Shown here piece by piece: positions 1-64,000 of a stretch of 64,000 nt of DNA. This DNA comes from Ornithinimicrobium sp. F0845. Its GTDB lineage: Bacteria; Actinomycetota; Actinomycetes; Actinomycetales; Dermatophilaceae. The notes below the pieces were generated by a model. That model ran no database searches, was not told the DNA's origin, and saw nothing but the letters and a program-made list of their open reading frames with translations. Each line of letters begins with the position of its first letter. Positions within the stretch are counted from its first letter, which is position 1. The translations under genes were made by a program, and so were the position numbers. Where the stretch lies: NCBI RefSeq assembly GCF_023015765.1, contig NZ_JALKAL010000014.1:1-64000 (forward strand), given 5' to 3'.

Positions 1-33
1 GCATCGATCGTGCGGGTCGCGGCTCTGGGCTGA
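1..33 (+). CDS. Possible 3' end of a gene entering from the left
   Basis: Frame 1 is open from base 1 and reads ASIVRVAALG before a TGA at 31-33. It could be the last ten codons of a gene cut by the window edge. Nothing in so short a stretch identifies a family, and chance reading is possible. Confidence 0.25.
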   Translation, partial: ASIVRVAALG

Positions 34-308
34 TTGAGGTGGCCCGGCCACGGAAACGATGGGCGTCATCGTCACAACCGCCAACCACCGCTTCTCGAGC
101 TGCGACTAGGATGAGGGCCGTCGCTAAACATCCGGACATCGGCGGATCCGGTACGTCACGACCCTGCGTCATGTTCGAACAACTGTCTAGCGCGTCATAG
201 TGGGCGAAATGACGCATCACCAAGTCGGCCGTCGGCGGACCAATCACCATCGGCATCGGGACAACGTCACTGACCAGCATCAGCACGTGGTCGAGGAGGC
301 GCCGACAG
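34..308. other. Gene-poor stretch with lower GC
   Basis: No convincing gene is visible on either strand. The stretch around 120-260 is clearly less GC-rich than the rest of the window, with runs such as taaacatccgg and catgttcgaac. Together with the neighbouring tRNA gene and its partial copy, this suggests a recombined or decayed edge rather than core sequence, but no integrase or transposase is present here. Confidence 0.4.
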
Positions 309-521
309 GTGAATCTGACCCGCGAAACAGATGCGCTTCTAGCGCTTCGCGCCGAGGTCTGGCAGAGACTCGGTCACACGCCGTCGATCGGCTGGTCAGG
401 GACACCGCGCGGTGACCGAAGCGCGTGGGGGTTCAAGTCGCCAATAGACGCAACGACCATATCCGCAGGCCAGAGGCCTGTTCGGTGTCCGGAGGGGGAC
501 TTGAACCCCCACGCCCGTTAA
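309..521 (+). pseudogene. Doubtful short ORF, perhaps a truncated gene
   Basis: A GTG at 309 follows a strong GAGGAGG ribosome-binding site with nine bases between, and opens a 70-residue frame. The first 35 residues (NLTRETDALLALRAEVWQRL and onward) look like ordinary protein. The rest runs through a T-arm-like piece at 423-439 and then antisense into the tRNA-Leu gene, where it ends, so the C-terminal half is not real protein sequence. I do not recognise a family. The best reading is a gene cut short by recombination at the tRNA; a small intact gene is less likely. Confidence 0.25.
423..439 (+). repeat. 17-nt partial copy of the tRNA-Leu T-arm, inverted
   Basis: GCGTGGGGGTTCAAGTC on the plus strand is identical to the variable-arm/T-arm junction of the tRNA-Leu gene at 486-569, which lies on the minus strand. 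The copy is therefore inverted, about 60 bp away, and diverges right after the TTCAAGTC loop. A 17-nt match is unlikely by chance. It may be a scar of integration or of a lost second tRNA. Confidence 0.6.
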
Positions 522-569
522 GGGCACTAGCACCTCAAGCTAGCGCGTCTGCCATTCCGCCACCCGGAC
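486..569 (-). tRNA. tRNA-Leu (anticodon GAG)
   Basis: The minus strand folds as a type II tRNA. The acceptor arms GTCCGGG and TCCGGAC pair, the anticodon stem CTAGC/GCTAG encloses the loop TTGAGGT (anticodon GAG, reading CUC and CUU), a long variable arm pairs CCC with GGG, and the T-arm has the GGTTCAAGTCC loop. The discriminator base is A. The chromosome encodes CCG rather than CCA after it, so CCA must be completed enzymatically. Confidence 0.95.
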
Positions 570-636
570 GAGGGTGCCACCGCTTCACACGGTGGGCAAC
601 GACGGGAAAGATTAGCACGCATCGGCCCCAGAACCC

Positions 637-2013
637 TCACCCGTCCCGCCAGTCGGGGGGTGACCCGACCTCCAGGTCCGGGTCGTCGGCCGCGAAGGTT
701 CGCACGGGTCCCGGTGCGGTCAGTGGCCCCTCGAACCGGACCGTCACCCGACCCAGGCCGCTCCCCCAGACCCAGCCCGCGCCATACTCCCGGTGGACCA
801 CGTCCGCACCGGGGCGCCAGTTCGTGCCCCTGACGACCTCCGCCGTATGCCGGGGTGCAGGGTCCATCTCCACCGCACCGAGACTGTCGGGCACCTCCGC
901 ACCGCCCGGGGCCACGGCAAAGAGGCCCTCGCCCAGGGCCAGTTCCTCCTGGGCGTGGGTGGTCAGGCCGGAGACGCCCACGCCGAGCAGCCGGATGCCG
1001 GAGGACACGTCGATGGCACCCAGCAGCCGCCGTGCCTGACGCCCGATCACGGCGGGATCACCGGTGGCATAGGGCAGGGTGCCCGAGCGGGTCTGCTGGC
1101 TGAAGTCGTGCTGGCGGACCTTCACGGTCGTGGTCCGGCCGAAGCTGGCGGCCTGCCCGAGTCGGCTGGCCACCCGGGCCACCATCAGGTCCAGCTCGCG
1201 CTCCAGCACGGCCGGGTCCGCGATGTCGGTCTCGAAGGTCTCCTCGACCGAGATGCTCTTGGTCTCGCGCTGGGTCTGCACCGCACGGTCATCCTCCCCC
1301 CGGGCCAGGTGGACCAGGCTCGAGCCGTGCGCCTGCCCGAAGATGGCGACCATGTCCACCTCGCTGACCTGCGCCAGGTCGGCCACGGTCTCCACCCCGA
1401 AGCCGTGCAGCCGCGCCGCCGTCGCGGGTCCGACGCCGGCGATCGCCCGGACCGACATCGGTGCGAGCACCGCCCGCTCGGTGCCCGCCTCGATCAGAGT
1501 CAGCCCAGCCGGTTTGTTCAGCTCGCTGGCGATCTTGGCCATCATCTTGGAGGTCGCGATCCCCACCGACGCGGTCAGCCCCCCGGTCTCGGCCCGGATG
1601 CGCTCCATCAGCTCGTTGCCCAACCGCTGCAGCGCCGGCGCCGAGAAGTCCGCCACGCCACCGCCACGCAGGTCGACATAGGCCTCATCCACCGAGACCT
1701 GCTCCACAACCGGTGACAGGTCCCGCAGGAGGCCCATCACCACCCTCGAGCTGAGCCGGTAGGCGTCGAACCGGCCACCCAGGAAGGCCGTCCCCGCCGG
1801 GCACCGCCGCCTGGCCTCGGCCGTCGGCATGGCCGAGCGCGCGCCATACTGCCGCGCCTCGTAGGACGCCGTGGACACCACGCCCCGCGGACCGACCCCG
1901 CCGACCACGACCGGTTTGCCCCGCAGCGAGGGCTTGTCGCGCTGCTCGACCGCGGCGAAGAAGGCGTCCAGGTCCACGTGCAGGATGCTGGACTCGCGGC
2001 GGACGGCGGGCAT
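637..2013 (-). CDS. dinB: DNA polymerase IV (Y-family translesion polymerase)
   Basis: This is a Y-family translesion DNA polymerase of about 458 residues. The first catalytic carboxylates lie in HVDLDAFFAAVEQ (D14 of the chosen start) and the second pair in SVDEAYVD (D109, E110). A helix-hairpin-helix stretch (IAGVGPATAARL) and a little-finger domain follow. The C-terminal tail (HREYGAGWVWGSGLGRVTVR) matches an extension common in actinobacterial DinB proteins. The start chosen gives MPAVRRESS; an in-frame ATG nine codons upstream is possible. It faces the HipA-like gene across 38 bp. No LexA box (GAAC-N4-GTTC) is visible there. Confidence 0.95.
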   Translation of the reverse strand: MPAVRRESSILHVDLDAFFAAVEQRDKPSLRGKPVVVGGVGPRGVVSTASYEARQYGARSAMPTAEARRRCPAGTAFLGGRFDAYRLSSRVVMGLLRDLSPVVEQVSVDEAYVDLRGGGVADFSAPALQRLGNELMERIRAETGGLTASVGIATSKMMAKIASELNKPAGLTLIEAGTERAVLAPMSVRAIAGVGPATAARLHGFGVETVADLAQVSEVDMVAIFGQAHGSSLVHLARGEDDRAVQTQRETKSISVEETFETDIADPAVLERELDLMVARVASRLGQAASFGRTTTVKVRQHDFSQQTRSGTLPYATGDPAVIGRQARRLLGAIDVSSGIRLLGVGVSGLTTHAQEELALGEGLFAVAPGGAEVPDSLGAVEMDPAPRHTAEVVRGTNWRPGADVVHREYGAGWVWGSGLGRVTVRFEGPLTAPGPVRTFAADDPDLEVGSPPDWRDG

Positions 2014-2039
2014 GGCGCCACTGTGACACACCCCTCGCA

Positions 2040-2045
2040 TAGGCT
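2040..2045 (+). promoter_or_regulatory. -10 element TAGGCT, leaderless start of HipA-like gene
   Basis: TAGGCT lies exactly six bases before the GTG at 2052, so a transcript would start at or next to the start codon. No ribosome-binding site precedes the GTG. No good -35 is seen. Confidence 0.45.
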
Positions 2046-2051
2046 CGGCAC

Positions 2052-2819
2052 GTGCTCGACCACGTCACCGCCGTCCGCTACGTCACCCCGCTCCGCGAGG
2101 GCGGCTCGATGCCCGGCGTCGTCGAGGCGGACGACCTGGGGACGTATGTCGTGAAGTTCCGTGGCGCGGGCCAGGGGCTGAAGGTGCTGGTCACCGAGGT
2201 GATCGTGGGTGAGCTCGCGCGGCGCCTCGGCCTGCCGGTGCCGCGGATGGTGACCATCGACCTGCCGCCGGCGATCGCGCGCTACGAGGCCGACGAGGAG
2301 GTGCAGGACCTGCTCAACGCCTCCCCCGGCACCAACCTGGGGGTCGACCTGCTGCCCGGGTCGCTGGGCTACGACGGCTCCCGCCCGCCGGACCCCGCAC
2401 TGGCCTCCCGGATCCTGTGGCTGGACGCCTTCACCGCCAACGTCGACCGCACCTGGTCCAACCCCAACCTGCTGACCTGGCACCGGGAGACCTGGCTGAT
2501 CGACCACGGGGCCGCGCTCTACTTCCACCACTCGTGGCCCAGCAAGGCGCCCAACCCGGAGCGCTTCGCCCAGCAGGCCTATCGCGCCGACGACCACGTG
2601 CTGGGCGGTGTCGCCGACGACCTGCCCGCCGCGCACGCCGAGCTGTCCGCGCGGGTCACCCCCGACCTGGTCGGCGAGGTGCTCGACCAGGTGCCCGAGG
2701 ACTGGCTCGAGACCACCACTGAGCTCACGGACGCGCAGGCGGTGCGGACGGCATACTGCGAGCACCTGCGGGCCCGCCTGGACAATCCGGGCGCCTGGCT
2801 GCCGGGAGGCGGGTCATGA
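2052..2819 (+). CDS. HipA-like kinase family protein
   Basis: A protein of 255 residues that resembles the catalytic half of HipA Ser/Thr kinases, in the short form without the HipA N-terminal subdomain. Likely kinase landmarks are the ATP-binding lysine in TYVVKFRG (K35), a catalytic-loop-like NVDRTWSNPN (D132) and a metal-binding-like WLIDHGAAL (D151). No HipB-like antitoxin is adjacent. Instead the stop codon overlaps the start of a DUF3037 gene (ATGA), a pairing seen in many bacteria. The substrate is unknown. It need not be a persistence toxin; the conserved pairing with DUF3037 suggests a two-protein unit. Confidence 0.8.
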   Translation: MLDHVTAVRYVTPLREGGSMPGVVEADDLGTYVVKFRGAGQGLKVLVTEVIVGELARRLGLPVPRMVTIDLPPAIARYEADEEVQDLLNASPGTNLGVDLLPGSLGYDGSRPPDPALASRILWLDAFTANVDRTWSNPNLLTWHRETWLIDHGAALYFHHSWPSKAPNPERFAQQAYRADDHVLGGVADDLPAAHAELSARVTPDLVGEVLDQVPEDWLETTTELTDAQAVRTAYCEHLRARLDNPGAWLPGGGS

Positions 2820-3193
2820 GCTACGACTACCAGTACGTCACGCTGCGCCTGGTCCCCCGCGTCGAGCGCGAGGAGTTCATCAACGTCGGGGTCGTGCTCT
2901 ACAGCCAGGAGGCCGACTACCTCGAGGCCGCCTTCGCGCTGCAGGAGGAGCGGGCGCTGGCCCTCGCTCCCGACCTGGACCTGGAGTCCGTGCGTGCCGC
3001 GCTCGAGGCAGTATGCCGGGTGGCCGCCGGCGAGCACTCGCCCGCCACCCCGCGGCTGGACCGGTTGGGGCCGCGCTTCGGCTGGCTGAGCGCGCCACGC
3101 AGCACGATCGTGCAGCCCGGCCCGGTGCACGGCGGCACGACCGAGGACCCGGCTGCCACGCTCGCCCACCTGGTGCGCATCCTGGTGACATGA
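2816..3193 (+). CDS. DUF3037 family protein, partner of the HipA-like kinase
   Basis: A small soluble protein of 125 residues beginning MSYDYQYVTLRLVPRVEREE, with the EEFINVGVVLY motif typical of DUF3037. Its biochemical role is unknown. It overlaps the kinase gene by four bases (ATGA at 2816) and the YbaK gene in the same way (ATGA at 3190), so all three are probably made from one transcript in fixed proportion. It may act as adaptor or regulator of the kinase; that is inference from the gene pairing only. Confidence 0.8.
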   Translation: MSYDYQYVTLRLVPRVEREEFINVGVVLYSQEADYLEAAFALQEERALALAPDLDLESVRAALEAVCRVAAGEHSPATPRLDRLGPRFGWLSAPRSTIVQPGPVHGGTTEDPAATLAHLVRILVT

Positions 3194-3717
3194 CTGCACT
3201 GACCTGGCACCCCTTCGCCGAGCGCCCCGACCTGGTGGCCGATCCCGTGCGGGAGGCCCTGGCCGGCTCACCGCTGGCCGACGTCGTGGAGGTCACCGAG
3301 ATCGACCCGGAGATCGCCGACACCCAGGCCCTGGTGGACGCCACCGACGTGCTGCTGGAGGAGTGCGCCAACTGCATCGTGGTGCTCGGGCGCCGGGGCG
3401 AGACCGAGCGGGTCGCCGCCGGGCTGGTGCTGGCCACCACCCGCGCCGACGTCAACACCACCATCCGCAAGGCCCTGGACGTGCGCAAGGCCAGCTTCAT
3501 GCCGATGGACCGGGCGGTCGCCGACACGGCGATGGAGTATGGCGGGATCACTCCCGTCGGTCTGCCCACCGGGTGGCCGGTGCTCGTCGATGCCCGCGTC
3601 ACGGCCTCCGAACGGGTCGTCATCGGCTCCGGTCTGCGCCGCTCCAAGCTGCGCCTGCCCGGGGCCCTGGTCGCGGACCTACCGCGCGTCGACGTCGTCG
3701 AGGGCCTGGCCCGCTGA
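3190..3717 (+). CDS. YbaK/EbsC-type aminoacyl-tRNA deacylase
   Basis: A protein of 175 residues with the YbaK/aminoacyl-tRNA editing domain over most of its length. NCIVVLGRRGETERVAAGLV and the lysine-bearing DVRKASFMPMD segment are the recognisable parts. Such proteins hydrolyse wrongly charged tRNAs (for example Cys- or Ala-tRNAPro) in trans. Its ATG overlaps the DUF3037 stop codon, so it belongs to the HipA-like operon. Whether editing and the kinase are functionally linked is unknown. Confidence 0.8.
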   Translation: MTALTWHPFAERPDLVADPVREALAGSPLADVVEVTEIDPEIADTQALVDATDVLLEECANCIVVLGRRGETERVAAGLVLATTRADVNTTIRKALDVRKASFMPMDRAVADTAMEYGGITPVGLPTGWPVLVDARVTASERVVIGSGLRRSKLRLPGALVADLPRVDVVEGLAR

Positions 3718-3774
3718 CGGCCGAGCGTGCCGTGGCCCGCTACCGCCGGGCCGCCACCGCCCGGCGTCGGGTTC

Positions 3775-4290
3775 TCAGTCGCCCGAGGCTGTTCGAGCCA
3801 CCGGTGGTTGAGCGGACCACGGGAAGACGATCCACTCGTCCGTGTGCTTCCACACGAAGTCGGGCTCCACGATCGTGGCCGACTTGGCATAGAGGACGGC
3901 GCTGCGGGTGTCCGCGCCATGTGCCCGGAGCAGGTCGAGGACGAGGGCCAGCGTCCTCCCGGAGTCCGCGACATCGTCCACGACGAGCAGGCGACGCCCC
4001 CTGATCGACTCTGTGTCCAGCAGTGGTGCCAGGAGGACGGGGTCGGGCAGCGTCTCGTGCACGTCGGTGTAGAACTCGACATTGATGGCGTCGGACAACT
4101 TGATCCCGAGGGCGTAGGCCAGGGCCCCGCCGGGCAGCAACCCACCGCGCGCGACGGCGATGATGATCTCCGGCTCAAAGTCCGCGTCCACCACGGTCTG
4201 GGCCAGTTCGCGACTGGCCTGCCCGAACCCGTCCCAGGTCAGGATCTCCTTGTCGGTCAGGTCACTGGAGTCTGCGTGGTATGCCGTCAC
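3775..4290 (-). CDS. Purine-type phosphoribosyltransferase
   Basis: A type I phosphoribosyltransferase of 171 residues. The PRPP-binding motif is LLVVDDVADSGRTL, with a conserved AVARGGLLPGG loop near residue 46. It most resembles small xanthine/guanine or hypoxanthine salvage enzymes, which join a purine base to PRPP. The exact base cannot be told from sequence. The start is a GTG at 4290 (MTAYHADSS). It lies downstream of the LysR gene on the same strand, 33 bp away. Confidence 0.8.
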   Translation of the reverse strand: MTAYHADSSDLTDKEILTWDGFGQASRELAQTVVDADFEPEIIIAVARGGLLPGGALAYALGIKLSDAINVEFYTDVHETLPDPVLLAPLLDTESIRGRRLLVVDDVADSGRTLALVLDLLRAHGADTRSAVLYAKSATIVEPDFVWKHTDEWIVFPWSAQPPVARTASGD

Positions 4291-4323
4291 CGGGTGAGGC
4301 TACCTCCCACCTGACGCGCTCGG

Positions 4324-5229
4324 TCACCTCGGGGGACGACGCGCCATGCGCTCGGTCATGGGTGGTGGACGCAGCGCCCTGGCCGCGTCGACGACCGTGT
4401 CGGTGAGCCTCTCCAGGTGACGTGAGCCGAGTCGCCACACCTGCCAGTGCAGCGCGACGTCGCGGGTCGCCGCGCCGGGGAGGCGGACCAGGGCGCCGGT
4501 GTCGAGCGAGGCGCCGATCTGGTGCTCGGGCAGCATGCCCCAACCCAGCCCGGCGCGCACGGCCCGCGCGAAGCCCTCCGACGACGGGACGCCGTGCCAC
4601 GGCGCCGCCGAGGCGGCGTGCTCGTCCAGGACCGTGTCCTGGAGGGTGTCCTTGGCGTTGAACTGGACGACGGGCATCCGATCGAGGTCGAGCGACGCCC
4701 CGTCCTGGTGTCGCGCGAGGAGTCCCGGCGTGGCCACCGGGACGTAGCGCATCACCCCGAGCGCACGCACCGTGCACCCGACCACCGGCTGCCGGTCGGT
4801 GGTCACCGCGGCGAGCACCTCGCCGCCGGCCAGCATCGCCCGGGTGTGCTCCTGGTCATCCACCCGCAGGCGAAGCACGGTGTCGTCCCACGTCGCGGCC
4901 GCCCGGAGCGCCGCGGGAAACCACGTGGCGAGGGAGTCGGCGTTGACCGCCACCGTGAGGACCGTGCGGTCCCCGCCCGGACCGGTCAGTTCCTCGGTGG
5001 CCTCACCCACGACGAGGTCGACCTGTCGGGCGGCCCGGAGCACCACCGTGCCGGCTTCGGTGGCCGAGCAGGGGATCCCGCGCTGCACGAGCACGCGGCC
5101 GGTCGTCGTCTCCAGGGCTCGGATCCGCTGGCTGACGGCGGACGGCGTGATCGACAGGCGACGCGCCGCAGCCTCGAAGGTGCCCTCGTCCACGACGGCG
5201 ACCAGCGCTCGAAGCTGCTCCAGGTTCAT
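4324..5229 (-). CDS. argP: LysR-family regulator, ArgP/LysG type
   Basis: A protein of 301 residues with an N-terminal winged helix-turn-helix (MNLEQLRALVAVVDEGTFEA, then ITPSAVSQRIRALE) and a C-terminal effector-binding domain. Its close match to LysG/ArgP and its divergent position 25 bp from a LysE exporter gene indicate that it activates export of basic amino acids (lysine, arginine) when they accumulate. The shared region between the two genes is very short, so operator and promoters must overlap coding sequence or the exporter must start further in. Confidence 0.9.
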   Translation of the reverse strand: MNLEQLRALVAVVDEGTFEAAARRLSITPSAVSQRIRALETTTGRVLVQRGIPCSATEAGTVVLRAARQVDLVVGEATEELTGPGGDRTVLTVAVNADSLATWFPAALRAAATWDDTVLRLRVDDQEHTRAMLAGGEVLAAVTTDRQPVVGCTVRALGVMRYVPVATPGLLARHQDGASLDLDRMPVVQFNAKDTLQDTVLDEHAASAAPWHGVPSSEGFARAVRAGLGWGMLPEHQIGASLDTGALVRLPGAATRDVALHWQVWRLGSRHLERLTDTVVDAARALRPPPMTERMARRPPR

Positions 5230-5254
5230 GAAGCAACACTAAGGGAAGAGCACA

Positions 5255-5893
5255 ATGATTCACTTCCCCTTCACCGCAGACCTACCTATCGTGGTCGCCG
5301 TGCTGCCCATCGTTCTCGCAGGTCTGGTCTCCGGGCTCGGTCTGATCATCGCCATCGGTGCCCAGAATGCCTTCGTCCTCCGCCAGGGAATCCGCCGGGA
5401 GCACATCGGCACGGTCGTCCTGGTCTGCGCCCTGGCCGACATCCTGCTGATCACGATCGGCACCGCCGGTGTCGGTGCGCTGGTGAGTTCGTCTCCGACC
5501 GTCCTGACGGCGATCCGCTGGCTCGGTGCGGCCTACCTGCTGTGGTTCGCGTGGGGGTCCCTGCGCTCCGCCGCACGCCCGACCGGGCTGGTGGCGCAGG
5601 CTCCGACCTCGCGCGGCTCGGTCCTGGCCATGACCCTGGCACTCACCTTCCTCAACCCGCACGTCTATCTGGACACCGTGCTGCTGCTGGGCATGCTCGC
5701 GGCCTCGCACGAGGACGCCCGGTGGTGGTTCGCGCTCGGCGCCTGCGTGGGCAGCATCCTCTGGTTCACGGTCCTCGGTCTGGGTGCCCGGGCGCTGTCG
5801 CGGCCACTGTCCTCCCCCACGACGTGGCGCGTCGTCGACCTACTGGTCGCCGCGGTGATGGTGACACTGGCGGTGCGCCTAGTCCTCGGGTGA
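5255..5893 (+). CDS. lysE: LysE/ArgO basic amino acid exporter
   Basis: An inner-membrane exporter of up to 212 residues with about six membrane helices. The signature IAIGAQNAFVLRQGIRREHI is at residues 29-48 and FLNPHVYLD lies in the middle, both typical of LysE/ArgO. It is paired with the divergent ArgP/LysG gene. An alternative GTG start at 5291 gives 200 residues, matches the family N-terminus better and would leave about 60 bp for control sites, so I regard the true start as open. Its 3' end overlaps the convergent methyltransferase gene by 15 bp. Confidence 0.9.
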   Translation: MIHFPFTADLPIVVAVLPIVLAGLVSGLGLIIAIGAQNAFVLRQGIRREHIGTVVLVCALADILLITIGTAGVGALVSSSPTVLTAIRWLGAAYLLWFAWGSLRSAARPTGLVAQAPTSRGSVLAMTLALTFLNPHVYLDTVLLLGMLAASHEDARWWFALGACVGSILWFTVLGLGARALSRPLSSPTTWRVVDLLVAAVMVTLAVRLVLG

Positions 5894-6724
5894 GGACGTC
5901 TGCAGTGCCCAGAACGCCACGGCGCTGGCGGCCGCCACGTTGAGGGAGTCCACCCCACCTGCCATCGGGATCCGCACGGCCAGGTCGGCCTCGGCGATGG
6001 TCCGGTCCCCCAGCCCATCTCCCTCGGTGCCGAGGACCAGCGCGAGCCGGTCCGGCGGGTCCTCGGCGAGCTGCTGCAAGGCGAGGCCATCCTCCCGGAG
6101 CGCGAACGCCGCGACCATGAAGCCCGCCTCACGCAGCATCTGTATGCCGTGCGGCCAGGGATCGATCCGCGTCCAGGGCACCTGGAAGACGGTGCCCATC
6201 GACACCCGGACCGACCGGCGATAGAGCGGGTCCGCGCAGCGCGGAGTCACCAGGACGGCGTCCACGCCGAGCGCGGCCGCCGAGCGGAAGACCGCGCCGA
6301 CGTTCGTGTGGTCGACGATGTCCTCCAGCACCGCGACCCGCCGGGCCCCCTCGATCACGTCCGGCACCGTGGGCAGGACCGGCCGGTGCATCGCGGCGAT
6401 CGCGCCGCGGTGCAGGTGGAACCCGGTCATCTCCTGGGCGACCGCGGGTTCCATCACATAGACCGGTGCCCCCTCGGACACCGCCCGCTCCACCAGGTCG
6501 GCCAGGTCCACGACCCACCGCGGGGTGAGCAGCAGCGACCGTAGGCGGTGGCCGGCGTCCAGGGCCCGACCGATGACCTTGGCCGACTCGGCCAGATAGA
6601 GGCCCTGCTCGGGTTCGAGGAGGCGCCGCAACGCCACGTCGGTGAGGCCGACGTAGTCACGCACGCGCTCGTCATCCGGACGATCGATCCAGGTGACGCC
6701 GGCGGGCAACTGGCGCTCCGTCAT
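5879..6724 (-). CDS. TrmH/SpoU-family RNA 2'-O-methyltransferase
   Basis: A SPOUT methyltransferase of 281 residues. The family motifs are in order: NVGAVFRSAAALG (motif 1), LVLGTEGDGL (motif 2) and IPMAGGVDSLNVAAASAV (motif 3, forming the SAM-binding knot). The N-terminal part resembles a SpoU substrate-binding domain. It methylates a ribose in rRNA or tRNA; the site is unknown. Its ATG overlaps the stop codon of the TauE gene (ATGA), making it the last gene of a three-gene operon. Confidence 0.9.
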   Translation of the reverse strand: MTERQLPAGVTWIDRPDDERVRDYVGLTDVALRRLLEPEQGLYLAESAKVIGRALDAGHRLRSLLLTPRWVVDLADLVERAVSEGAPVYVMEPAVAQEMTGFHLHRGAIAAMHRPVLPTVPDVIEGARRVAVLEDIVDHTNVGAVFRSAAALGVDAVLVTPRCADPLYRRSVRVSMGTVFQVPWTRIDPWPHGIQMLREAGFMVAAFALREDGLALQQLAEDPPDRLALVLGTEGDGLGDRTIAEADLAVRIPMAGGVDSLNVAAASAVAFWALQTSSPED

Positions 6725-7482
6725 ACGAGCAGCACCACGATGGCGACCACACCGATGACCACGATGGTCAGCCGCAGCAACCAGGGCGGCATGCTGCGCC
6801 CGATCCGCGCACCCAGCACTCCGCCGATAAAGGAACCGATGGCGATCAGGCCGACGACCGCCCAGTTGACCTGAGCCGGGTCGACGATGAGGAACACCAC
6901 CGCGGCGGTGAAGTTGACGATGAGCCCGAGCACGTTCTTGACCCCGTTGAGCTCCTGCAGCCCGTTGGGCAGCAGGACGCTCATCAGGCCGATCAGCAGC
7001 ACGCCCTGGGCGGCGCCGAAGTAGCCGCCATACATGCCGGCGAGGAGGATGCCGACGATGAGGACGACGAAGCGCGGGCCGGTGACCTGCTCGGCATGCT
7101 GTCTGGCGGCCCAGGCGTTGAGCCGCGGACCGAGGACGACGAGCACCAGTGCCAGCAGGATCAGCACCGGCACGATCGCCTCGAAGGCCTCGGGCGGGAG
7201 CACCAGCAGGAGCAGCGCTCCGATGACCGCGCCGACGAAGGATGCGGGCGCGAGCTGGACCAGGAGGGTCCGGAGCGAGCGGATCTCGTGCCGGTAGCCC
7301 CAGGCTCCCGACGCGCCACCGGCCACGAGCCCGAGGCTGTTGGAGATGTTGGCCGACACGGGCGGGTAGCCGAAGGAGAGCAGCGTCGGGAAGGTCACCA
7401 GCGTCCCGGAGCCCACGACCGTGTTGATGGTGCCGGCCCAGACGCCGGCCAGGATGATGGCCCCGACCTCGAACCAGCTCAT
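6721..7482 (-). CDS. TauE/SafE family membrane transporter
   Basis: A protein of 253 residues with about eight hydrophobic helices. The start (FEVGAIILAGVWAGTINTVV) and the internal MYGGYFGAAQGV repeat are typical of TauE/SafE (DUF81) anion transporters, linked to sulfite, sulfoacetate or other organosulfur compounds. The substrate here is unknown. It is coupled by ATGA overlaps to the ABC ATPase upstream and the methyltransferase downstream. Confidence 0.85.
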   Translation of the reverse strand: MSWFEVGAIILAGVWAGTINTVVGSGTLVTFPTLLSFGYPPVSANISNSLGLVAGGASGAWGYRHEIRSLRTLLVQLAPASFVGAVIGALLLLVLPPEAFEAIVPVLILLALVLVVLGPRLNAWAARQHAEQVTGPRFVVLIVGILLAGMYGGYFGAAQGVLLIGLMSVLLPNGLQELNGVKNVLGLIVNFTAAVVFLIVDPAQVNWAVVGLIAIGSFIGGVLGARIGRSMPPWLLRLTIVVIGVVAIVVLLV

Positions 7483-8261
7483 GCGGCGCGCGCTGACCAG
7501 CGGGCGCCGTGCTTGTCCACCACGAGCGGGATGTCGAAGGTCGTCGACAGGTTTGCTCCCGTCAGCGTCGTCTCGATCGGCCCGGCCGCGACCACCTTGC
7601 CCTCGCGAAGCATCAGGATGTCGGTGAAGCCGGGCGGGATCTCCTCCACGTGGTGGGTCACCAGCACCATCGCCGGCGACTCGAGGTCCTCGGCGAGGAC
7701 CGACAGACGTCCCACGAGGTCCTCGCGACCGCGCAGGTCCAGTCCGGCTGCCGGCTCGTCGAGCAGCATCAGCTCCGGGTCGGTCATCAGCGCGCGGGCG
7801 ATCTGCACGCGCTTGCGCTCCCCCTCGCTCAGGGTGGAGAAGCGACGGGTGGCCAGATGTTCCACCCCCAGCGCCACGAGCAGGTCGGTGGCGCGCCCGG
7901 TGTCCAGCTCGTCATACTCCTCCCGCCACCGCCCGGTGACGCCCCAGGAGGCCGTGACCACGACGTCGCGGACCCGCTCCTCGGGCGGGATCCGCTCGGC
8001 GAGGGCGGCGCTGGACAGACCGATCCGGGGCCGCAGGTCGAAGACGTCGACCGTGCCGAGGACCTCGCCGAGGATGCCGGCCACCCCGGTGGTGGGGTGG
8101 ATCCGCGCGGCAGCGATCTGCAGGAGGGTGGTCTTCCCCGCGCCGTTGGGGCCGATGACGACCCACCGCTCCCCCTCCTCCACGGACCAGTCGATGTCGT
8201 CGAGGAGCACGTTGCCGCCACGGCGCACACCGACACCGGCAAATTCCAGGACATCGCTCAT
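7479..8261 (-). CDS. ABC transporter ATP-binding protein
   Basis: A single nucleotide-binding domain of about 260 residues, starting MSDVLEFAGVGVRRGG. Walker A is IGPNGAGKTTLLQ, the signature is STLSEGERKRVQIARAL, Walker B is LMLLDEPAAGLDLRGRED and the H-loop is LVTHHVEEIPPG. No permease gene of ABC type is adjacent, and the next gene is a TauE/SafE transporter. It resembles YlmA/ModF-like stand-alone ATPases. Its role is unknown. It heads the three-gene coupled operon. Confidence 0.85.
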   Translation of the reverse strand: MSDVLEFAGVGVRRGGNVLLDDIDWSVEEGERWVVIGPNGAGKTTLLQIAAARIHPTTGVAGILGEVLGTVDVFDLRPRIGLSSAALAERIPPEERVRDVVVTASWGVTGRWREEYDELDTGRATDLLVALGVEHLATRRFSTLSEGERKRVQIARALMTDPELMLLDEPAAGLDLRGREDLVGRLSVLAEDLESPAMVLVTHHVEEIPPGFTDILMLREGKVVAAGPIETTLTGANLSTTFDIPLVVDKHGARWSARAA

Positions 8262-8292
8262 GTCGAGCAAGGGTAGTTCGCCCCGGCCTGCT

Positions 8293-8298
8293 TACGAT
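8293..8298 (+). promoter_or_regulatory. -10 element TACGAT, leaderless start
   Basis: TACGAT ends six bases before the ATG at 8305 and no ribosome-binding site is present, so a leaderless transcript is likely. Confidence 0.45.
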
Positions 8299-8304
8299 CA
8301 CCGC

Positions 8305-9054
8305 ATGGCCGACCTTCCCGCGAGCGTGCGCGTGGCCCTGTGGGGCACCGCGGCCCTCGCCGGGCGCCTCGAGCTGGAGGCGGTCGCCCGCCGGGCCATG
8401 CCGGACCTGGACCATGTCGACGGACTGGTGGCGCAGCTGGCGCTGTGGCGAGACCTGGGTGAGCGTCTCATCCTGGTCGCCCTCCCCCGGGCCGGCGATC
8501 TGACGAGTATGCCGCGTGGTCCCGCCGACCTGATCGCCGCGGCGACCGAGTCGGAGGAGTTGGTCTATGTGACCGGGCTCGGTGGTGCCCTGGTGCCGCG
8601 CATCGCCCCGTTCGGTCCCGAGGGTGACCAGGGGTGGGAGGCCCGCTGGACGGCCCACGACGCCGACCCGGTGCCCCAGCACGTCGTCCAGCAGCTGTCC
8701 CTGCCGGACGTCGAGCTCCAGCTGCGTCGCGAGGTCGCCGAGCTCACCGCCGAGCTCGGGCAGGCTCCCGGGCAGCCGCTGAGCGGACACGGTCTCGAGG
8801 CCGCGGCGCGTGACAGCGTCGACGCCCAGTGGGGACTGCCCGAGGGGCTCCCGCCTCGTGCGATCCGGGTGATCGAGCTCGCCGGCGCCATCACGGGTCT
8901 GGCCGGCACGGGCCTGGACCACCGGCTGCACAGTGTCAGCTCCAGCACCACCCTCGGGCGCGAGCAGATCCTGCGTCGGCTCCACGACGCGGGCTCCCGT
9001 GCGCTCGTCGCCGCAACCAACGTCGGCGCCCTCCACCTCGCCGGCTGGCGCTGA
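8305..9054 (+). CDS. Conserved hypothetical protein
   Basis: A soluble protein of 249 residues starting MADLPASVRVALWGTAALAG. I recognise no catalytic motif or membrane segment. The middle section (LQLRREVAELTAELGQ) may be a short helix. It stands alone, with a divergent ABC operon on the left and a repeat-filled gap on the right. Codon use matches its neighbours, so it looks like a resident gene. No function is assigned. Confidence 0.75.
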   Translation: MADLPASVRVALWGTAALAGRLELEAVARRAMPDLDHVDGLVAQLALWRDLGERLILVALPRAGDLTSMPRGPADLIAAATESEELVYVTGLGGALVPRIAPFGPEGDQGWEARWTAHDADPVPQHVVQQLSLPDVELQLRREVAELTAELGQAPGQPLSGHGLEAAARDSVDAQWGLPEGLPPRAIRVIELAGAITGLAGTGLDHRLHSVSSSTTLGREQILRRLHDAGSRALVAATNVGALHLAGWR

Positions 9055-9160
9055 CCGCACCTCTCGACCGGGCCTGGCGTTGCGGGGGTGCCGGCGCACC
9101 GGCCACGGCGTGGCTGGATTCCAGGCCACCGAGCGCACGGGGTTGGCTGATGGTCGTGAT

Positions 9161-9237
9161 GTGTGGACTTTGTTCCCGTGTGTGGGAAAAGTGCCCTATA
9201 TGGGGTCAAAGTCCACACACGGGAACGAAATCCACAC
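9161..9237. repeat. Inverted repeat with 25-bp arms
   Basis: The arm 9161-9185 (starting GTGTGGACTTTGTTCCCGTG) pairs with 9213-9237 at 23 of 25 positions, across a 27-bp spacer. A third, direct partial copy (AAATCCACACGGGGAACG) overlaps and extends the right arm. As RNA it would fold into a strong hairpin between two convergent genes, so it may stop transcription from both sides. No U-run follows, so it is not a classical intrinsic terminator. Confidence 0.75.
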
Positions 9238-9304
9238 GGGGAACGAAGTCAATACAGGACGACCCGACACCGAACCGGCGCCGAGTGGATCCAAACCAGC
9301 CCCG

Positions 9305-9365
9305 GAACCGAGCCTGCCCCGGTAGAACCGAGCCGGCCCCGGTAGATCCGAACTGGCCCTCGGCA
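9305..9365 (+). repeat. 20-bp tandem repeat, three units
   Basis: GAACCGAGCCTGCCCCGGTA (9305-9324) is followed by a copy with one change (9325-9344) and a diverged third unit starting GATCCGAACTGGCCC (9345). A looser relative may precede it near 9271. Confidence 0.7.
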
Positions 9366-9405
9366 GATGTCGCGTCAGACCCGGGCGGTGGAGGGGCCGG
9401 GTCGC

Positions 9406-10617
9406 TCAGAGCTCGAGGACGTGGCGATAGACCTCGACGGTCCGTTCGGCGATCGTCGTCCAGCTGAAGTGCTCGACCGCCCGGGCTCGTCCGGCCTCGC
9501 CCATCCGGGCCGCCCGCTCCGGGTCGGAGACGGCCTCGTTGATCGTCGCGGCGAGGTCAGCGACGAACTTGTCCGGGTCCGTGGGCGTGCCCGTGCCGTC
9601 GGTCTCCTGCTCGATCGGCACCAACCAGCCCGTCTCACCGTCGACGACGACCTCGGGGATGCCGCCGGTGGCGGTCGCGACGACGGCGGCGCCGCAGGCC
9701 ATGGCCTCCAGGTTGACGATGCCGAGGGGTTCGTAGACCGACGGACAGAGGAAGACCGTCGCGTGGGAGAGGACCGCGATGACCTTGGCCCGGGGCAGCA
9801 TCTCCTCGACCCAGACGACCGTCCCACCGCGGCCCTCGCGCAGCGCGTCGGTCAACCCGATCACCTCGGCCTTGATCTCCTCGGTGTCCGGCGCACCGGC
9901 GAGGAGGACGATCTGCACCTCAGGGGGCAGCTCGGCCAGCGCGCGCAACAGGTAGGGCAGCCCCTTCTGCCGGGTGATCCGACCCACGAACACCACGCTC
10001 GGACGGTCGGGGTCGAGCCCGAGCTCCTCGACGAACGACCGGGCAGCGTCGGAGGTGTCCCGCTGCCACAGCTGGGAGTCGATGCCGTTGTGGACGACGT
10101 GGACCCGCGCGGGGTCGATGGCCGGATAGCTCGCCAGGATGTCCTTGCGCATCCCGGCGGACACCGCGATGACTCCGGCAGCCGCCTCGTAGGCGGTCTT
10201 CTCGGCCCACGAGCTGACCCGGTAGCCACCGCCCAGCTGCTCGGCCTTCCACGGCCGCATCGGCTCCAGGCTGTGAGCAGAGATGACGTGGGGTATGTCG
10301 CCGAGCAGGCTGGCCAGATAGCCACCCAGGTTGGCGTACCAGGTGTGCGAGTGCACAAGATCAGCGCCACCGGCCACCACGTCGGCGGCCATGGCGACAT
10401 CGACGCCCAGTGTCTTGAGCGCGGCGTTCGCGTCCTGCAGGTTCTCCGGCGTCGGGTATCCCGTCGTCCCCGCTTCCTGCACCGGGTCGTCGAACGCTCG
10501 CACCGCCACGGTGAGGTCCGGCAGATCTCGCAGGGCACGCGTCAGCTCCGCTACGTGGACGCCCGCGCCCCCGTAGACGTTGGGGGGGTACTCGCGGGTC
10601 AACAGGTCAAGGCGCAC
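9406..10617 (-). CDS. glgA: Glycosyltransferase of glycogen/alpha-glucan synthesis
   Basis: A GT-B glycosyltransferase of 403 residues. The N-terminal domain begins MRLDLLTREYPPNVYGGAGV, with the KXGG-like VYGGAGVHV loop near residue 14. The C-terminal domain carries the donor-site motif YEPLGIVNLEAMACG. Its length and its divergence from glgC match the actinobacterial GlgA/GlgM type. In mycobacteria that enzyme makes maltose-1-phosphate from ADP-glucose for the GlgE pathway, so this copy may do that rather than extend glycogen directly. The start is a GTG at 10617, with a -10 hexamer six bases upstream. Confidence 0.92.
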   Translation of the reverse strand: MRLDLLTREYPPNVYGGAGVHVAELTRALRDLPDLTVAVRAFDDPVQEAGTTGYPTPENLQDANAALKTLGVDVAMAADVVAGGADLVHSHTWYANLGGYLASLLGDIPHVISAHSLEPMRPWKAEQLGGGYRVSSWAEKTAYEAAAGVIAVSAGMRKDILASYPAIDPARVHVVHNGIDSQLWQRDTSDAARSFVEELGLDPDRPSVVFVGRITRQKGLPYLLRALAELPPEVQIVLLAGAPDTEEIKAEVIGLTDALREGRGGTVVWVEEMLPRAKVIAVLSHATVFLCPSVYEPLGIVNLEAMACGAAVVATATGGIPEVVVDGETGWLVPIEQETDGTGTPTDPDKFVADLAATINEAVSDPERAARMGEAGRARAVEHFSWTTIAERTVEVYRHVLEL

Positions 10618-10623
10618 ACCGCC

Positions 10624-10629
10624 ACGCTA
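10624..10629 (-). promoter_or_regulatory. -10 element TAGCGT, leaderless start of glgA
   Basis: On the minus strand TAGCGT ends six bases before the glgA GTG at 10617. No ribosome-binding site is seen. Confidence 0.45.
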
Positions 10630-10636
10630 TCCCCTA

Positions 10637-10665
10637 TCGACCAAACGCGCTGCGGGCCCTAGGTT
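10637..10665 (+). promoter_or_regulatory. glgC promoter, leaderless
   Basis: A weak -35 TCGACC (10637-10642), a 17-bp spacer and a -10 TAGGTT (10660-10665) lie six bases before the ATG at 10672. This supports ATG 10672 over the GTG at 10666 and a leaderless mRNA. It overlaps the region of the divergent glgA promoter. Confidence 0.5.
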
Positions 10666-10671
10666 GTGGTC

Positions 10672-11925
10672 ATGGTTGCTCGTACGGGACGGCTGAAGGT
10701 TCTCGCGATCGTGCTTGCGGGAGGTGAAGGAAAGCGACTCATGCCGCTGACCGCGGATCGCGCAAAGCCAGCGGTGCCGTTCGGCGGCATCTACCGGCTG
10801 ATCGACTTCGCGCTGTCCAACATCGTGAACTCCGGCTGCCTGAAGATCGTGGTGCTGACGCAGTACAAGTCGCACAGCCTGGACACGCACGTCACGCGCA
10901 CCTGGCGAATGTCAACCCTGTTGGGCAACTACGTCGCGCCCGTCCCCGCACAGCAGCGGGTCGGCAAGCACTGGTTCTCCGGGAGCGCCGATGCGATCTA
11001 CCAGAGCCTGAACCTGGTGCACGACGAGCGCCCGGACATCATCGTCGTCGTCGGGGCGGACCATGTCTACCGCATGGACTTCTCGCAGATGATCGATCAG
11101 CACATCGAGACCGGAGCGGGGGTGACGGTCGCGGCGATCCGCCAACCGGTGAGCCTGGCCGACCAGTTCGGCGTCATCGAGGTCGACGAGTCCGATCCGC
11201 GCCACATCGCCGACTTCCTGGAGAAGCCGAAGAACCCCAAGGGACTGCCGGACGCTCCGGACGAGGTGCTCGCCTCGATGGGCAACTACGTCTTCGACGC
11301 CGACGTGCTGGAGCAGGCGGTCCGCGAGGACGCGGCGGACGAGACGTCCTCGCACGACATGGGCGGTGACATCGTCCCGGCGTTCGTGAAGCGCGGCGAG
11401 GGTTACGTCTACGACTTCAAGGACAACGACATCCCGGGCGCCACCGACCGGGACCGGGCCTACTGGCGCGACGTCGGGACGATGGACTCCTACTACGACG
11501 CCCACATGGACCTGGTGTCCGTGCACCCGGTGTTCAACCTCTACAACGACCGCTGGCCCATCTACACCAACTACGGCAACCACCCGCCGGCCAAGTTCGT
11601 GCACGGGTCCCAGGACCGGGTGGGGCACGCGCTCGGCTCAATGGTGTCGCCGGGGGCGGTGGTCTCGGGGGCGACAGTGGCCGACTCGGTGCTCTCGCCA
11701 CGGGTGCACGTCCACTCCTTCAGCATGGTGTCCCAGTCCGTGATCCTCGACGGCGTCGAGGTGGGCCGCAGCTGCCAGATCCACCGCGCCATCATCGACA
11801 AGCACGTCAAGGTGCCGGCGGGCGTCAACATCGGTGTCGACCACGACCAGGACCGCGCGCGCGGCTTCACCGTGACCGACAGCGGCCTCGTGGTCGTCCC
11901 CAAGGGCACCGTCATCGACGGGTGA
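10672..11925 (+). CDS. glgC: Glucose-1-phosphate adenylyltransferase
   Basis: An enzyme of about 417 residues that makes ADP-glucose from glucose-1-phosphate and ATP, the committed step of bacterial glycogen synthesis. The nucleotidyltransferase motif is [20 protein letters not shown] near the N-terminus; a left-handed beta-helix domain with hexapeptide-like repeats ([25 protein letters not shown]) forms the C-terminus. It is divergent from glgA, as in other actinobacteria, so the two are probably co-controlled. The start is ATG 10672, for the reason given under its promoter. Confidence 0.96.
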
Positions 11926-11978
11926 GGACACCGGTCCTGTTCGACTCCTGCGTGACTGGCGCGCGTCGCGACACGCAT

Positions 11979-11984
11979 TAAGGT
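11979..11984 (+). promoter_or_regulatory. -10 element TAAGGT, leaderless start of cphB
   Basis: TAAGGT ends six bases before the ATG at 11991. The -35 region is poor and no ribosome-binding site is present. Confidence 0.45.
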
Positions 11985-11990
11985 GCATCC

Positions 11991-12923
11991 ATGTCGACGC
12001 ACATGGCCTCCGTGTCCGACCCCGCCGACCCGCCCCGCGGGGAGCAGGTGGATCGCACGCTCCTGGTGATCGGGGGGGCCGAGGACAAACGCCGCAGGGT
12101 CATCGTCCTCAAGCGCTTCGTGCGCCTCGCCGGCGGAGCCGACGCGCGCATCGTGGTCATCCCCACCGCGTCGTCGATGGCTGAGGAGGCCTTCGAGGTC
12201 TACCAGTCGGTGTTCGGCCGACAACGCGCCCGGGAGACCTCCGTGGTCAACCCCCAGTCCCGCCAGGAGGCGTCCGACCCGGCACTCGTCGAGGCGATCG
12301 ACGCCGCCACCGGTGTGTTCGTGACGGGCGGCAACCAGCTCAAACTCGGGCAGCTGATCGTCGGCACGCCGTTGCACGACGCCATCACGCGGGCCTACCA
12401 CCGCGGCGCCGTCGTCGGCGGCACGTCCGCCGGCGCCTCGGTGCTGAGCCAGTTCATGATCTCCATGGGCGAGGAGGGAGTGGCGCCCCGCCAGCGGGTC
12501 TCGCAACTGAGCGCGGGGCTCGGTCTGCTGCCCGGCGTCATACTCGATCAGCACTTCGGCCAGCGCACCCGCTACGCGCGCCTGCTCTCGCTGATCGCCG
12601 CCTCCCCGAGCCTGCTCGGCGTCGGCATCGACGAGGACACCGCCGCCGAGATCGTCAACGAACGGTCGATGACCGTGGTCGGCTCCGGCGCGGTGTATGT
12701 CGTGGACGCCCGGTCCGCGGTCAGCGACGCCCACGAGGCGCGCCGGGACGCGCCGCTCATGGTGTCGGGCGCCGTCGTGCACTCCCTGCCCTACGGCGCG
12801 ACCTTCGACCTGCAAGCCGCCCAGCTCACCGACTTCGTCGAGATGCACTCGGAGGTGGCCGTCGTCACCTCCCCCACCGACGTGCACGACACCGCCAACG
12901 CAGCCGCCGCGCTGCGCCGCTGA
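11991..12923 (+). CDS. cphB: Cyanophycinase
   Basis: A protein of 310 residues of the peptidase S51 family, which cuts the storage polymer cyanophycin to beta-Asp-Arg dipeptides. The nucleophile serine lies in VVGGTSAGASVLSQ (S146), and the family motifs LLVIGGAEDK and VFVTGGNQLKL precede it. The gene lies 19 bp before cphA, so breakdown and synthesis of the polymer share a transcript. An ATG four codons further in is an alternative start. Confidence 0.94.
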   Translation: MSTHMASVSDPADPPRGEQVDRTLLVIGGAEDKRRRVIVLKRFVRLAGGADARIVVIPTASSMAEEAFEVYQSVFGRQRARETSVVNPQSRQEASDPALVEAIDAATGVFVTGGNQLKLGQLIVGTPLHDAITRAYHRGAVVGGTSAGASVLSQFMISMGEEGVAPRQRVSQLSAGLGLLPGVILDQHFGQRTRYARLLSLIAASPSLLGVGIDEDTAAEIVNERSMTVVGSGAVYVVDARSAVSDAHEARRDAPLMVSGAVVHSLPYGATFDLQAAQLTDFVEMHSEVAVVTSPTDVHDTANAAAALRR

Positions 12924-12942
12924 CCGGACCAGGAGGACCCGC

Positions 12943-15816
12943 ATGACCGACCCCCAGACCCCGACCGCTCCGGCCGCCCCCGACCTGCGGATCGTCGAGC
13001 AGCGTGTCTATCGCGGCCCCAACGTGTGGAACTACGAGCAGGCCATCCACCTGGTCGTCGACCTCGGGGTCCTCGAGCAGTACCCCACCAACCTGCTGCC
13101 CGGTTTCACCGAGCAGCTCCTTGAGTGGCTGCCGGGCCTGGAGAACCACGTCTGCTCCCGGGGCAAGCCCGGCGGCTTCGTCGAGCGGCTCCGCGAGGGC
13201 ACGTGGGTCGGCCACGTCAGCGAGCACCTGGCACTCCAGCTGCAGGCCGAGGCCGGCCACGACCTGCGCCGCGGCAAGACCCGGGCGGTGAAGGGCTCAC
13301 CCGGTCACTACAACGTCATCTACTCCTACATCGACGAGCGGGTCGGCCTCGCGGCCGGCGAGCTGGCCATCCGCATGGTCAACGCCGCCGTCACGCACGA
13401 TCCGGAGTTCGACTTCCCGACCGAGCTGGACGACTTCCTGCGGTTGGCGCAACGAGCGGCGTTCGGCCCGTCCACCAACGCGATCCTCGAGGAGGCAGTC
13501 GCCCGCGACATCCCCTTCATCCGTCTCAACACCGCCTCGCTGGTGCAGCTCGGGCAGGGTGTGCACCAGCAGCGGATCCGCGCCACGATGACGTCGAAGA
13601 CCTCAGCGCTCGCCGTCGACATCGCCGGCGACAAGTCCCTGACCAACACCCTGCTCTCCTCCGCCGGCCTCCCGGTGCCGCTGAGCGACACCGTGCGCAC
13701 CGCGGACGGTGCGGTCTCGGTCGCCAACCAGATCGGCTACCCCGTCGTCGTCAAGCCGCTGGACGGCAACCACGGGCGCGGCGTCGGCATCAACCTGCGC
13801 AACGAGGCGGAGGTGCGGGAGCACTTCCCGGTGGCCGCCGCCCAGTCACGGCGCGGCATCATGGTGGTCGAGTCCTTCATCATCGGCAACGACTACCGCT
13901 GCCTGATCGTGGGGGGCCGGATGCAGGCCATCGCCGAGCGGGTGCCTGCCCACGTCGTCGGCGACGGCACGCACACCGTCAACGAGCTCGTCGAGATCAC
14001 CAACGCCGACCCTCGGCGCGGCGTCGGCCACGAGAAGGTGCTGACCCGCATCGCGGTGACCGAGGGGGCCGTGGCGCTGGTGCGGCAGCAGGGCTTCGAG
14101 ATGGACGCCGTGCCCCCTGAGGGCACGATGGTCAAGCTGGCACTCACCGGCAACATGTCCACCGGCGGCATTGCCGTGGACCGCACCTTCGACGCCCACC
14201 CGGAGAACATCGAGATCGCCGAGGAGGCGGCCCGGCTGATCGGCCTGGACGTCGCAGGCATCGACTTCATCTGCCCCGACATCTCAGCTCCGGTCCGCGA
14301 GACCGGGGGCGCGATCTGCGAGGTGAACGCCGCGCCCGGGTTCCGGATGCACACCCACCCGACCGTCGGTGAGCCCCAGTACATCGCCAAGCCCGTCGTC
14401 GACCTGCTGTTCCCGCCGGGCACCCCCTCGCGCGTGCCGATCGTGGCCGTGACCGGCACCAACGGCAAGACGACGACGTCGCGGATGATCGCCCACATCA
14501 TGAAGGGTCTGGGCAAGCAGGTCGGCATGACCTCGACCGACGGCATCGTGATCGACGAGCGGCTGGTCAAGCGGGCCGACGCCTCGGGGCCCAAGTCGGC
14601 GCGGATGGTCCTGCAGAACCCCCGCGTCGACTTTGCCGTCATGGAGGTGGCTCGCGGCGGCATCCTCCGGGAGGGCCTGGGCTACGACCGCAACGACGTG
14701 GCCGTGGTCACCAATGTCAGCGCCGACCACCTCGGCCTGCGGGGCATCGACACGGTGGAGCAGCTGGCCGCCGTCAAGCGGGTCGTGGTGGAGGCCGTGC
14801 CCCGCAACGGTTTTGCGGTCCTCAACGCCGACGATCCGAACGTCCGGGACATGCGGCGCCACTGCAGCGGCAGCATCGTCTACTTCTCGATGCAGCCGCC
14901 CGGCAGCCCGGAGCGCGAGTTCATCGAGACCCGGCTGCGTCGTGGAGGCCGCGCGGTGGTGCTCGAGCCCACCGACCGCGGCGAGATGATCGTCATCCAG
15001 CACGGACGCCGGTCGATGCAGCTGGCCTGGACCCACCTGCTCCCCAGCACGTTCGGCGGCGCCGCCCGCTTCAACATCGCCAACGCCATGGCCGCGGCCG
15101 GCGCGGCCTTCGCGTGCGACGTGCCGCTGCACGACATACGGCAGGGCCTGCGCACCTTCACCACCAGCTACTACCTCTCCCCCGGCCGGCTGAACATGCT
15201 CGACGTCAAGGGCGTCAGCGTGGTCGTGGACTACTGCCACAACCCTGCGGGCATGCGGGCGATCGGGGAGTTCGTGGACAACCTGGCCGAGCAGCGGGAG
15301 GCCGCGCTCGAAAACGCCCGGATCAGTCGGATCGGCGTGATCGGCGGCACCGGCGACCGGCGCGACGACGACCTGGCCGAACTGGGTGCCGTCGCGGCCC
15401 GGCACTTCGACGTCCTCGTCGTGCGGGAGGACGACAACCCGCGGGGCCGGCCGCGGGGTGAGAGCGCTGAGCACCTCGTGCGAGGCATCAACGAGGCGAT
15501 CGCGGCCGGTGAGGCCCGGGTCCGCCAGGTCAACACGGTGCTGCCCGAGGTGGAGGCGGTCCGGCACGCCATGGTGTTGGCCAACCCCGGCGACCTCGTC
15601 GTCGCGTGCGTGGACAAGCACGCGCGCGTGCTGGCCGAGCTGGAGGACATGAGCAACTCGGCCTACGCCGGCTCCCGGACCGACGACGAACGCACCGGCG
15701 ACCCCGACCTCGACCCGGTGGAGCTGCACGAGTCCGCAGCCGCGTCGGCCGAGGAGGCCCGCGGGGACTACGCGGACCTGGACGCGGCAGAGCAGGAGGC
15801 CACCACGCGCGCCTGA
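12943..15816 (+). CDS. cphA: Cyanophycin synthetase
   Basis: A protein of 957 residues that builds multi-L-arginyl-poly-L-aspartate with ATP. It has an N-terminal domain (from RVYRGPNVWNYEQ), an ATP-grasp domain at about residues 220-480 (VVVKPLDGNHGRGVGINL; AICEVNAAPGFRMHTHP) that adds aspartate, and a Mur-ligase-like domain from about residue 500 (AVTGTNGKTTTSRM; VVVDYCHNPAGM near 762) that adds arginine. An AGGAGGA site sits five bases before the ATG. The acidic tail after about residue 895 is longer than usual. With cphB it forms a nitrogen/carbon storage unit, unusual but known outside cyanobacteria. Confidence 0.95.
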   Translation: MTDPQTPTAPAAPDLRIVEQRVYRGPNVWNYEQAIHLVVDLGVLEQYPTNLLPGFTEQLLEWLPGLENHVCSRGKPGGFVERLREGTWVGHVSEHLALQLQAEAGHDLRRGKTRAVKGSPGHYNVIYSYIDERVGLAAGELAIRMVNAAVTHDPEFDFPTELDDFLRLAQRAAFGPSTNAILEEAVARDIPFIRLNTASLVQLGQGVHQQRIRATMTSKTSALAVDIAGDKSLTNTLLSSAGLPVPLSDTVRTADGAVSVANQIGYPVVVKPLDGNHGRGVGINLRNEAEVREHFPVAAAQSRRGIMVVESFIIGNDYRCLIVGGRMQAIAERVPAHVVGDGTHTVNELVEITNADPRRGVGHEKVLTRIAVTEGAVALVRQQGFEMDAVPPEGTMVKLALTGNMSTGGIAVDRTFDAHPENIEIAEEAARLIGLDVAGIDFICPDISAPVRETGGAICEVNAAPGFRMHTHPTVGEPQYIAKPVVDLLFPPGTPSRVPIVAVTGTNGKTTTSRMIAHIMKGLGKQVGMTSTDGIVIDERLVKRADASGPKSARMVLQNPRVDFAVMEVARGGILREGLGYDRNDVAVVTNVSADHLGLRGIDTVEQLAAVKRVVVEAVPRNGFAVLNADDPNVRDMRRHCSGSIVYFSMQPPGSPEREFIETRLRRGGRAVVLEPTDRGEMIVIQHGRRSMQLAWTHLLPSTFGGAARFNIANAMAAAGAAFACDVPLHDIRQGLRTFTTSYYLSPGRLNMLDVKGVSVVVDYCHNPAGMRAIGEFVDNLAEQREAALENARISRIGVIGGTGDRRDDDLAELGAVAARHFDVLVVREDDNPRGRPRGESAEHLVRGINEAIAAGEARVRQVNTVLPEVEAVRHAMVLANPGDLVVACVDKHARVLAELEDMSNSAYAGSRTDDERTGDPDLDPVELHESAAASAEEARGDYADLDAAEQEATTRA

Positions 15817-15951
15817 TCCGGGCTGGGCAGGTGCGCCCGCGGCGGGCGTTCATCGACCCGCCGCCGGCAGTATGCCGTAGGCCGGGCGGTCGTCAGGCCT
15901 CGGCTGCCGTGGGGCGCGGAGCCTTGCTCAGTTGTCGTGGGGCCCGGGACC

Positions 15952-18153
15952 TCAGGCCTGCGCTGCCGTGGGGCGCAGCTGCTCCGCCAGAGCGAGCAAC
16001 GCCTCGCGCTGAGGGGTGTCGTCGGTGCCCGTCGCATGCGTCATCAGGTAGTCGATGAGGCGTGCCACCCCATGGTCGGCACGTCCGGCGTCGACGTCGA
16101 GGAGCGCCAGGAGGGCGACGACGGCCGCACTGTCACTGCGCTGGACCGCCACCTCGCTCAGCACGGTCTCCGCCTCCGCCGACCGTCCCAGGTCCCGCAG
16201 CGCCGTGGCCATCGCGACCTGCGCCCGGAACCGGTGCGGCTCACGCAACCTGGCGTTGAGCGCCTCGCGATAGCGACTGACGGCCTGGGTGGTCTGCCCT
16301 GCGGCCTCGAGCGCCGCCGCGAGCTCGAACACCAGGCGCGGGTCCTCGGGCGCCTGCTCGAGCAGGTTGCGCGCCGCCTCGACCCGCTCGGCGGGCGGCT
16401 GGTCCTGGATCGCGCCGAGCACCGCCTCGAGCTCGTGCTCACCGCGCGCGGCCTTGACCTTGCGCCGGATCTGCCGGGCCGAGTCCTGGTGCGCGCCATG
16501 ACTGGTCAGCCAGTCGACCACCCCGGGCCGGTCGCGGTGCACCATGAGGGCACCGACGTCGCCGTCGGCCATGTGGTCGAGCAGGGTCTCCAGTCCGGCG
16601 ACCTCGTCCTCGGAGGACCCGGACGAGACGGCCCCCACGTTGGCCAGCCCCTGCACGAACTGGGCCTCGAGGTTCTCCATGGTGCGTCCGCGCAGGTAGT
16701 GCCCCTTGTGGACGATATGCACGCGGTCCGCGCGCCGCCCGGCGATCTCGCCCAGCCCGATGAGGATGTCATCGGTCCGATCGCCGACGCCACCGAGCCC
16801 GAGGTGCACCCGGTCCCCCGGCGGACGCAGACCCTCGGCCACGTTGAGCAGGGCCTCCAGGCCGGCCTCGTTGTGCGCCAGGTCGATGATCATCGTCGCG
16901 CTGCCCCCGGCGGGCAGGGGGACGGTCCACACGTTCATCCGGCCGGGGTTGTGCTCCAAGTCGGGCGCGAAGGTGCGCAGCCCCTCGATCACCGCCTCCC
17001 GCGGCAGCCCCAGGCCGAGCCCGCCGGCCGTCGCCGCCAGCGCGTTGGCGATGTTGTGCTCCGAGAGACCGGACAGGGTCATCGGCACGTCCAGGATCCG
17101 GATCAGCCGGTCCGGGTCGGCGCCGCGGCGCAGGATGACGATGTCGCCCTCCAGGACCGTCATGCCACGGCCGCCCCGCTCGACGGTCTCCCGCAGGGCC
17201 GGGGAGTCCGGGTCGAGGCTGAACATCCAGAGCCGTCCACTGGCCTGCGCGGCCATGGCGCGCACCCGCGGGTCGTCGCCGTTGAGCACGACCCAGCCGT
17301 CCTTGCGGGTGACCCTGGTGATGATGGACTTGACCTCGGCCAGCTGGTCGACGGTGTCGATGCCGTGCAGGCCCAGGTGGTCCGCGGTGACATTGGTGAC
17401 GATGCTGACGTCGTTGTGGGAGACCCCCATGCCCTTGAGCAGCAGACCGCCACGCGCCGTCTCGAGCAGCCCCAGCTCGACCGACCGGTCCTCCAGGACG
17501 TTGCGGGCCCCGGACGGTCCGGAGTAGTCACCGGCGACCTTGAGGTCACCCTGGATGAAGACGCCCTCGGTCGAGCTCCAGCCGCAGCGCAGCCCGGCGG
17601 TCATGCCCATGTGCGCCAGCAGCCGGGTGGTCGAGGTCTTGCCGTTGGTGCCGGTGATCGAGGCTACCGGGATCCGGGGTCGGAGCTGGGCGGGACGAGA
17701 GGCGTCGTCGGCCGACCGCACCTGCTCCGCACCGTGAGCCAGCAGGTCGTCCGCGTCCTCGCCCGCCAGCAGCCCGGCCAGGGTGGGGCCGAGCGCCTCG
17801 CCCAGCGTCACGGCCCGCCCGCGGTGGCGCCACGGGAAGGCGACGATGACAGAGTCCAGGTCGGTGCCGACCCGCACCCGGGCGCCAACCCGGCTCGGCA
17901 CCGCGTCGGCGATCCGCCGCAGGACGGTGCCGGCCAGCCGGCTCAGGAAGCGCTGTCGCTGCTCGGTGTGCGGTGCTCCAGGGACGGCCCGACGGAGCCC
18001 CACCACGTCGGCGATCGCCGTCGCCGCCTGGGCGTTGAGCGCCTGGAAGCCGGGCAGGGAGAGGCTCACCTTGACGGCAGGGCGCGCGAAGTACAGATTC
18101 GGCCCCTCGAGCAGGCGCACCTCGGTCACCTGGACCGTGGTCGCGTCGGTCAT
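15952..18153 (-). CDS. Mur-ligase-family protein with TPR-like C-terminal extension
   Basis: A protein of 733 residues. Residues 1-160 (MTDATTVQVTEVRLLEGPNL and onward) resemble the start of the cyanophycin synthetase next door. A Mur-ligase domain follows, with its P-loop at about 166 (SITGTNGKTSTTRLL), the TNVTADHLGLHGID segment and a DLAHNEAG motif. There is no ATP-grasp domain. From about residue 575 the sequence turns into alpha-helical repeats (NLLEQAPEDPRLVFELAAAL; ALRDLGRSAEAETVLSEVAV) of tetratricopeptide type. It probably ligates an amino acid or peptide to a carboxylate with ATP; the substrate is unknown. It lies 5 bp after fabI in a fabG-fabI operon and is convergent with cphA. 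Confidence 0.8.
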   Translation of the reverse strand: MTDATTVQVTEVRLLEGPNLYFARPAVKVSLSLPGFQALNAQAATAIADVVGLRRAVPGAPHTEQRQRFLSRLAGTVLRRIADAVPSRVGARVRVGTDLDSVIVAFPWRHRGRAVTLGEALGPTLAGLLAGEDADDLLAHGAEQVRSADDASRPAQLRPRIPVASITGTNGKTSTTRLLAHMGMTAGLRCGWSSTEGVFIQGDLKVAGDYSGPSGARNVLEDRSVELGLLETARGGLLLKGMGVSHNDVSIVTNVTADHLGLHGIDTVDQLAEVKSIITRVTRKDGWVVLNGDDPRVRAMAAQASGRLWMFSLDPDSPALRETVERGGRGMTVLEGDIVILRRGADPDRLIRILDVPMTLSGLSEHNIANALAATAGGLGLGLPREAVIEGLRTFAPDLEHNPGRMNVWTVPLPAGGSATMIIDLAHNEAGLEALLNVAEGLRPPGDRVHLGLGGVGDRTDDILIGLGEIAGRRADRVHIVHKGHYLRGRTMENLEAQFVQGLANVGAVSSGSSEDEVAGLETLLDHMADGDVGALMVHRDRPGVVDWLTSHGAHQDSARQIRRKVKAARGEHELEAVLGAIQDQPPAERVEAARNLLEQAPEDPRLVFELAAALEAAGQTTQAVSRYREALNARLREPHRFRAQVAMATALRDLGRSAEAETVLSEVAVQRSDSAAVVALLALLDVDAGRADHGVARLIDYLMTHATGTDDTPQREALLALAEQLRPTAAQA

Positions 18154-18158
18154 CGTGC

Positions 18159-18914
18159 TCAGAAGCCCATCGCGTGGAACCCGCCGTCCACGTGGACGAT
18201 CTCTCCGGTGGTCGCGGGGAACCAGTCGGACATCAGGGCGACACACGCCCTGGCCGCGGGCTCGGCGTCCTTGAGGTCCCAGCCCAGCGGCGAGCGCTCG
18301 CCCCACTTCTCGAACTGCTCGAACATCGGGATGGACCGGGCGGCGGTCGTGGCGATGGGGCCCGCGGACACCAGGTTGGAGCGGATCCCCTTGGGCCCGA
18401 GGTCCCGGGCGAGGTAGCGGTTGGTCGACTCGAACGCCGCCTTGGCGACTCCCATCCAGTCATACACCGGCCAGGCCTGCTGGGCGTCCAGGGTGAGCCC
18501 GACGACGCTGCTGCCCTCACGCATCAGCGGCAGGGCCGCGACGGCCAGGGACTTCAGGGAGTATGCCGAGACCTGCAGTGCCGTCGCGACGTCCTCCCAC
18601 GTGGCGTTGAGGAAGTCGAACGCACCGGCGGGGGCGAACCCGATCGAGTGCAGCACGCCGTCCAGGTGGTCGGTGTGCTCCGTCAGCCGCTCGGCAAGGG
18701 TGTCCAGGTGCTCCTGGTTGGACACGTCCAGCTCGACCACCTCCGGGGTGACCGGCAGCCTCTTGGCGATGGACTGGGTGATCCGGAAGGTCCGGCCGAA
18801 GGAGGTGAGCACCACCTCGGCGCCCTGCTCCTGAGCAAGGCGGGCGACGTGGAACGCGATGGAGGAGTCCATGAGGACCCCAGTGATGAGGAGCTTCTTA
18901 CCGTCGAGCAGCAT
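18159..18914 (-). CDS. fabI: Enoyl-ACP reductase (NADH), InhA type
   Basis: A protein of 251 residues that reduces trans-2-enoyl-ACP in the last step of each fatty acid elongation round. The start MLLDGKKLLITGVLMDSSIA has the FabI/InhA-type nucleotide loop, and the active-site tyrosine and lysine lie in YDWMGVAKAAFES (Y-x6-K). HVDGGFHAMGF closes the protein. It follows fabG by 41 bp and precedes the Mur-ligase gene by 5 bp. In mycobacteria the matching operon is fabG-inhA-hemH. Confidence 0.96.
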   Translation of the reverse strand: MLLDGKKLLITGVLMDSSIAFHVARLAQEQGAEVVLTSFGRTFRITQSIAKRLPVTPEVVELDVSNQEHLDTLAERLTEHTDHLDGVLHSIGFAPAGAFDFLNATWEDVATALQVSAYSLKSLAVAALPLMREGSSVVGLTLDAQQAWPVYDWMGVAKAAFESTNRYLARDLGPKGIRSNLVSAGPIATTAARSIPMFEQFEKWGERSPLGWDLKDAEPAARACVALMSDWFPATTGEIVHVDGGFHAMGF

Positions 18915-18955
18915 GGGGAGCAGACTAGCGTCCCGCCGGGCCGGTCGTGACCACC

Positions 18956-20348
<1,393 letters not shown>

Positions 20349-20351
20349 GCG

Positions 20352-21146
20352 TTGCTGCGCACACTCCTGACCCGCCGTTGGCTCACCGCCCTGGCGCTCG
20401 CCCTCGTCTTTGCCGTCGTGGCGGTCCTGCTCGGCAACTGGCAGTTCTCCCGGCACCAGGACAAGGTGGCCGCGCGCGACCGGGTCGAGGCGCACTACGG
20501 CGCCGACCCGGTCCCCCTCGCCGAGGTCACCACCGACCCTTTCTCACCTGCCGACGAGTGGATCCGTGTCACGACCTCCGGCGCCTATGTCCCGCAGGAC
20601 CAGCTCTTCGTGCGCAACCGTCCCCACGAGGGCACGTTCGGCTACGAGGTGCTCGTCCCCCTGGAGACCCCCGGGGGCACGCTGGCCGTCAACCGGGGGT
20701 GGGTCGCCAACGCCGAGGACGCCAGCACGCTGCCCGAGGTGCCGCCCGCCCCCGAGGGCCAGGTCGAGGTGACCGGCTGGCTGCGTCCCGGCGAGCAGGA
20801 TCTGGGCCGCGACCTGCCCGACGGGCAGCTGGCCTCGATCAACCTGGCCGGTGCCGCAGAGCAGTGGGAGCGGCCGGTGCTCGGTGCCTACCTGGTCCTG
20901 GAGACGGAGCAATATGCCGGGGAGCCGGGACGTGAGATCCCTCGCCCGACGCCGCTGGCCGCCCCGCGCACGGCGCTGGGGTCGCACTTCGCCTACTCCC
21001 TGCAGTGGTGGTTGACCTCGCCGGTCGGGCTCATCCTCGTCCTGGTCATGGCGCGGCGGGAGTGGCGTGAGGGGCAGCCCGGTGGCGCCGCGCCCCGGGC
21101 GGCCCGCCCCCAGAAGGTGCGCATCTGGGACGAGGAGGACGGGTAG
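20352..21146 (+). CDS. SURF1-family cytochrome oxidase assembly protein
   Basis: A protein of 264 residues with one membrane helix at each end (RRWLTALALALVFAVVAVLL, then SPVGLILVLVMARREW) and an external domain between them. The GNWQFSRHQDK, RNRPHEGTFGYEVLVPL and AVNRGWVAN segments mark SURF1/Shy1, which helps insert heme A into cytochrome c oxidase. It starts with TTG at 20352. Function fits with ctaA and ctaB further along the window. Confidence 0.9.
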   Translation: MLRTLLTRRWLTALALALVFAVVAVLLGNWQFSRHQDKVAARDRVEAHYGADPVPLAEVTTDPFSPADEWIRVTTSGAYVPQDQLFVRNRPHEGTFGYEVLVPLETPGGTLAVNRGWVANAEDASTLPEVPPAPEGQVEVTGWLRPGEQDLGRDLPDGQLASINLAGAAEQWERPVLGAYLVLETEQYAGEPGREIPRPTPLAAPRTALGSHFAYSLQWWLTSPVGLILVLVMARREWREGQPGGAAPRAARPQKVRIWDEEDG

Positions 21147-21240
21147 CGCCGGGGATCTCGCGGTGACCCTGAGGGCCGCTATAGCGCACCGATAGACCCA
21201 CGACCCGCTCGGTCGTGAGGGCGGGTGCGAGCATGAGCCC

Positions 21241-22008
21241 ATGGATTGTGGACTGGCAGGCCGTGGCTACGTCGTCACCGGAGGGTCGCGCGGTCTGGGC
21301 CGGGCCACCGCGGAGTGCCTCGTCCGGGACGGGGCCGACGTGCTGGTGGTCGGTCGGGATCCGGACCAGGGTGCCCGCACCGCGGGCGAGCTGACCGGGC
21401 TCGGGGCGGGCACGGCATACTTCCTGGCCGCGGATCTGGCCGACCCGGACGCCGCCGAGTCGATCCGCGTCAGGGCCCGGGAGGAGCTGGACACCGTGGA
21501 CGGCGCCGTCCTCAGCGTGGGTGGCCCGCCCGCCGGCCGCTTCCGCGAGCGGACCGACCAGGAGTGGCGGGCCGCCTTCGAGCAGGTCCACCTCGGCCCG
21601 CTGCGCGTCGCGCGTGCCCTGCTGGAGGACGCGGACCGGCCGATCGCCGTGACCTTCGTGCTGTCGACGTCGGTGCGCTCACCGTTGCCGGAGTTCGCGA
21701 TCTCCAACGGGCTCCGCCCGGGCCTGGCGATGGCGGCCAAGACGATGGCCGACGAGTACGGCCCCGACGGGCACCGGGTCAACTGCCTGCTGCCGGGCCG
21801 CTTCGACACCGACCGGGTGCGCGCGCTGGACGAGGCCACCGGCGACCCGGCAGGACGGCGCGCCGCGCACGCAGCCATCGTCCCCCTGGGCCGCCTCGGG
21901 CAGCCCGAGGAGTTTGGTGCCGTCGCCGCCTTCGTCACCTCACCGATCGCCTCCTACATGACCGGCAGCGTGGTCACCGTGGACGGTGGGCAGACCAGGA
22001 CGATCTGA
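21241..22008 (+). CDS. SDR-fold oxidoreductase lacking the usual Tyr/Lys pair
   Basis: A protein of 255 residues with a classical SDR fold. The nucleotide loop VVTGGSRGLGRA is intact and the C-terminus ends TGSVVTVDGGQTRTI, as in FabG-like proteins. Where YxxxK is expected it reads FAISNGLRPGLAMAAKTMA, so both the catalytic tyrosine and lysine appear replaced, and the usual NNAG is SVGGPP. It may bind a nucleotide without classical dehydrogenase chemistry, or use other residues. Substrate unknown. Confidence 0.8.
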   Translation: MDCGLAGRGYVVTGGSRGLGRATAECLVRDGADVLVVGRDPDQGARTAGELTGLGAGTAYFLAADLADPDAAESIRVRAREELDTVDGAVLSVGGPPAGRFRERTDQEWRAAFEQVHLGPLRVARALLEDADRPIAVTFVLSTSVRSPLPEFAISNGLRPGLAMAAKTMADEYGPDGHRVNCLLPGRFDTDRVRALDEATGDPAGRRAAHAAIVPLGRLGQPEEFGAVAAFVTSPIASYMTGSVVTVDGGQTRTI

Positions 22009-22105
22009 GACGAGGGGCGACCCACTGGGCCGGAGTCGTGCGCACGGACTACGCTCTGTGCCTGCCGGCGTCCAGCCTGGCCCGTCCCGACACGAGGAGC
22101 TGACC

Positions 22106-22522
22106 ATGCCCATTGCCGTGGCTCACAGCGCACTGCCCGAGGCCCGCACGGCCGTGGTGGCTGCCCTCGACTGGGCCCGCACCCACCAGACCTCGCTGGT
22201 GGTGCTCCACGTCGAGGAGACCGGCACGGTGGGCACGCCCGGCCTCCCCGCCTCCGAGAGTGAGGTGCGCGCCGTCGAGCAGGAGGTGCAGACGGTCATC
22301 GACGAGCAGCCCGGGGAGGCCCCGGACTGGCGGGTGGTCTCGACGACCTCCGCCCGTGACGTGGCGTCCGCGCTGCTGCAGCTCATCGCCGCGCACGATG
22401 TCGACCTGGTGGTGGTCGGGTCCCGCCGGCGCACAGAGATCGGGAAGTTCTTCATGGGTCGCACGGTCCAGCGCCTGGTGCTGGACTCCCCCGTGCCGGT
22501 CCTGGTGGTCAAGAACAGCTGA
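22106..22522 (+). CDS. Universal stress protein (UspA family)
   Basis: A small cytoplasmic protein of 138 residues with the Usp alpha/beta fold. The C-terminal VVVGSRRRTEIGKFFMGRTV segment matches the G-x2-G-x9-G(S/T) ATP-binding region only partly. A GAGGAG site lies seven bases before the ATG. Such proteins accumulate in stress and stationary phase; the exact role is unknown. Confidence 0.85.
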   Translation: MPIAVAHSALPEARTAVVAALDWARTHQTSLVVLHVEETGTVGTPGLPASESEVRAVEQEVQTVIDEQPGEAPDWRVVSTTSARDVASALLQLIAAHDVDLVVVGSRRRTEIGKFFMGRTVQRLVLDSPVPVLVVKNS

Positions 22523-22582
22523 GTGATGGCGCCCGCGGCGCCCGGCACGCCCGAGCGCGGTGGCCGCACCCCCGGCGTAGAT

Positions 22583-22619
22583 TGACAAGTCCCTTGTCAT
22601 TATGACAGTCTCCTTGTCA
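22583..22619 (+). promoter_or_regulatory. Twin 17-bp palindromic operators upstream of the MarR gene
   Basis: TGACAAGTCCCTTGTCA (22583-22599, perfect 7-bp arms) and TGACAGTCTCCTTGTCA (22603-22619) lie 20 bp apart, about two helical turns. The second ends on the first base of the ATG at 22619. They are the likely binding sites for the MarR protein itself, which would then repress its own gene and the hydrolase. TTGACA at 22582-22587 may be the -35, but no clear -10 follows at the right distance. Confidence 0.75.
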
Positions 22620-23137
22620 TGTCACGATCGTCGTCGCGCAGGTCGGCGGCTTCTTCGGGAGCCCAGCTGTATGCCGTGCTGCAGCGAGTCCGACCCGTCC
22701 ACGAACTCGCTGCACGAGCGGTGGAAGCCGGGTTGGCCGACACCGCCCTGACGGTCCCGCTACGCGCCGTCCTCGAGCGGGTCCACGCCCACGGACCGCA
22801 GACCGTGCCGGCCATCGCCCGCAGCCTCTATGTCACCCGGCAGGGTGTGCAGGCCCTGGTGGACCGCGGCAGGGACCTCGGCCTCGTCGAGACCGTGCCG
22901 AACCCCGCGCACCGCCGGTCCCACCTGGTCGTCCTCACACCGGCGGGCAACGACCTGTTCGACACGGTGCGCGCGGACGAGCTGGCCCGCCTGGACGTGG
23001 TGGCGAGCGGACTGGACCCGGTCGACGTCGCCGCGGCCGTCCGCGTCCTCGACCACCTCATCCTCTCCCTCGAGGGCCTCACCCACCCCCAGACACCCAC
23101 GACCTCGACCGACCCCGCTGAAAGGAGCACGCGATGA
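22619..23137 (+). CDS. MarR-family transcriptional regulator
   Basis: A protein of 172 residues with a winged helix-turn-helix. The recognition region is TVPAIARSLYVTRQGVQALV (about residues 62-81), followed by the wing at NPAHRRSHLVVLTPAG. Two palindromes just upstream suggest autorepression. The stop codon overlaps the start of the alpha/beta hydrolase gene (ATGA), so the hydrolase is the probable target. The inducer is unknown. Confidence 0.9.
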   Translation: MSRSSSRRSAASSGAQLYAVLQRVRPVHELAARAVEAGLADTALTVPLRAVLERVHAHGPQTVPAIARSLYVTRQGVQALVDRGRDLGLVETVPNPAHRRSHLVVLTPAGNDLFDTVRADELARLDVVASGLDPVDVAAAVRVLDHLILSLEGLTHPQTPTTSTDPAERSTR

Positions 23138-23967
23138 GCACAACCCAGCAGACTCTGCATCACCTCGAGGTGAACGGAGGGCAGCTTGCCTACGCGCTCG
23201 AGGGCTCCGGGACGCCCCCGGTCGTGCTGCTGCACGCCGGCTATGTCGACCACCGGATGTACGCGCGGGAGCTGGAGCACCTGGCCCGGCGCACCACGAC
23301 CGTGGCCCCTGACGCCCGCACCCACGGGCAGTCCTCCACGGCGATGGCGCCGTTCCGCCACTGCGACGATGTCGCCGCCCTCGTGCGCCACCTCGACCTC
23401 GGCCCGGCCGTGCTCATCGGCACGAGCATGGGAGCCGGAGCAGCCGTCGACACCGCACTGGAGCACCCCGACGCTGTGCGCGCCCTGGTGCTCAGCGGTG
23501 CCGGCACCAGCGAGCCCACCTTCACCTCGCCCGAGGCTCTTGAGCTGCTGCACCGGGCGGAGCAGGCCGTCGCACGGCAGGACGTCGCAGCCTGGCTGGA
23601 GGCCACCCTGGCCTGGGCCGCGGGCCCAGAGCGAGACCTGTCCGACGTCGATGCCGCCGTGGGCGAGCTCCTGTCGGATCTCCACCAGGAGTTCGTCCGC
23701 ACCCACATCCGTCCCGGCGTGGTCCCACCCGAGGCCGTCGCGAAGTCCTGGGAGCGGCTGGATGAGATCACCGTCCCGGTGCTCGGCATCGTCGGCGAGC
23801 TGGACTTCACCGACCACCACGAGATGACCGAGCGCGCCGTCAGCGCCGTCCGGGACGGGCGCGGAGTGGTGCGCATCCCCAACGCGGGTCACTACCCGAA
23901 CCTCGAGCAACCGACCGCCTGGGAGCGCGCCGTGGACGACTTCCTCGGCGACGTGCTGTCCGGCTGA
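23134..23967 (+). CDS. Alpha/beta hydrolase
   Basis: A protein of 277 residues with the alpha/beta-hydrolase fold. The oxyanion/HG-like segment is VVLLHAGYVDHRMY, the nucleophile elbow is LIGTSMGAGAA, an acid is likely in GIVGELDFTDHHE and the histidine is in IPNAGHYPNLEQP. Its substrate is unknown. It is co-transcribed with the MarR regulator through an ATGA overlap, which suggests induction by a small hydrophobic or ester compound. Confidence 0.9.
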   Translation: MSTTQQTLHHLEVNGGQLAYALEGSGTPPVVLLHAGYVDHRMYARELEHLARRTTTVAPDARTHGQSSTAMAPFRHCDDVAALVRHLDLGPAVLIGTSMGAGAAVDTALEHPDAVRALVLSGAGTSEPTFTSPEALELLHRAEQAVARQDVAAWLEATLAWAAGPERDLSDVDAAVGELLSDLHQEFVRTHIRPGVVPPEAVAKSWERLDEITVPVLGIVGELDFTDHHEMTERAVSAVRDGRGVVRIPNAGHYPNLEQPTAWERAVDDFLGDVLSG

Positions 23968-23998
23968 GGCAGGAGCAGCCGCTCGGCTCACGCGGGAG

Positions 23999-25885
23999 TC
24001 AGCCGGTGCGGAACGGTGTGTCCCGGAACTGCGTGTCGTGCAGGGTCCGGTAGAGGCCCCCCTCGGCCATCAGCTCCTCGTGCGTCCCCCGCTGCACGAT
24101 GCGGCCGCGGTCCATCACCAGGATCAGGTCCGCGCCGTGGACGGTGCTCAGCCGGTGCGCGATCACCAGGGACGTCCGACCGGTGAGGGCCTCGTCCAGC
24201 GCCCGCTGCACCGCGGCCTCGGACTCGCTGTCCAGGTGAGCAGTGGCCTCGTCCAGCAGGACGACGGCGGGCGCCTTCAGGAGCAGCCGGGCGATGGCCA
24301 GCCGCTGCTTCTCGCCGCCCGACAGCCGGTGGCCGCGGTCGCCGACGACGGTGTCCAGCCCGTCCGGGAGACGCTCCACCAGTGACCAGACCTGAGCCGC
24401 GCGCAGCGCCTGCTCGAGCTGGTCCTGCGTGGCCTCGGGTGCGCCGTAGCGCAGATTGGCCCTGATCGTGTCGTTGAACATGTGGGCCTCCTGGGTGACC
24501 ACGCCCACCGTGCGGGACAGGCTCGCCAGGGTGGCTGTCCGCAGGTCGGTGCCGCCGATCCGGACGGTGCCCTCGGAGGGGTCGTAGAGCCGGGAGACCA
24601 GCGAGGTCAGCGTGGTCTTGCCGGCACCGCTGGGGCCGACCAGGGCCACCAGCTGCCCGGCCCCGATGTGCACCTGCAGGTCCCGCAGCACCGGTCCGCT
24701 GTCCGTGGCGTCGAGGTCCGGTCGGCTCTCCAGGGACGCGATGGAAACCTCCGCGGCACCCGGGTAGGCGAAGGACACATCGTCCAGCTCGATGTCCACC
24801 GGACCCTCCGGCAGATCGACGGCGTCCGGCGCCTCCTGCACCAGCGGCTCGAGGTCGAGCACCTCGAAGATCCGCTCGAAGGAGACCAGCGCCGTCATGA
24901 TGTCGACGCGCACGTTGGACAGGGCCGTCAGCGGGCCGTACATCCGGCCGAGCAGTGCCGCCATCGCGACGAGGGTGCCCACCGAGAGGTCCCCGGCGAC
25001 CGCCATCAGGCCACCCAGGCCATACACCAGGGCCGTGGCGAGGGCGGCGACCAGGCCGAGGCCGGCCATGAAGATCACCCGGTTGACCGAGATCCGGACC
25101 CCGGCGTCGCGCACCCCCCGGGCGCGCTCGGCATACTCCCGCTCCTCCTGAACAGGCCGACCGAACAGGCGCACGAGCAGGGCACCGGCCACGTTGAACC
25201 GCTCGGTCATCCGGGTGGCCAGCTCGGCGTTCAGCGTCATCTGCTGCCGGGTCAGCGCCGAGAGCCGCTGGCCCATCCGGTGGGCCGGGACCAGGAAGAT
25301 CGGCAGGAGCAGCAGGGCCAGGAGGGTGATCAGCCACGACATGGTCAGCAGGGCACCGAGGATCAGCGCGAGGGACACCACGTTGCTGACCAGGCCGGAC
25401 AGGATGCTGGTGAACGCGGTCTGGGCACCGATCACGTCGGTGTTCAGCCGGTTGACCAGGGCGCCGGTCTGGGCGCGGGTGAAGAAGGCGATCGGCTGGC
25501 GCAGGACGTGCGAGAAGACCTCGGTGCGCAGGTTGAGGATCAGACCCTCGCCGATGCGCGAGCCGTAGTAGCGGGTGACGACCGTGAGCCCGGCCTCAAT
25601 GACGGCCAGCGCGGCGACGACCACGCCGAGGGTGATGACGGTGCCACGGTCGCGCGGGATGACGCCATGGTCGATGATCCGGCCCAGGAGTAGCGGTGTC
25701 GCCACGCCCAGGGCGGCGACCACCACGGTCAGCACCAGGAAGAGGCTGATGTCCGAGCGGAACGGGCGGCCGTAGCCGAGCACCCGCCGACCGGTGCCCT
25801 CGCGGAGACGGTGGTCCCGGACGGACCGGTCGCGCGAGAAACCACGGACAGTGGCTCCGGGCCCGTGTCCCGGACCCATCGTCAC
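23999..25885 (-). CDS. ABC exporter, fused membrane and ATPase domains
   Basis: A half-transporter of about 628 residues: a six-helix membrane domain (from SDISLFLVLTVVVAALGVAT) at about residues 40-330, then a nucleotide-binding domain with Walker A VGPSGAGKTTLTS, signature RLSGGEKQRLAIARLL and Walker B VVLLDEATAHLDSESE. It resembles lipid/multidrug exporters of the MsbA/LmrA type. The chosen GTG at 25885 sits seven bases after an AGGGGAG site; the ATG two codons later is spaced less well. It follows the ABC-F gene closely on the same strand. Confidence 0.9.
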   Translation of the reverse strand: MTMGPGHGPGATVRGFSRDRSVRDHRLREGTGRRVLGYGRPFRSDISLFLVLTVVVAALGVATPLLLGRIIDHGVIPRDRGTVITLGVVVAALAVIEAGLTVVTRYYGSRIGEGLILNLRTEVFSHVLRQPIAFFTRAQTGALVNRLNTDVIGAQTAFTSILSGLVSNVVSLALILGALLTMSWLITLLALLLLPIFLVPAHRMGQRLSALTRQQMTLNAELATRMTERFNVAGALLVRLFGRPVQEEREYAERARGVRDAGVRISVNRVIFMAGLGLVAALATALVYGLGGLMAVAGDLSVGTLVAMAALLGRMYGPLTALSNVRVDIMTALVSFERIFEVLDLEPLVQEAPDAVDLPEGPVDIELDDVSFAYPGAAEVSIASLESRPDLDATDSGPVLRDLQVHIGAGQLVALVGPSGAGKTTLTSLVSRLYDPSEGTVRIGGTDLRTATLASLSRTVGVVTQEAHMFNDTIRANLRYGAPEATQDQLEQALRAAQVWSLVERLPDGLDTVVGDRGHRLSGGEKQRLAIARLLLKAPAVVLLDEATAHLDSESEAAVQRALDEALTGRTSLVIAHRLSTVHGADLILVMDRGRIVQRGTHEELMAEGGLYRTLHDTQFRDTPFRTG

Positions 25886-25901
25886 GGTCGCGCTCCCCTG
25901 C

Positions 25902-27500
25902 TCATGCCAGGGCGATGAGGTCCTGGTAGTCCTGGTTCCACATGTCCTCCACCCCGTCGGGCAGCAGCAGGACCCGCTCCGGCTCGAGCGCGGCGACCGC
26001 ACCCTCGTCGTGGCTGACCAGGACGACCGCGCCCTCGTAGGTCCGGAGTGCGGAGAGGACCTCCTCCCGGGAGGCCGGGTCCAGGTTGTTGGTGGGCTCG
26101 TCGAGCAGGAGCACGTTGGCGGCGGAGACGACGAGCATGGCCAGGGCCAGCCGGGTCTTCTCACCGCCGGACAGCACGCCCGCGGGCTTGTCGACGTCGT
26201 CGCCGGAGAAGAGGAAGGACCCCAGGACCTTGCGGGTCTCGGTGTCGTCGAGCTGCGGGGCGGCGGACCTCATGTTGGCCAGCACCGACCGGTCGACGTC
26301 GAGCGTCTCGTGCTCCTGGGCGTAGTAGCCGAGGCGCAGACCATGACCCGGCTCCACCTGGCCCGTGTCCGGCTCGTCGAGGCCGGCCAGGATGCGCAGC
26401 AGGGTGGTCTTGCCCGCACCGTTGAGCCCGAGGACCACGACCCGGGAACCGCGGTCGATGTTCAGGTCGACGTCGGTGAAGACCTCGAGGGAGCCGTAGG
26501 AGCGCGACAGGCCGCTCGCGGACAGCGGGGTGCGTCCGCACGGGGCGGGGGTGGGGAAACGGAGCTTGGCCACCCGGTCGACGACCCGCTCCCCCTCGAT
26601 GCCGGCGAGCAGCCGCTCAGCGCGCCGCGCCATGTTCTGCGCCGCGACGGCCTTGGTCGCCTTGGCGCGCATCTTGTCGGCCTGGGCGAGCAGTGCCGAG
26701 GCCTTCTTCTCGGCGTTGACCCGCTCGCGCTTGCGGCGCCGCTCGTCGGTCTCGCGCTGCAGGAGATAGGTCTTCCAGCCCATGTTGTACTGGTCGATCT
26801 CCGCCCGGTTGGCGTCCAGGTGGAACACCCGGTTGACGACCTGCTCGACCAGCTCCACGTCGTGGGAGATGACCAGCAGACCGCCCGGGTAGGTCTTGAG
26901 GTAGTCCCGGAGCCAGACGATCGAGTCGGCGTCCAGGTGGTTGGTGGGTTCGTCGAGCAGCAGCGTGGACGCGCCGCTGAACAGGATCCGCGCCAGTTCG
27001 ATGCGGCGGCGCTGACCACCGGAGAGGGTCGCCAGCTCCTGCTCCAGGACCCGGGTCGGCAGCCCGAGGCTGGAGGCGATCGAGGCGGCCTCGGACTCGG
27101 CGGCGTAGCCACCCCGGGACTCGAACTCGGCGTCGAGCCGCGCATAGCGGGCCATCGCCTTGGTCCGGACGGCCTCGTCCTCGCTGGCCATCCCGGCCTC
27201 GGCCGCGCGGAGGTTGCGGATCACCGAGTCCAGACCGCGGGCGGACAGGATCCGGTCGCGGCCCAGGACGTGCAGGTCGCCGGTGCGCGGGTCCTGCGGC
27301 AGGTAGCCGACGTCACCGCGCCGGGTGATGGTGCCCGCGGCCGGGTCGGCCTCCCCGGCCAGGACCTTGGTGAGAGTCGTCTTGCCGGCCCCGTTGCGAC
27401 CCACCAGGCCCACCCGGTCCCCCGGCGCGACCTGGAAGGTCACGTCGTCCATCAGGAGCCGGGATCCCGCGCGGAGCTCGACGCCCGAGGCTGTGATCAC
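25902..27500 (-). CDS. ABC-F family ATPase
   Basis: A soluble protein of 532 residues with two ATPase domains and no membrane part. The first has LVGRNGAGKTTLTKV and TLSGGQRRRIELARIL, the second VLGLNGAGKTTLLRI and VLSGGEKTRLALAMLV. Between them lies a basic coiled linker (ETDERRRKRERVNAEKKASA). ABC-F proteins act on ribosomes, some relieving stalled or drug-bound states. This one resembles the housekeeping type more than a known resistance type. It starts with GTG at 27500 and lies 16 bp before the ABC exporter. Confidence 0.9.
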   Translation of the reverse strand: MITASGVELRAGSRLLMDDVTFQVAPGDRVGLVGRNGAGKTTLTKVLAGEADPAAGTITRRGDVGYLPQDPRTGDLHVLGRDRILSARGLDSVIRNLRAAEAGMASEDEAVRTKAMARYARLDAEFESRGGYAAESEAASIASSLGLPTRVLEQELATLSGGQRRRIELARILFSGASTLLLDEPTNHLDADSIVWLRDYLKTYPGGLLVISHDVELVEQVVNRVFHLDANRAEIDQYNMGWKTYLLQRETDERRRKRERVNAEKKASALLAQADKMRAKATKAVAAQNMARRAERLLAGIEGERVVDRVAKLRFPTPAPCGRTPLSASGLSRSYGSLEVFTDVDLNIDRGSRVVVLGLNGAGKTTLLRILAGLDEPDTGQVEPGHGLRLGYYAQEHETLDVDRSVLANMRSAAPQLDDTETRKVLGSFLFSGDDVDKPAGVLSGGEKTRLALAMLVVSAANVLLLDEPTNNLDPASREEVLSALRTYEGAVVLVSHDEGAVAALEPERVLLLPDGVEDMWNQDYQDLIALA

Positions 27501-27615
27501 GTGCGGAGCTCCTCATGGACAGATTTGGGCGGTTTGTCGTGCCTGGTGGGCGGGAAGTGACTAGTCTACGCCTGAGGCGCGTTGTGCCGAGACACGAGAC
27601 GAGTGGAGTTGGGGC

Positions 27616-28539
27616 ATGACCTTCAAGGAGAACGCCCGGCTGGACACCAGCCAGGTCCGTAGTGGTGGTGGCGGGCGCGGCCGCTCCGGCGGCGGGGGCA
27701 TGGCCGTCGGCGGCGGGATCGGCGGCATCATCCTGCTCGTTCTCTACATGCTCTTCGGGGGCAACCTCGGTGGCACCAGCGGTGTGGCCGAGCCGGAGAC
27801 CTCCTGGAACTTCAGCGGGACCGAGGTCGAAGGCACCGGCGAGGAGGGCGCCTCGGGCGACTTCTCCCACTGCAAGACAGGGGCCGACGCCAACGAGTAC
27901 CGCGACTGCCTCGTCGTCGGCACGGTCAACAGCGTCCAGCAGTTCTGGTCCTCGGCGTGGTCGCAGTACCAGCCCGCCAAGACCGTCATCTTCTCCGGCG
28001 TGGTCAACACCGGCTGCGGCACGGCCAACAGCCAGGTCGGCCCGTTCTACTGCCCGCTGGATGAGCAGGTCTACATCGACGTGAGCTTCTTCGACCAGCT
28101 CGACCAGATGGGCGCCGACGGCGGCTCCCTGGCCCAGATGTATGTCGTGGGCCACGAGTACGGCCACCACGTCCAGAACCTCAACGGCGTCCTGGGCCGA
28201 GCCCAGCAGGACCCGCAGGGCCCCGAGTCCGGCGCCGTCCGCGTCGAGCTCCAGGCCGACTGCTACGCCGGCGTGTGGGTCGCCCACGCCGACGGCACCC
28301 GCCTCGGTCAGGAGGACGCGGCAATCCTCGAGCCCATCACGCGGGAGCAGATCCAGTCGGCGCTCAGCGCGGCCGAGGCCGTGGGCGACGACCGCATCCA
28401 GGAGACCATGCAGGGCCGGGTCACCCCGGAGAGCTGGACGCACGGCTCGTCTGCCCAGCGCCAGCACTGGTTCATGACCGGCTACCAGACCGGCGATCCC
28501 AACCAGTGCAACACCTTCGCCGCCGCTGACCTGGGATAG
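27616..28539 (+). CDS. Neutral zinc metallopeptidase (YpfJ family)
   Basis: A protein of 307 residues with a glycine/arginine-rich cytoplasmic start, one membrane helix at about 32-48 (GGIGGIILLVLYMLFGG) and an external domain. The zinc motif is YVVGHEYGHHVQNL, with a further ligand likely in VELQADCYAGVW. It has four or more cysteines outside the membrane (HCKTG, YRDCL, NTGCGT, FYCPL), possibly disulfide-bonded. Known as neutral zinc metallopeptidase (DUF2342-like/YpfJ); its natural substrate is unknown. Confidence 0.9.
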   Translation: MTFKENARLDTSQVRSGGGGRGRSGGGGMAVGGGIGGIILLVLYMLFGGNLGGTSGVAEPETSWNFSGTEVEGTGEEGASGDFSHCKTGADANEYRDCLVVGTVNSVQQFWSSAWSQYQPAKTVIFSGVVNTGCGTANSQVGPFYCPLDEQVYIDVSFFDQLDQMGADGGSLAQMYVVGHEYGHHVQNLNGVLGRAQQDPQGPESGAVRVELQADCYAGVWVAHADGTRLGQEDAAILEPITREQIQSALSAAEAVGDDRIQETMQGRVTPESWTHGSSAQRQHWFMTGYQTGDPNQCNTFAAADLG

Positions 28540-28614
28540 GCGCCGCCGCACTCCTGCTCTTTCTTCTAGGCGGGGCACCGTGCAGTTGCCGGGTCGAGGC
28601 ACCGTCCAGGTGGC

Positions 28615-29232
28615 TCAGGGCGGCTCAGCGATGCCGATGCGGGTGGCCCTCCCACGGCGCAGCGTGTCCTGCAGGACCTTCAGCCGGGGATCCGGGATGT
28701 CGTAGAACTCCCGGCGCGGGAGCTCTCCCACGCGCGCCAGCAGCGGATCGTCCAGCACCTGGCGCACCAGGGCCTTGTCGCCACCGACGACGAGCCCGTC
28801 CACGACCGGCCCACGCGGCTCCAGCAACCGGTCCGCGGCCTGCTGTGCGACCCGCTGGACCAGCGCGTCGGCCTGGTTGCCGCGGCGGCGGGCGAACCGT
28901 TGCTGGGACCATCCGCCCGCCGCCGTACGGGACTGGGCATAGCGGGTCCCGCAGTGGTGGTCGGTGAGCCGGTCCCCCTCAGCCAGCCCCACGGCATACC
29001 CACCCCTGCGGACCAGCACCAGACCGAGGCGAGCCGGCAGGTCGACCACACCCGGGGCCCAAGCCAGCACCTCGGCGACAGCACCATCGGGAGCGGACAG
29101 CACCAGCGGCACGGCCCCCGGGTCGGCCCCGGGGGACCGCTCCGGCACGCCGTGCCGCTGTGTGAAGCCGTCGATCCACCGGTCCAGGCGGGTCGGGTCG
29201 ATCTCGACCACCCGCGCGGGGCCGGTGCTCAC
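28615..29232 (-). CDS. acVLRF1-like peptidyl-tRNA hydrolase/release factor
   Basis: A protein of 205 residues that matches the actinobacterial Vms1-like release factor family. The diagnostic stretch is TRYAQSRTAAGGWSQQRFAR, with the glutamine of the GSQ-type loop used to release nascent chains from peptidyl-tRNA in ribosome quality control. The C-terminal FYDIPDPRLKVLQDTLRRGR is also family-typical. The start is a GTG at 29232, four bases after the sufT stop, so it is the last gene of the SUF operon. The family call is from memory of its motifs. Confidence 0.75.
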   Translation of the reverse strand: MSTGPARVVEIDPTRLDRWIDGFTQRHGVPERSPGADPGAVPLVLSAPDGAVAEVLAWAPGVVDLPARLGLVLVRRGGYAVGLAEGDRLTDHHCGTRYAQSRTAAGGWSQQRFARRRGNQADALVQRVAQQAADRLLEPRGPVVDGLVVGGDKALVRQVLDDPLLARVGELPRREFYDIPDPRLKVLQDTLRRGRATRIGIAEPP

Positions 29233-29236
29233 CGGC

Positions 29237-29563
29237 TCAGACGTTGAAGCCGAGGGCGCGCAGCTGCTCGCGGCCCTCCGGGGTGATCTTGTCCGGGCCC
29301 CACGGCGGCATCCAGACCCAGTTGATGCGGTGGCTGGACACCAGGCCTTCCAGGACCGTGGCGACCTGCTCCTCGATGACATCGGTCAGCGGGCAGGCGG
29401 CGCTGGTCAGGGTCATGTCGATGACCGCGTGCGACTGGGCGTCCACGGTCAGGCCGTAGATCAGGCCCAGGTCCACGACGTTGATCCCCAGCTCGGGGTC
29501 GACGACGTCGTGCAGGGCCTCCTCGACGTCCGCGACGTTGGGCGGTGTGGTGGTCGTGCTCAT
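29237..29563 (-). CDS. sufT: SufT / MIP18-family Fe-S assembly factor
   Basis: A protein of 108 residues of the DUF59/MIP18 family, with the VVDPELGINVVDLGLIYGL core and the cysteine in SAACPLTDVIEEQV that helps Fe-S maturation. It lies between sufU and the acVLRF1 gene and is part of the SUF operon, as in mycobacteria (Rv1466). Confidence 0.93.
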   Translation of the reverse strand: MSTTTTPPNVADVEEALHDVVDPELGINVVDLGLIYGLTVDAQSHAVIDMTLTSAACPLTDVIEEQVATVLEGLVSSHRINWVWMPPWGPDKITPEGREQLRALGFNV

Positions 29564-29593
29564 CGGGTCCTCCTCGGTGGTGGTCTCAGGGTC

Positions 29594-30058
29594 TCACGGT
29601 CGGCTGGGAGCGGTCTCGGACACCACGGAGATGTCCTCACCGGTCCGGGCCAGGGCGTCGGTGAAGGCGGTCCAGCCCAGCAGCGCGCACTTGACGCGGG
29701 ACGGATAGCGGGACACGCCGGCGAAGGCGACGCCGTCGCCGATCTCCTCGGGGTCGCCCGCGTCGGCGCCCTTGCTGGTCAGCATGCGGCGCATCGCCAG
29801 GAAGGTCTCCAGGGCCTCATCGACCGGGTGGCCGATCGTCTCCTCGGCCAGCACCGAGGTCGCCGCGATCGAGATGGAGCACCCCTGCGCGTCGTAGGAC
29901 ACGTCGTGGATGACGCCGTCGGCGACCTGCACCCGCAGCGTCACCTCGTCGCCGCAGGTCGGGTTGACGTGGTGCACCTCGGCGCCGAAAGGTTCGCGCA
30001 GCCCGACGTGCTGCGGGTGCTTGGCGTGGTCGAGGATCAGCTCGCCGTACAGGTCCAT
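29594..30058 (-). CDS. sufU: SufU-type Fe-S assembly protein
   Basis: A protein of 154 residues with the three conserved cysteines in NPTCGDEVTL, AQGCSISIAA and RVKCALLGW, plus D43-type zinc ligation in the first motif. In Gram-positive bacteria SufU is a zinc-dependent sulfurtransferase that takes the persulfide from SufS. It follows sufS by 9 bp. Confidence 0.95.
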   Translation of the reverse strand: MDLYGELILDHAKHPQHVGLREPFGAEVHHVNPTCGDEVTLRVQVADGVIHDVSYDAQGCSISIAATSVLAEETIGHPVDEALETFLAMRRMLTSKGADAGDPEEIGDGVAFAGVSRYPSRVKCALLGWTAFTDALARTGEDISVVSETAPSRP

Positions 30059-30067
30059 CCGTCCTCC

Positions 30068-31360
30068 TCAGGCACTCAGTCCGAAGACGCCGGGCACCGT
30101 GTCCAGCGCCTCGATGAAGGCATCGATGTCGCCGCGGGTGGTGTAGACCGAGAAGCTCGCGCGGGTGCTGGCCGGCACGCCCAGCCGACGGTGCAGCGGC
30201 CAGGCGCAGTGGTGCCCGGTGCGCACGGCGATGCCCCGGTCGTCCAGGACCTGCCCCACGTCGTGCGGGTGGATCCCCTCGACGGTGAAGGCGACGGCTC
30301 CGACGCGCCGGGCCGGGTCGGTGGGCCCGAGGACCCGCACCCACGGCCGCTCCGCCAACTGCTCCAGACAGTATGCCGTGAGCTCGGTGTCGTGCTGATG
30401 GACCCGGTCCATCCCGGTCTCGGTGAGGTACTCCACCGCCGTCGCGAGCCCGACGGCCTGGGCGGCCATCGGCACACCGGCCTCGAAACGCTGGGGCGGC
30501 GGGGCGTAGGTCGAGCGATCCATGTGGACCAGCTCGATCATCGAGCCGCCGGTGATGAACGGCGGCATCGCGGCCAGCAGCTCGGGACGACCCCAGAGGA
30601 CGCCGATCCCGGAGGGGCCGAGCACCTTGTGGCCGGTGAACGCCAGGAAATCTACCCCCAGGGCCTGCACGTCGACCGGCAGGTGCGGCACCGACTGGCA
30701 GGCGTCGACCAGGGTGAGCGCGCCGACGGCCCTCGCCGCCGCGACCAGCGGAGCGAGGTCGTTGAGCGTGCCCAGGACGTTGGAGACCTGGGTGAAGGCG
30801 AGCACCTTGGTCCGCTCCCCCACCACGGTTGCCGGGTCCTCCAGGTAGCCGTCGTCGGTGACTCCGATCCACCGCAGGGTGGCTCCGGTGCGTCGCGCCA
30901 GCTCCTGCCAGGGCACGAGGTTAGCGTGGTGCTCCATCTCGGTGACGACGATCTCGTTGCCGGGCCCGAGCTGCAGCCGGGCAGCCACCTCCGGGTCGGC
31001 CCCGTCGATCGCCCCCGGGGCGCCCGCGTTGCTCATCGCGTAGGCGACGAGGTTGATCGCCTCGGTCCCGTTCTTGGTGAAGACGACCTCGTCGGGCCGG
31101 GCCCCGATGAACCGGGCCACCGTGGCGCGCGCTGCCTCGAAGGCCTCGGTGGCCTCCTCGGCGAGCTGGTGCGCGCCACGGTGCACGGCGGCGTTGCGGG
31201 TGGAGTAGTACTCCTGCTCGGCCTCCAGGACGCACCACGGCTTCTGGGCGGTCGCGCCGCTGTCCAGGTAGACCAGCGGGCGTCCGTCACGCACGGTGCG
31301 CGCGAGCACGGGGAAGTCCGCCCGGATCCGGGCCAGCTCCTTCTCCGTGAACGCGGGCAT
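30068..31360 (-). CDS. sufS: Cysteine desulfurase SufS
   Basis: A PLP enzyme of 430 residues that removes sulfur from cysteine for Fe-S assembly. The PLP lysine is in FTGHKVLGPSGIGVL and the persulfide cysteine in RTGHHCAWPLHRRLG (near residue 385). Type II desulfurase features fit a SufU partner. Its first base overlaps the stop of sufC. Confidence 0.96.
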   Translation of the reverse strand: MPAFTEKELARIRADFPVLARTVRDGRPLVYLDSGATAQKPWCVLEAEQEYYSTRNAAVHRGAHQLAEEATEAFEAARATVARFIGARPDEVVFTKNGTEAINLVAYAMSNAGAPGAIDGADPEVAARLQLGPGNEIVVTEMEHHANLVPWQELARRTGATLRWIGVTDDGYLEDPATVVGERTKVLAFTQVSNVLGTLNDLAPLVAAARAVGALTLVDACQSVPHLPVDVQALGVDFLAFTGHKVLGPSGIGVLWGRPELLAAMPPFITGGSMIELVHMDRSTYAPPPQRFEAGVPMAAQAVGLATAVEYLTETGMDRVHQHDTELTAYCLEQLAERPWVRVLGPTDPARRVGAVAFTVEGIHPHDVGQVLDDRGIAVRTGHHCAWPLHRRLGVPASTRASFSVYTTRGDIDAFIEALDTVPGVFGLSA

Positions 31361-32121
31361 CAGACCGCGGCAGCCTGCAGGTAGCGGTCGTAGCCCTCGT
31401 TCTCCAGCCGGTCCGCCAGCTCCGGGCCACCGGACTCGGCGACGCGGCCGTTGACGAAGACGTGCACGTGGTCGGGGTTGATGTAGCGCAGGATCCGCGT
31501 GTAGTGCGTGATCAGCATGACCCCGAGGCCGGTGTTCTCCTTGACGCGGTTGACGCCCTCGGCGACGACCTTGAGCGCGTCGACGTCCAGGCCGGAGTCG
31601 GTCTCGTCCAGCACCGCGATCTTGGGCTGGAGCAGCTCCATCTGCAGGATCTCGTGGCGCTTCTTCTCACCACCGGAGAAGCCCTCGTTGACGTTGCGCT
31701 CGGCGAAGGAGGCGTCCATGCGAAGGGCCTCCATGGCGCCCTTCATGTCCTTGACCCAGGTGCGCAGCTTGGGGGCCTCGCCGTCGATGGAGGTCTTGGC
31801 GGTGCGCAGGAAGTTGGACACGGTCACACCGGGGACCTCGACGGGGTACTGCATGGCCAGGAACAGGCCGGCCTGGGCGCGCTCGTCGACACCCATCGCC
31901 AGCACGTCCTCACCGTCGAGGGTGATGGTGCCGCTGGTGACGGTGTACTTCGGGTGGCCCGCGACGGCGTAGGCCAGGGTCGACTTGCCGGAGCCGTTGG
32001 GTCCCATGATGGCGTGGGTCTCCCCCGAGTTGATGGTCAGGTCGACCCCGCGCAGGATCACCTTCTCCTCGGTGTCGGTCTCCACGGTGACGTGCAGGTC
32101 ACGGATCTCAAGAGTGGTCAT
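31360..32121 (-). CDS. sufC: Fe-S assembly ATPase SufC
   Basis: An ABC-type ATPase of 253 residues that drives the SufBCD scaffold. Walker A is IMGPNGSGKSTLAYAV, the signature is GFSGGEKKRHEILQM and Walker B is IAVLDETDSGLDVDAL, the SufC form with E-T-D-S. It sits between the Rieske gene and sufS. Confidence 0.97.
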   Translation of the reverse strand: MTTLEIRDLHVTVETDTEEKVILRGVDLTINSGETHAIMGPNGSGKSTLAYAVAGHPKYTVTSGTITLDGEDVLAMGVDERAQAGLFLAMQYPVEVPGVTVSNFLRTAKTSIDGEAPKLRTWVKDMKGAMEALRMDASFAERNVNEGFSGGEKKRHEILQMELLQPKIAVLDETDSGLDVDALKVVAEGVNRVKENTGLGVMLITHYTRILRYINPDHVHVFVNGRVAESGGPELADRLENEGYDRYLQAAAV

Positions 32122-32146
32122 CTGTTTCTCCTCGAAGGCTTGGTGG

Positions 32147-32497
32147 TCAGTCGCTGAGGGCGACGAGGACGTCCTCGCCCTCGATCTTCACGGTGTGTAT
32201 GGCGATGGGCTGGGTGGCGGGCAGGCCGGTCGGCTCCCCGGTGGTCATGTCGAAGCGCGAGCCGTGCAGCCAGCACTCGACGGTGTGGCCCTCCACGTCG
32301 CCCTCGGAGAGGGAGACGTTGGCGTGGGTGCACGTGTCGTCGAACGCGTGCACCCGGCCGCTGGAGTCGCGGGCGACGGCGACCAGGCGTCCGTCGAAGC
32401 TGGCCTGGACCGCGCCCACCTCGGGCAGGTCGGCCAGCGTGCAGACCCGGACGAAGGACTGCTGTCCCAGGTCGCCGGTCCGGAGGGACTCGGTCAT
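32147..32497 (-). CDS. Rieske-type ferredoxin in the SUF operon
   Basis: A protein of 116 residues with the two Rieske half-motifs CTHANVSL and CWLHGSRF (C-x-H ... C-x2-H), which bind a 2Fe-2S cluster. It is a small non-heme ferredoxin like those of dioxygenase systems. Its ATG overlaps the sufD stop (ATGA). The likely role is electron supply for cluster assembly; this is inferred from position. Confidence 0.92.
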   Translation of the reverse strand: MTESLRTGDLGQQSFVRVCTLADLPEVGAVQASFDGRLVAVARDSSGRVHAFDDTCTHANVSLSEGDVEGHTVECWLHGSRFDMTTGEPTGLPATQPIAIHTVKIEGEDVLVALSD

Positions 32498-33711
32498 GCA
32501 GTCGCCGCCATGTCGGTCGCGAGCTCCTCCTCGATGGCCGCCATGAGGGTGTCGACGACCTCGGGCACACCGATCTTGGCGATGATGTCGGCGAAGAAGC
32601 CACGCACCACCAGGCGGCGGGCGTTGGTCTCGTCGATGCCGCGCGACATCAGGTAGAAGAGCTGCTCGTCGTCGAACCGGCCGGTGGAGCTGGCGTGCCC
32701 GGCACCGGCGATCTCGCCGGTCTCGATCTCCAGGTTGGGGATGGAGTCGGCCCGGGCGCCGTCGGTGAGCACCAGGTTGCGGTTCAGCTCGTAGGTGTCG
32801 ATCCCCTCGGCCTCCTTGCGGATCAGCACGTCGCCGACCCAGACCGTGTGCGCACCGTCGCCCTGCAGGGCACCCTTGTAGGTGACCAGGGACTGGGTGT
32901 GCGGGGTGTTGTGGTCGACGAAGGAGCGGTGCTCCAGGTGCTGGCCGGCGTCGGCGAAGTAGACACCCAGGAGGGTGGCGTCGCCGCCGGGTCCGTCGTA
33001 GCGCACGTTGGAGTTGACCCGCACGATCGAGCCGCCGAGGCTCACCGAGATGTGCTTGTAGGTGGCGTCGCGGCCGACCTGGGCATCGTGCTGCCCGAGG
33101 TGGACCGCGTCGTCCTCCCATCGCTGCAGGGTGACGACGGTCAGGTCGGCGCCCTCCCCGACGATGACCTCCAGGTTGCCCCGGTGGTCGGCGGAGCCGG
33201 TGTGGTCCAGGATCAGCAGGCCCTTGCTGTGGTGGCCCGCCTCGACGACGTAGTGCGCGCTGGACAGGCGTCCCGCGCCGTTGCCGTGGACGTTGACTCG
33301 CAGCGGCTCGGCATACTCCTTCTCCGCCTCCAGCGTGAGGTAGAGCGCCTCGGGGGTGTGGGCCGACGCGACGACCGCGCCGCGGTCGCCCGGCACCAGC
33401 ACGGTGCCGCGCGGCGCCTGGCCGGGGGCCAGCGAGGGACCCATCAGGTCCAGCACGCCGGACACGTCGTAGTCCGCCGGGTGGTCGATGCCGTTGGTGT
33501 CATCGCCCCGGATGTCGTCGGCCTCGTCGGCGAAGACCCCGCCCAGGCGGTCGACCGGGGTGAAGCGCCACTCCTCCTCGCGCCCGTTGGGCACCGGGAA
33601 GTCGCTGACCTCGAAGGAGGTCAGGCGCGCGGCGCGAGACTCCTCGGGGGCGGCCCCGACGGTGCTCTGGGGGTCGACGTGGGTCGTGGGCTTGTCGGTG
33701 AGCAGGGTCAT
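32494..33711 (-). CDS. sufD: Fe-S assembly scaffold SufD
   Basis: A protein of 405 residues with the beta-helix SufBD core. It ends with [20 protein letters not shown], the same motif seen in SufB ([20 protein letters not shown]). It forms the SufBC2D complex. Its start touches the sufB stop at 33711. Confidence 0.96.
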   Translation of the reverse strand: MTLLTDKPTTHVDPQSTVGAAPEESRAARLTSFEVSDFPVPNGREEEWRFTPVDRLGGVFADEADDIRGDDTNGIDHPADYDVSGVLDLMGPSLAPGQAPRGTVLVPGDRGAVVASAHTPEALYLTLEAEKEYAEPLRVNVHGNGAGRLSSAHYVVEAGHHSKGLLILDHTGSADHRGNLEVIVGEGADLTVVTLQRWEDDAVHLGQHDAQVGRDATYKHISVSLGGSIVRVNSNVRYDGPGGDATLLGVYFADAGQHLEHRSFVDHNTPHTQSLVTYKGALQGDGAHTVWVGDVLIRKEAEGIDTYELNRNLVLTDGARADSIPNLEIETGEIAGAGHASSTGRFDDEQLFYLMSRGIDETNARRLVVRGFFADIIAKIGVPEVVDTLMAAIEEELATDMAATA

Positions 33712-35132
33712 CAGCCGACGGCTCCTTCCATCTGCAGCTCGATGAGGCGGTTGAGTTCGAGGGCGTACTCCATGGGCAGCTCGCGGGCGATCGGCTCGAC
33801 GAAGCCACGGACGATCATCGCCATGGCCTCGGTCTCGCTCAGGCCGCGGGACATCAGGTAGAACAGCTGGTTCTCCGAGACCTTCGAGACCGTGGCCTCG
33901 TGGGCCATCTGCACGTCGTCCTCGCGGATGTCGTTGTACGGGTAGGTGTCCGAGCGGGAGATCTGGTCGACCAGCAGGGCGTCGCAGACGACGCTGGACC
34001 GACTGTTCTTGGCGCCCTCGAGCACCTGGACCAGGCCGCGGTATGACGTGCGCCCACCACCGCGGGCCACCGACTTGGAGACGATGGTCGAGGAGGTGTT
34101 CGGCGCGGCGTGCACCATCTTGGAGCCGGCGTCCTGGTGCTGGCCCTCCCCGGCGAAGGCGACCGACAGGGTCTCACCCTTGGCGTGCTCGCCCAGCAGG
34201 AAGACCGCCGGATACTTCATGGTGACCTTGGAGCCGATGTTGCCGTCGATCCACTCCATGGTCGCGCCCTCGGCGCACGTCGCGCGCTTGGTGACCAGGT
34301 TGTAGACGTTGTTCGACCAGTTCTGGATCGTGGTGTAGCGCACCCGGGCGTTCTTCTTGACGATGATCTCGACGACCGCGCTGTGCAGGCTGTCGGTGTT
34401 GTAGATCGGGGCGGTGCAGCCCTCGACGTAGTGCACGGAAGAGCCCTCGTCGGCGATGATCAGGGTCCGCTCGAACTGGCCCATGTTCTCGGTGTTGATC
34501 CGGAAGTAAGCCTGCAGCGGGATCTCCACGTGGACGCCCGGCGGGACGTAGACGAAGGAGCCGCCGGACCAGACCGAGGTGTTCAGCGCGGAGAACTTGT
34601 TGTCACCCGAGGGGATGACCGAGCCGAAGTACTCACGGAACAGGTCCTCGTGCTCACGGAGCGCGGTGTCGGTGTCCAGGAAGAGGACGCCCTGCTCCTC
34701 CAGGTCCTCACGGATCTGGTGGTAGACGACCTCGGACTCGTACTGTGCCGCGACACCGGCGACCAGGCGCTGCTTCTCGGCCTCCGGGATGCCCAGCCGG
34801 TCGTAGGTGTTCTTGATGTCCTCGGGCAGGTCCTCCCAGCTGGTGGCCTGCTTCTCGGTGGACCGGACGAAGTACTTGATGTTGTCGAAGTCGATGTCCG
34901 AGAGGTCGCTGCCCCACGTCGGCATCGGCTTCTTGTCGAACAGCCGCAGGGCCTTGAGCCGCTGCTCGGTCATCCAGGCGGGCTCGGCCTTGCGTGCCGA
35001 GATGTCCTTGACGACGTCCTCGTTGAGGCCGCGCTTGGCCGAGGCTCCGGCTACGTCGCTGTCCGCCCAGCCGTACTCGTACTTGCCCAGGTCCTTCAGA
35101 CCTGGGTTGAGCTCTTCGATGTTGGTGCTCAT
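33711..35132 (-). CDS. sufB: Fe-S assembly scaffold SufB
   Basis: A protein of 473 residues, the main scaffold on which Fe-S clusters are built. [18 protein letters not shown] and [20 protein letters not shown] are typical. The [19 protein letters not shown] motif holds the conserved cysteine. No intein interrupts it, unlike in M. tuberculosis. Its ATG overlaps the sufR stop (ATGA at 35129-35132). Confidence 0.97.
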
Positions 35133-35842
35133 CGCATAGACCTTCCTTCGGGGGACTCGACGACAACCGGGCCCTCGCTCAGGGCTCCGGTGGGGATGTA
35201 GGTGGTGCAGACGTGCTCGCCACCGGCCAGGGTGGCCAGGCGCTGCACGTGGACGCCGAGCAGCCGCGAGATGGCCTCGGTCTCGGCGTCACAGAACTGA
35301 CGGAACTCGGTGGCGACGTTGCGCACCGGGCAATGACCCTGGCACAACTGGATCCCGGCCAGGCCGGTGCCCTGGGCCACCGGGCGTGTCGAGGCGGCGA
35401 AACCCTCCGCGGACAGGGCCTCGGACAGTGCTTCGATCCGGGCGACCAGGTCGTCGCCCGCGGCGTCGACCGCGGTGCGCAGCCGCTCCTCCAGAGCGTG
35501 GATCTGCTCCTCGGCGAACTCCTCGACGGCGGCCTCCCCGGAGCGCTCCGACAGGAACTTCAGCGCTGCGGTGGCGACATCGTCGTAGGTGTTGGCCATC
35601 TGCTCCTGACCGCGCTCGGTGAGCACGAAGCTGCGGGCGGGGCGACCGCGACCGCGACGGCGGGTGACGGCCTCGTGCTCGACGATCAGCTCGCCCTCCT
35701 CGAGGGCGTCCAGGTGGCGGCGCACGGCGGCGGGCGTGAGCCCGAGCAGGCCGGCCAGGTCGCGGGCGGAGATCGGCCCGCGCTCGCCGATGGTCCGACG
35801 GACGCGGTCCCGGGTCCGGGACTCAGCGCTGCCGTCTGCCAT
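35129..35842 (-). CDS. sufR: SUF operon repressor SufR
   Basis: A protein of about 237 residues with an N-terminal DeoR/ArsR-like winged helix ([20 protein letters not shown], about residues 27-46) and a C-terminal domain with cysteines in [16 protein letters not shown] and [10 protein letters not shown]. These probably hold an Fe-S cluster, so that the protein represses the operon when clusters are plentiful. The start is ATG 35842; an ATG three codons upstream (35851) is also possible. Confidence 0.94.
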
Positions 35843-35844
35843 AA

Positions 35845-35859
35845 ACACCATGCCAGTGT
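35845..35859. promoter_or_regulatory. Candidate SufR operator
   Basis: ACACCATGCCAGTGT has ACAC/GTGT arms around a 7-bp centre, and continues as TGTGA on the right. It overlaps the start of sufR. The mycobacterial SufR site has been described as ACACT-N5-TGTGA, and this sequence is close to that. The match is by eye, so autoregulation here is inference. Confidence 0.4.
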
Positions 35860-35911
35860 GACCTATATCCACGTCAAGTCCAACGAAGGCCCCCCTAACC
35901 TCATTCCCCCA

Positions 35912-36025
35912 CCCATTCTCGGGGAGGTTTTGTCGCCCACCGCCCATCTTTGGGGAGGTTTTGTACCCGTGCCGCCCCTCTTTGGGGAGGTTCTGCTCAC
36001 CCCCATCCATCTTTGGGCCGATATC
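35912..36025 (+). repeat. 31-32 bp tandem repeat between sufR and the ABC operon
   Basis: A block like CCCATCTTTGGGGAGGTTTT recurs at 35912, 35943, 35975 and (truncated after TTTGGG) about 36006. Spacing is 31, 32 and 31 bp, close to three helical turns. The 10 bp between the blocks vary. The array fills the centre of the divergent intergenic region. Confidence 0.8.
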
Positions 36026-36087
36026 GGTACGCCCGCACCTCCACGGATGACACCGCACCGCCCGTCCTCGACCCCAGTCGCGTCACA

Positions 36088-36093
36088 TAGGCT
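36088..36093 (+). promoter_or_regulatory. -10 element TAGGCT upstream of the ABC operon
   Basis: TAGGCT ends eight bases before the GTG at 36102; no ribosome-binding site is seen, so the mRNA is probably leaderless or nearly so. Confidence 0.4.
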
Positions 36094-36101
36094 CTGCCCT
36101 C

Positions 36102-36806
36102 GTGATCCGCGTCCACGAGCTACGCCGGGCCTTCGGCAGAGTCCAGGCCCTCGACGGCGTGAGCTGGACCGCGCACGAAGGGCAGGTCACCTGCCTCCTC
36201 GGTCCCAACGGTGCGGGCAAGACGACCACCGTCGAGATCGCAGAAGGCCTGCAGCACGCCGACTCCGGCACGGTGGAGGTGCTCGGGACGAACCCCTGGC
36301 GGGCGGATGCCGAGCACCGGGCCCGTGTGGGGGTGATGCTGCAGGACGGTGGGCTCCCCCAGTCGGTGCGGCCCGTGGCACTCCTGCGGCACCTCGCCAG
36401 GTTCTACGCCTCCCCGGCCGACATCGACGCCCTCGTGCGCGAGCTCGGCATCGACGAGTTCACCCGGACGACCGTTCGCCGCCTCTCGGGCGGTCAGCGC
36501 CAGCGGGTGGCGCTCGCTGCAGCCCTCGTCGGCCGGCCCGACGTGCTCTTCCTGGACGAGCCGACCGCCGGGCTGGACCCGCACGTGCGCCGCACGGTGT
36601 GGGAGCTGATCGCCCGGACCGCCGCGGACGGGGCCACGGTGGTGGTGACCACGCACTCCTTCGAGGAGGCCGAGCGACTCGCCGACCATCTGGTGATCAT
36701 GGCCCGCGGCCGGACCGTCGCCGAGGGGACCAGCTCCCAGGTGGCGGGCAGCGGGACCCTCGAGACGGCATACTTCTCCCTCACCGACGGGAGGGAGAGC
36801 GCGTGA
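36102..36806 (+). CDS. ABC-2 type transporter, ATP-binding protein
   Basis: An ATPase of 234 residues with Walker A LLGPNGAGKTTTVEIAEGL, signature RRLSGGQRQRVALAAAL and Walker B VLFLDEPTAGLDPHVRR. It pairs with the permease that follows through a GTGA overlap. The pair stands between suf and ctaA, as in M. tuberculosis (Rv1457c-Rv1458c). Substrate unknown. Confidence 0.92.
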   Translation: MIRVHELRRAFGRVQALDGVSWTAHEGQVTCLLGPNGAGKTTTVEIAEGLQHADSGTVEVLGTNPWRADAEHRARVGVMLQDGGLPQSVRPVALLRHLARFYASPADIDALVRELGIDEFTRTTVRRLSGGQRQRVALAAALVGRPDVLFLDEPTAGLDPHVRRTVWELIARTAADGATVVVTTHSFEEAERLADHLVIMARGRTVAEGTSSQVAGSGTLETAYFSLTDGRESA

Positions 36807-37597
36807 GCAGCCCAGCCCCCACCGACCGACCGACGACAGATCACCCGGGTGCCGGGCGCGCGGCTCCCGCGCCGCGACGGGTCGTGGCCCAGGCGGTGTT
36901 CGAGGCAAAGGGTCTGCTGAGCCACGGCGAGCAACTCCTGGTCAGCGTCGTGCTGCCCCTCATGGCGCTGCTCGGACTCGCGCTGACCGACATCCCCTCC
37001 CTCGGCGAGGGCGAGCGGATCGACCTGGCGACCGCCGGCGTGCTGGCCCTGGCGGTGATCTCCACCGCCCTGACCGGGCAGGCGATCCTTCTTGGCTTTG
37101 AGCGACGCTGGGGCGTCCTCCGGATGCTGGGCACCACCCCCCTGGGGCGTGGCGGCTTGCTTCCCGCGAAGGCGCTCTCGGTCCTCGCGGTGGTCGCCGT
37201 GCAGTTCGTGGTCCTGGGCACGGTTGCCGCCGTCCTGGGCTGGCGGCCCGACCCGGCGGGGATCCCCGGGGCCCTGCTCGTCACGCTCGCCGGCACCCTG
37301 GCGTTCGCCTCCCTCGCCGCCCTGATCGGCGGCACGCTGCGGGCCGAGGGGGTGCTCGCCGTGGCAAACCTGCTCTGGGTCCTGCTGGCCGCGCTGGGCG
37401 GGGTGCTGGTGTCCGCGGACCGTTACCCGGCACCCTGGGACACCGTGGTCAGCCTGCTGCCCTCCGCAGCCCTCGGGGACGGCATGCGCGCCGCCCTCGT
37501 GCACGGTGCCTTCCCGGCGCTGGAGATCCTGGTGCTGCTGGTGTGGGCCGGAGCCGCCTCGGCCCTGGCCGGCCGCCTCCTGCGCTGGTCGGACTAA
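36803..37597 (+). CDS. ABC-2 type transporter, permease
   Basis: A membrane protein of 264 residues with about six helices after a proline-rich cytoplasmic start. VSVVLPLMALLGLALTDIPS and LLGFERRWGVLRMLGTTPLG are typical ABC-2 permease segments. It starts with GTG at 36803 inside the stop codon of the ATPase gene. Possible link to heme or cytochrome assembly by position only. Confidence 0.88.
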   Translation: MSSPAPTDRPTTDHPGAGRAAPAPRRVVAQAVFEAKGLLSHGEQLLVSVVLPLMALLGLALTDIPSLGEGERIDLATAGVLALAVISTALTGQAILLGFERRWGVLRMLGTTPLGRGGLLPAKALSVLAVVAVQFVVLGTVAAVLGWRPDPAGIPGALLVTLAGTLAFASLAALIGGTLRAEGVLAVANLLWVLLAALGGVLVSADRYPAPWDTVVSLLPSAALGDGMRAALVHGAFPALEILVLLVWAGAASALAGRLLRWSD

Positions 37598-37627
37598 GGC
37601 GCTGCGGGAGCGGGCGGAGCCGCGACC

Positions 37628-37633
37628 TACCAT
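37628..37633 (+). promoter_or_regulatory. -10 element TACCAT, leaderless start of ctaA
   Basis: TACCAT ends six bases before the GTG at 37640. Confidence 0.4.
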
Positions 37634-37639
37634 GAGGGG

Positions 37640-38581
37640 GTGCCCGTGACCTCCCCCTGGCTGCGCCGGATCCTCGTCGCCAACCTCACCCTCCAGATCC
37701 TCATCGTCGTGACCGGTGGCCTGGTGCGCCTCACCGGCAGCGGCCTCGGCTGCCCGACCTGGCCCCTCTGCGAGGGCGACTCGTTGACCCCCGTGATCCA
37801 TGAGGCGATGACCTTCCACCCTTTCGTGGAGTACGGCAACCGCATGCTCAGCGTCCTCGTCGGGGTCGGAGCGCTGGCGACGGTGTGGGCGGTGCGCCGC
37901 TGGGCCCGGCGCCGCACCCCGATGATGGCCCTGGCCTGGACGGTGCTCGGACTCACCCTGCTCCAGGGACTGCTCGGCGGGATCACCGTCCTCACCCGGC
38001 TGCACCCGATCACGGTGATGGGGCACTTCATGATCTCGATGGCGCTGGTGGCCCTGAGCACCGCACTGCTCCTGAGGGACCACCAGGGCGACGAGCGCGC
38101 ACGCCCGACCGTCCCGCTGCTCGTGCGTCAGCTCGCGGTCGCCACCGGTGTGGTCCTCGTCGCCGTCCTGCTGCTGGGCACGATCGTGACGGGGTCCGGC
38201 CCCCACTCCGGCGATGCCGAGCACCCGGCACGCTTCGGTTTCGACCCGCGCACCATCTCCTGGCTCCACGCCGACGCGGTGATGCTCTTCGTGGGGCTGG
38301 TCGTCGCGATGGTGGTGGCGACCCGCCTGTTGTCCGGCGCGGCCCGGTCCCGGGACTGGTGGGGCTGGGTGCTGCTGATCTCCCTGGCGCAGGGAGCGAT
38401 CGGCTACACGCAGTACCTCACCGGGCTCCCCGAGCTCCTCGTCCTTGCCCACATGCTGGGCGCGGCCGCCCTGACCGTCACGGTCACGGCCGGGGTGCTG
38501 ACCCTCTGGGACCGGGAGGCGGCACCGGCGGGTGGCGACAGCGCCACGGATCAACCCCAGGTCACCGCGCAGCCGCGCTGA
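37640..38581 (+). CDS. ctaA: Heme A synthase
   Basis: A membrane protein of 313 residues with about eight helices that oxidises heme O to heme A for cytochrome c oxidase. Typical motifs are GGLVRLTGSGLGCPTWPLC with a conserved cysteine, FVEYGNRMLSVLVG, and the heme-ligand histidines in RLHPITVMGHF, SWLHADAVMLF and LVLAHMLGAAA. Its 3' end overlaps the convergent membrane protein gene by 20 bp. Confidence 0.95.
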   Translation: MPVTSPWLRRILVANLTLQILIVVTGGLVRLTGSGLGCPTWPLCEGDSLTPVIHEAMTFHPFVEYGNRMLSVLVGVGALATVWAVRRWARRRTPMMALAWTVLGLTLLQGLLGGITVLTRLHPITVMGHFMISMALVALSTALLLRDHQGDERARPTVPLLVRQLAVATGVVLVAVLLLGTIVTGSGPHSGDAEHPARFGFDPRTISWLHADAVMLFVGLVVAMVVATRLLSGAARSRDWWGWVLLISLAQGAIGYTQYLTGLPELLVLAHMLGAAALTVTVTAGVLTLWDREAAPAGGDSATDQPQVTAQPR

Positions 38582-39116
38582 CGCCCCGCGCCCGTGCCGT
38601 CAGGGCCACGCACACCCAGACGCCCGCCATCGGGACGCTGTTGAACGGCAGGGCGAACATGATGGGCAGGAACAGCGCCACCGCGACCCCGGTCCACCAG
38701 GGCCACAGTCTCCGCGTCCCGAGCACGCCTGCCGCGACGAGGCCCACGAACGAGGGGACGACGCCGAGCAGGAACAACCAGCCCGGCGGCTCCTGACCCA
38801 GGACGGGGACCGCGAGCATGGTGAGCCCACCCACGGTGAGCCCGAACGGAGCCAGCGACCACAGCCAGGCACGCCAGCCGCGGACGGGACGCTGCAGCAC
38901 CAGGCAGAACGCGGCGGCCAGGAAGGCCAGTCCCGTGACGATCTCGGAGAGCGCCCCGAGACCCTGGGTGTGGTCGCCCACCTGCTCCGAGCCGGCCAGG
39001 ATTGCGACGGTGCCTCCACCGAGGAGGAGCACGGCAGCAGCGACTGCGGTCCCTCGTGCCAGGAGCGGGCGAGGGGCCGGGGTGGAAGTATGCGGGATGT
39101 CGAGTGTGGTTGTCAT
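38562..39116 (-). CDS. Membrane protein of unknown function
   Basis: A protein of 184 residues with about five hydrophobic helices (for example TAVAAAVLLLGGGTVAILAG and LWSLAPFGLTVGGLTMLAVP). I recognise no family. It is divergent from the sensor kinase gene, with about 108 bp between them, so it is a likely target of the two-component system. Confidence 0.7.
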   Translation of the reverse strand: MTTTLDIPHTSTPAPRPLLARGTAVAAAVLLLGGGTVAILAGSEQVGDHTQGLGALSEIVTGLAFLAAAFCLVLQRPVRGWRAWLWSLAPFGLTVGGLTMLAVPVLGQEPPGWLFLLGVVPSFVGLVAAGVLGTRRLWPWWTGVAVALFLPIMFALPFNSVPMAGVWVCVALTARARGVSAAAR

Positions 39117-39211
39117 GCCTCGACGATGCCTGCGGCCGGGTCCGCAGACCTCCCCCGACCGGCCCTTCCCCCTCTGTCTCGAGGCAGAGGTCCACCGGGC
39201 CGGGTCGTCAG

Positions 39212-39217
39212 TACGAT
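39212..39217 (+). promoter_or_regulatory. -10 element TACGAT, leaderless start of the sensor kinase
   Basis: TACGAT ends seven bases before the ATG at 39225. Confidence 0.4.
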
Positions 39218-39224
39218 CAGCGCT

Positions 39225-40331
39225 ATGAAGCGGCTCCGTGCGGTCCTGCCCCGGGCCGTGTGGCGACGCGACCTGCTGCTGGGGGCGCTCGTGACGGCCA
39301 TCGCCCAGCTCGAGCTTGCCGTGCTCACCAGCGCCGACGGCGTCCCGCTCAGCTGGTTGCTGAGCAATCTCGTCCTGCTCCCGGCGCTGGCCCTGCGCCG
39401 GCTGCGGCCACTTGCCGCGACGGTGGTCGCGGCGCTCGGCTTCGCCTTCCCGGTCAGTCCTCCCGAGCTCGGGGTGGCCACCCCCTTCCTCGTCCTGATC
39501 TTCCTCCTCGCCTCCCTGGGCTGGCACGCCTCGCTGCGAGACGGTGCGATCGGCACGGCCTGCGTGCTCGCGGCCGGCCTGGCACGGGAGGTGACCTCGC
39601 AGACCCCCTCGCTCCCGGACACCGTGGTCAACGTCGTGGTGATCGCGGGGAGTTGGCTGACCGCGCTCCTGCTGCGTCGCGCCGCGGACCGTCGGGTCGC
39701 TGCGGAGATCATGGCGGACCGAGCCGCCCGGGAGGCGGTCGCCACCGAGCGTGCCCGGATAACCCGAGACCTCCACGACTCCATGGGGCACGCCCTGACC
39801 CTCATCACGGTCCAGGCCGGGAGCTCACGCGAGCGTGCCACCGACGACGCGGTCCGCGCCCTGCTGGGCGGGATCGAGGGCACGGCCCGCAGCGCGCTGG
39901 ACGATCTGCACCGGCTGCTCCGGCTGGGCGGCAGCGAGAGCGACGGCGACGGAGCGCTCGGCGTGGCAGCCCTGCCGGACCTGCTGGGCCGGCTGGCAGG
40001 CAGCGATCTACCGGTGGAGCTGCGCGATGACCTGCCCGACCCCCTGCCGAGCTCGATGTCAACCGCCGTTTACCGGGTGACCCAGGAGGGTCTGACGAAC
40101 GTGCTGCGGCACAGCGACTCACCCCGCGCCCGGGTCCGGGTCGGCCGGGACGACGACGGCGGCGTCCTGGTGCGGGTCGAGGACGACGGGCCGCCGCGTC
40201 CGGTCGTCGTCCAGCGCTCCGGTCGCGGCGTGGCGGGACTGCGGGAGCGCGTCGCTCTGATGGGCGGCACCGTGGAGTCGGGGCCGCTGGACGAGGGGTG
40301 GCTCCTGGAGGCCAGGATCCCGTGGACGTGA
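39225..40331 (+). CDS. Sensor histidine kinase (NarL/DesK type)
   Basis: A membrane-bound kinase of 368 residues. Four to five helices cover about residues 15-150, with almost no external loop. The phosphoacceptor histidine lies in ARITRDLHDSMGHALTLI and the ATPase region has VTQEGLTNVLRHS and RGVAGLRERVALMGG. The last codons overlap the response regulator start (GTGA). The lack of an external domain suggests that it senses membrane state or a partner membrane protein, perhaps the divergent one. Confidence 0.92.
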   Translation: MKRLRAVLPRAVWRRDLLLGALVTAIAQLELAVLTSADGVPLSWLLSNLVLLPALALRRLRPLAATVVAALGFAFPVSPPELGVATPFLVLIFLLASLGWHASLRDGAIGTACVLAAGLAREVTSQTPSLPDTVVNVVVIAGSWLTALLLRRAADRRVAAEIMADRAAREAVATERARITRDLHDSMGHALTLITVQAGSSRERATDDAVRALLGGIEGTARSALDDLHRLLRLGGSESDGDGALGVAALPDLLGRLAGSDLPVELRDDLPDPLPSSMSTAVYRVTQEGLTNVLRHSDSPRARVRVGRDDDGGVLVRVEDDGPPRPVVVQRSGRGVAGLRERVALMGGTVESGPLDEGWLLEARIPWT

Positions 40332-41086
40332 GCACCGTCGCTCCCGTCCCGATCAGGGTGGTGGTGGCCGACGACGAGCCTCTGGTGCGACACGGCATAC
40401 GACAGGTGCTGGAGTTCGACGGCGGGACGGAGGTCGTGGCGGAGGTCAACGACGGGGTGGCCGCGCTCGCCGCGATCCGCCGGCACCGACCCGCCCTGGC
40501 CCTGCTCGACATCCGGATGCCCCGGCTCGACGGCATCCAGGTGGCCGCTGCCATCACGTCCGACCCGTCGTTGACCGGCACCCGGAGTCTGATCCTCACC
40601 ACCTTCGCCGAGGAGGACCTGCTCCTCAGCGCGGTGCGGGCCGGCGCCGGTGGCTACCTGCTCAAGAGCATGTCGCCCGAGGACATCCGGTCGGCGGTGC
40701 GCGCCGCCGCCCTGGGCCAGACCGCGGTCGCGCCCGCACTCGTCGACCACCTGCTGCGCGAGCACGCCCGGCGGCAGACCCCGCGCTCCCCCCTGCTGGA
40801 CCGGCTCACCGATCGGGAGACACGGGTCCTCCAGGAGGTGGCCGCCGGACGGTCCAACGCCGAGATCGCGCGCCGTCTGCACGTGGGCGAGGGGACGGTC
40901 AAGACGCACGTCGCGGCGGTGCTGCGCAAGCTCGGGGTGCGCGACCGCACCCAGGCGGCGGTCGCCGCATACGAGCTGGGGCTGGTGCGCCCGGGGAGTG
41001 ACGGGGCCGCCGGCCCGCCTCAGAACGGGAGCGCCAGGAACAGCAGCGGGTCCACGGCCACGCCGAGGAAGAGCAGCGTCAGATAG
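40328..41086 (+). CDS. Response regulator (NarL/LuxR type)
   Basis: A protein of 252 residues. The receiver domain has [13 protein letters not shown] (acid pocket) and [13 protein letters not shown] with the phosphorylated aspartate; the C-terminal LuxR helix-turn-helix is [20 protein letters not shown] through [15 protein letters not shown]. The usual end of the family is near YELGLVRPG. The last 25 or so residues continue antisense through the 3' end of ctaB (67-bp overlap) and are probably a run-on tail. Confidence 0.92.
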
Positions 41087-41988
41087 CTGATCGAGAAGTG
41101 GAACAGCCGCATCGCGCCGAGCCGGCTGCCGGTCTCCCCCGCCCTGGCCTTCACCAGGAGCCGGTGCGCCTCCACCAGGAGCACGGCGCCGGAGAGCAGC
41201 GCTGCGCCGGTGTAGATCCAGCCCATCGGGGCCACGGGGATCAGCGCCAGGGAGGTCGCGACGGTCAGCCAGGAGTAGACGACGATCTGTCGGGCCACGG
41301 CCACGTCCTGCGCCACGACCGGCAGCATCGGCACCCCGGCGGCCGCGTAGTCGTCCTTGAAGCGCATCGACAGCGGCCAGTAGTGCGGCGGCGTCCAGAA
41401 GAAGATCACCATGAACAGCACCAGCGCCGGCCAGGCCAGGGAGTTGGTGACCGCCGACCATCCGATGAGCACCGGCATACAGCCGGCCACGCCGCCCCAG
41501 ACGATGTTCTGGGAGGTCCGGCGCTTCAGCAGGATCGTGTAGAAGCCGACGTAGAGCACGATGGCGCCGAGCCCCAGCCACGCGGACAGCCAGTTGACCA
41601 GCAGCCCCAGCCAGAGCGTCGAGATCACGCCCAGCACCGTGCCGAAGATCAGTGCGGCACGCGGGGTGATCGCGCCCGTCACCAGCGGGCGGTTCTCGGT
41701 GCGGTGCATCTGGGCGTCGATGTCGCGGTCGAGATAGCAGTTCAGGGTGTTGGCCGAGGCCGCGGCGAGCGTGCCGCCGACCAGGGTGGCGACCATCAGC
41801 CACAGCGACGGGATGCCGCCCTCGGCGAGGAACATCACCGGGAAGGTGGTGACCAGCAGCAGCTCGATGATGCGGGGCTTGGTCAGCGCGACGTAGTCAC
41901 CGAGGACCTGGCGCCACCCGCGGTCCACAACAGCAGGGGTTGTCCCCGGCGAGCGGTCGAGAGTGGTCACGTCGTCCTTGTCCTGCAC
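41020..41988 (-). CDS. ctaB: Heme O synthase (protoheme IX farnesyltransferase)
   Basis: A membrane prenyltransferase of 322 residues that adds a farnesyl chain to heme B. The two Asp-rich motifs are [20 protein letters not shown] and [16 protein letters not shown], with [17 protein letters not shown] near the start. It begins with GTG at 41988 and is divergent from tkt, as in M. tuberculosis. It works upstream of ctaA in the heme A pathway. Confidence 0.96.
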
Positions 41989-42213
41989 CTTGCGAGTATG
42001 CCGGGCGCTCCGGTCGGAGGGGCCCGCTTGCCTTGGTCATGCTACCGGCCCGGCCTCCGGAGGTGGTCACCGCATCGGTGCGCCGTGGGACGCGTCACAC
42101 CGCAGAAGTGCGCCCCCTGACGGGTCGTGCGTCCTCGCCCGGTCGGGGCTAAGGTCGGGTGTGTCTGTGGTGCTGCCGCGCACCACCCCCCGCCGTCGAG
42201 CAAGGAGTGACTC
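41989..42213. other. ctaB-tkt divergent intergenic region
   Basis: 225 bp. A copy of the GTATGCCG word lies at 41996-42003, just upstream of ctaB. TAAGGT at 42150-42155 may be the -10 for tkt with a leader of about 58 nt; the -35 is poor. Confidence 0.4.
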
Positions 42214-44436
42214 GTGACCGAGACCACCCAGGAGATTCCCAGCCGAGACACCAGCCTCGCGGCACCGGTCGCCGACGACGTCGGCTGGACCGAGCTGGAC
42301 GTCCGTGCCGTCGACACCGCCCGGGTCCTGGCCGCCGATGCCGTGCAGAAGACCGGGAACGGTCACCCCGGGACGGCGATGAGTCTGGCCCCGGTCGCCT
42401 ACCTGCTCTATCAGCGTGTGATGCGTCACGACCCCAGCGACCCGCACTGGCTCGGCCGCGACCGGTTCGTCCTCTCCTGCGGCCACTCGAGCCTGACGCA
42501 GTACATCCAGCTCTACCTCTCCGGCTACGGCATGGAGTTGGAGGACCTGAAGGCGTTGCGCACCTGGGGCAGCGCGACCCCGGGCCACCCCGAGGTGCAC
42601 CACACGACCGGGGTGGAGCTGACCACCGGTCCGCTGGGGTCGGGCCTGGCCACTGCCGTGGGCATGGCCGCGGCGCAGCGTCGACAGCGGGGGCTGCTCG
42701 ACCCCGACGCGCCGCCGGGCACCTCGCCGTTCGACCACCACATCTGGGTCCTCGCCTCCGACGGCGACATCATGGAGGGGGTGGCCTCCGAGGCCTCCTC
42801 CTTCGCCGGGCACCAGGAGCTCGGCAACCTGACCCTGATCTACGACCAGAACTACATCTCCATCGAGGACGACACCGACATCGCGTTCTCCGAGGACGTG
42901 GCCAAGCGCTATGAGTCATACGGCTGGCACACCGAGACCGTCGACTGGCGCGAGCAGGAGCCCTACACCGAGAACGTCGACGCCCTCTATGCCGCCCTGG
43001 AGCGGAGCAAGACCTCGGACCGGCCCACGCTCGTGCTGCTGCGCACGATCATCGCCTGGCCCGCCCCCACCAAGCGCGACACCGGCGCCTCCCACGGTTC
43101 GGCCCTGGGCGACGACGAGGTCGCAGCCACCAAGAAGCTCCTCGGCTTCGATCCCGAGGAGACCTTCCCAGACGACCCGGAGGTGCTCGGGCACGCCCGC
43201 AAGGTGGTCGAGCGCGGGCAGCAGGCACGCGCGGAGTGGGAGACGACATACTCGCAGTGGCGCAGCGCCAACCCGGACCGGGCCACCCTGCTCGACCGCC
43301 TCGTGGCCAAGGCGACCCCCGAGGGGTTCGACGAGGCCTTCCCGGTCTTTGAGGCCGACGCCAAGGGGAAGGCAACCCGGGCGGCGTCCGGTGAGGTGCT
43401 GAACGCCCTCGCCCCGGTGATGCCTGAGCTGTGGGGAGGCTCGGCCGACCTGGCCGGCTCGAACAACACCACGATGAAGGGCGAGCCCAGCTTCGTCCCC
43501 GAGGCCAAGTCGACCGACATGTTCGCCGGGAACACCTACGGCCGCACGCTGCACTTCGGCATCCGCGAGAACGGCATGGGCATGATCCTGTCCGGCATCG
43601 CGCTCGAGGGACTGACCCGCCCCTACGGTGGCACGTTCCTGGTCTTCTCGGACTACATGCGGCCCGCGGTCCGACTGGCCTCCATCCAGCAGCTGCCCGT
43701 GGTCTACGTGTGGACCCACGACTCCATCGGCCTGGGTGAGGACGGCCCCACGCACCAGCCGGTCGAGCACCTCGCCGCGCTGCGGGCCATTCCGGGCCTG
43801 GACGTGATCCGCCCGGCCGACGCCAACGAGACCGCGGTGGCCTGGCGGACCGTGCTGCAGATCCACGACCACCCGATGGCCCTGGCGCTGACCCGGCAGA
43901 ACGTCCCGACCTTCGACCGCTCCACGTTCGGCTCGGCCGAGGGCGTCGCCAAGGGCGGCTACGTCCTGGTCGACGCCGAGGGTGGTGACCCCGACGTGCT
44001 GCTCATCGGCACCGGCTCGGAGGTCCAGCTGGCCGTGGAGGCCCGCGAACAGCTCGCCGGGCAGGGGGTGCGCGCCCGCGTGGTGAGTATGCCGTGCCGC
44101 GAGTGGTTCGACAGCCAGGACCAGGCCTACCGGGACGAGGTGCTGCCTCCCTCGGTGCGCGCCCGCGTGAGTGTCGAGGCGGGCGTGGCGCAGGGCTGGC
44201 GCGAGCTGGTCGGCGACGCGGGCCGGATCGTCAGCCTCGAACACTTTGGCGCCTCGGCCGACTACCAGAGGCTCTACCGCGAGTTCGGGATCACCCCAGA
44301 GGCCGTCGCGGCCGCAGCGCAGGAGTCCCTCGCAGCGGCCGCCGGGGACGACTCCCCCGGTCACGGCACCCCGGGCGAGCCGGCCAGCGGAGAGCCCACG
44401 GTCGGCGACGTCCCCACCTCAACCCAGGAGCAGTGA
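42214..44436 (+). CDS. tkt: Transketolase
   Basis: A thiamine-diphosphate enzyme of 740 residues that moves two-carbon units in the pentose phosphate pathway. Family motifs include [20 protein letters not shown], the cofactor motif [20 protein letters not shown] with [11 protein letters not shown], and the pyrimidine-domain [15 protein letters not shown]. The tail after about residue 710 is Ser/Pro/Gly-rich. It heads the five-gene operon tkt-tal-pgi-zwf-opcA::pgl. It starts with GTG at 42214. Confidence 0.97.
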
Positions 44437-44441
44437 GCATC

Positions 44442-45602
44442 ATGACCGAGACCAACACCAGCACCAGCAGCACCAGCCAGACCGGCCGCACCCCGCTCGC
44501 CGACCTGGCCGCCGCCGGCGTCTCCATCTGGCTGGACGACCTCAACCGGTCGATGATCAGCACCGGAGAGCTGCAGGAGCTGATCGACACCCGCAACGTC
44601 GTCGGGGTCACCACCAACCCGACGATCTTCGCCAACGCCCTGTCCGACGGCGAGGCCTACACCGAGCAGGTGCGCGAGCTGGTCACTGCCGGTGCGGACG
44701 TGGACACTGCCGTCTTCGAGCTGACCACCGAGGACGTCCGCAACGCGTGCGACGTGCTCCGGCCGGTGTTCGACGCCTCCGACGGCGTCGACGGCCGCGT
44801 GTCCATCGAGGTGGACCCGCGCCTGGAGAACGACACCGAGGGCACGGTGGCGATGGCCCGCAAGCTCTGGGCCGCGGTCGACCGGGAGAACCTGTTCATC
44901 AAGATCCCGGCCACCCTCGAGGGACTGCCGGCCATCAGCCAGGTGCTGGCCGACGGCATCAGCGTCAATGTCACGCTCATCTTCAGCCTGGACCGCTACC
45001 GGGGCGTCATGAACGCCTTCCTCACCGGGCTCGAGCAGGCCCGTGAGGCCGGCAAGGACCTGTCGAAGATCCACTCCGTGGCCTCGTTCTTCGTCTCCCG
45101 CGTGGACAGCGAGGTCGACAAGCAGCTCGAGGCCATCGGCACCGACGAGGCGCTGGGGCTGCGCGGCAAGGCAGGTCTGGCCAACGCCCGGCTGGCCTAC
45201 CAGGCCTACGAGGAGGTCTTCTCGACGCCGCGCTGGCAGAACCTGGCCGACGACGGTGCGCACGCCCAGCGCCCGCTGTGGGCCTCCACCGGTGTGAAGA
45301 ACCCGGACTACCCGGACACCCTCTACGTCGCCGGTCTGGTCGCCCCCAACACCGTCAACACGATGCCGCACCCCACGATGGAGGCCACCGCGGACCACGG
45401 CGAGATCCCCGGTGACTCGGTGACCGGCACCTACGCCGAGTCCCAGCAGGTCCTGGACGATCTCGAGCGGGTGGGCGTCAGCTACGCCCAGGTGGTCGAG
45501 ACGCTGGAGACCGAGGGTGTGGACAAGTTCGAGAAGTCCTGGGGCGAGCTCCTGGACTCGGTCTCGGGCGAGCTCGACCGCCTGCGGGGCGAGAGCCAGT
45601 GA
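44442..45602 (+). CDS. tal: Transaldolase
   Basis: An enzyme of 386 residues that moves three-carbon units in the pentose phosphate pathway. The Schiff-base lysine is in [16 protein letters not shown], and [14 protein letters not shown] and [12 protein letters not shown] are the usual N-terminal motifs of the long actinobacterial form. An AGGAG lies in the short gap before the ATG. It ends in a GTGA overlap with pgi. Confidence 0.96.
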
Positions 45603-47230
45603 GCACCCTCTCCGTCGAGGCGCTGGGCGCCGCGGCCGACGCCGTCGAGGCGCACCTGCTCCCCCTGGTCGATGAACGATTCGCCTCCCGGCTGTTCGCC
45701 CAGGACGCCACCCTCTGGGGGCCTGAGGCCGAGGCGGAGTCCGCCATCCGGCTGGCCTGGACCGGCCTGCACCGCACGTCCCGACCCCTCGTGGGAGAGA
45801 TCGCTGCGCTCCGCGAGGAGCTGGCAACGCGCGGAGTCCGTCGGATCGCACTGTGCGGCATGGGAGGTTCCTCCCTGGCCCCAGAGGTCATCTGCGCCAC
45901 GGCCGGCGTCGAGCTCGTGGTCGTGGACTCCTCCGACCCGGACATGGTGCGCTCCTGCGTGGAGGATGACCTGGCCGGCACCGCCGTCGTGGTCTCCTCC
46001 AAGTCCGGGTCGACGGTGGAGACCGACTCCCAGCGTCGCATCTTCGTCCAGGCCTTCGAGGACGCGGGCATCGATCCGATCGAACGGGTCATCATCGTCA
46101 CCGACCCGGGCAGCGCGATGGACACCCAGTCGCGGGCCGACGGTTACCGCGTGATCAACGCCGACCCCAACGTCGGGGGCCGCTACTCCGCGCTGACCGC
46201 CTTCGGGCTGGTGCCCTCGGGGCTGGCCGGCGTGGACATCGGGGCACTGCTCGACGAGGCCGAGGAGGTCGCCGACCTGTTGGCCGAGGACGACCAGGCC
46301 AACCCCGGGCTGCGGCTCGGGGCGGCGCTGGGCGGCACCTCGCCGCTGCGGGACAAGCTGATCCTCACCGACCGCGGCACGCCCATCGTGGGCTTCGCCG
46401 ACTGGGCGGAGCAGCTGATCGCGGAGAGCACCGGCAAGGAGGGCACCGGGCTGCTGCCCGTCGTCGTCGGCGCCGAGGGCGCGACGGAGGCCGTGGCCTC
46501 CGCAGCGGACGCCACGGTGGTGGCGCTCACCGCGGACGACGACGAGGCGGCCGACAGCGAGGCCGTCCCCTCCCAGGTGAGCGTCTCGGGCACCCTCGGC
46601 GCCCAGCTCCTCCTGTGGGAGGTGGCGACCGCCGTCGCCGGACGACTGTTGGGCATCAACCCCTTCGACCAGCCCGACGTGGAGAGCGCCAAGAGCGCCG
46701 CGCGCTCGCTGATGGAGGACCCGTCTGACTCCACGGAACCCGCGCTCGGCACGGACGGTGCCGTCGAGATCCGCAGCGCCGGTGACGCGCTCGACCTCGG
46801 CGAGGCCGCCTCGTCCCTCACCGCGTCGGTGGACGCGCTCCTGGGCGAGCTGGACCCGGAGCGGGGCTACGTGGCCGTCATGGTCTATCTGGACCGTCTC
46901 GCGCACGCCGACCTGGCCGCCGTGCGCGGCTCGTTGGAGGCACGGACCGGTCGGCCGGTCACCTTCGGCTGGGGGCCGCGTTTCCTGCACTCCACCGGTC
47001 AGTTCCACAAGGGCGGACCGGCCACCGGGGTCTATCTGCAGGTGACCGGGACCCCGTCGGAGGATGTCCCGGTGCCCGGCAAGGACTTCACGCTCGGCAC
47101 CTTCATCGCCGCCCAGGCGGCGGGGGACGCCCAGGTGCTGGCCGACCAGGGCCGTCCCGTCCTGCAGCTGCACCTGAGCGACCAGGCAGCCGGCCTCCGG
47201 CAGCTGCGAGACGTGCTGGGCCACGAGTGA
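45599..47230 (+). CDS. pgi: Glucose-6-phosphate isomerase, Tal-associated type
   Basis: A protein of 543 residues with two sugar-isomerase domains. [15 protein letters not shown] and [16 protein letters not shown] mark the phosphosugar site. [20 protein letters not shown] and [20 protein letters not shown] are like the isomerase half of fused Tal-Pgi proteins in other bacteria. Here the two are separate but coupled by a GTGA overlap. Sequence differs from the classical Pgi, so the housekeeping enzyme may lie elsewhere. Confidence 0.85.
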
Positions 47231-48771
47231 GCCCGGTCGAGGTCACGGCGGGGCACAACCCGCTGCGGCACCCCGACGACAAGCGCCTGCCCCGCATCGC
47301 GGGACCGTGCAGCATGGTCATGTTCGGGGTGACCGGCGACCTGGCGCGCAAGAAGCTCATGCCGGCCATCTACGACCTGGCCAACCGCGGCCTGCTCCCG
47401 GCCGGGTTCTCCCTGGTGGGCTTCGCCCGCCGCGACTGGGCGCACCAGGACTTCGGCCGCGTGGTGCACGACTCGGTGCGGGCGCACGCCAGGACCCCGT
47501 TCCGCGATGACGTGTGGCGCAGCCTGGCCGAGGGTTTCCGGTTCGTGCCGGGCGAGTTCGACGACCCTGACGCGTTCCGGCTGCTGGCCAGCACGGTGCG
47601 CGACCTCGACAAGGAGCGGGGCACGGGCGGCAACCACGCCTTCTACCTCTCCATCCCCCCGACCTTCTTTGCCACGGTGTGCGAGCAGCTGCGGTCCTCG
47701 GGACTGAGCGACCCCGTCCCGGGGAGCTGGCGCCGGGTGGTCATCGAGAAGCCCTTCGGCCACGACCAGGCCAGCGCGCAGGAGCTGAACCGGATCGTGG
47801 AGGACGTATTCCCACCCGACTCGGTCTTCCGGATCGACCACTACCTGGGCAAGGAGACGGTCCAGAACCTGCTGGCCCTGCGCTTCGCCAACCAGATGTT
47901 CGAGCCGATCTGGAACAGCAACTATGTCGACCACGTCCAGATCACGATGGCCGAGGACATCGGCATCGGCGGCCGCGCGGGCTACTACGACACCGTGGGC
48001 GCGGCCAAGGACGTCATCCAGAACCACCTGCTGCAACTGCTGGCGCTGACCGCGATGGAGGAGCCGATCGACTTCACCGCGCGCGCCGTGCGTGTCGAGA
48101 AGCTCAAGATCCTCGCCTCCGCCCGGCTCGCGGACGGCCTGAGCACCGCCACCTCCCGGGGGCAGTATGTCGCGGGCTGGCAGGGCAGCGAGCTCACCAA
48201 GGGCTATCTCGAGGAGGACGGGGTCGCCGCCGACTCGATCACCGAGACCTATGCGGCGATCAAGCTGGACGTGGACACCCGCCGGTGGGCCGGGGTCCCG
48301 TTCTATCTGCGTGCCGGTAAGCGCCTGGGCAAGCGGGTCACCGAGATCGCGGTCGTCTTCAAGCGGGCGCCGCACCTGCCGTTCGGCAGCACCGCGACCG
48401 AGGAGCTCGGGCAGAACGCCATCGTCATCCGGATCCAGCCGGACGAGGGGATCACCATGCGCTTCGGCTCCAAGGTGCCCGGCAGCCAGATGGAGGTCCG
48501 CGACGTCACGATGGACTTCGGCTACGGGGCCTCGTTCACCGAGTCCAGCCCCGAGGCCTACGAGCGTCTCATCCTGGACGTGCTTCTCGGAGACCCGCCC
48601 CTCTTCCCCCGGCACGAGGAGGTCGAGCTGTCCTGGCGGATCCTCGACCCGGTCATCGACTACTGGCAGCGCGAGCACATCGTTCCGGGGCCGTACCGGG
48701 CCGGCACCTGGGGACCGGAGTCGGCCGACGAGCTGATGCACCGGGACGGACGCGAGTGGAGGCTGCCGTGA
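47227..48771 (+). CDS. zwf: Glucose-6-phosphate dehydrogenase
   Basis: An enzyme of 514 residues that oxidises glucose-6-phosphate and yields NADPH. The nucleotide loop is VMFGVTGDLARKKLMPAIYD and the active-site motif is RIDHYLGKETVQNLLALRFA. It begins with GTG in the pgi stop codon and ends in GTGA with the opcA fusion. Confidence 0.97.
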   Translation: MSPVEVTAGHNPLRHPDDKRLPRIAGPCSMVMFGVTGDLARKKLMPAIYDLANRGLLPAGFSLVGFARRDWAHQDFGRVVHDSVRAHARTPFRDDVWRSLAEGFRFVPGEFDDPDAFRLLASTVRDLDKERGTGGNHAFYLSIPPTFFATVCEQLRSSGLSDPVPGSWRRVVIEKPFGHDQASAQELNRIVEDVFPPDSVFRIDHYLGKETVQNLLALRFANQMFEPIWNSNYVDHVQITMAEDIGIGGRAGYYDTVGAAKDVIQNHLLQLLALTAMEEPIDFTARAVRVEKLKILASARLADGLSTATSRGQYVAGWQGSELTKGYLEEDGVAADSITETYAAIKLDVDTRRWAGVPFYLRAGKRLGKRVTEIAVVFKRAPHLPFGSTATEELGQNAIVIRIQPDEGITMRFGSKVPGSQMEVRDVTMDFGYGASFTESSPEAYERLILDVLLGDPPLFPRHEEVELSWRILDPVIDYWQREHIVPGPYRAGTWGPESADELMHRDGREWRLP

Positions 48772-50591
48772 TCGTCGACCTGCCCAGCACCACCACGACC
48801 GACGTCAGCAAGCGGCTCATCGCGCTGCGCCACTCCGTGGGCGCGATGGCGATGGGGCGGGTCCTCACCCTGCTGATCGTCACGGACGAGGACCAGGCGG
48901 ACAGCGCCCTGGAGGTGGCCAACGACGCCACCCGGCAGCACCCGGCACGCATCCTCGCCGTCGTCCGCGCCAACCGTCGCGGGACCAGTCGGCTCGACGC
49001 CCAGATCCGCGTGGGGGGCGATGCCGGGGCCAGTGAGGTCGTGGTGCTGCGGCTCTTCGGGGAGATGGCCGACCACGGGGCCTCGGTGGTGACCCCGCTC
49101 CTGCTGCCCGACTCCCCCATCGTGGCGTGGTGGCCGGGCGAGCCCCCGAGCGACGTCGCGGAGAGCGCCCTGGGCAGCATCGCGCGGCGCCGGATCACCG
49201 ACGCCGGCGCGTGCGCCCGGCCCACCATACAGCTGAAGCGCCGGGCCACCCACTACGCCCCGGGGGACACGGACCTGGCGTGGACTCGCGTCACCCGGTG
49301 GCGTGGGTTGCTGGCCGCCGCGCTGGACGAGCCGCCGTTCGGTCAGGTGCGCTCGGCGCTGGTCGTGGCCGAACCCGACGAGCCCAGTGCCGACCTGATC
49401 GCCGGGTGGCTCGCCCATGCTCTCGACGTGCCGGTGCAACGGGTCACCAGCGACCCGGGCAGCGGGATCGTCAGTGTCCGGATGGAGCGCGAGGACGGCC
49501 CGATCGACCTGGTCCATGCCGATGAGGGGCTGTCGACCCTGGCCCAGCCGGGCCGTCCGGTTCGTGAGGTCGCGCTGCGCGTCCCGGACGCAGCTGAGTG
49601 CCTGGCCGATGAGCTGCGCCGGCTCGACGCGGACGAGATCTACGCCGCGGCGCTGACCGACGGCCTGCCCCGGGTCACCAGGAGAACCGGCAGGCAGCGC
49701 AGGACGGCCCGCGAGGAAGCCCCGACGGCACCGGCACCGGTGGACCACAGCGGCTCGCAGGCCATGTCCTCGGCGGCACTGGATGACCTGACCCCGCGGG
49801 AGGGCGCTCCCCCGGCAGACCGACTGCACGAACGAGTGAGTGACGAGTTGGAGCAGATGGAGACTGGCACGGTGCGCCTCTCGGACGACAGCGAGGCCCT
49901 GGCAGCCGACGTGGCAGCGGCGGTCGCCGTGGCGATCGAGGAGGCGGTGACGGCCCGCGGAGTCGCGCACCTGGTGCTGACCGGCGGGTCCATGGGCGCC
50001 CGCACCGTGGCGGCCCTCGCCGCCCTGGACCTCCCAGCAGAGACCTGGGACAAGGTGCACATCTGGTGGGGTGATGAGCGGTTCGTGCCCGACGGGCACG
50101 CCGACCGCAACGACCAGCAGGCACGGGACGCGGGTCTGGACCGGATCCCGGTCCCCGCGTCACAGGTCCACTCGACGCCGGCCGGCTCGGACGCGGATGA
50201 GCTCCCTGCGGCCGCAGATCGTTGGGCGGTCGACCTCGCGGCCCATGCGGCCGAGGGTGAGCACTCGCCACGCTTCGACGTGGTGCTCCTCGGGCTGGGA
50301 CCGGACACGCACGTGGCCTCCCTGTTCCCCGGGAGGGATGAGTTGCACGTCACGGACCGGGTGGCGGTGCCGGTCACCGGGTCGCCAAAGCCGCCCCCGC
50401 TGCGGCTGACCCTGACGGTGCCCGCGCTCAACGCTGCCGAACGCGTGTGGTTCGTCGTGTCGGGCGCCGACAAGGCGGACGCCGTGGCTGCCGCTCGCGC
50501 CGCGCACGACGACCCCCAGGTCCCCGCCTCCTGGGTCCGCGGCACCCGCGAGACCACCTGGTGGCTCGACGAAGCCGCCGCCGCAACCTGA
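48768..50591 (+). CDS. OpcA fused to 6-phosphogluconolactonase
   Basis: One open frame of 607 residues. Residues 1 to about 304 match OpcA, the activator of glucose-6-phosphate dehydrogenase (start IVDLPSTTTTDVSKRLIALR; SPIVAWWPGEPPSDVAE; ends DADEIYAAALTDGLPRVTRR). After a linker of about 60-70 residues rich in Ala, Pro and Thr, the rest is 6-phosphogluconolactonase: VAHLVLTGGSMGARTV near 403, VHIWWGDERFVPDGHADRN and VVLLGLGPDTHVASLFPG. The two proteins are separate neighbours in M. tuberculosis. The fusion would hold the activator and the next enzyme of the pathway together. A sequencing frameshift cannot be fully excluded, but both halves are intact. Confidence 0.9.
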   Translation: MIVDLPSTTTTDVSKRLIALRHSVGAMAMGRVLTLLIVTDEDQADSALEVANDATRQHPARILAVVRANRRGTSRLDAQIRVGGDAGASEVVVLRLFGEMADHGASVVTPLLLPDSPIVAWWPGEPPSDVAESALGSIARRRITDAGACARPTIQLKRRATHYAPGDTDLAWTRVTRWRGLLAAALDEPPFGQVRSALVVAEPDEPSADLIAGWLAHALDVPVQRVTSDPGSGIVSVRMEREDGPIDLVHADEGLSTLAQPGRPVREVALRVPDAAECLADELRRLDADEIYAAALTDGLPRVTRRTGRQRRTAREEAPTAPAPVDHSGSQAMSSAALDDLTPREGAPPADRLHERVSDELEQMETGTVRLSDDSEALAADVAAAVAVAIEEAVTARGVAHLVLTGGSMGARTVAALAALDLPAETWDKVHIWWGDERFVPDGHADRNDQQARDAGLDRIPVPASQVHSTPAGSDADELPAAADRWAVDLAAHAAEGEHSPRFDVVLLGLGPDTHVASLFPGRDELHVTDRVAVPVTGSPKPPPLRLTLTVPALNAAERVWFVVSGADKADAVAAARAAHDDPQVPASWVRGTRETTWWLDEAAAAT

Positions 50592-50777
50592 GCCGACCCG
50601 CCCTCCACGGGGGGAATGTCGAAGCGAAGCTCGGTCCTCTCGAGGCCAGGACCAATCCACGGCTCCGCGGGGTGCTCTCGCGGGGAACGCTAGGGTCGCC
50701 CTGGGGCCCTGGTGTGACCCACGAGAAGCACTACCGACCGGGCGCGGTGACTCGCAACATGACGCGCTCGGTGGTGT
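50592..50777. other. Convergent intergenic region, nothing clear
   Basis: 186 bp between the ends of the opcA fusion and rbpA. I see no gene and no clear terminator hairpin with a U-run. Confidence 0.4.
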
Positions 50778-51137
50778 CTAGGGGGTGTCGGAGGTGCCGC
50801 GCCGCTCGCGGAGCGACGCGAGGGCCTCGTCCAGCAGGTCCGCGCCTGCCTTGTCTGACCGGCGCTCCTTCACGTAGGCCAGGTGCGTCTTATAGGGCTC
50901 ATTCTTCGGTGGCGCCGGAGGGTTGTCCTTGTCCTGACCGGCCGGGAGCCCACAACGCGGGCAGTCCCAGAACTCCGGTGCCTCCTCGATGCCCTCCGCG
51001 GCAAAGCTGGGTCGGCTCTCGTGGCCGTTCTGGCACCAGTAGGACAGCTCGATGCGCGGCGCGGACTCGCCACGCTCCGCCTCACCGGAGGGGCCAGAAC
51101 CCACCCGGCTACCCCTGATGGAATTCGTCCCGACCAC
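50778..51137 (-). CDS. rbpA: RNA polymerase-binding protein RbpA
   Basis: A protein of 119 residues of the actinobacterial RbpA family, which helps principal sigma factors form open promoter complexes. The start is GTG 51137, seven bases after an AGGAGG, giving VVGTNSIRGSRVGSGPSGEA; the zinc/core domain has YWCQNGHESRPSF and WDCPRCGLPAG, and KTHLAYVKERRSDKAGADLL is the sigma-interaction part. Confidence 0.95.
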   Translation of the reverse strand: MVGTNSIRGSRVGSGPSGEAERGESAPRIELSYWCQNGHESRPSFAAEGIEEAPEFWDCPRCGLPAGQDKDNPPAPPKNEPYKTHLAYVKERRSDKAGADLLDEALASLRERRGTSDTP

Positions 51138-51276
51138 AGTTGGACCTCCTGGAGCTCGCACCGATCCTGAGGCAGCAATGTAACCCGCCGGAGGTCGGCA
51201 GGACGTCAGGGGGTGGGGCGGGTCGCGTCAGGGGGCGTCGTCGTGACGGCCCGGCCACCGGGGCGTCAATCCGCCA

Positions 51277-51369
51277 CAGCGGATCGGGCGTAGCGGGTCA
51301 GGCGTAGCGGATCAGGCGAACCGGATCAGGCGTGGCGGATCAGGCGACCGGATCAGGCGAAGCGGATCA
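51277..51369 (-). repeat. 14-bp tandem repeat over the secG stop codon
   Basis: On the secG strand the unit TGATCCGCTTCGCC recurs about six and a half times with small changes (51356-51369, 51343-51355, 51329-51342, 51315-51328, 51301-51314, 51287-51300 and a partial one). The first unit encodes the last secG codons and the second begins with its TGA stop codon. Slippage has thus copied the end of the gene outward. Confidence 0.85.
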
Positions 51370-51595
51370 GCAGCCCGATGCCGACGATCGCTGCGACCCA
51401 GATGATCGAGACGGCGATCGTGATCCGGGTGAGGTTGCGCTCGGCCACCGTGGACCCACCCAGGCTGCTGGACATCCCGCCGCCGAACATGTCGGAGAGA
51501 CCGCCGCCGCGGCCCTTGTGCATCAGGATCAGCAACACCAGGAACGCGCTACTCAGCACGAGCAGCACATCAAGGAAGATCCGGACCAGGTCCAC
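51353..51595 (-). CDS. secG: Preprotein translocase subunit SecG
   Basis: A protein of 80 residues with two membrane helices (LVRIFLDVLLVLSSAFLVLL, then ITIAVSIIWVAAIVGIGLLI) and the conserved loop LMHKGRGGGLSDMFGGG between. It is part of SecYEG. The start is GTG 51595. Its C-terminus (LLIRFA) is encoded by the first unit of a tandem repeat. Confidence 0.93.
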   Translation of the reverse strand: MDLVRIFLDVLLVLSSAFLVLLILMHKGRGGGLSDMFGGGMSSSLGGSTVAERNLTRITIAVSIIWVAAIVGIGLLIRFA

Positions 51596-51702
51596 AGGCG
51601 AACACCTCACGTCGGGTCGGGCACCGTGGCCCGGGTTCAGGAGCAGGTGACAGGATAACCCAGCCGACCCCCGGGACCGACCGTGCGGTGGGCTGTGGGC
51701 TG

Positions 51703-52494
51703 TCAGCCGCCCACGTGCTGCTGGTAGCGGCAGATGCTCGCGAACTCGTCGACGTTGATCGAGGCACCGCCAATGAGGGCGCCGTCGACATCCTCCTGCG
51801 CCATGATGGACGCGACGTTGCCGGCCTTCACCGAGCCACCGTAGAGGATGCGGACCGCGTCCGCCGTGTCGCCCGTCGTGAGCTCGGCGACACGGGTGCG
51901 GATCGCCGCGCACACCTCCTGGGCGTCCTCGGGCGTCGCGACCTCCCCCGTGCCGATGGCCCACACCGGCTCGTAGGCGATGACCAGCGTCCTGACCGTG
52001 GCGGCGTCCAGGCCCTCCAGCGCGGCGTCGAGCTGGGCCAACACGTGCGGGACGTGCTCGCCGGCCTGCCGGACCTCCAGAGGCTCGCCGACACAGACGA
52101 TGGGCACCAGCTCGTGCCTCAGGGCCGCTGCCACCTTCGCGGCGACCAGCTGGTCGTCCTCCGCGTGCAGCTGACGACGCTCGCTGTGGCCGACCACGAC
52201 GTAGCTGCAGCCGAGCTTGGCCAGGAACGCCCCGGAGATCTCGCCGGTGTAGGCCCCTGAGTCGTGCTGCGACAGGTCCTGGGCACCGTAGCCGAGCTCG
52301 AGCCGGTCGCCCTGCACCAGTGTCTGCACGGAGCGCAGGTCGGTGAACGGGGGCAGGACCACCACCTCGACGGCCGCGAAGTCGTGCTTGGCGTCCCGCA
52401 GGCTCCAGTCCAGCTTCTGGACCAGGTGCGTGGCCTGCAGGTGGTCCAGGTTCATCTTCCAGTTGCCCGCCATCAGGGGGGTGCGTGCAGCCAT
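51703..52494 (-). CDS. tpiA: Triosephosphate isomerase
   Basis: An enzyme of 263 residues that interconverts dihydroxyacetone phosphate and glyceraldehyde-3-phosphate. [14 protein letters not shown] holds the active-site Asn and Lys, [15 protein letters not shown] the histidine and [19 protein letters not shown] the catalytic glutamate. It follows pgk by 6 bp. Confidence 0.97.
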
Positions 52495-52500
52495 CAGTGC

Positions 52501-53706
52501 TCAGTCCTCCAGGACGTCGAGACCAGGGAGGGTCTTGCCCTCCAGGAACTCCAGCGAGGCGCCGCCCCCGGTGGAGATGTGACCGAATTCGTCGTCGCGG
52601 TGACCGAACTGGCGCACGGCGGCCGCGCTGTCGCCACCACCGACGACGGTCAGCGCGTCATGCTCGGCCGTGATGTCGACCAGGGCGCGGGCCACCGCCC
52701 GCGTGCCGTCGGCGTAGGGCGCCATCTCGAAGGCCCCCATGGGGCCGTTCCAGAACACCGTCCTCGCGTCGGCGAGTTTGTCCGCGAACACCCGGGAGGA
52801 GTCCGGGCCGATGTCCAGACCCATCCGGTCGGCGGGGATCTGGTCGGCCGCCACCACCTCGTGGTCGGCGTCGGCGGAGAACTCGGTGGCCACGACGATA
52901 TCCGTCGGCAGCACGATCTCCACCCCGGTGTCCTCGGCCGTCTGCAGGTATCCGCGGACGACGTCGAGCTGGTCCTCCTCGAGCAGGCTCTGGCCCACCT
53001 CGAGGCCCTGGGCCTTCAGGAAGGTGAAGACCATGCCACCGCCGATCAACAGCCGGTCGGCCTTGGCGAGCAGGTTGTCGATGACCCCGAGCTTGTCGCT
53101 GACCTTCGCACCGCCCAGCACCACGGCATACGGCCTCTGCGGGTCCTCGGTCAGGCGGCGCAGGACACCGACCTCGGTCTCGACCAGCCCGCCCGCCGCG
53201 GACGGCAGCAACTGGGTGATGTCGAACACGCTGGCCTGCTCGCGGTGAACGACCCCGAACCCGTCGCTCACGAAGGCGTCGGCCAGGGCGGCCAGCTGCT
53301 CCGCGAACTCTCGGCGCCCGTCAGCGGTCTTGGCCGTCTCCCCCGCGTTGAAGCGCAGGTTCTCCAGCAGCACCACCTGTCCGTCCTCGAGCGCTCCGAC
53401 GGCCTGGCGGGCCGACTCCCCCACCGTGTCGGTGGCGAAGGCGACCGGCTGGCCGAGCAGCTCCTCCAGGCGCGTGGCGACCGGCCGCAGGGAGAACTGC
53501 GGGTCGGGCTCGCCCTTGGGCCGTCCGAGGTGGGCGCAGACGATGACGCGAGCGCCCTGGTCAGCGAGGTCCTTGATGGTCGGCACCGACGCGCGGACGC
53601 GGCCGTCGTCGGTGATCGCCCCGGCGTCGTCCAGCGGGACGTTGAGGTCGCTGCGGACCAGGACCCGGCGACCCCGGAGGTCACCGAGGTCGGCGATGGT
53701 CTTCAT
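52501..53706 (-). CDS. pgk: Phosphoglycerate kinase
   Basis: An enzyme of 401 residues. [20 protein letters not shown] and the substrate arginines in [12 protein letters not shown] mark the N-terminal domain; [19 protein letters not shown] and [15 protein letters not shown] the C-terminal nucleotide domain. It lies 13 bp after gap in the glycolytic operon. Confidence 0.97.
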
Positions 53707-53719
53707 CGTGGCGCCCGGG

Positions 53720-54778
<1,059 letters not shown>

Positions 54779-54904
54779 TCACCCCCAAACCTAGGGGATG
54801 GTGGGTGGTGGCAACCACTCGGCCCCACGCCCCCTGACAGGTCACCGGTGCGAGCCTCAGACCGTGTTGGCTCCGTCCCCTGAGCGCGAAGGACACACCG
54901 GGGG

Positions 54905-55885
54905 TCAGTCCTCGAGCATCTCCGCCGTCAGACCCGCCTCGGTCCCCTCGATGCCGAACTCCTCGGCGCGCTTGTCGGCCATCGCCAGCAGCCGGCGGAT
55001 CCGGCCCGCGACGGCGTCCTTGGTCATCGGCGGGTCAGCCAGCTGACCGAGCTCCTCCAGCGACGCCTGCTTGTGCTCGACGCGCAACAGACCGGCCACG
55101 CGCAGGTGCTCCGGCGCCTGGTCGCCGAGGATCTCCAGGGCCCGCTCGACCCGTGCTCCCGCGGCCACCGCCGCGCGGGCCGACCGCCGCAGGTTGGCGT
55201 CGTCGAAGTTTGCCAGCCGGTTGGCGGTGGCTCGCACCTCGCGGCGCATCCGCCGCTCCTCCCAGGCCAGCACCGCCTCGTGGGCGCCGAGTCTGGTGAG
55301 CATGGCGCCGATGGCGTCACCGTCACGGATCACGACGCGGTCCACGCCGCGGACCTCACGGGCCTTGGCCTGGATCCCCATGCGCCGGCCCGCCCCTACG
55401 AGGGCCAGAGCGGCCTCGGGACCGGGGCAGGTGATCTCCAGCGCCGACGAGCGGCCCGGCTCGGTGATCGACCCGTGGGCCAGGAACGCGCCACGCCAGG
55501 CGGCCTCGGCGTCGCAGACGGACGCACCGACGATGCGCGGGGGCAACCCGCGGACCGGACGGCCCCGGTGGTCGATCAGGCCGGTCTGCCGGGCCAGGGA
55601 CTCCCCGTCGGAGGTGGCGCGCACGACATACCGCGTGCCCTTGCGGAGCCCCCCGGGACCCATGACGACCATCTCGCTCGTGGAGCCGTAGACCTCGGCC
55701 ATGAAGGCCCGCAGCCGACGGGCCACCTGGGCGGTGTCCACCTCGGCCTCGATGACGATGCGTCCGCCGATGATGTGCAGGCCGCCGGCGAAGCGCAGCA
55801 CGGTGGAGACCTCTGCCTTCTTGCAGCAGGTCTTGGTGACGGGAAGCCTGCTCAGCTCGTCCTTCACCCGGGCTGTCATCGCCAT
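54905..55885 (-). CDS. whiA: WhiA regulator, LAGLIDADG-like and HTH
   Basis: A protein of 326 residues. A LAGLIDADG-type domain covers the first two thirds ([37 protein letters not shown]), and a helix-turn-helix ends it ([20 protein letters not shown]). In actinobacteria WhiA controls sporulation or cell division. The ATG at 55885 follows a run of six G (GGGGGG) at four bases; ATG 55879 is an alternative. It belongs to the uvrC-rapZ-yvcK-whiA group. Confidence 0.94.
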
Positions 55886-55919
55886 CGTGCCCCCCTTTGG
55901 GGTCCGGATCGTACGTGTC

Positions 55920-56885
55920 TCAGCCACCGAAGATCACATCCCGGTAGGCCGCGGCCAGCCGCAGGGTGTCGTGCTCCCGCGGTCTCCGCATCTTACGCAC
56001 CGGTGTCACCACGAGCTCGGCACCGATGCCCTGGGCCACCTCCCGCAGCGACTGCTCCTCGCTGCGGACGACAGCCGGATCGGCGATCACGTAGTCGACC
56101 GTGAGGTCCGGGGCGTGCGCGGAGAGGACCTCCACGTGCTCGGCCGGTGAGAAACCCTGCGTCTCGTCGTCGTCGAGTCCGACGTTGAGCGTGAGGATCC
56201 GCCGGGCCGGGGTGTGGACGAGAGCCTCCTGGAGCTCGGGGACGAGCAGGTGCGGCATGACCGAGGTGAACCACGAGCCGGGCCCCAGGATGACCCAGTC
56301 GGCGAGCTTGATCGCCTCCAGCGCGTCGGGCGAGGCGGGCGGCTCCTCGGGGACGATGCGCACGCTCAGCACCCGGCCCGGGGTGCCGGCCACCCGCGAC
56401 TGTCCCTTCACGACCGACATCTCATCCGGGGCGCTGGGCTCTGCTCCCAGCACGGTCGCCTCGATGTCGAGCGGCACCTCGCACATCGGCAGCACGCGCC
56501 CGCGGGTGTTCAGCAGGCGACCGACGAGGTCCAGGCCACGCACCGGGCTGTCCAGGAGCTCCCACAGGCTCATGATGAGCAGGTTGCCCAGCGCGTGCCC
56601 GGCCAGCTCGCCGTCGCCCCCGAGCCGGTGCTGCAGGACGGCGCTCCACTGGTGACCCCACGCGGTGTCCTCGCACAACGCCGCCAGGGCCATCCTCAGG
56701 TCACCGGGCGGCAGGATGTCGAACTCGTCACGCAGTCGGCCGCTCGACCCGCCGTCGTCAGCGACCGTGACGACTGCGGTGATCTCCTCGGTGAGGTGGC
56801 GCAGCGACTGCAGGGAGGCGGCGAGACCGTGCCCGCCGCCGAGCGCGACGACGCGTGGCGCCGACGCGACCCGGGGCGGGCTCAC
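55920..56885 (-). CDS. yvcK: YvcK/CuvA family protein
   Basis: A protein of 321 residues of the gluconeogenesis factor family, which binds UDP-sugars and affects cell wall and carbon use. The start [20 protein letters not shown] and [20 protein letters not shown] are typical. It starts with GTG in the rapZ stop codon (GTGA overlap). Confidence 0.93.
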
Positions 56886-57835
56886 TCGCGCCCCAGGTCG
56901 CGGTGGAAGGTCGTGAGCGCCACTCCCGCGCGCCCCTCGAGCCGCTTGACGAGCTCCTCGGTGACCGCGACGGAGCGGTGCTTGCCGCCCGTGCAGCCGA
57001 TGGCCACGGTCACGTAGCGGCGTCCCTCGGAGAGATAACCGTCCATCGCGATGTTGAGCATCGTGGTCACGGCATCCAGATAGGCGTCCAGCCCGCGCTG
57101 CCCCAGCACGTAGTCCCGCACCTGTTCGTCACGGCCCGTGAACGGCCGCAGCTCGGGTTGCCAGTAGGGGTTGACCAGGAAGCGCAGGTCCAGCACGATG
57201 TCGGCGTCCAGGGGGATGCCGTACTTGAAGCCGAACGACAGCACCGCCATGCGCAGCCGGACGCTGACATCGGTGTTGAGCAGCTCGTCGACGGCCACGC
57301 CCAGCTGGTGCACGTTGTAGCCCGTTGTGTCGATGACGACATCGGCGCCGGAGCGGATGTCGCCCAGCATCCGACGCTCCTTGTGGATGCCGTCGAGGAG
57401 CAGGCCGTCCCCCTGCAGCGGGTGGGGCCGCCGGACGCTCTCGAAACGCCGCACCAGGGCCTCGTCCGTGGCGTCCACGAAGATGGTGCGGGGGTTGAAG
57501 CCGTTGGCTTGCAGCTCCTGGATGCCGTTGCTCAGCTCGGTCGTGAAGTCGCGGCTGCGGACGTCGACGACAGCCGCGAGCCGCTGCGGTCGCACACCAC
57601 CGGAGACGATCTCGACGAGGTCGGCGAGCATCTTGGGCGGGATGTTGTCCACGACATACCAGCCGCGGTCCTCCAGCACGTTGGCCGCTGTCGAGCGTCC
57701 CGCCCCGCTCATCCCCGTGATGAGCACGAACTCACGGTGTTCGCGCCCATCCTGGGGCTCTGGCACGGACGTGTCCGACACCTGTGTCGCGGCCGTGCTC
57801 CCGGACCCGACTGCGTCCGCCCCTAGCTCAGTCAT
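56882..57835 (-). CDS. rapZ: RapZ nucleotide-binding protein
   Basis: A protein of 317 residues with an N-terminal P-loop domain (LITGMSGAGRSTAANVLED) and a C-terminal domain (FGFKYGIPLDADIVLDLRFL; TVAIGCTGGKHRSVAVTEEL). In E. coli RapZ links cell-wall sugar supply to small RNA decay; the role in actinobacteria is unclear. It is 11 bp after uvrC. Confidence 0.94.
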   Translation of the reverse strand: MTELGADAVGSGSTAATQVSDTSVPEPQDGREHREFVLITGMSGAGRSTAANVLEDRGWYVVDNIPPKMLADLVEIVSGGVRPQRLAAVVDVRSRDFTTELSNGIQELQANGFNPRTIFVDATDEALVRRFESVRRPHPLQGDGLLLDGIHKERRMLGDIRSGADVVIDTTGYNVHQLGVAVDELLNTDVSVRLRMAVLSFGFKYGIPLDADIVLDLRFLVNPYWQPELRPFTGRDEQVRDYVLGQRGLDAYLDAVTTMLNIAMDGYLSEGRRYVTVAIGCTGGKHRSVAVTEELVKRLEGRAGVALTTFHRDLGRE

Positions 57836-57846
57836 GTGGCTCTCCC

Positions 57847-59865
57847 TCAGTCCATCACTTCACCGGTAGCCAGGTTAACCCGCGGCGCCGCCGTGGTCGC
57901 CTCACCAGTGAGTTTCTCGTGGACCAGCGCCGCCAGCGCGGGGCCGATGCCGGGGACTCCGGCCAGCTCCTCCACCGAGGCCGCCTCGATCTTGCGCACG
58001 GAGCCGAACGCGCGCAGCAGGGCCTTCTGACGTGCGGGACCCAGCCCGGGGATGCCGTCCAGGCGGCTGGAGGTCATCGACTTGGACCGGCGCTGCCGGT
58101 GGAAGGTGTTGGCGAAGCGGTGCGCCTCGTCCCGGACCCGCTGCAGCAGGTAGAGCCCCTCGCTGGTCCGGGGCAGGATGACCGGGAACTCCTGCCCCGG
58201 CACCCACACCTCCTCTAGTCGCTTGGCCAGACCGATGACCGTCACGTCGTTGACCCCGACCTCGCTGAGGGCGGCGGCCGCGGCGTTGACCTGGGGCAGC
58301 CCGCCGTCGACGACCACCAGGTTGGGCGGGTAGGCGAACCGGGCCGGTCGTCCCTCCGGCGTGACGGGCTGACCACCCGCGGCGACCGGGCGGCCGTCTG
58401 AGGTGACCGGCTGACCGGCTGCCGGGACCGGTTGACCGGCTGCCGTGAGCGGCGCCGGGTCCTCCGCCGCGGCCGGGGCGTTGAGCAGGTGCCGGAAGCG
58501 CCGGGTCAGCACCTCGTGCATGGCGGCGGTGTCGTCGGCGGTGCCGTGCCGGACGATGAAACGGCGGTACTCGCTCTTGCGCGGGAGTCCGTCCTCGAAG
58601 ACCACCATCGAGCCCACCACGTCCGTGCCCTGCACGTGGCTGATGTCGAAGGACTCGATGCGCAGCGGCGCCTCGTCGAGCTCGAGCGCGTCCTGCAGCT
58701 CCTGGAGCGCCTGGCTGCGTGCGGTGAGGTCGCCGGACCGGGCCACCTTGTGCCGCGCCAGCGACTGGGTGGCGTTGCGGGCCACGGTCTCCAGCAGCGC
58801 CCGCTTGTCACCGCGCTGCGGCACCCGGATGCGCACCCTCGCGCCGCGCAGGGTGCTGAGCCACTCCTCCAGGTTGCCCCGGCCGGTGGGCTCGACCGGC
58901 ACGAGCACCTCGCGCGGCACCGCCTCCGGTGACTCCCCGCCATACACCTGCTGCAACAGGTGCTCGACGATCTCGGCGAGGTCCTCGGCCCCCTTCTCAC
59001 TGACCCACCCTCGCTGCCCGCGCACCCGGCCGCCGCGCACGTGGAACACCTGGAAGGCGACCTCGAGCTCGTCGTCGGCCAGGGCGAAGACGTCGGCATC
59101 GGTCGCGTCCGGCAGCACGACGGCTGACTTCTCCAGCGCCCGCTGGAGCGCCACGATGTCGTCGCGGAGCCGGGCGGCCGTCTCGAAGTCGAGCTCCGCG
59201 CTGGCGGCGCGCATCCGCTGTTCAAGGTCCTTGACGAAGCGGCCGGTGTTGCCGGTCATGAAGTCGCAGAAGTCCTCGGCGATCGCGCGGTGCTCCTCGG
59301 GGGTGACCCGACCGACGCACGGCGCCGAGCACTTGTCGATGTAGCCCAGCAGGCACGGTCGGCCGACCTGGTTGGCGCGCTTGAACACGCCCTTGCTGCA
59401 GGTGCGCACCGGAAACACCCGCAGCAGCTGGTCCAGGGTCTCCCGGATCGCCCACGCGTGGGCGTAGGGCCCGAAGTAGCGGGTGCCGGACTTCTTGGCG
59501 CCGCGCATGACCTGGGCCCGGGGGAACTCCTCCCCCATCGTGACCGCGAGATAGGGGTAGGACTTGTCGTCGCGGTACTTGACGTTGAACCGGGGGTCGT
59601 ACTCCTTGATCCAGGCGTACTCCAGCTGGAGTGCCTCGACCTCGTTGCGCACGACCGTCCACTCCACCGAGGCCCCGGTCTGCACCATGGTGCGGGTCCG
59701 CGGGTGGAGCGCCGAGAGATCCTGGAAGTACGAGCTCAGCCGAGAGCGCAGCGAGACCGCCTTGCCCACGTAGATGACCCGTCCGTGCTGGTCACGGAAC
59801 CGGTAGACACCGGGCTCGGTCGGGATCTCCCCCGGACGGGGGCGGTAGCTGGAGGGGTCTGCCAT
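57847..59865 (-). CDS. uvrC: Excinuclease ABC subunit C
   Basis: A protein of 672 residues that cuts damaged DNA on both sides of a lesion. It has an N-terminal GIY-YIG domain ([18 protein letters not shown]), a UVR segment near residue 215-245, an RNase H-like endonuclease domain ([16 protein letters not shown]) and a terminal helix-hairpin-helix pair ([17 protein letters not shown]). Between the UVR part and the endonuclease domain, about residues 472-507, five 7-residue repeats of the form xxxGQPV/GRPV are inserted. It lies 3 bp after uvrA. Confidence 0.96.
58345..58450 (-). repeat. 21-bp (7-codon) tandem repeat inside uvrC
   Basis: In the UvrC frame the array reads [35 protein letters not shown], five units of seven codons. 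It lies between structured domains and the frame is kept, so it probably forms a flexible linker of variable length. Confidence 0.8.
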
Positions 59866-59868
59866 CGG

Positions 59869-62814
59869 TCAGGCGGACCGCCCACGGGGTCCGGAGCGGG
59901 CAGCCGCGGGGCGACGGCCGCGCTCGAGCAGCGGGGCCAGGAAGCGCCCGGTGTGGCTGTCCGGGTCGGCCGCCACGGCCTCGGGCGTGCCCTCGGCGAC
60001 GACCGTGCCACCGCCCCGGCCGCCCTCGGGCCCTAGGTCGACAACCCAGTCGGCGCTCTTGATGACGTCCAGGTTGTGCTCGATCACCAGGACGGTGTTG
60101 CCCTTGTCGACCAGGCCCTGCAGGACCCCCAACAGTTTGCGGATGTCCTCGAAGTGCAGCCCCGTCGTCGGCTCGTCCAGGACGTAGACCGTGCGGCCCG
60201 TCGACCGCTTCTGCAGCTCGGCCGCCAGCTTGACCCGTTGGGCCTCGCCGCCGGAGAGGGTCGGGGCGGGCTGCCCCAGGCGGACGTAGCCGAGCCCGAC
60301 CTCGACCAGGGTCGTCAGGTGCCGGGCGATCGCGGGGACCGCCGCGAAGAACCCGGCGGCCTCCTCGATGGGCATGTCGAGGACCTCGGAGATGGTCCGG
60401 CCCTTGAAGTGCACCTCCAGGGTCTCCCGGTTGTAGCGCGCACCGTGACAGACCTCGCACGGGACGTAGACGTCGGGCAGGAAGTTCATCTCGATCTTCA
60501 GGGTGCCGTCACCGGCGCACGCCTCGCAGCGCCCGCCCTTGACGTTGAAGGAGAAGCGCCCGGGCAGGTAGCCCCGGACCTTGGCCTCGGTGGTCTCGGC
60601 GAAGAGCTTGCGGATGTGGTCGAAGACGCCGGTGTAGGTCGCCGGGTTGCTCCGGGGGGTGCGGCCGATGGGGCCCTGGTCGACGTGCACCACCTTGTCG
60701 AGTGCGCCGAGCCCCTCCACCCGCTTGTGCCGCCCCGGGACCTGCCGGGCACCGTTGAGCTGGTTGGCCAGCACCTTGTAGAGGATGTCGTTGACCAGGG
60801 TCGACTTGCCCGACCCGGACACGCCGGTGATCGCGACCAGGTTGCCCAGCGGGAAGGAGACGTCCACACCCTGGAGGTTGTGCTCCCGCGCGCCGACGAC
60901 CTTCAGCGCCCGCCCGTCCTGACCGCGTCGCCGGGCCGGCACGACGATCTCCCGCCGACCGGACAGGTAGGCGCCGGTCACCGAGGACGTGTGCGTCAGC
61001 AGGTCCGCCACCGAGCCGGAGTGCACCACCTGTCCACCGTGCTCGCCCGCGCCGGGGCCGATGTCGACCACCCAGTCGGCAGCCTCGATCGTGTCCTCGT
61101 CGTGCTCCACGACGATCAGGGTGTTGCCCAGGTCACGCAACCGGGTGAGGGTCTCGATGAGCCGGTGGTTGTCCCGCTGGTGCAGACCGATCGATGGCTC
61201 GTCGAGGACGTAGAGGACACCGACCAGGCCGGAGCCGATCTGGGTGGCCAGCCGGATGCGCTGAGCCTCGCCACCGGACAGCGTGGCCGCAGGCCGGTCC
61301 AGGGAGATGTAGTCCAGACCGACGTCCAGCAGGAACCCGAGGCGGGACTGCACCTCCACCATGACCCGGTCGGCGATCTGGGCCTCGCGCTCGCTGAAGT
61401 CGATGCCCCGGAGGAAGTCGGCGCACTGGTCGATCGGCAGCGCGCACACCTCGGAGATGCTGCGGCCACCGACGGTCACGGCCAGGATCTCCGGCTTGAG
61501 CCGGCTGCCCTGGCAGACGGGGCAGGGCACCTCGCGCATGTAGGACTCGTAGCGCTCGCGGCTGGTGTCCGAGTCGGTCTCCGCGTGCTTGCGCTTGACA
61601 TAGGGGATGACACCCTCGAAGCCGGTGCTGTAGGCCCGCTCGCGACCGAACCGGTTGCGGTAGCGGACGTGCACCTTGTGCTGGTAGCCGTGCAGGATCG
61701 CGTCGCGCGCCCGCCCGGGCAGGGCCCGCCACGGGGTCTCCAGGTCGAACTTGAGGTCCTCCCCCAACCCACCGAGCACCCGCACGAAGAAGTCGCTGAT
61801 CCCGTGGGCGGTCGACCACGGGGTGATCGCGCCCGCCATGATGGTGGCGTCCTCGTCGCGGATGACCAGCTCGGGGTCGACCTCGAGCTCGACGCCGATG
61901 CCGGTGCAGGAGGGGCAGGCACCGAACGGGGAGTTGAAGGAGAACGACCGCGGCTCGATCTCGTCGATCGCCAGAGGGTGGTCGTTGGGGCAGGCCATCC
62001 GCTCGGAGAAGCGGCGCTCCCGCGGGCGGCCCTCCGGGTCGTCGTCGGCGATGTCCACGAACTCGACGACGACCAGGCCACCGGCCAGACCGAGGGCGGT
62101 CTCCACCGAGTCGGTGAGCCGCTGCTTGGCCTTGCCGTCGCCGCCCTTGGCCACCAGCCGGTCCACGACCACCTCGATGGAGTGCTTCTTCTGCTTCTCC
62201 AGCGTCGGCGGCTCGGTCAGCGAGAGCACCTCGCCGTCCACCCGGGCCCGCGAGAAGCCCTTCGTCTGCAGCTCGCTGAACAGATCGACATACTCCCCCT
62301 TGCGGGCCCGCACGACCGGTGCCAGCACCTGGAACCTGGTGCCCTCGGGGAGCTCGAGCAGCCGGTCGACGATCTGCTGCGGGGTCTGCCGGGCGATCGC
62401 CTCGCCACAGACCGGGCAGTGCGGCCGGCCCACCCGGGCATACAGGAGGCGGAGATAGTCATAGACCTCGGTGATCGTGCCCACCGTCGACCGCGGGTTG
62501 CGGTTGGTGGACTTCTGGTCGATCGACACCGCAGGAGACAACCCCTCGATGAAGTCCACGTCGGGCTTGTCCATCTGCCCCAGAAACTGCCGGGCGTAGG
62601 CCGACAGGGACTCGACGTAGCGCCGTTGCCCCTCGGCGAAGATCGTGTCGAACGCCAGGGAGGACTTGCCGGAGCCGCTCAGGCCGGTGAAGACGACGAG
62701 CGAGTCGCGCGGGATGTCGACCGAGAGGTCCTTGAGATTGTGCTCGCGGGCACCCCGCACGACCAACCGGTCGTGGCGGTGCGGGAGGGAGGTGGCGGCA
62801 GTCGTGGATGGCAC
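59869..62814 (-). CDS. uvrA: Excinuclease ABC subunit A
   Basis: A damage-recognition ATPase of about 981 residues with two ABC modules. Walker A motifs are [18 protein letters not shown] and [18 protein letters not shown], the signatures are [17 protein letters not shown] and [17 protein letters not shown], and zinc-finger cysteines are in GRPHCPVCG and [10 protein letters not shown]. The GTG at 62814 is chosen because a TACCAT -10 lies seven bases upstream; two GTG codons further upstream are also in frame. Confidence 0.96.
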
Positions 62815-63093
62815 GCTCTCGATGGTAGATCGTGGCACCGACACTCCCCACCTCGTGCGCCCGGGGTCGACGGGTCCGCGGCGGCACCCGACCCGACCCG
62901 CTAGTGACAAGTTATGCTCAGCCTTGCATAGTTATGTGACGCTCGGCACGGTTCCTTCCGGTCACCGGCGGCAGCGTCTACAGTCGGCGCAGCACTTTTT
63001 CGGCCGGCCGAAGGTGGTGCGCCCCCGGGCCGACGCTGTCCCGGGTTTGAATAAGTACACGCGGCTACAGGCTGCCCGCCCCTGGACGGTGCC
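62815..63093. other. uvrA-gltB divergent intergenic region
   Basis: 279 bp. It is lower in GC around 62905-62940, where TTGCATAGTTATGTG carries GCATA/TATGT half-sites and AGTTATG occurs twice (in CAAGTTATGCTC and CATAGTTATGTG). This may be an operator for gltB nitrogen or arginine control, but I cannot assign it to ArgR or GlnR. Near 63048 GGTTTGAATAAGTACACG is AT-rich and may belong to a promoter. Confidence 0.35.
62822..62827 (-). promoter_or_regulatory. -10 element TACCAT, leaderless start of uvrA
   Basis: On the minus strand TACCAT ends seven bases before the GTG at 62814. No LexA-type box is visible. Confidence 0.4.
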
Positions 63094-64000
63094 ATGAACC
63101 AGAGCCCCCATCTCGCGACCCCGACCTCAGCTGCGCCCGCAGGACGCCCCGTTCCGGCGTCCCCCAGCGGGTCCGCGTCGCCGGCCGGTCGCCCTCCCGG
63201 GCTCTACGACGGCGACCACGAGCATGACGCCTGCGGTGTGGCCTTCGTGGCTACCCTCCGCGGCTATCCCGGGCACGACATCGTCGCCCACGCCCTGACC
63301 GCCCTGCACAACCTGGACCACCGGGGCGCGGTCGGCGCCGAGCCGGACTCCGGCGACGGCGCGGGGATCCTCACACAGGTGCCGGACCGGTTCTTGCGGG
63401 AGGTGCTCGACGTCGACCTCCCCGACCCTGGGCAGTATGCCGTGGGGCTGCTCTTCCTGCCCCCCGAGGACCCCGGTGGGGCCGCCTCCGACGTCGAGTC
63501 GATCCTCCACGGCTCCGGCCTCGACGTGCTGGCCTGGCGCGACGTGCCCACCCGCCCTGACCTCGTCGGCCCGATGGCCCGTGCAGCCATGCCGGTGATG
63601 CGCCAGGTCGTGGTCACCTCGCGGACGGGAGACGCGGGGCTGGACCTGGAGCGTCGGGTCTGGCTGGCCCGCAAGACCATCGAGCGGCAGACGTCGGTCT
63701 ACCCCGTGTCGCTCTCCGGACGGACCCTCGGCTACAAGGGGATGCTCACCACCACCCAGCTCGCCGAGTTCTTCCCGGACCTCACCGACGAGCGCTACGA
63801 GTCCGCCCTCGCGGTGGTCCACTCCCGGTTCTCGACCAACACCTTCCCCTCCTGGCCGCTGGCCCATCCCTACCGGCTGGTCGCGCACAACGGCGAGATC
63901 AACACCGTGCGCGGCAACCGCAACTGGATGAACGCCCGGGAGAGCAGCCTGTCGGCCCCGCTCTTCCCCGGAGACCTGGCGGCAACGCTGCCGATCTGCA
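63094..64000 (+). CDS. gltB: Glutamate synthase large subunit (5' part)
   Basis: The first 302 codons of the NADPH-type glutamate synthase alpha chain, which makes glutamate from glutamine and 2-oxoglutarate. The class II glutamine amidotransferase domain is recognised by [19 protein letters not shown], where C47 becomes the N-terminal nucleophile after a 46-residue propeptide is removed, and by [20 protein letters not shown] and [18 protein letters not shown]. The gene runs off the right edge. Confidence 0.95.

Follow-up and report, generated by a model that had tools for sequence, protein, structure and literature searches.

The word GTATGNCG in the window and in the genome

The window, that is, the whole 64,000-nt stretch of the F0845 genome that was analysed, contains 42 matches to the word GTATGNCG, lying within and between the called genes. 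Sites reading GTATGCCG are found on the plus strand at 845..852, 3011..3018, 4279..4286, 6142..6149, 8507..8514, 15870..15877, 18561..18568, 22669..22676, 30371..30378, 41996..42003, 44087..44094 and 63435..63442, and on the minus strand at 2749..2756, 21413..21420, 25129..25136, 28992..28999, 33309..33316, 36766..36773, 40393..40400, 41473..41480 and 53124..53131. GTATGGCG is situated at 3537..3544 and 32197..32204 (plus) and at 780..787, 1842..1849, 7026..7033 and 58938..58945 (minus). GTATGTCG is present at 2144..2151, 10293..10300, 12695..12702, 28140..28147 and 48165..48172 (plus) and at 15132..15139, 20068..20075, 43244..43251, 55624..55631, 57652..57659 and 62286..62293 (minus), and GTATGACG at 34041..34048 (plus) and at 6719..6726, 7910..7917 and 12536..12543 (minus). 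All sites were located by pattern matching. The C form of the word, GTACGNCG, has two matches, both reading GTACGGCG on the minus strand (28921..28928 and 30043..30050). An Rfam search of the 64-kb window returned a single tRNA and nothing else.

In dinucleotide-preserving shuffles of the window GTATGNCG occurs 3.1 times on average and at most 9 times, confirming the over-representation that the original prediction had derived from a hand count of 41. About 48 GTATG pentamers, 41 of them continued by NCG, had also been reported; the pattern holds, and the exact numbers are 49 and 42. The C form had been described as nearly absent, with two copies at 28921 and 30045 instead of about 15. Its count and first position are correct and the second position is 30043; the count is indeed low, but because the shuffle mean is 8.5 rather than 15 the deficit is about 4-fold and not the implied 7-fold.

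A third-order Markov model of the window predicts 1.2 copies of GTATGCCG, whereas 21 are observed. When 313 called genes (464 kb) were subjected to 60 synonymous-codon shuffles, 47.9 copies of GTATGNCG were expected and 248 observed (5.2-fold, z 28.8). Comparison with Markov models (in the window) and with synonymous-codon shuffles (in 464 kb and 695 kb of the F0845 genome), which had been proposed as a check, therefore did not explain the word away. In an unbiased scan of 5+N+2 words GTATGNCG reached the top z in a sample of the F0845 genome (444 vs 78, z 36) as well as in the genome G065 (269 vs 40, z 32). The whole F0845 genome (4,198,449 bases, 4.2 Mb) carries 1437 forward and 1430 reverse copies, 2867 together, vs 862 for the pattern read backward. 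This control understates the excess because it overlaps the left-flank preference of the word itself, which is G at -3 and C or G at -2. GTATGNCG is thus a genome-wide DNA signal that recurs about every 1.5 kb in the F0845 genome, its copies being divided equally between the strands.

The word had been said to appear in every coding frame. In 864 kb of the F0845 genome all six gene-relative frames are used, but unevenly, since one sense frame (G-TAT-GNC-G, containing the Tyr codon TAT) accounts for 232 of the 460 copies inside genes called by a simple codon-usage script. The density is equal within called genes (0.652 per kb, 461 sites) and outside (0.663 per kb, 104 sites), the 8 of 573 sites that span a gene border being counted as neither, and the two copies predicted to be intergenic, at 15870 and 41996, both lie between called genes. 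The claim that the signal acts at the DNA level is upheld by this equal density and by the 5.2-fold excess over synonymous shuffles. A codon, codon-pair or compositional artefact, which the concentration of half of the coding copies in one frame might suggest, is very improbable: a codon artefact was rejected on the synonymous shuffles, and the equal density outside genes, the use of all frames and the absence of the word from relatives with comparable G+C content, Janibacter among them, also speak against such an origin.

Taxonomic range and the C form

Within the order to which the window belongs, the excess of GTATGNCG is limited to its own family, apparently the Dermatophilaceae of GTDB. 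Genomes were called word-rich at a ratio of the word to the reversed pattern of at least 3.5 (55 genomes, of which G049 was so classed on 46 copies only) and word-poor below 2.5 (52 genomes); 12 genomes of intermediate ratio were left out of both counts, among them F0845, whose ratio of 3.3 falls between the classes because its own flank inflates the control. Word-poor genomes include those tested from Janibacter and Arsenicicoccus, and within a single genus (g26) one genome (G069) has 68 copies vs 3862 in another (G096). In Nocardioides, Kribbella and samples of other families the C form is over-represented instead; one Kribbella carries 25,193 copies, 2.8 per kb genome-wide. The flanks of GTATGNCG and its free position are lineage-specific. 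In the F0845 genome A is favoured before the core and T after it, in G065 C occupies the N at 96% of 372 sites, and in G070 T is found there at 8% of sites. The T and C forms look like dialects of one actinobacterial word, GTAYGNCG.

Among 210 site comparisons with relatives there were 134 ungapped homologous states, 2 gapped ones and 74 unaligned cases, indicating that sites originate by point mutation and not by insertion. Only 24 of the 134 aligned sites are shared, and turnover likewise proceeds by point mutation. A metal-resistance stretch of G065, chosen because its count was the smallest among 25, has 2 sites in 20 kb vs a mean of 14.9 and presumably arrived recently.

The original prediction had considered two readings, a DNA-level binding or uptake signal under selection and, preferably, deamination of a methylated cytosine in GTACGNCG to T. 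The former is supported by our results; the latter is ruled out in its simple form. It is true that the C form is scarce in the window and that, where relatives differ from the word at one position only, they most often show the C form (16 of 32). GTAC is, however, generally depleted in the F0845 genome, so that the loss is not specific to the word: relative to the synonymous expectation (464 kb) GTACGNCG stands at 0.26, GTAC overall at 0.33, GTACC at 0.24 and GTACA at 0.28. The C form moreover falls short by about 93 copies, which is too few, since in the same shuffles the surplus of T-form copies is twice as large (about 200). In the relative G072 the T word reaches 7.4 times its synonymous expectation with GTACGNCG at 0.84. 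The suggested comparison with relatives showed that GTACGNCG is rarely the homologous state: it was found in 16 of 110 non-identical cases, at least two fixed positions differed in 78 of the 110, and where relatives have sites that F0845 lacks, F0845 has GTACGNCG at 1 of 45. Nor did the suggested search for a methyltransferase succeed, as the C5-cytosine methyltransferase profile PF00145 has no match in the F0845 genome (99.9% complete); it is missing from 24 of the 55 word-rich genomes and, with the count restricted to a completeness of 95% or more, from 16 of 44. We therefore regard an origin of GTATGNCG by C-to-T mutation of methylated GTACGNCG as highly implausible.

Strand balance and spacing of the copies

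A strand bias relative to the origin of replication had been proposed as a further check. We found none: the 55 word-rich genomes carry 76,875 forward and 77,172 reverse copies, and in the complete chromosome G065 plus and minus counts are equal in every sampled part, the position of the origin not having been located. On the balanced strands a replication-polar signal such as KOPS was rejected. Per 20 kb the two strand counts of G065 are closer to each other than a binomial distribution would make them (chi2 8.5 over 25 stretches, lower P 0.0009), and those of the F0845 genome (C1) are just marginally too even (lower P 0.057).

Copies in the same orientation avoid one another within about 1 kb, whereas copies in opposite orientation do not. 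In the F0845 genome 91 same-orientation and 206 opposite-orientation pairs are separated by at most 1 kb, about 190 of each being expected. Pooling of 11 sets gave 395 same vs 731 opposite pairs and an alternating orientation at 971 of 1541 neighbours (the P values of the spacing tests assume independent neighbours); without F0845 and G065 the pool still comprises 242 same vs 373 opposite pairs, with alternation at 392 of 622. Control words alternate at a mean of 0.48, and the observed value was reached by 7 of 400 of them in F0845 and by 3 of 400 in G065. Alternation in G070 is not extreme, being reached by 5 of 25 control words. The overall spacing is even in the F0845 genome, where no control word out of 400 has a CV below the 0.83 of GTATGNCG, and not in G065 (CV 1.00, 110 of 400 lower).

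The C form alone can overlap itself, as CGNCGTACGNCG. After removal of self-overlapping pairs it shows weak exclusion in Nocardioides (alternation 268 of 486) and in a set of eight 5-20 kb loci (109 of 182), and none in Kribbella (281 of 557; 196 same vs 138 opposite pairs within 250 bp). For the T form, independent C-to-T mutations would predict no exclusion between sites. The restriction of the exclusion to copies of the same orientation suggests that GTATGNCG is maintained, and read, on each strand separately. This points to an unrecognised machine by which the cell would read individual strands of its own DNA, possibly in DNA uptake or in repair.

Possible functions and known systems

The favoured reading of the DNA-level excess, the dialects, a taxonomic range both limited and shifting, the strand balance and the same-orientation exclusion within about 1 kb is that GTATGNCG is the T dialect of GTA(T/C)GNCG and works like a self-DNA uptake sequence kept by drive; we put its probability at roughly 0.4. 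Word-bearing DNA from the organism's own kind would be preferentially taken up or imported in natural transformation, and recombination of such fragments would let copies arising by point mutation accumulate (molecular drive). If recognition or import acted on each strand separately, a further copy of like orientation on that stretch would add nothing and not be kept, and a copy in the opposite orientation would serve the other strand. We tentatively extend this to GTAYGNCG as a wide-range actinobacterial self-DNA signal, with the C dialect in Nocardioides, Kribbella and other families and the T dialect in Dermatophilaceae, read from single strands at about one copy per strand and kb. An uptake-like function is consistent with the full-length ComEC of the F0845 genome and the adjoining ComEA-like gene with SLBB and helix-hairpin-helix domains. 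ComEC and TadE, each present in 115 of 119 genomes (F0845 included for ComEC), also occur in word-poor relatives; they do not explain the range of the word and were rejected as discriminating genes. The comEA-comEC neighbourhood contained no discriminating gene cluster in 22 loci (12 word-rich and 10 word-poor, none of them from G014; ComEA of the word-poor genomes assigned by protein cluster only), the most one-sided distribution being 3 to 0. Type IV pili (T4aP) were rejected as reader, PilM being found in just 6 of 119 genomes.

The main rival, in our view less probable, is a strand mark for repair or replication: one strand of the asymmetric word would be modified, nicked or bound and thereby flag the old strand. 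Each strand would then need its own copy within about 1 kb of a mismatch, independently of the other orientation, and this proposal predicts the observed geometry directly. Against it stand the missing C5-cytosine methyltransferase and a crude motif scan for amino-methyltransferases, which in 864 kb (20%) of the F0845 genome gave five weak matches, none convincing by eye; moreover, NucS-type repair occurs also in groups without the word, such as Streptomyces. Orientation-specific spacing would also suit a Chi-like signal for a nuclease-helicase of the AdnAB or AddAB type, for which one copy per strand and kb would suffice. Known Chi words favour the leading strand, however, whereas the strands are balanced here, and RecC is present in only 15 of the 55 word-rich genomes (missing from 40) and in 30 of the 52 word-poor ones, so that RecBCD is unlikely to be the reader; a Chi-like function in general we consider improbable. 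A plain binding site of an abundant nucleoid or chromosome-architecture protein would account for a genome-wide word on both strands of coding and noncoding DNA, but alone predicts neither avoidance confined to the same orientation nor fast turnover and dialects; we consider it hardly probable.

Whichever machine is involved, the presence of GTATGNCG or its C form in thousands of copies implies that these genomes are shaped by a process so far unrecognised, and our literature search found no such signal described for these organisms. For Gram-positive bacteria, the matches listed in that search described no uptake sequence, and we know of none. If the uptake reading is true, a large Gram-positive group would be subject to ongoing natural transformation, which could be used for introducing DNA into laboratory strains. 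A strand mark would bear on how bacteria without MutS and MutL, which to our knowledge are missing from Actinobacteria, distinguish old from new strands. As far as we know, no comparable strand-resolved genome signal has been described, and no word that serves self-recognition or strand marking in Gram-positive bacteria; should GTAYGNCG be read from single strands as outlined above, it would be the first of either sort.

Among known systems, the Chi sites of RecBCD and AddAB would match GTATGNCG in orientation-dependent reading, but differ in their strand bias and in that RecC is commoner in word-poor genomes. HIP1 and the alternate HIPs of cyanobacteria share with it that one word is repeated on a massive scale, at about one copy per kb, with other words taking its place in some lineages. 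According to Elhai 2015 (PMC4390886), methylated HIP1 sites about every 1000 nt were proposed to guide mismatch repair, a logic similar to that of the strand mark, and alternate HIP words accompany other methyltransferases. HIPs are, however, palindromes tied to methyltransferases, whereas GTATGNCG is asymmetric and occurs in a genome without a C5-cytosine methyltransferase. The word also resembles DUS of Neisseriaceae and USS of Pasteurellaceae, likewise short non-palindromic words with about one copy per kb on both strands, no strand bias, an origin by point mutation and lineage dialects. For the Haemophilus or Neisseria sequences a mean spacing of about 1 kb, no orientation bias, point-mutation origin and scarcity in new DNA have been reported (PMC1939737, PMC7811141); a possible counterpart of this scarcity is the one acquired-looking stretch in G065. 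At 2.8 per kb, the Kribbella C form exceeds the density of USS, which is roughly 1 per kb. Unlike DUS and USS, GTATGNCG resides in Actinobacteria, shows same-orientation exclusion and is no denser outside genes, and no receptor for it was found here. Known uptake sequences are described as orientation-independent (PMC1939737), in contrast to the orientation-dependent spacing of GTATGNCG; because of this conflict we do not file the word as a member of DUS/USS, only as one that may work like them.

Abundance and range of the word

The hand counts of the original prediction were correct to within one: the window contains 42 copies of GTATGNCG, the asymmetric T form of the word GTAYGNCG, and two copies of the C form GTACGNCG. 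The whole genome (4.198 Mb) holds 2867 copies of GTATGNCG, and 248 copies were observed in 313 genes (464 kb) against 47.9 expected from synonymous codon shuffling. When every 7-mer and every 5+N+2 word was scored in an unbiased scan of this genome (695 kb, coding), GTATGNCG had the highest z value of the gapped words (444 versus 78, z 36). The top 7-mers were parts of it, and AGTATNCC, which partly overlaps it, exceeded it in ratio. GTATG without subsequent NCG was found at only 0.28-0.52 of expectation; consequently the whole gapped word is kept and not GTATG alone. Possibly GTAGGNCG is a tolerated variant, being present at about twice the expectation in samples of the genomes G000, G047 and G065 (1.97, 2.05 and 1.99), not in G070 (1.01) or G072 (1.22).

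A survey of the family (119 genomes) yielded 55 word-rich, 52 word-poor and 12 intermediate genomes, with at least 3.5 times and less than 2.5 times the copies of the reversed pattern as limits. Judging from the names of its genomes, we infer that the family is the GTDB Dermatophilaceae. Copies of GTATGNCG were counted in 24 named genomes, among them Ornithinimicrobium pekingense (1715), Serinicoccus (1933), Intrasporangium (2068), Terrabacter (2140), Pedococcus (2696), Phycicoccus (871), Humibacillus (341), two Janibacter genomes (50 and 60), Arsenicicoccus (82), Arthrobacter (99), Nocardioides (123) and Kribbella (580 versus 333 reversed). The order was surveyed with 297 genomes, including 24 from the family of the window; no genome of another family exceeded about 500 copies, and none of those with more than 100 copies went beyond about twice the reversed pattern. 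The genus g26 is heterogeneous (68, 1230 and 3862 copies in G069, G025 and G096), and this spread offers a natural contrast for locating the reader gene.

No paper on GTATGNCG or GTACGNCG as an overrepresented word, their complements or GTAYGNCG was found in the open-access literature, where absence is not proof. Likewise, no such word was described among the matches listed there on actinobacterial competence or uptake sequences, and a Micrococcus luteus paper (PMC4322843) does not contain the term "uptake sequence".

Some further features were met. TCTATCTG/CAGATAGA occurs five times in the window against at most 0.3 by a third-order model (0.3 being the floor used). At 11991-18306 of the window a Peptidase S51 (cyanophycinase-like) gene and a cyanophycin-synthetase-like gene are situated, with a second Mur-ligase protein with TPR repeats on the opposite strand, a possible cyanophycin-type polymer locus. 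In four pooled loci (L014, L015, L021, L022) GACTGTAC, TGTACGGA, GTACGGAA and ACGGAAGT occur 12-13 times against at most one expected; all four seem to come from a single repeat roughly 14 bp long, perhaps arrayed at one locus. The locus L187 contains a tandem array of about five 25-bp units (14717-14841) at the 5' end of a comEA-like ORF (14777-15883).

The C form, site turnover and dialects

The original prediction preferred a C-to-T change at a methylated C form. In the 464 kb sample GTACGNCG is indeed found at 0.26 of the synonymous expectation. Since GTACC (0.24), GTACA (0.28) and GTACG overall (0.25) are as low, the avoidance of GTAC is general (0.33 in this genome, 0.32 in the G047 and G070 samples); GTACT is the least avoided context (0.71 in this genome). 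G072 has a 7.4-fold excess of the T word and an almost normal level of GTACGNCG (0.84). No match to the C5-cytosine methyltransferase family PF00145 was obtained in this genome.

The sites of the window were compared with five relatives (four 78% identical, G104 73%). Of 210 comparisons 134 aligned ungapped, 74 were unaligned and two gapped. The word was retained in 24 of those aligned; one fixed position was changed in 32, half of which (16) read GTACGNCG, and two or more in 78. In the reverse direction 68 of 130 sites of the relatives aligned (53 unaligned, nine gapped), with the word retained in this genome at 23 and not at 45, just one of which is GTACGNCG. For four control words, every fixed base was conserved in 56 of 192 cases. 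These states at homologous sites indicate that sites are gained and lost through ordinary point mutation at every position.

The flanks and the N position vary by lineage: N is C in 96% of the copies in G065, T at N is rare in G070 (8%), this genome shows A ahead of and T behind the core, and G072 has CG behind it. In the samples of Nocardioides and Kribbella (G131, G140; L188-L207) the C form, GTACGNCG, predominates among iterated words and was the gapped word of top z (480 versus 161, z 22, and 399 versus 102, z 26, respectively). Whole genomes contain 9376 copies versus 1027 reversed (a Nocardioides), 9423 versus 1062 (Pimelobacter) and 25,193 versus 1688 (Kribbella steppae), about 1.8 per kb in Nocardioides and 2.8 in Kribbella. 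The self-overlapping CGNCGTACGNCG was enriched 5.5- to 7.3-fold. Judged by its ratio to the reversed pattern, a measure uncorrected for codon use, GTAYGNCG is also abundant in several further families among 158 genomes of the class. In one stretch each from nine genomes picked for a high ratio (enriched loci including L228-L235), GTACGNCG was 2.7- to 7.5-fold above shuffles in eight and 1.7-fold in the ninth, G506. Neither form was raised in samples (34-215 kb coding or less) of Streptomycetaceae, Arthrobacter, Cellulosimicrobium/Sanguibacter and Janibacter/Arsenicicoccus. We read the T and C forms as dialects of one word, presumably of common descent. In the Phycicoccus genome G129, perhaps a mixed dialect, both forms are above their reversed patterns (GTATGNCG 871 versus 174, GTACGNCG 2588 versus 881).

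Spacing and possible mechanism

Pairs of copies closer than about 1 kb are scarce when both point the same way, but no such avoidance holds for copies that face opposite ways. The 864 kb sample of this genome contains 91 same-orientation and 206 opposite-orientation pairs at distances up to 1 kb, where the expectation is about 190 for either kind; neighbours alternate in 353 of 568 cases. Pairs numbered 62 and 152 in G065, and 150 and 198 in G070, the densest genome, where the range is closer to 400 bp. Eleven pooled sets gave 395 same and 731 opposite pairs (242 and 373 without this genome and G065) and an alternation of 971/1541 (P about 1e-24, neighbours being treated as independent). Taken alone, the 184 kb of G047 (13 same, 18 opposite) showed no exclusion, nor did the small set from O. 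pekingense (3 same, 1 opposite). Control words alternated at a mean of 0.475-0.48 in this genome and G065; the value of the word was matched by 7/400 controls in this genome, 3/400 in G065 and 5/25 in G070. Copies are balanced between the strands. For the C form, exclusion is weak in Nocardioides and in eight loci of other families, and none was seen in Kribbella. Such spacing would not be expected from independent mutation; it suggests that copies matter separately for each strand, over a reach of roughly 1 kb.

Two processes fit these data. Single DNA strands could be imported or recognised during transformation, and the word would spread by drive. Alternatively, the word could be a strand mark, which would have to be reachable from a lesion on each strand. 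We lean towards transformation with single-strand import or recognition, since the word has dialects, its sites turn over, one metal-resistance stretch has few copies, and ComEA-like and ComEC genes are present. The stretch in question (L129, G065:C1:200001-220000) has two copies of the word, the lowest of 25 stretches; it encodes a P-type ATPase, two cation-efflux proteins, a multicopper oxidase and a metal-sensing repressor. However, word-poor genomes have ComEC just as often, and TadE too. A role as a Chi-like signal for RecBCD is disfavoured, RecC being found in 15 of 55 word-rich versus 30 of 52 word-poor genomes.

Among known systems, a receptor candidate of Pasteurellaceae is the subject of PMC12616744. 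Known uptake sequences are orientation-blind (PMC1939737), which counts against the transformation reading; how a strand mark would work is illustrated by Elhai's model for the cyanobacterial palindrome HIP1 (PMC4390886).
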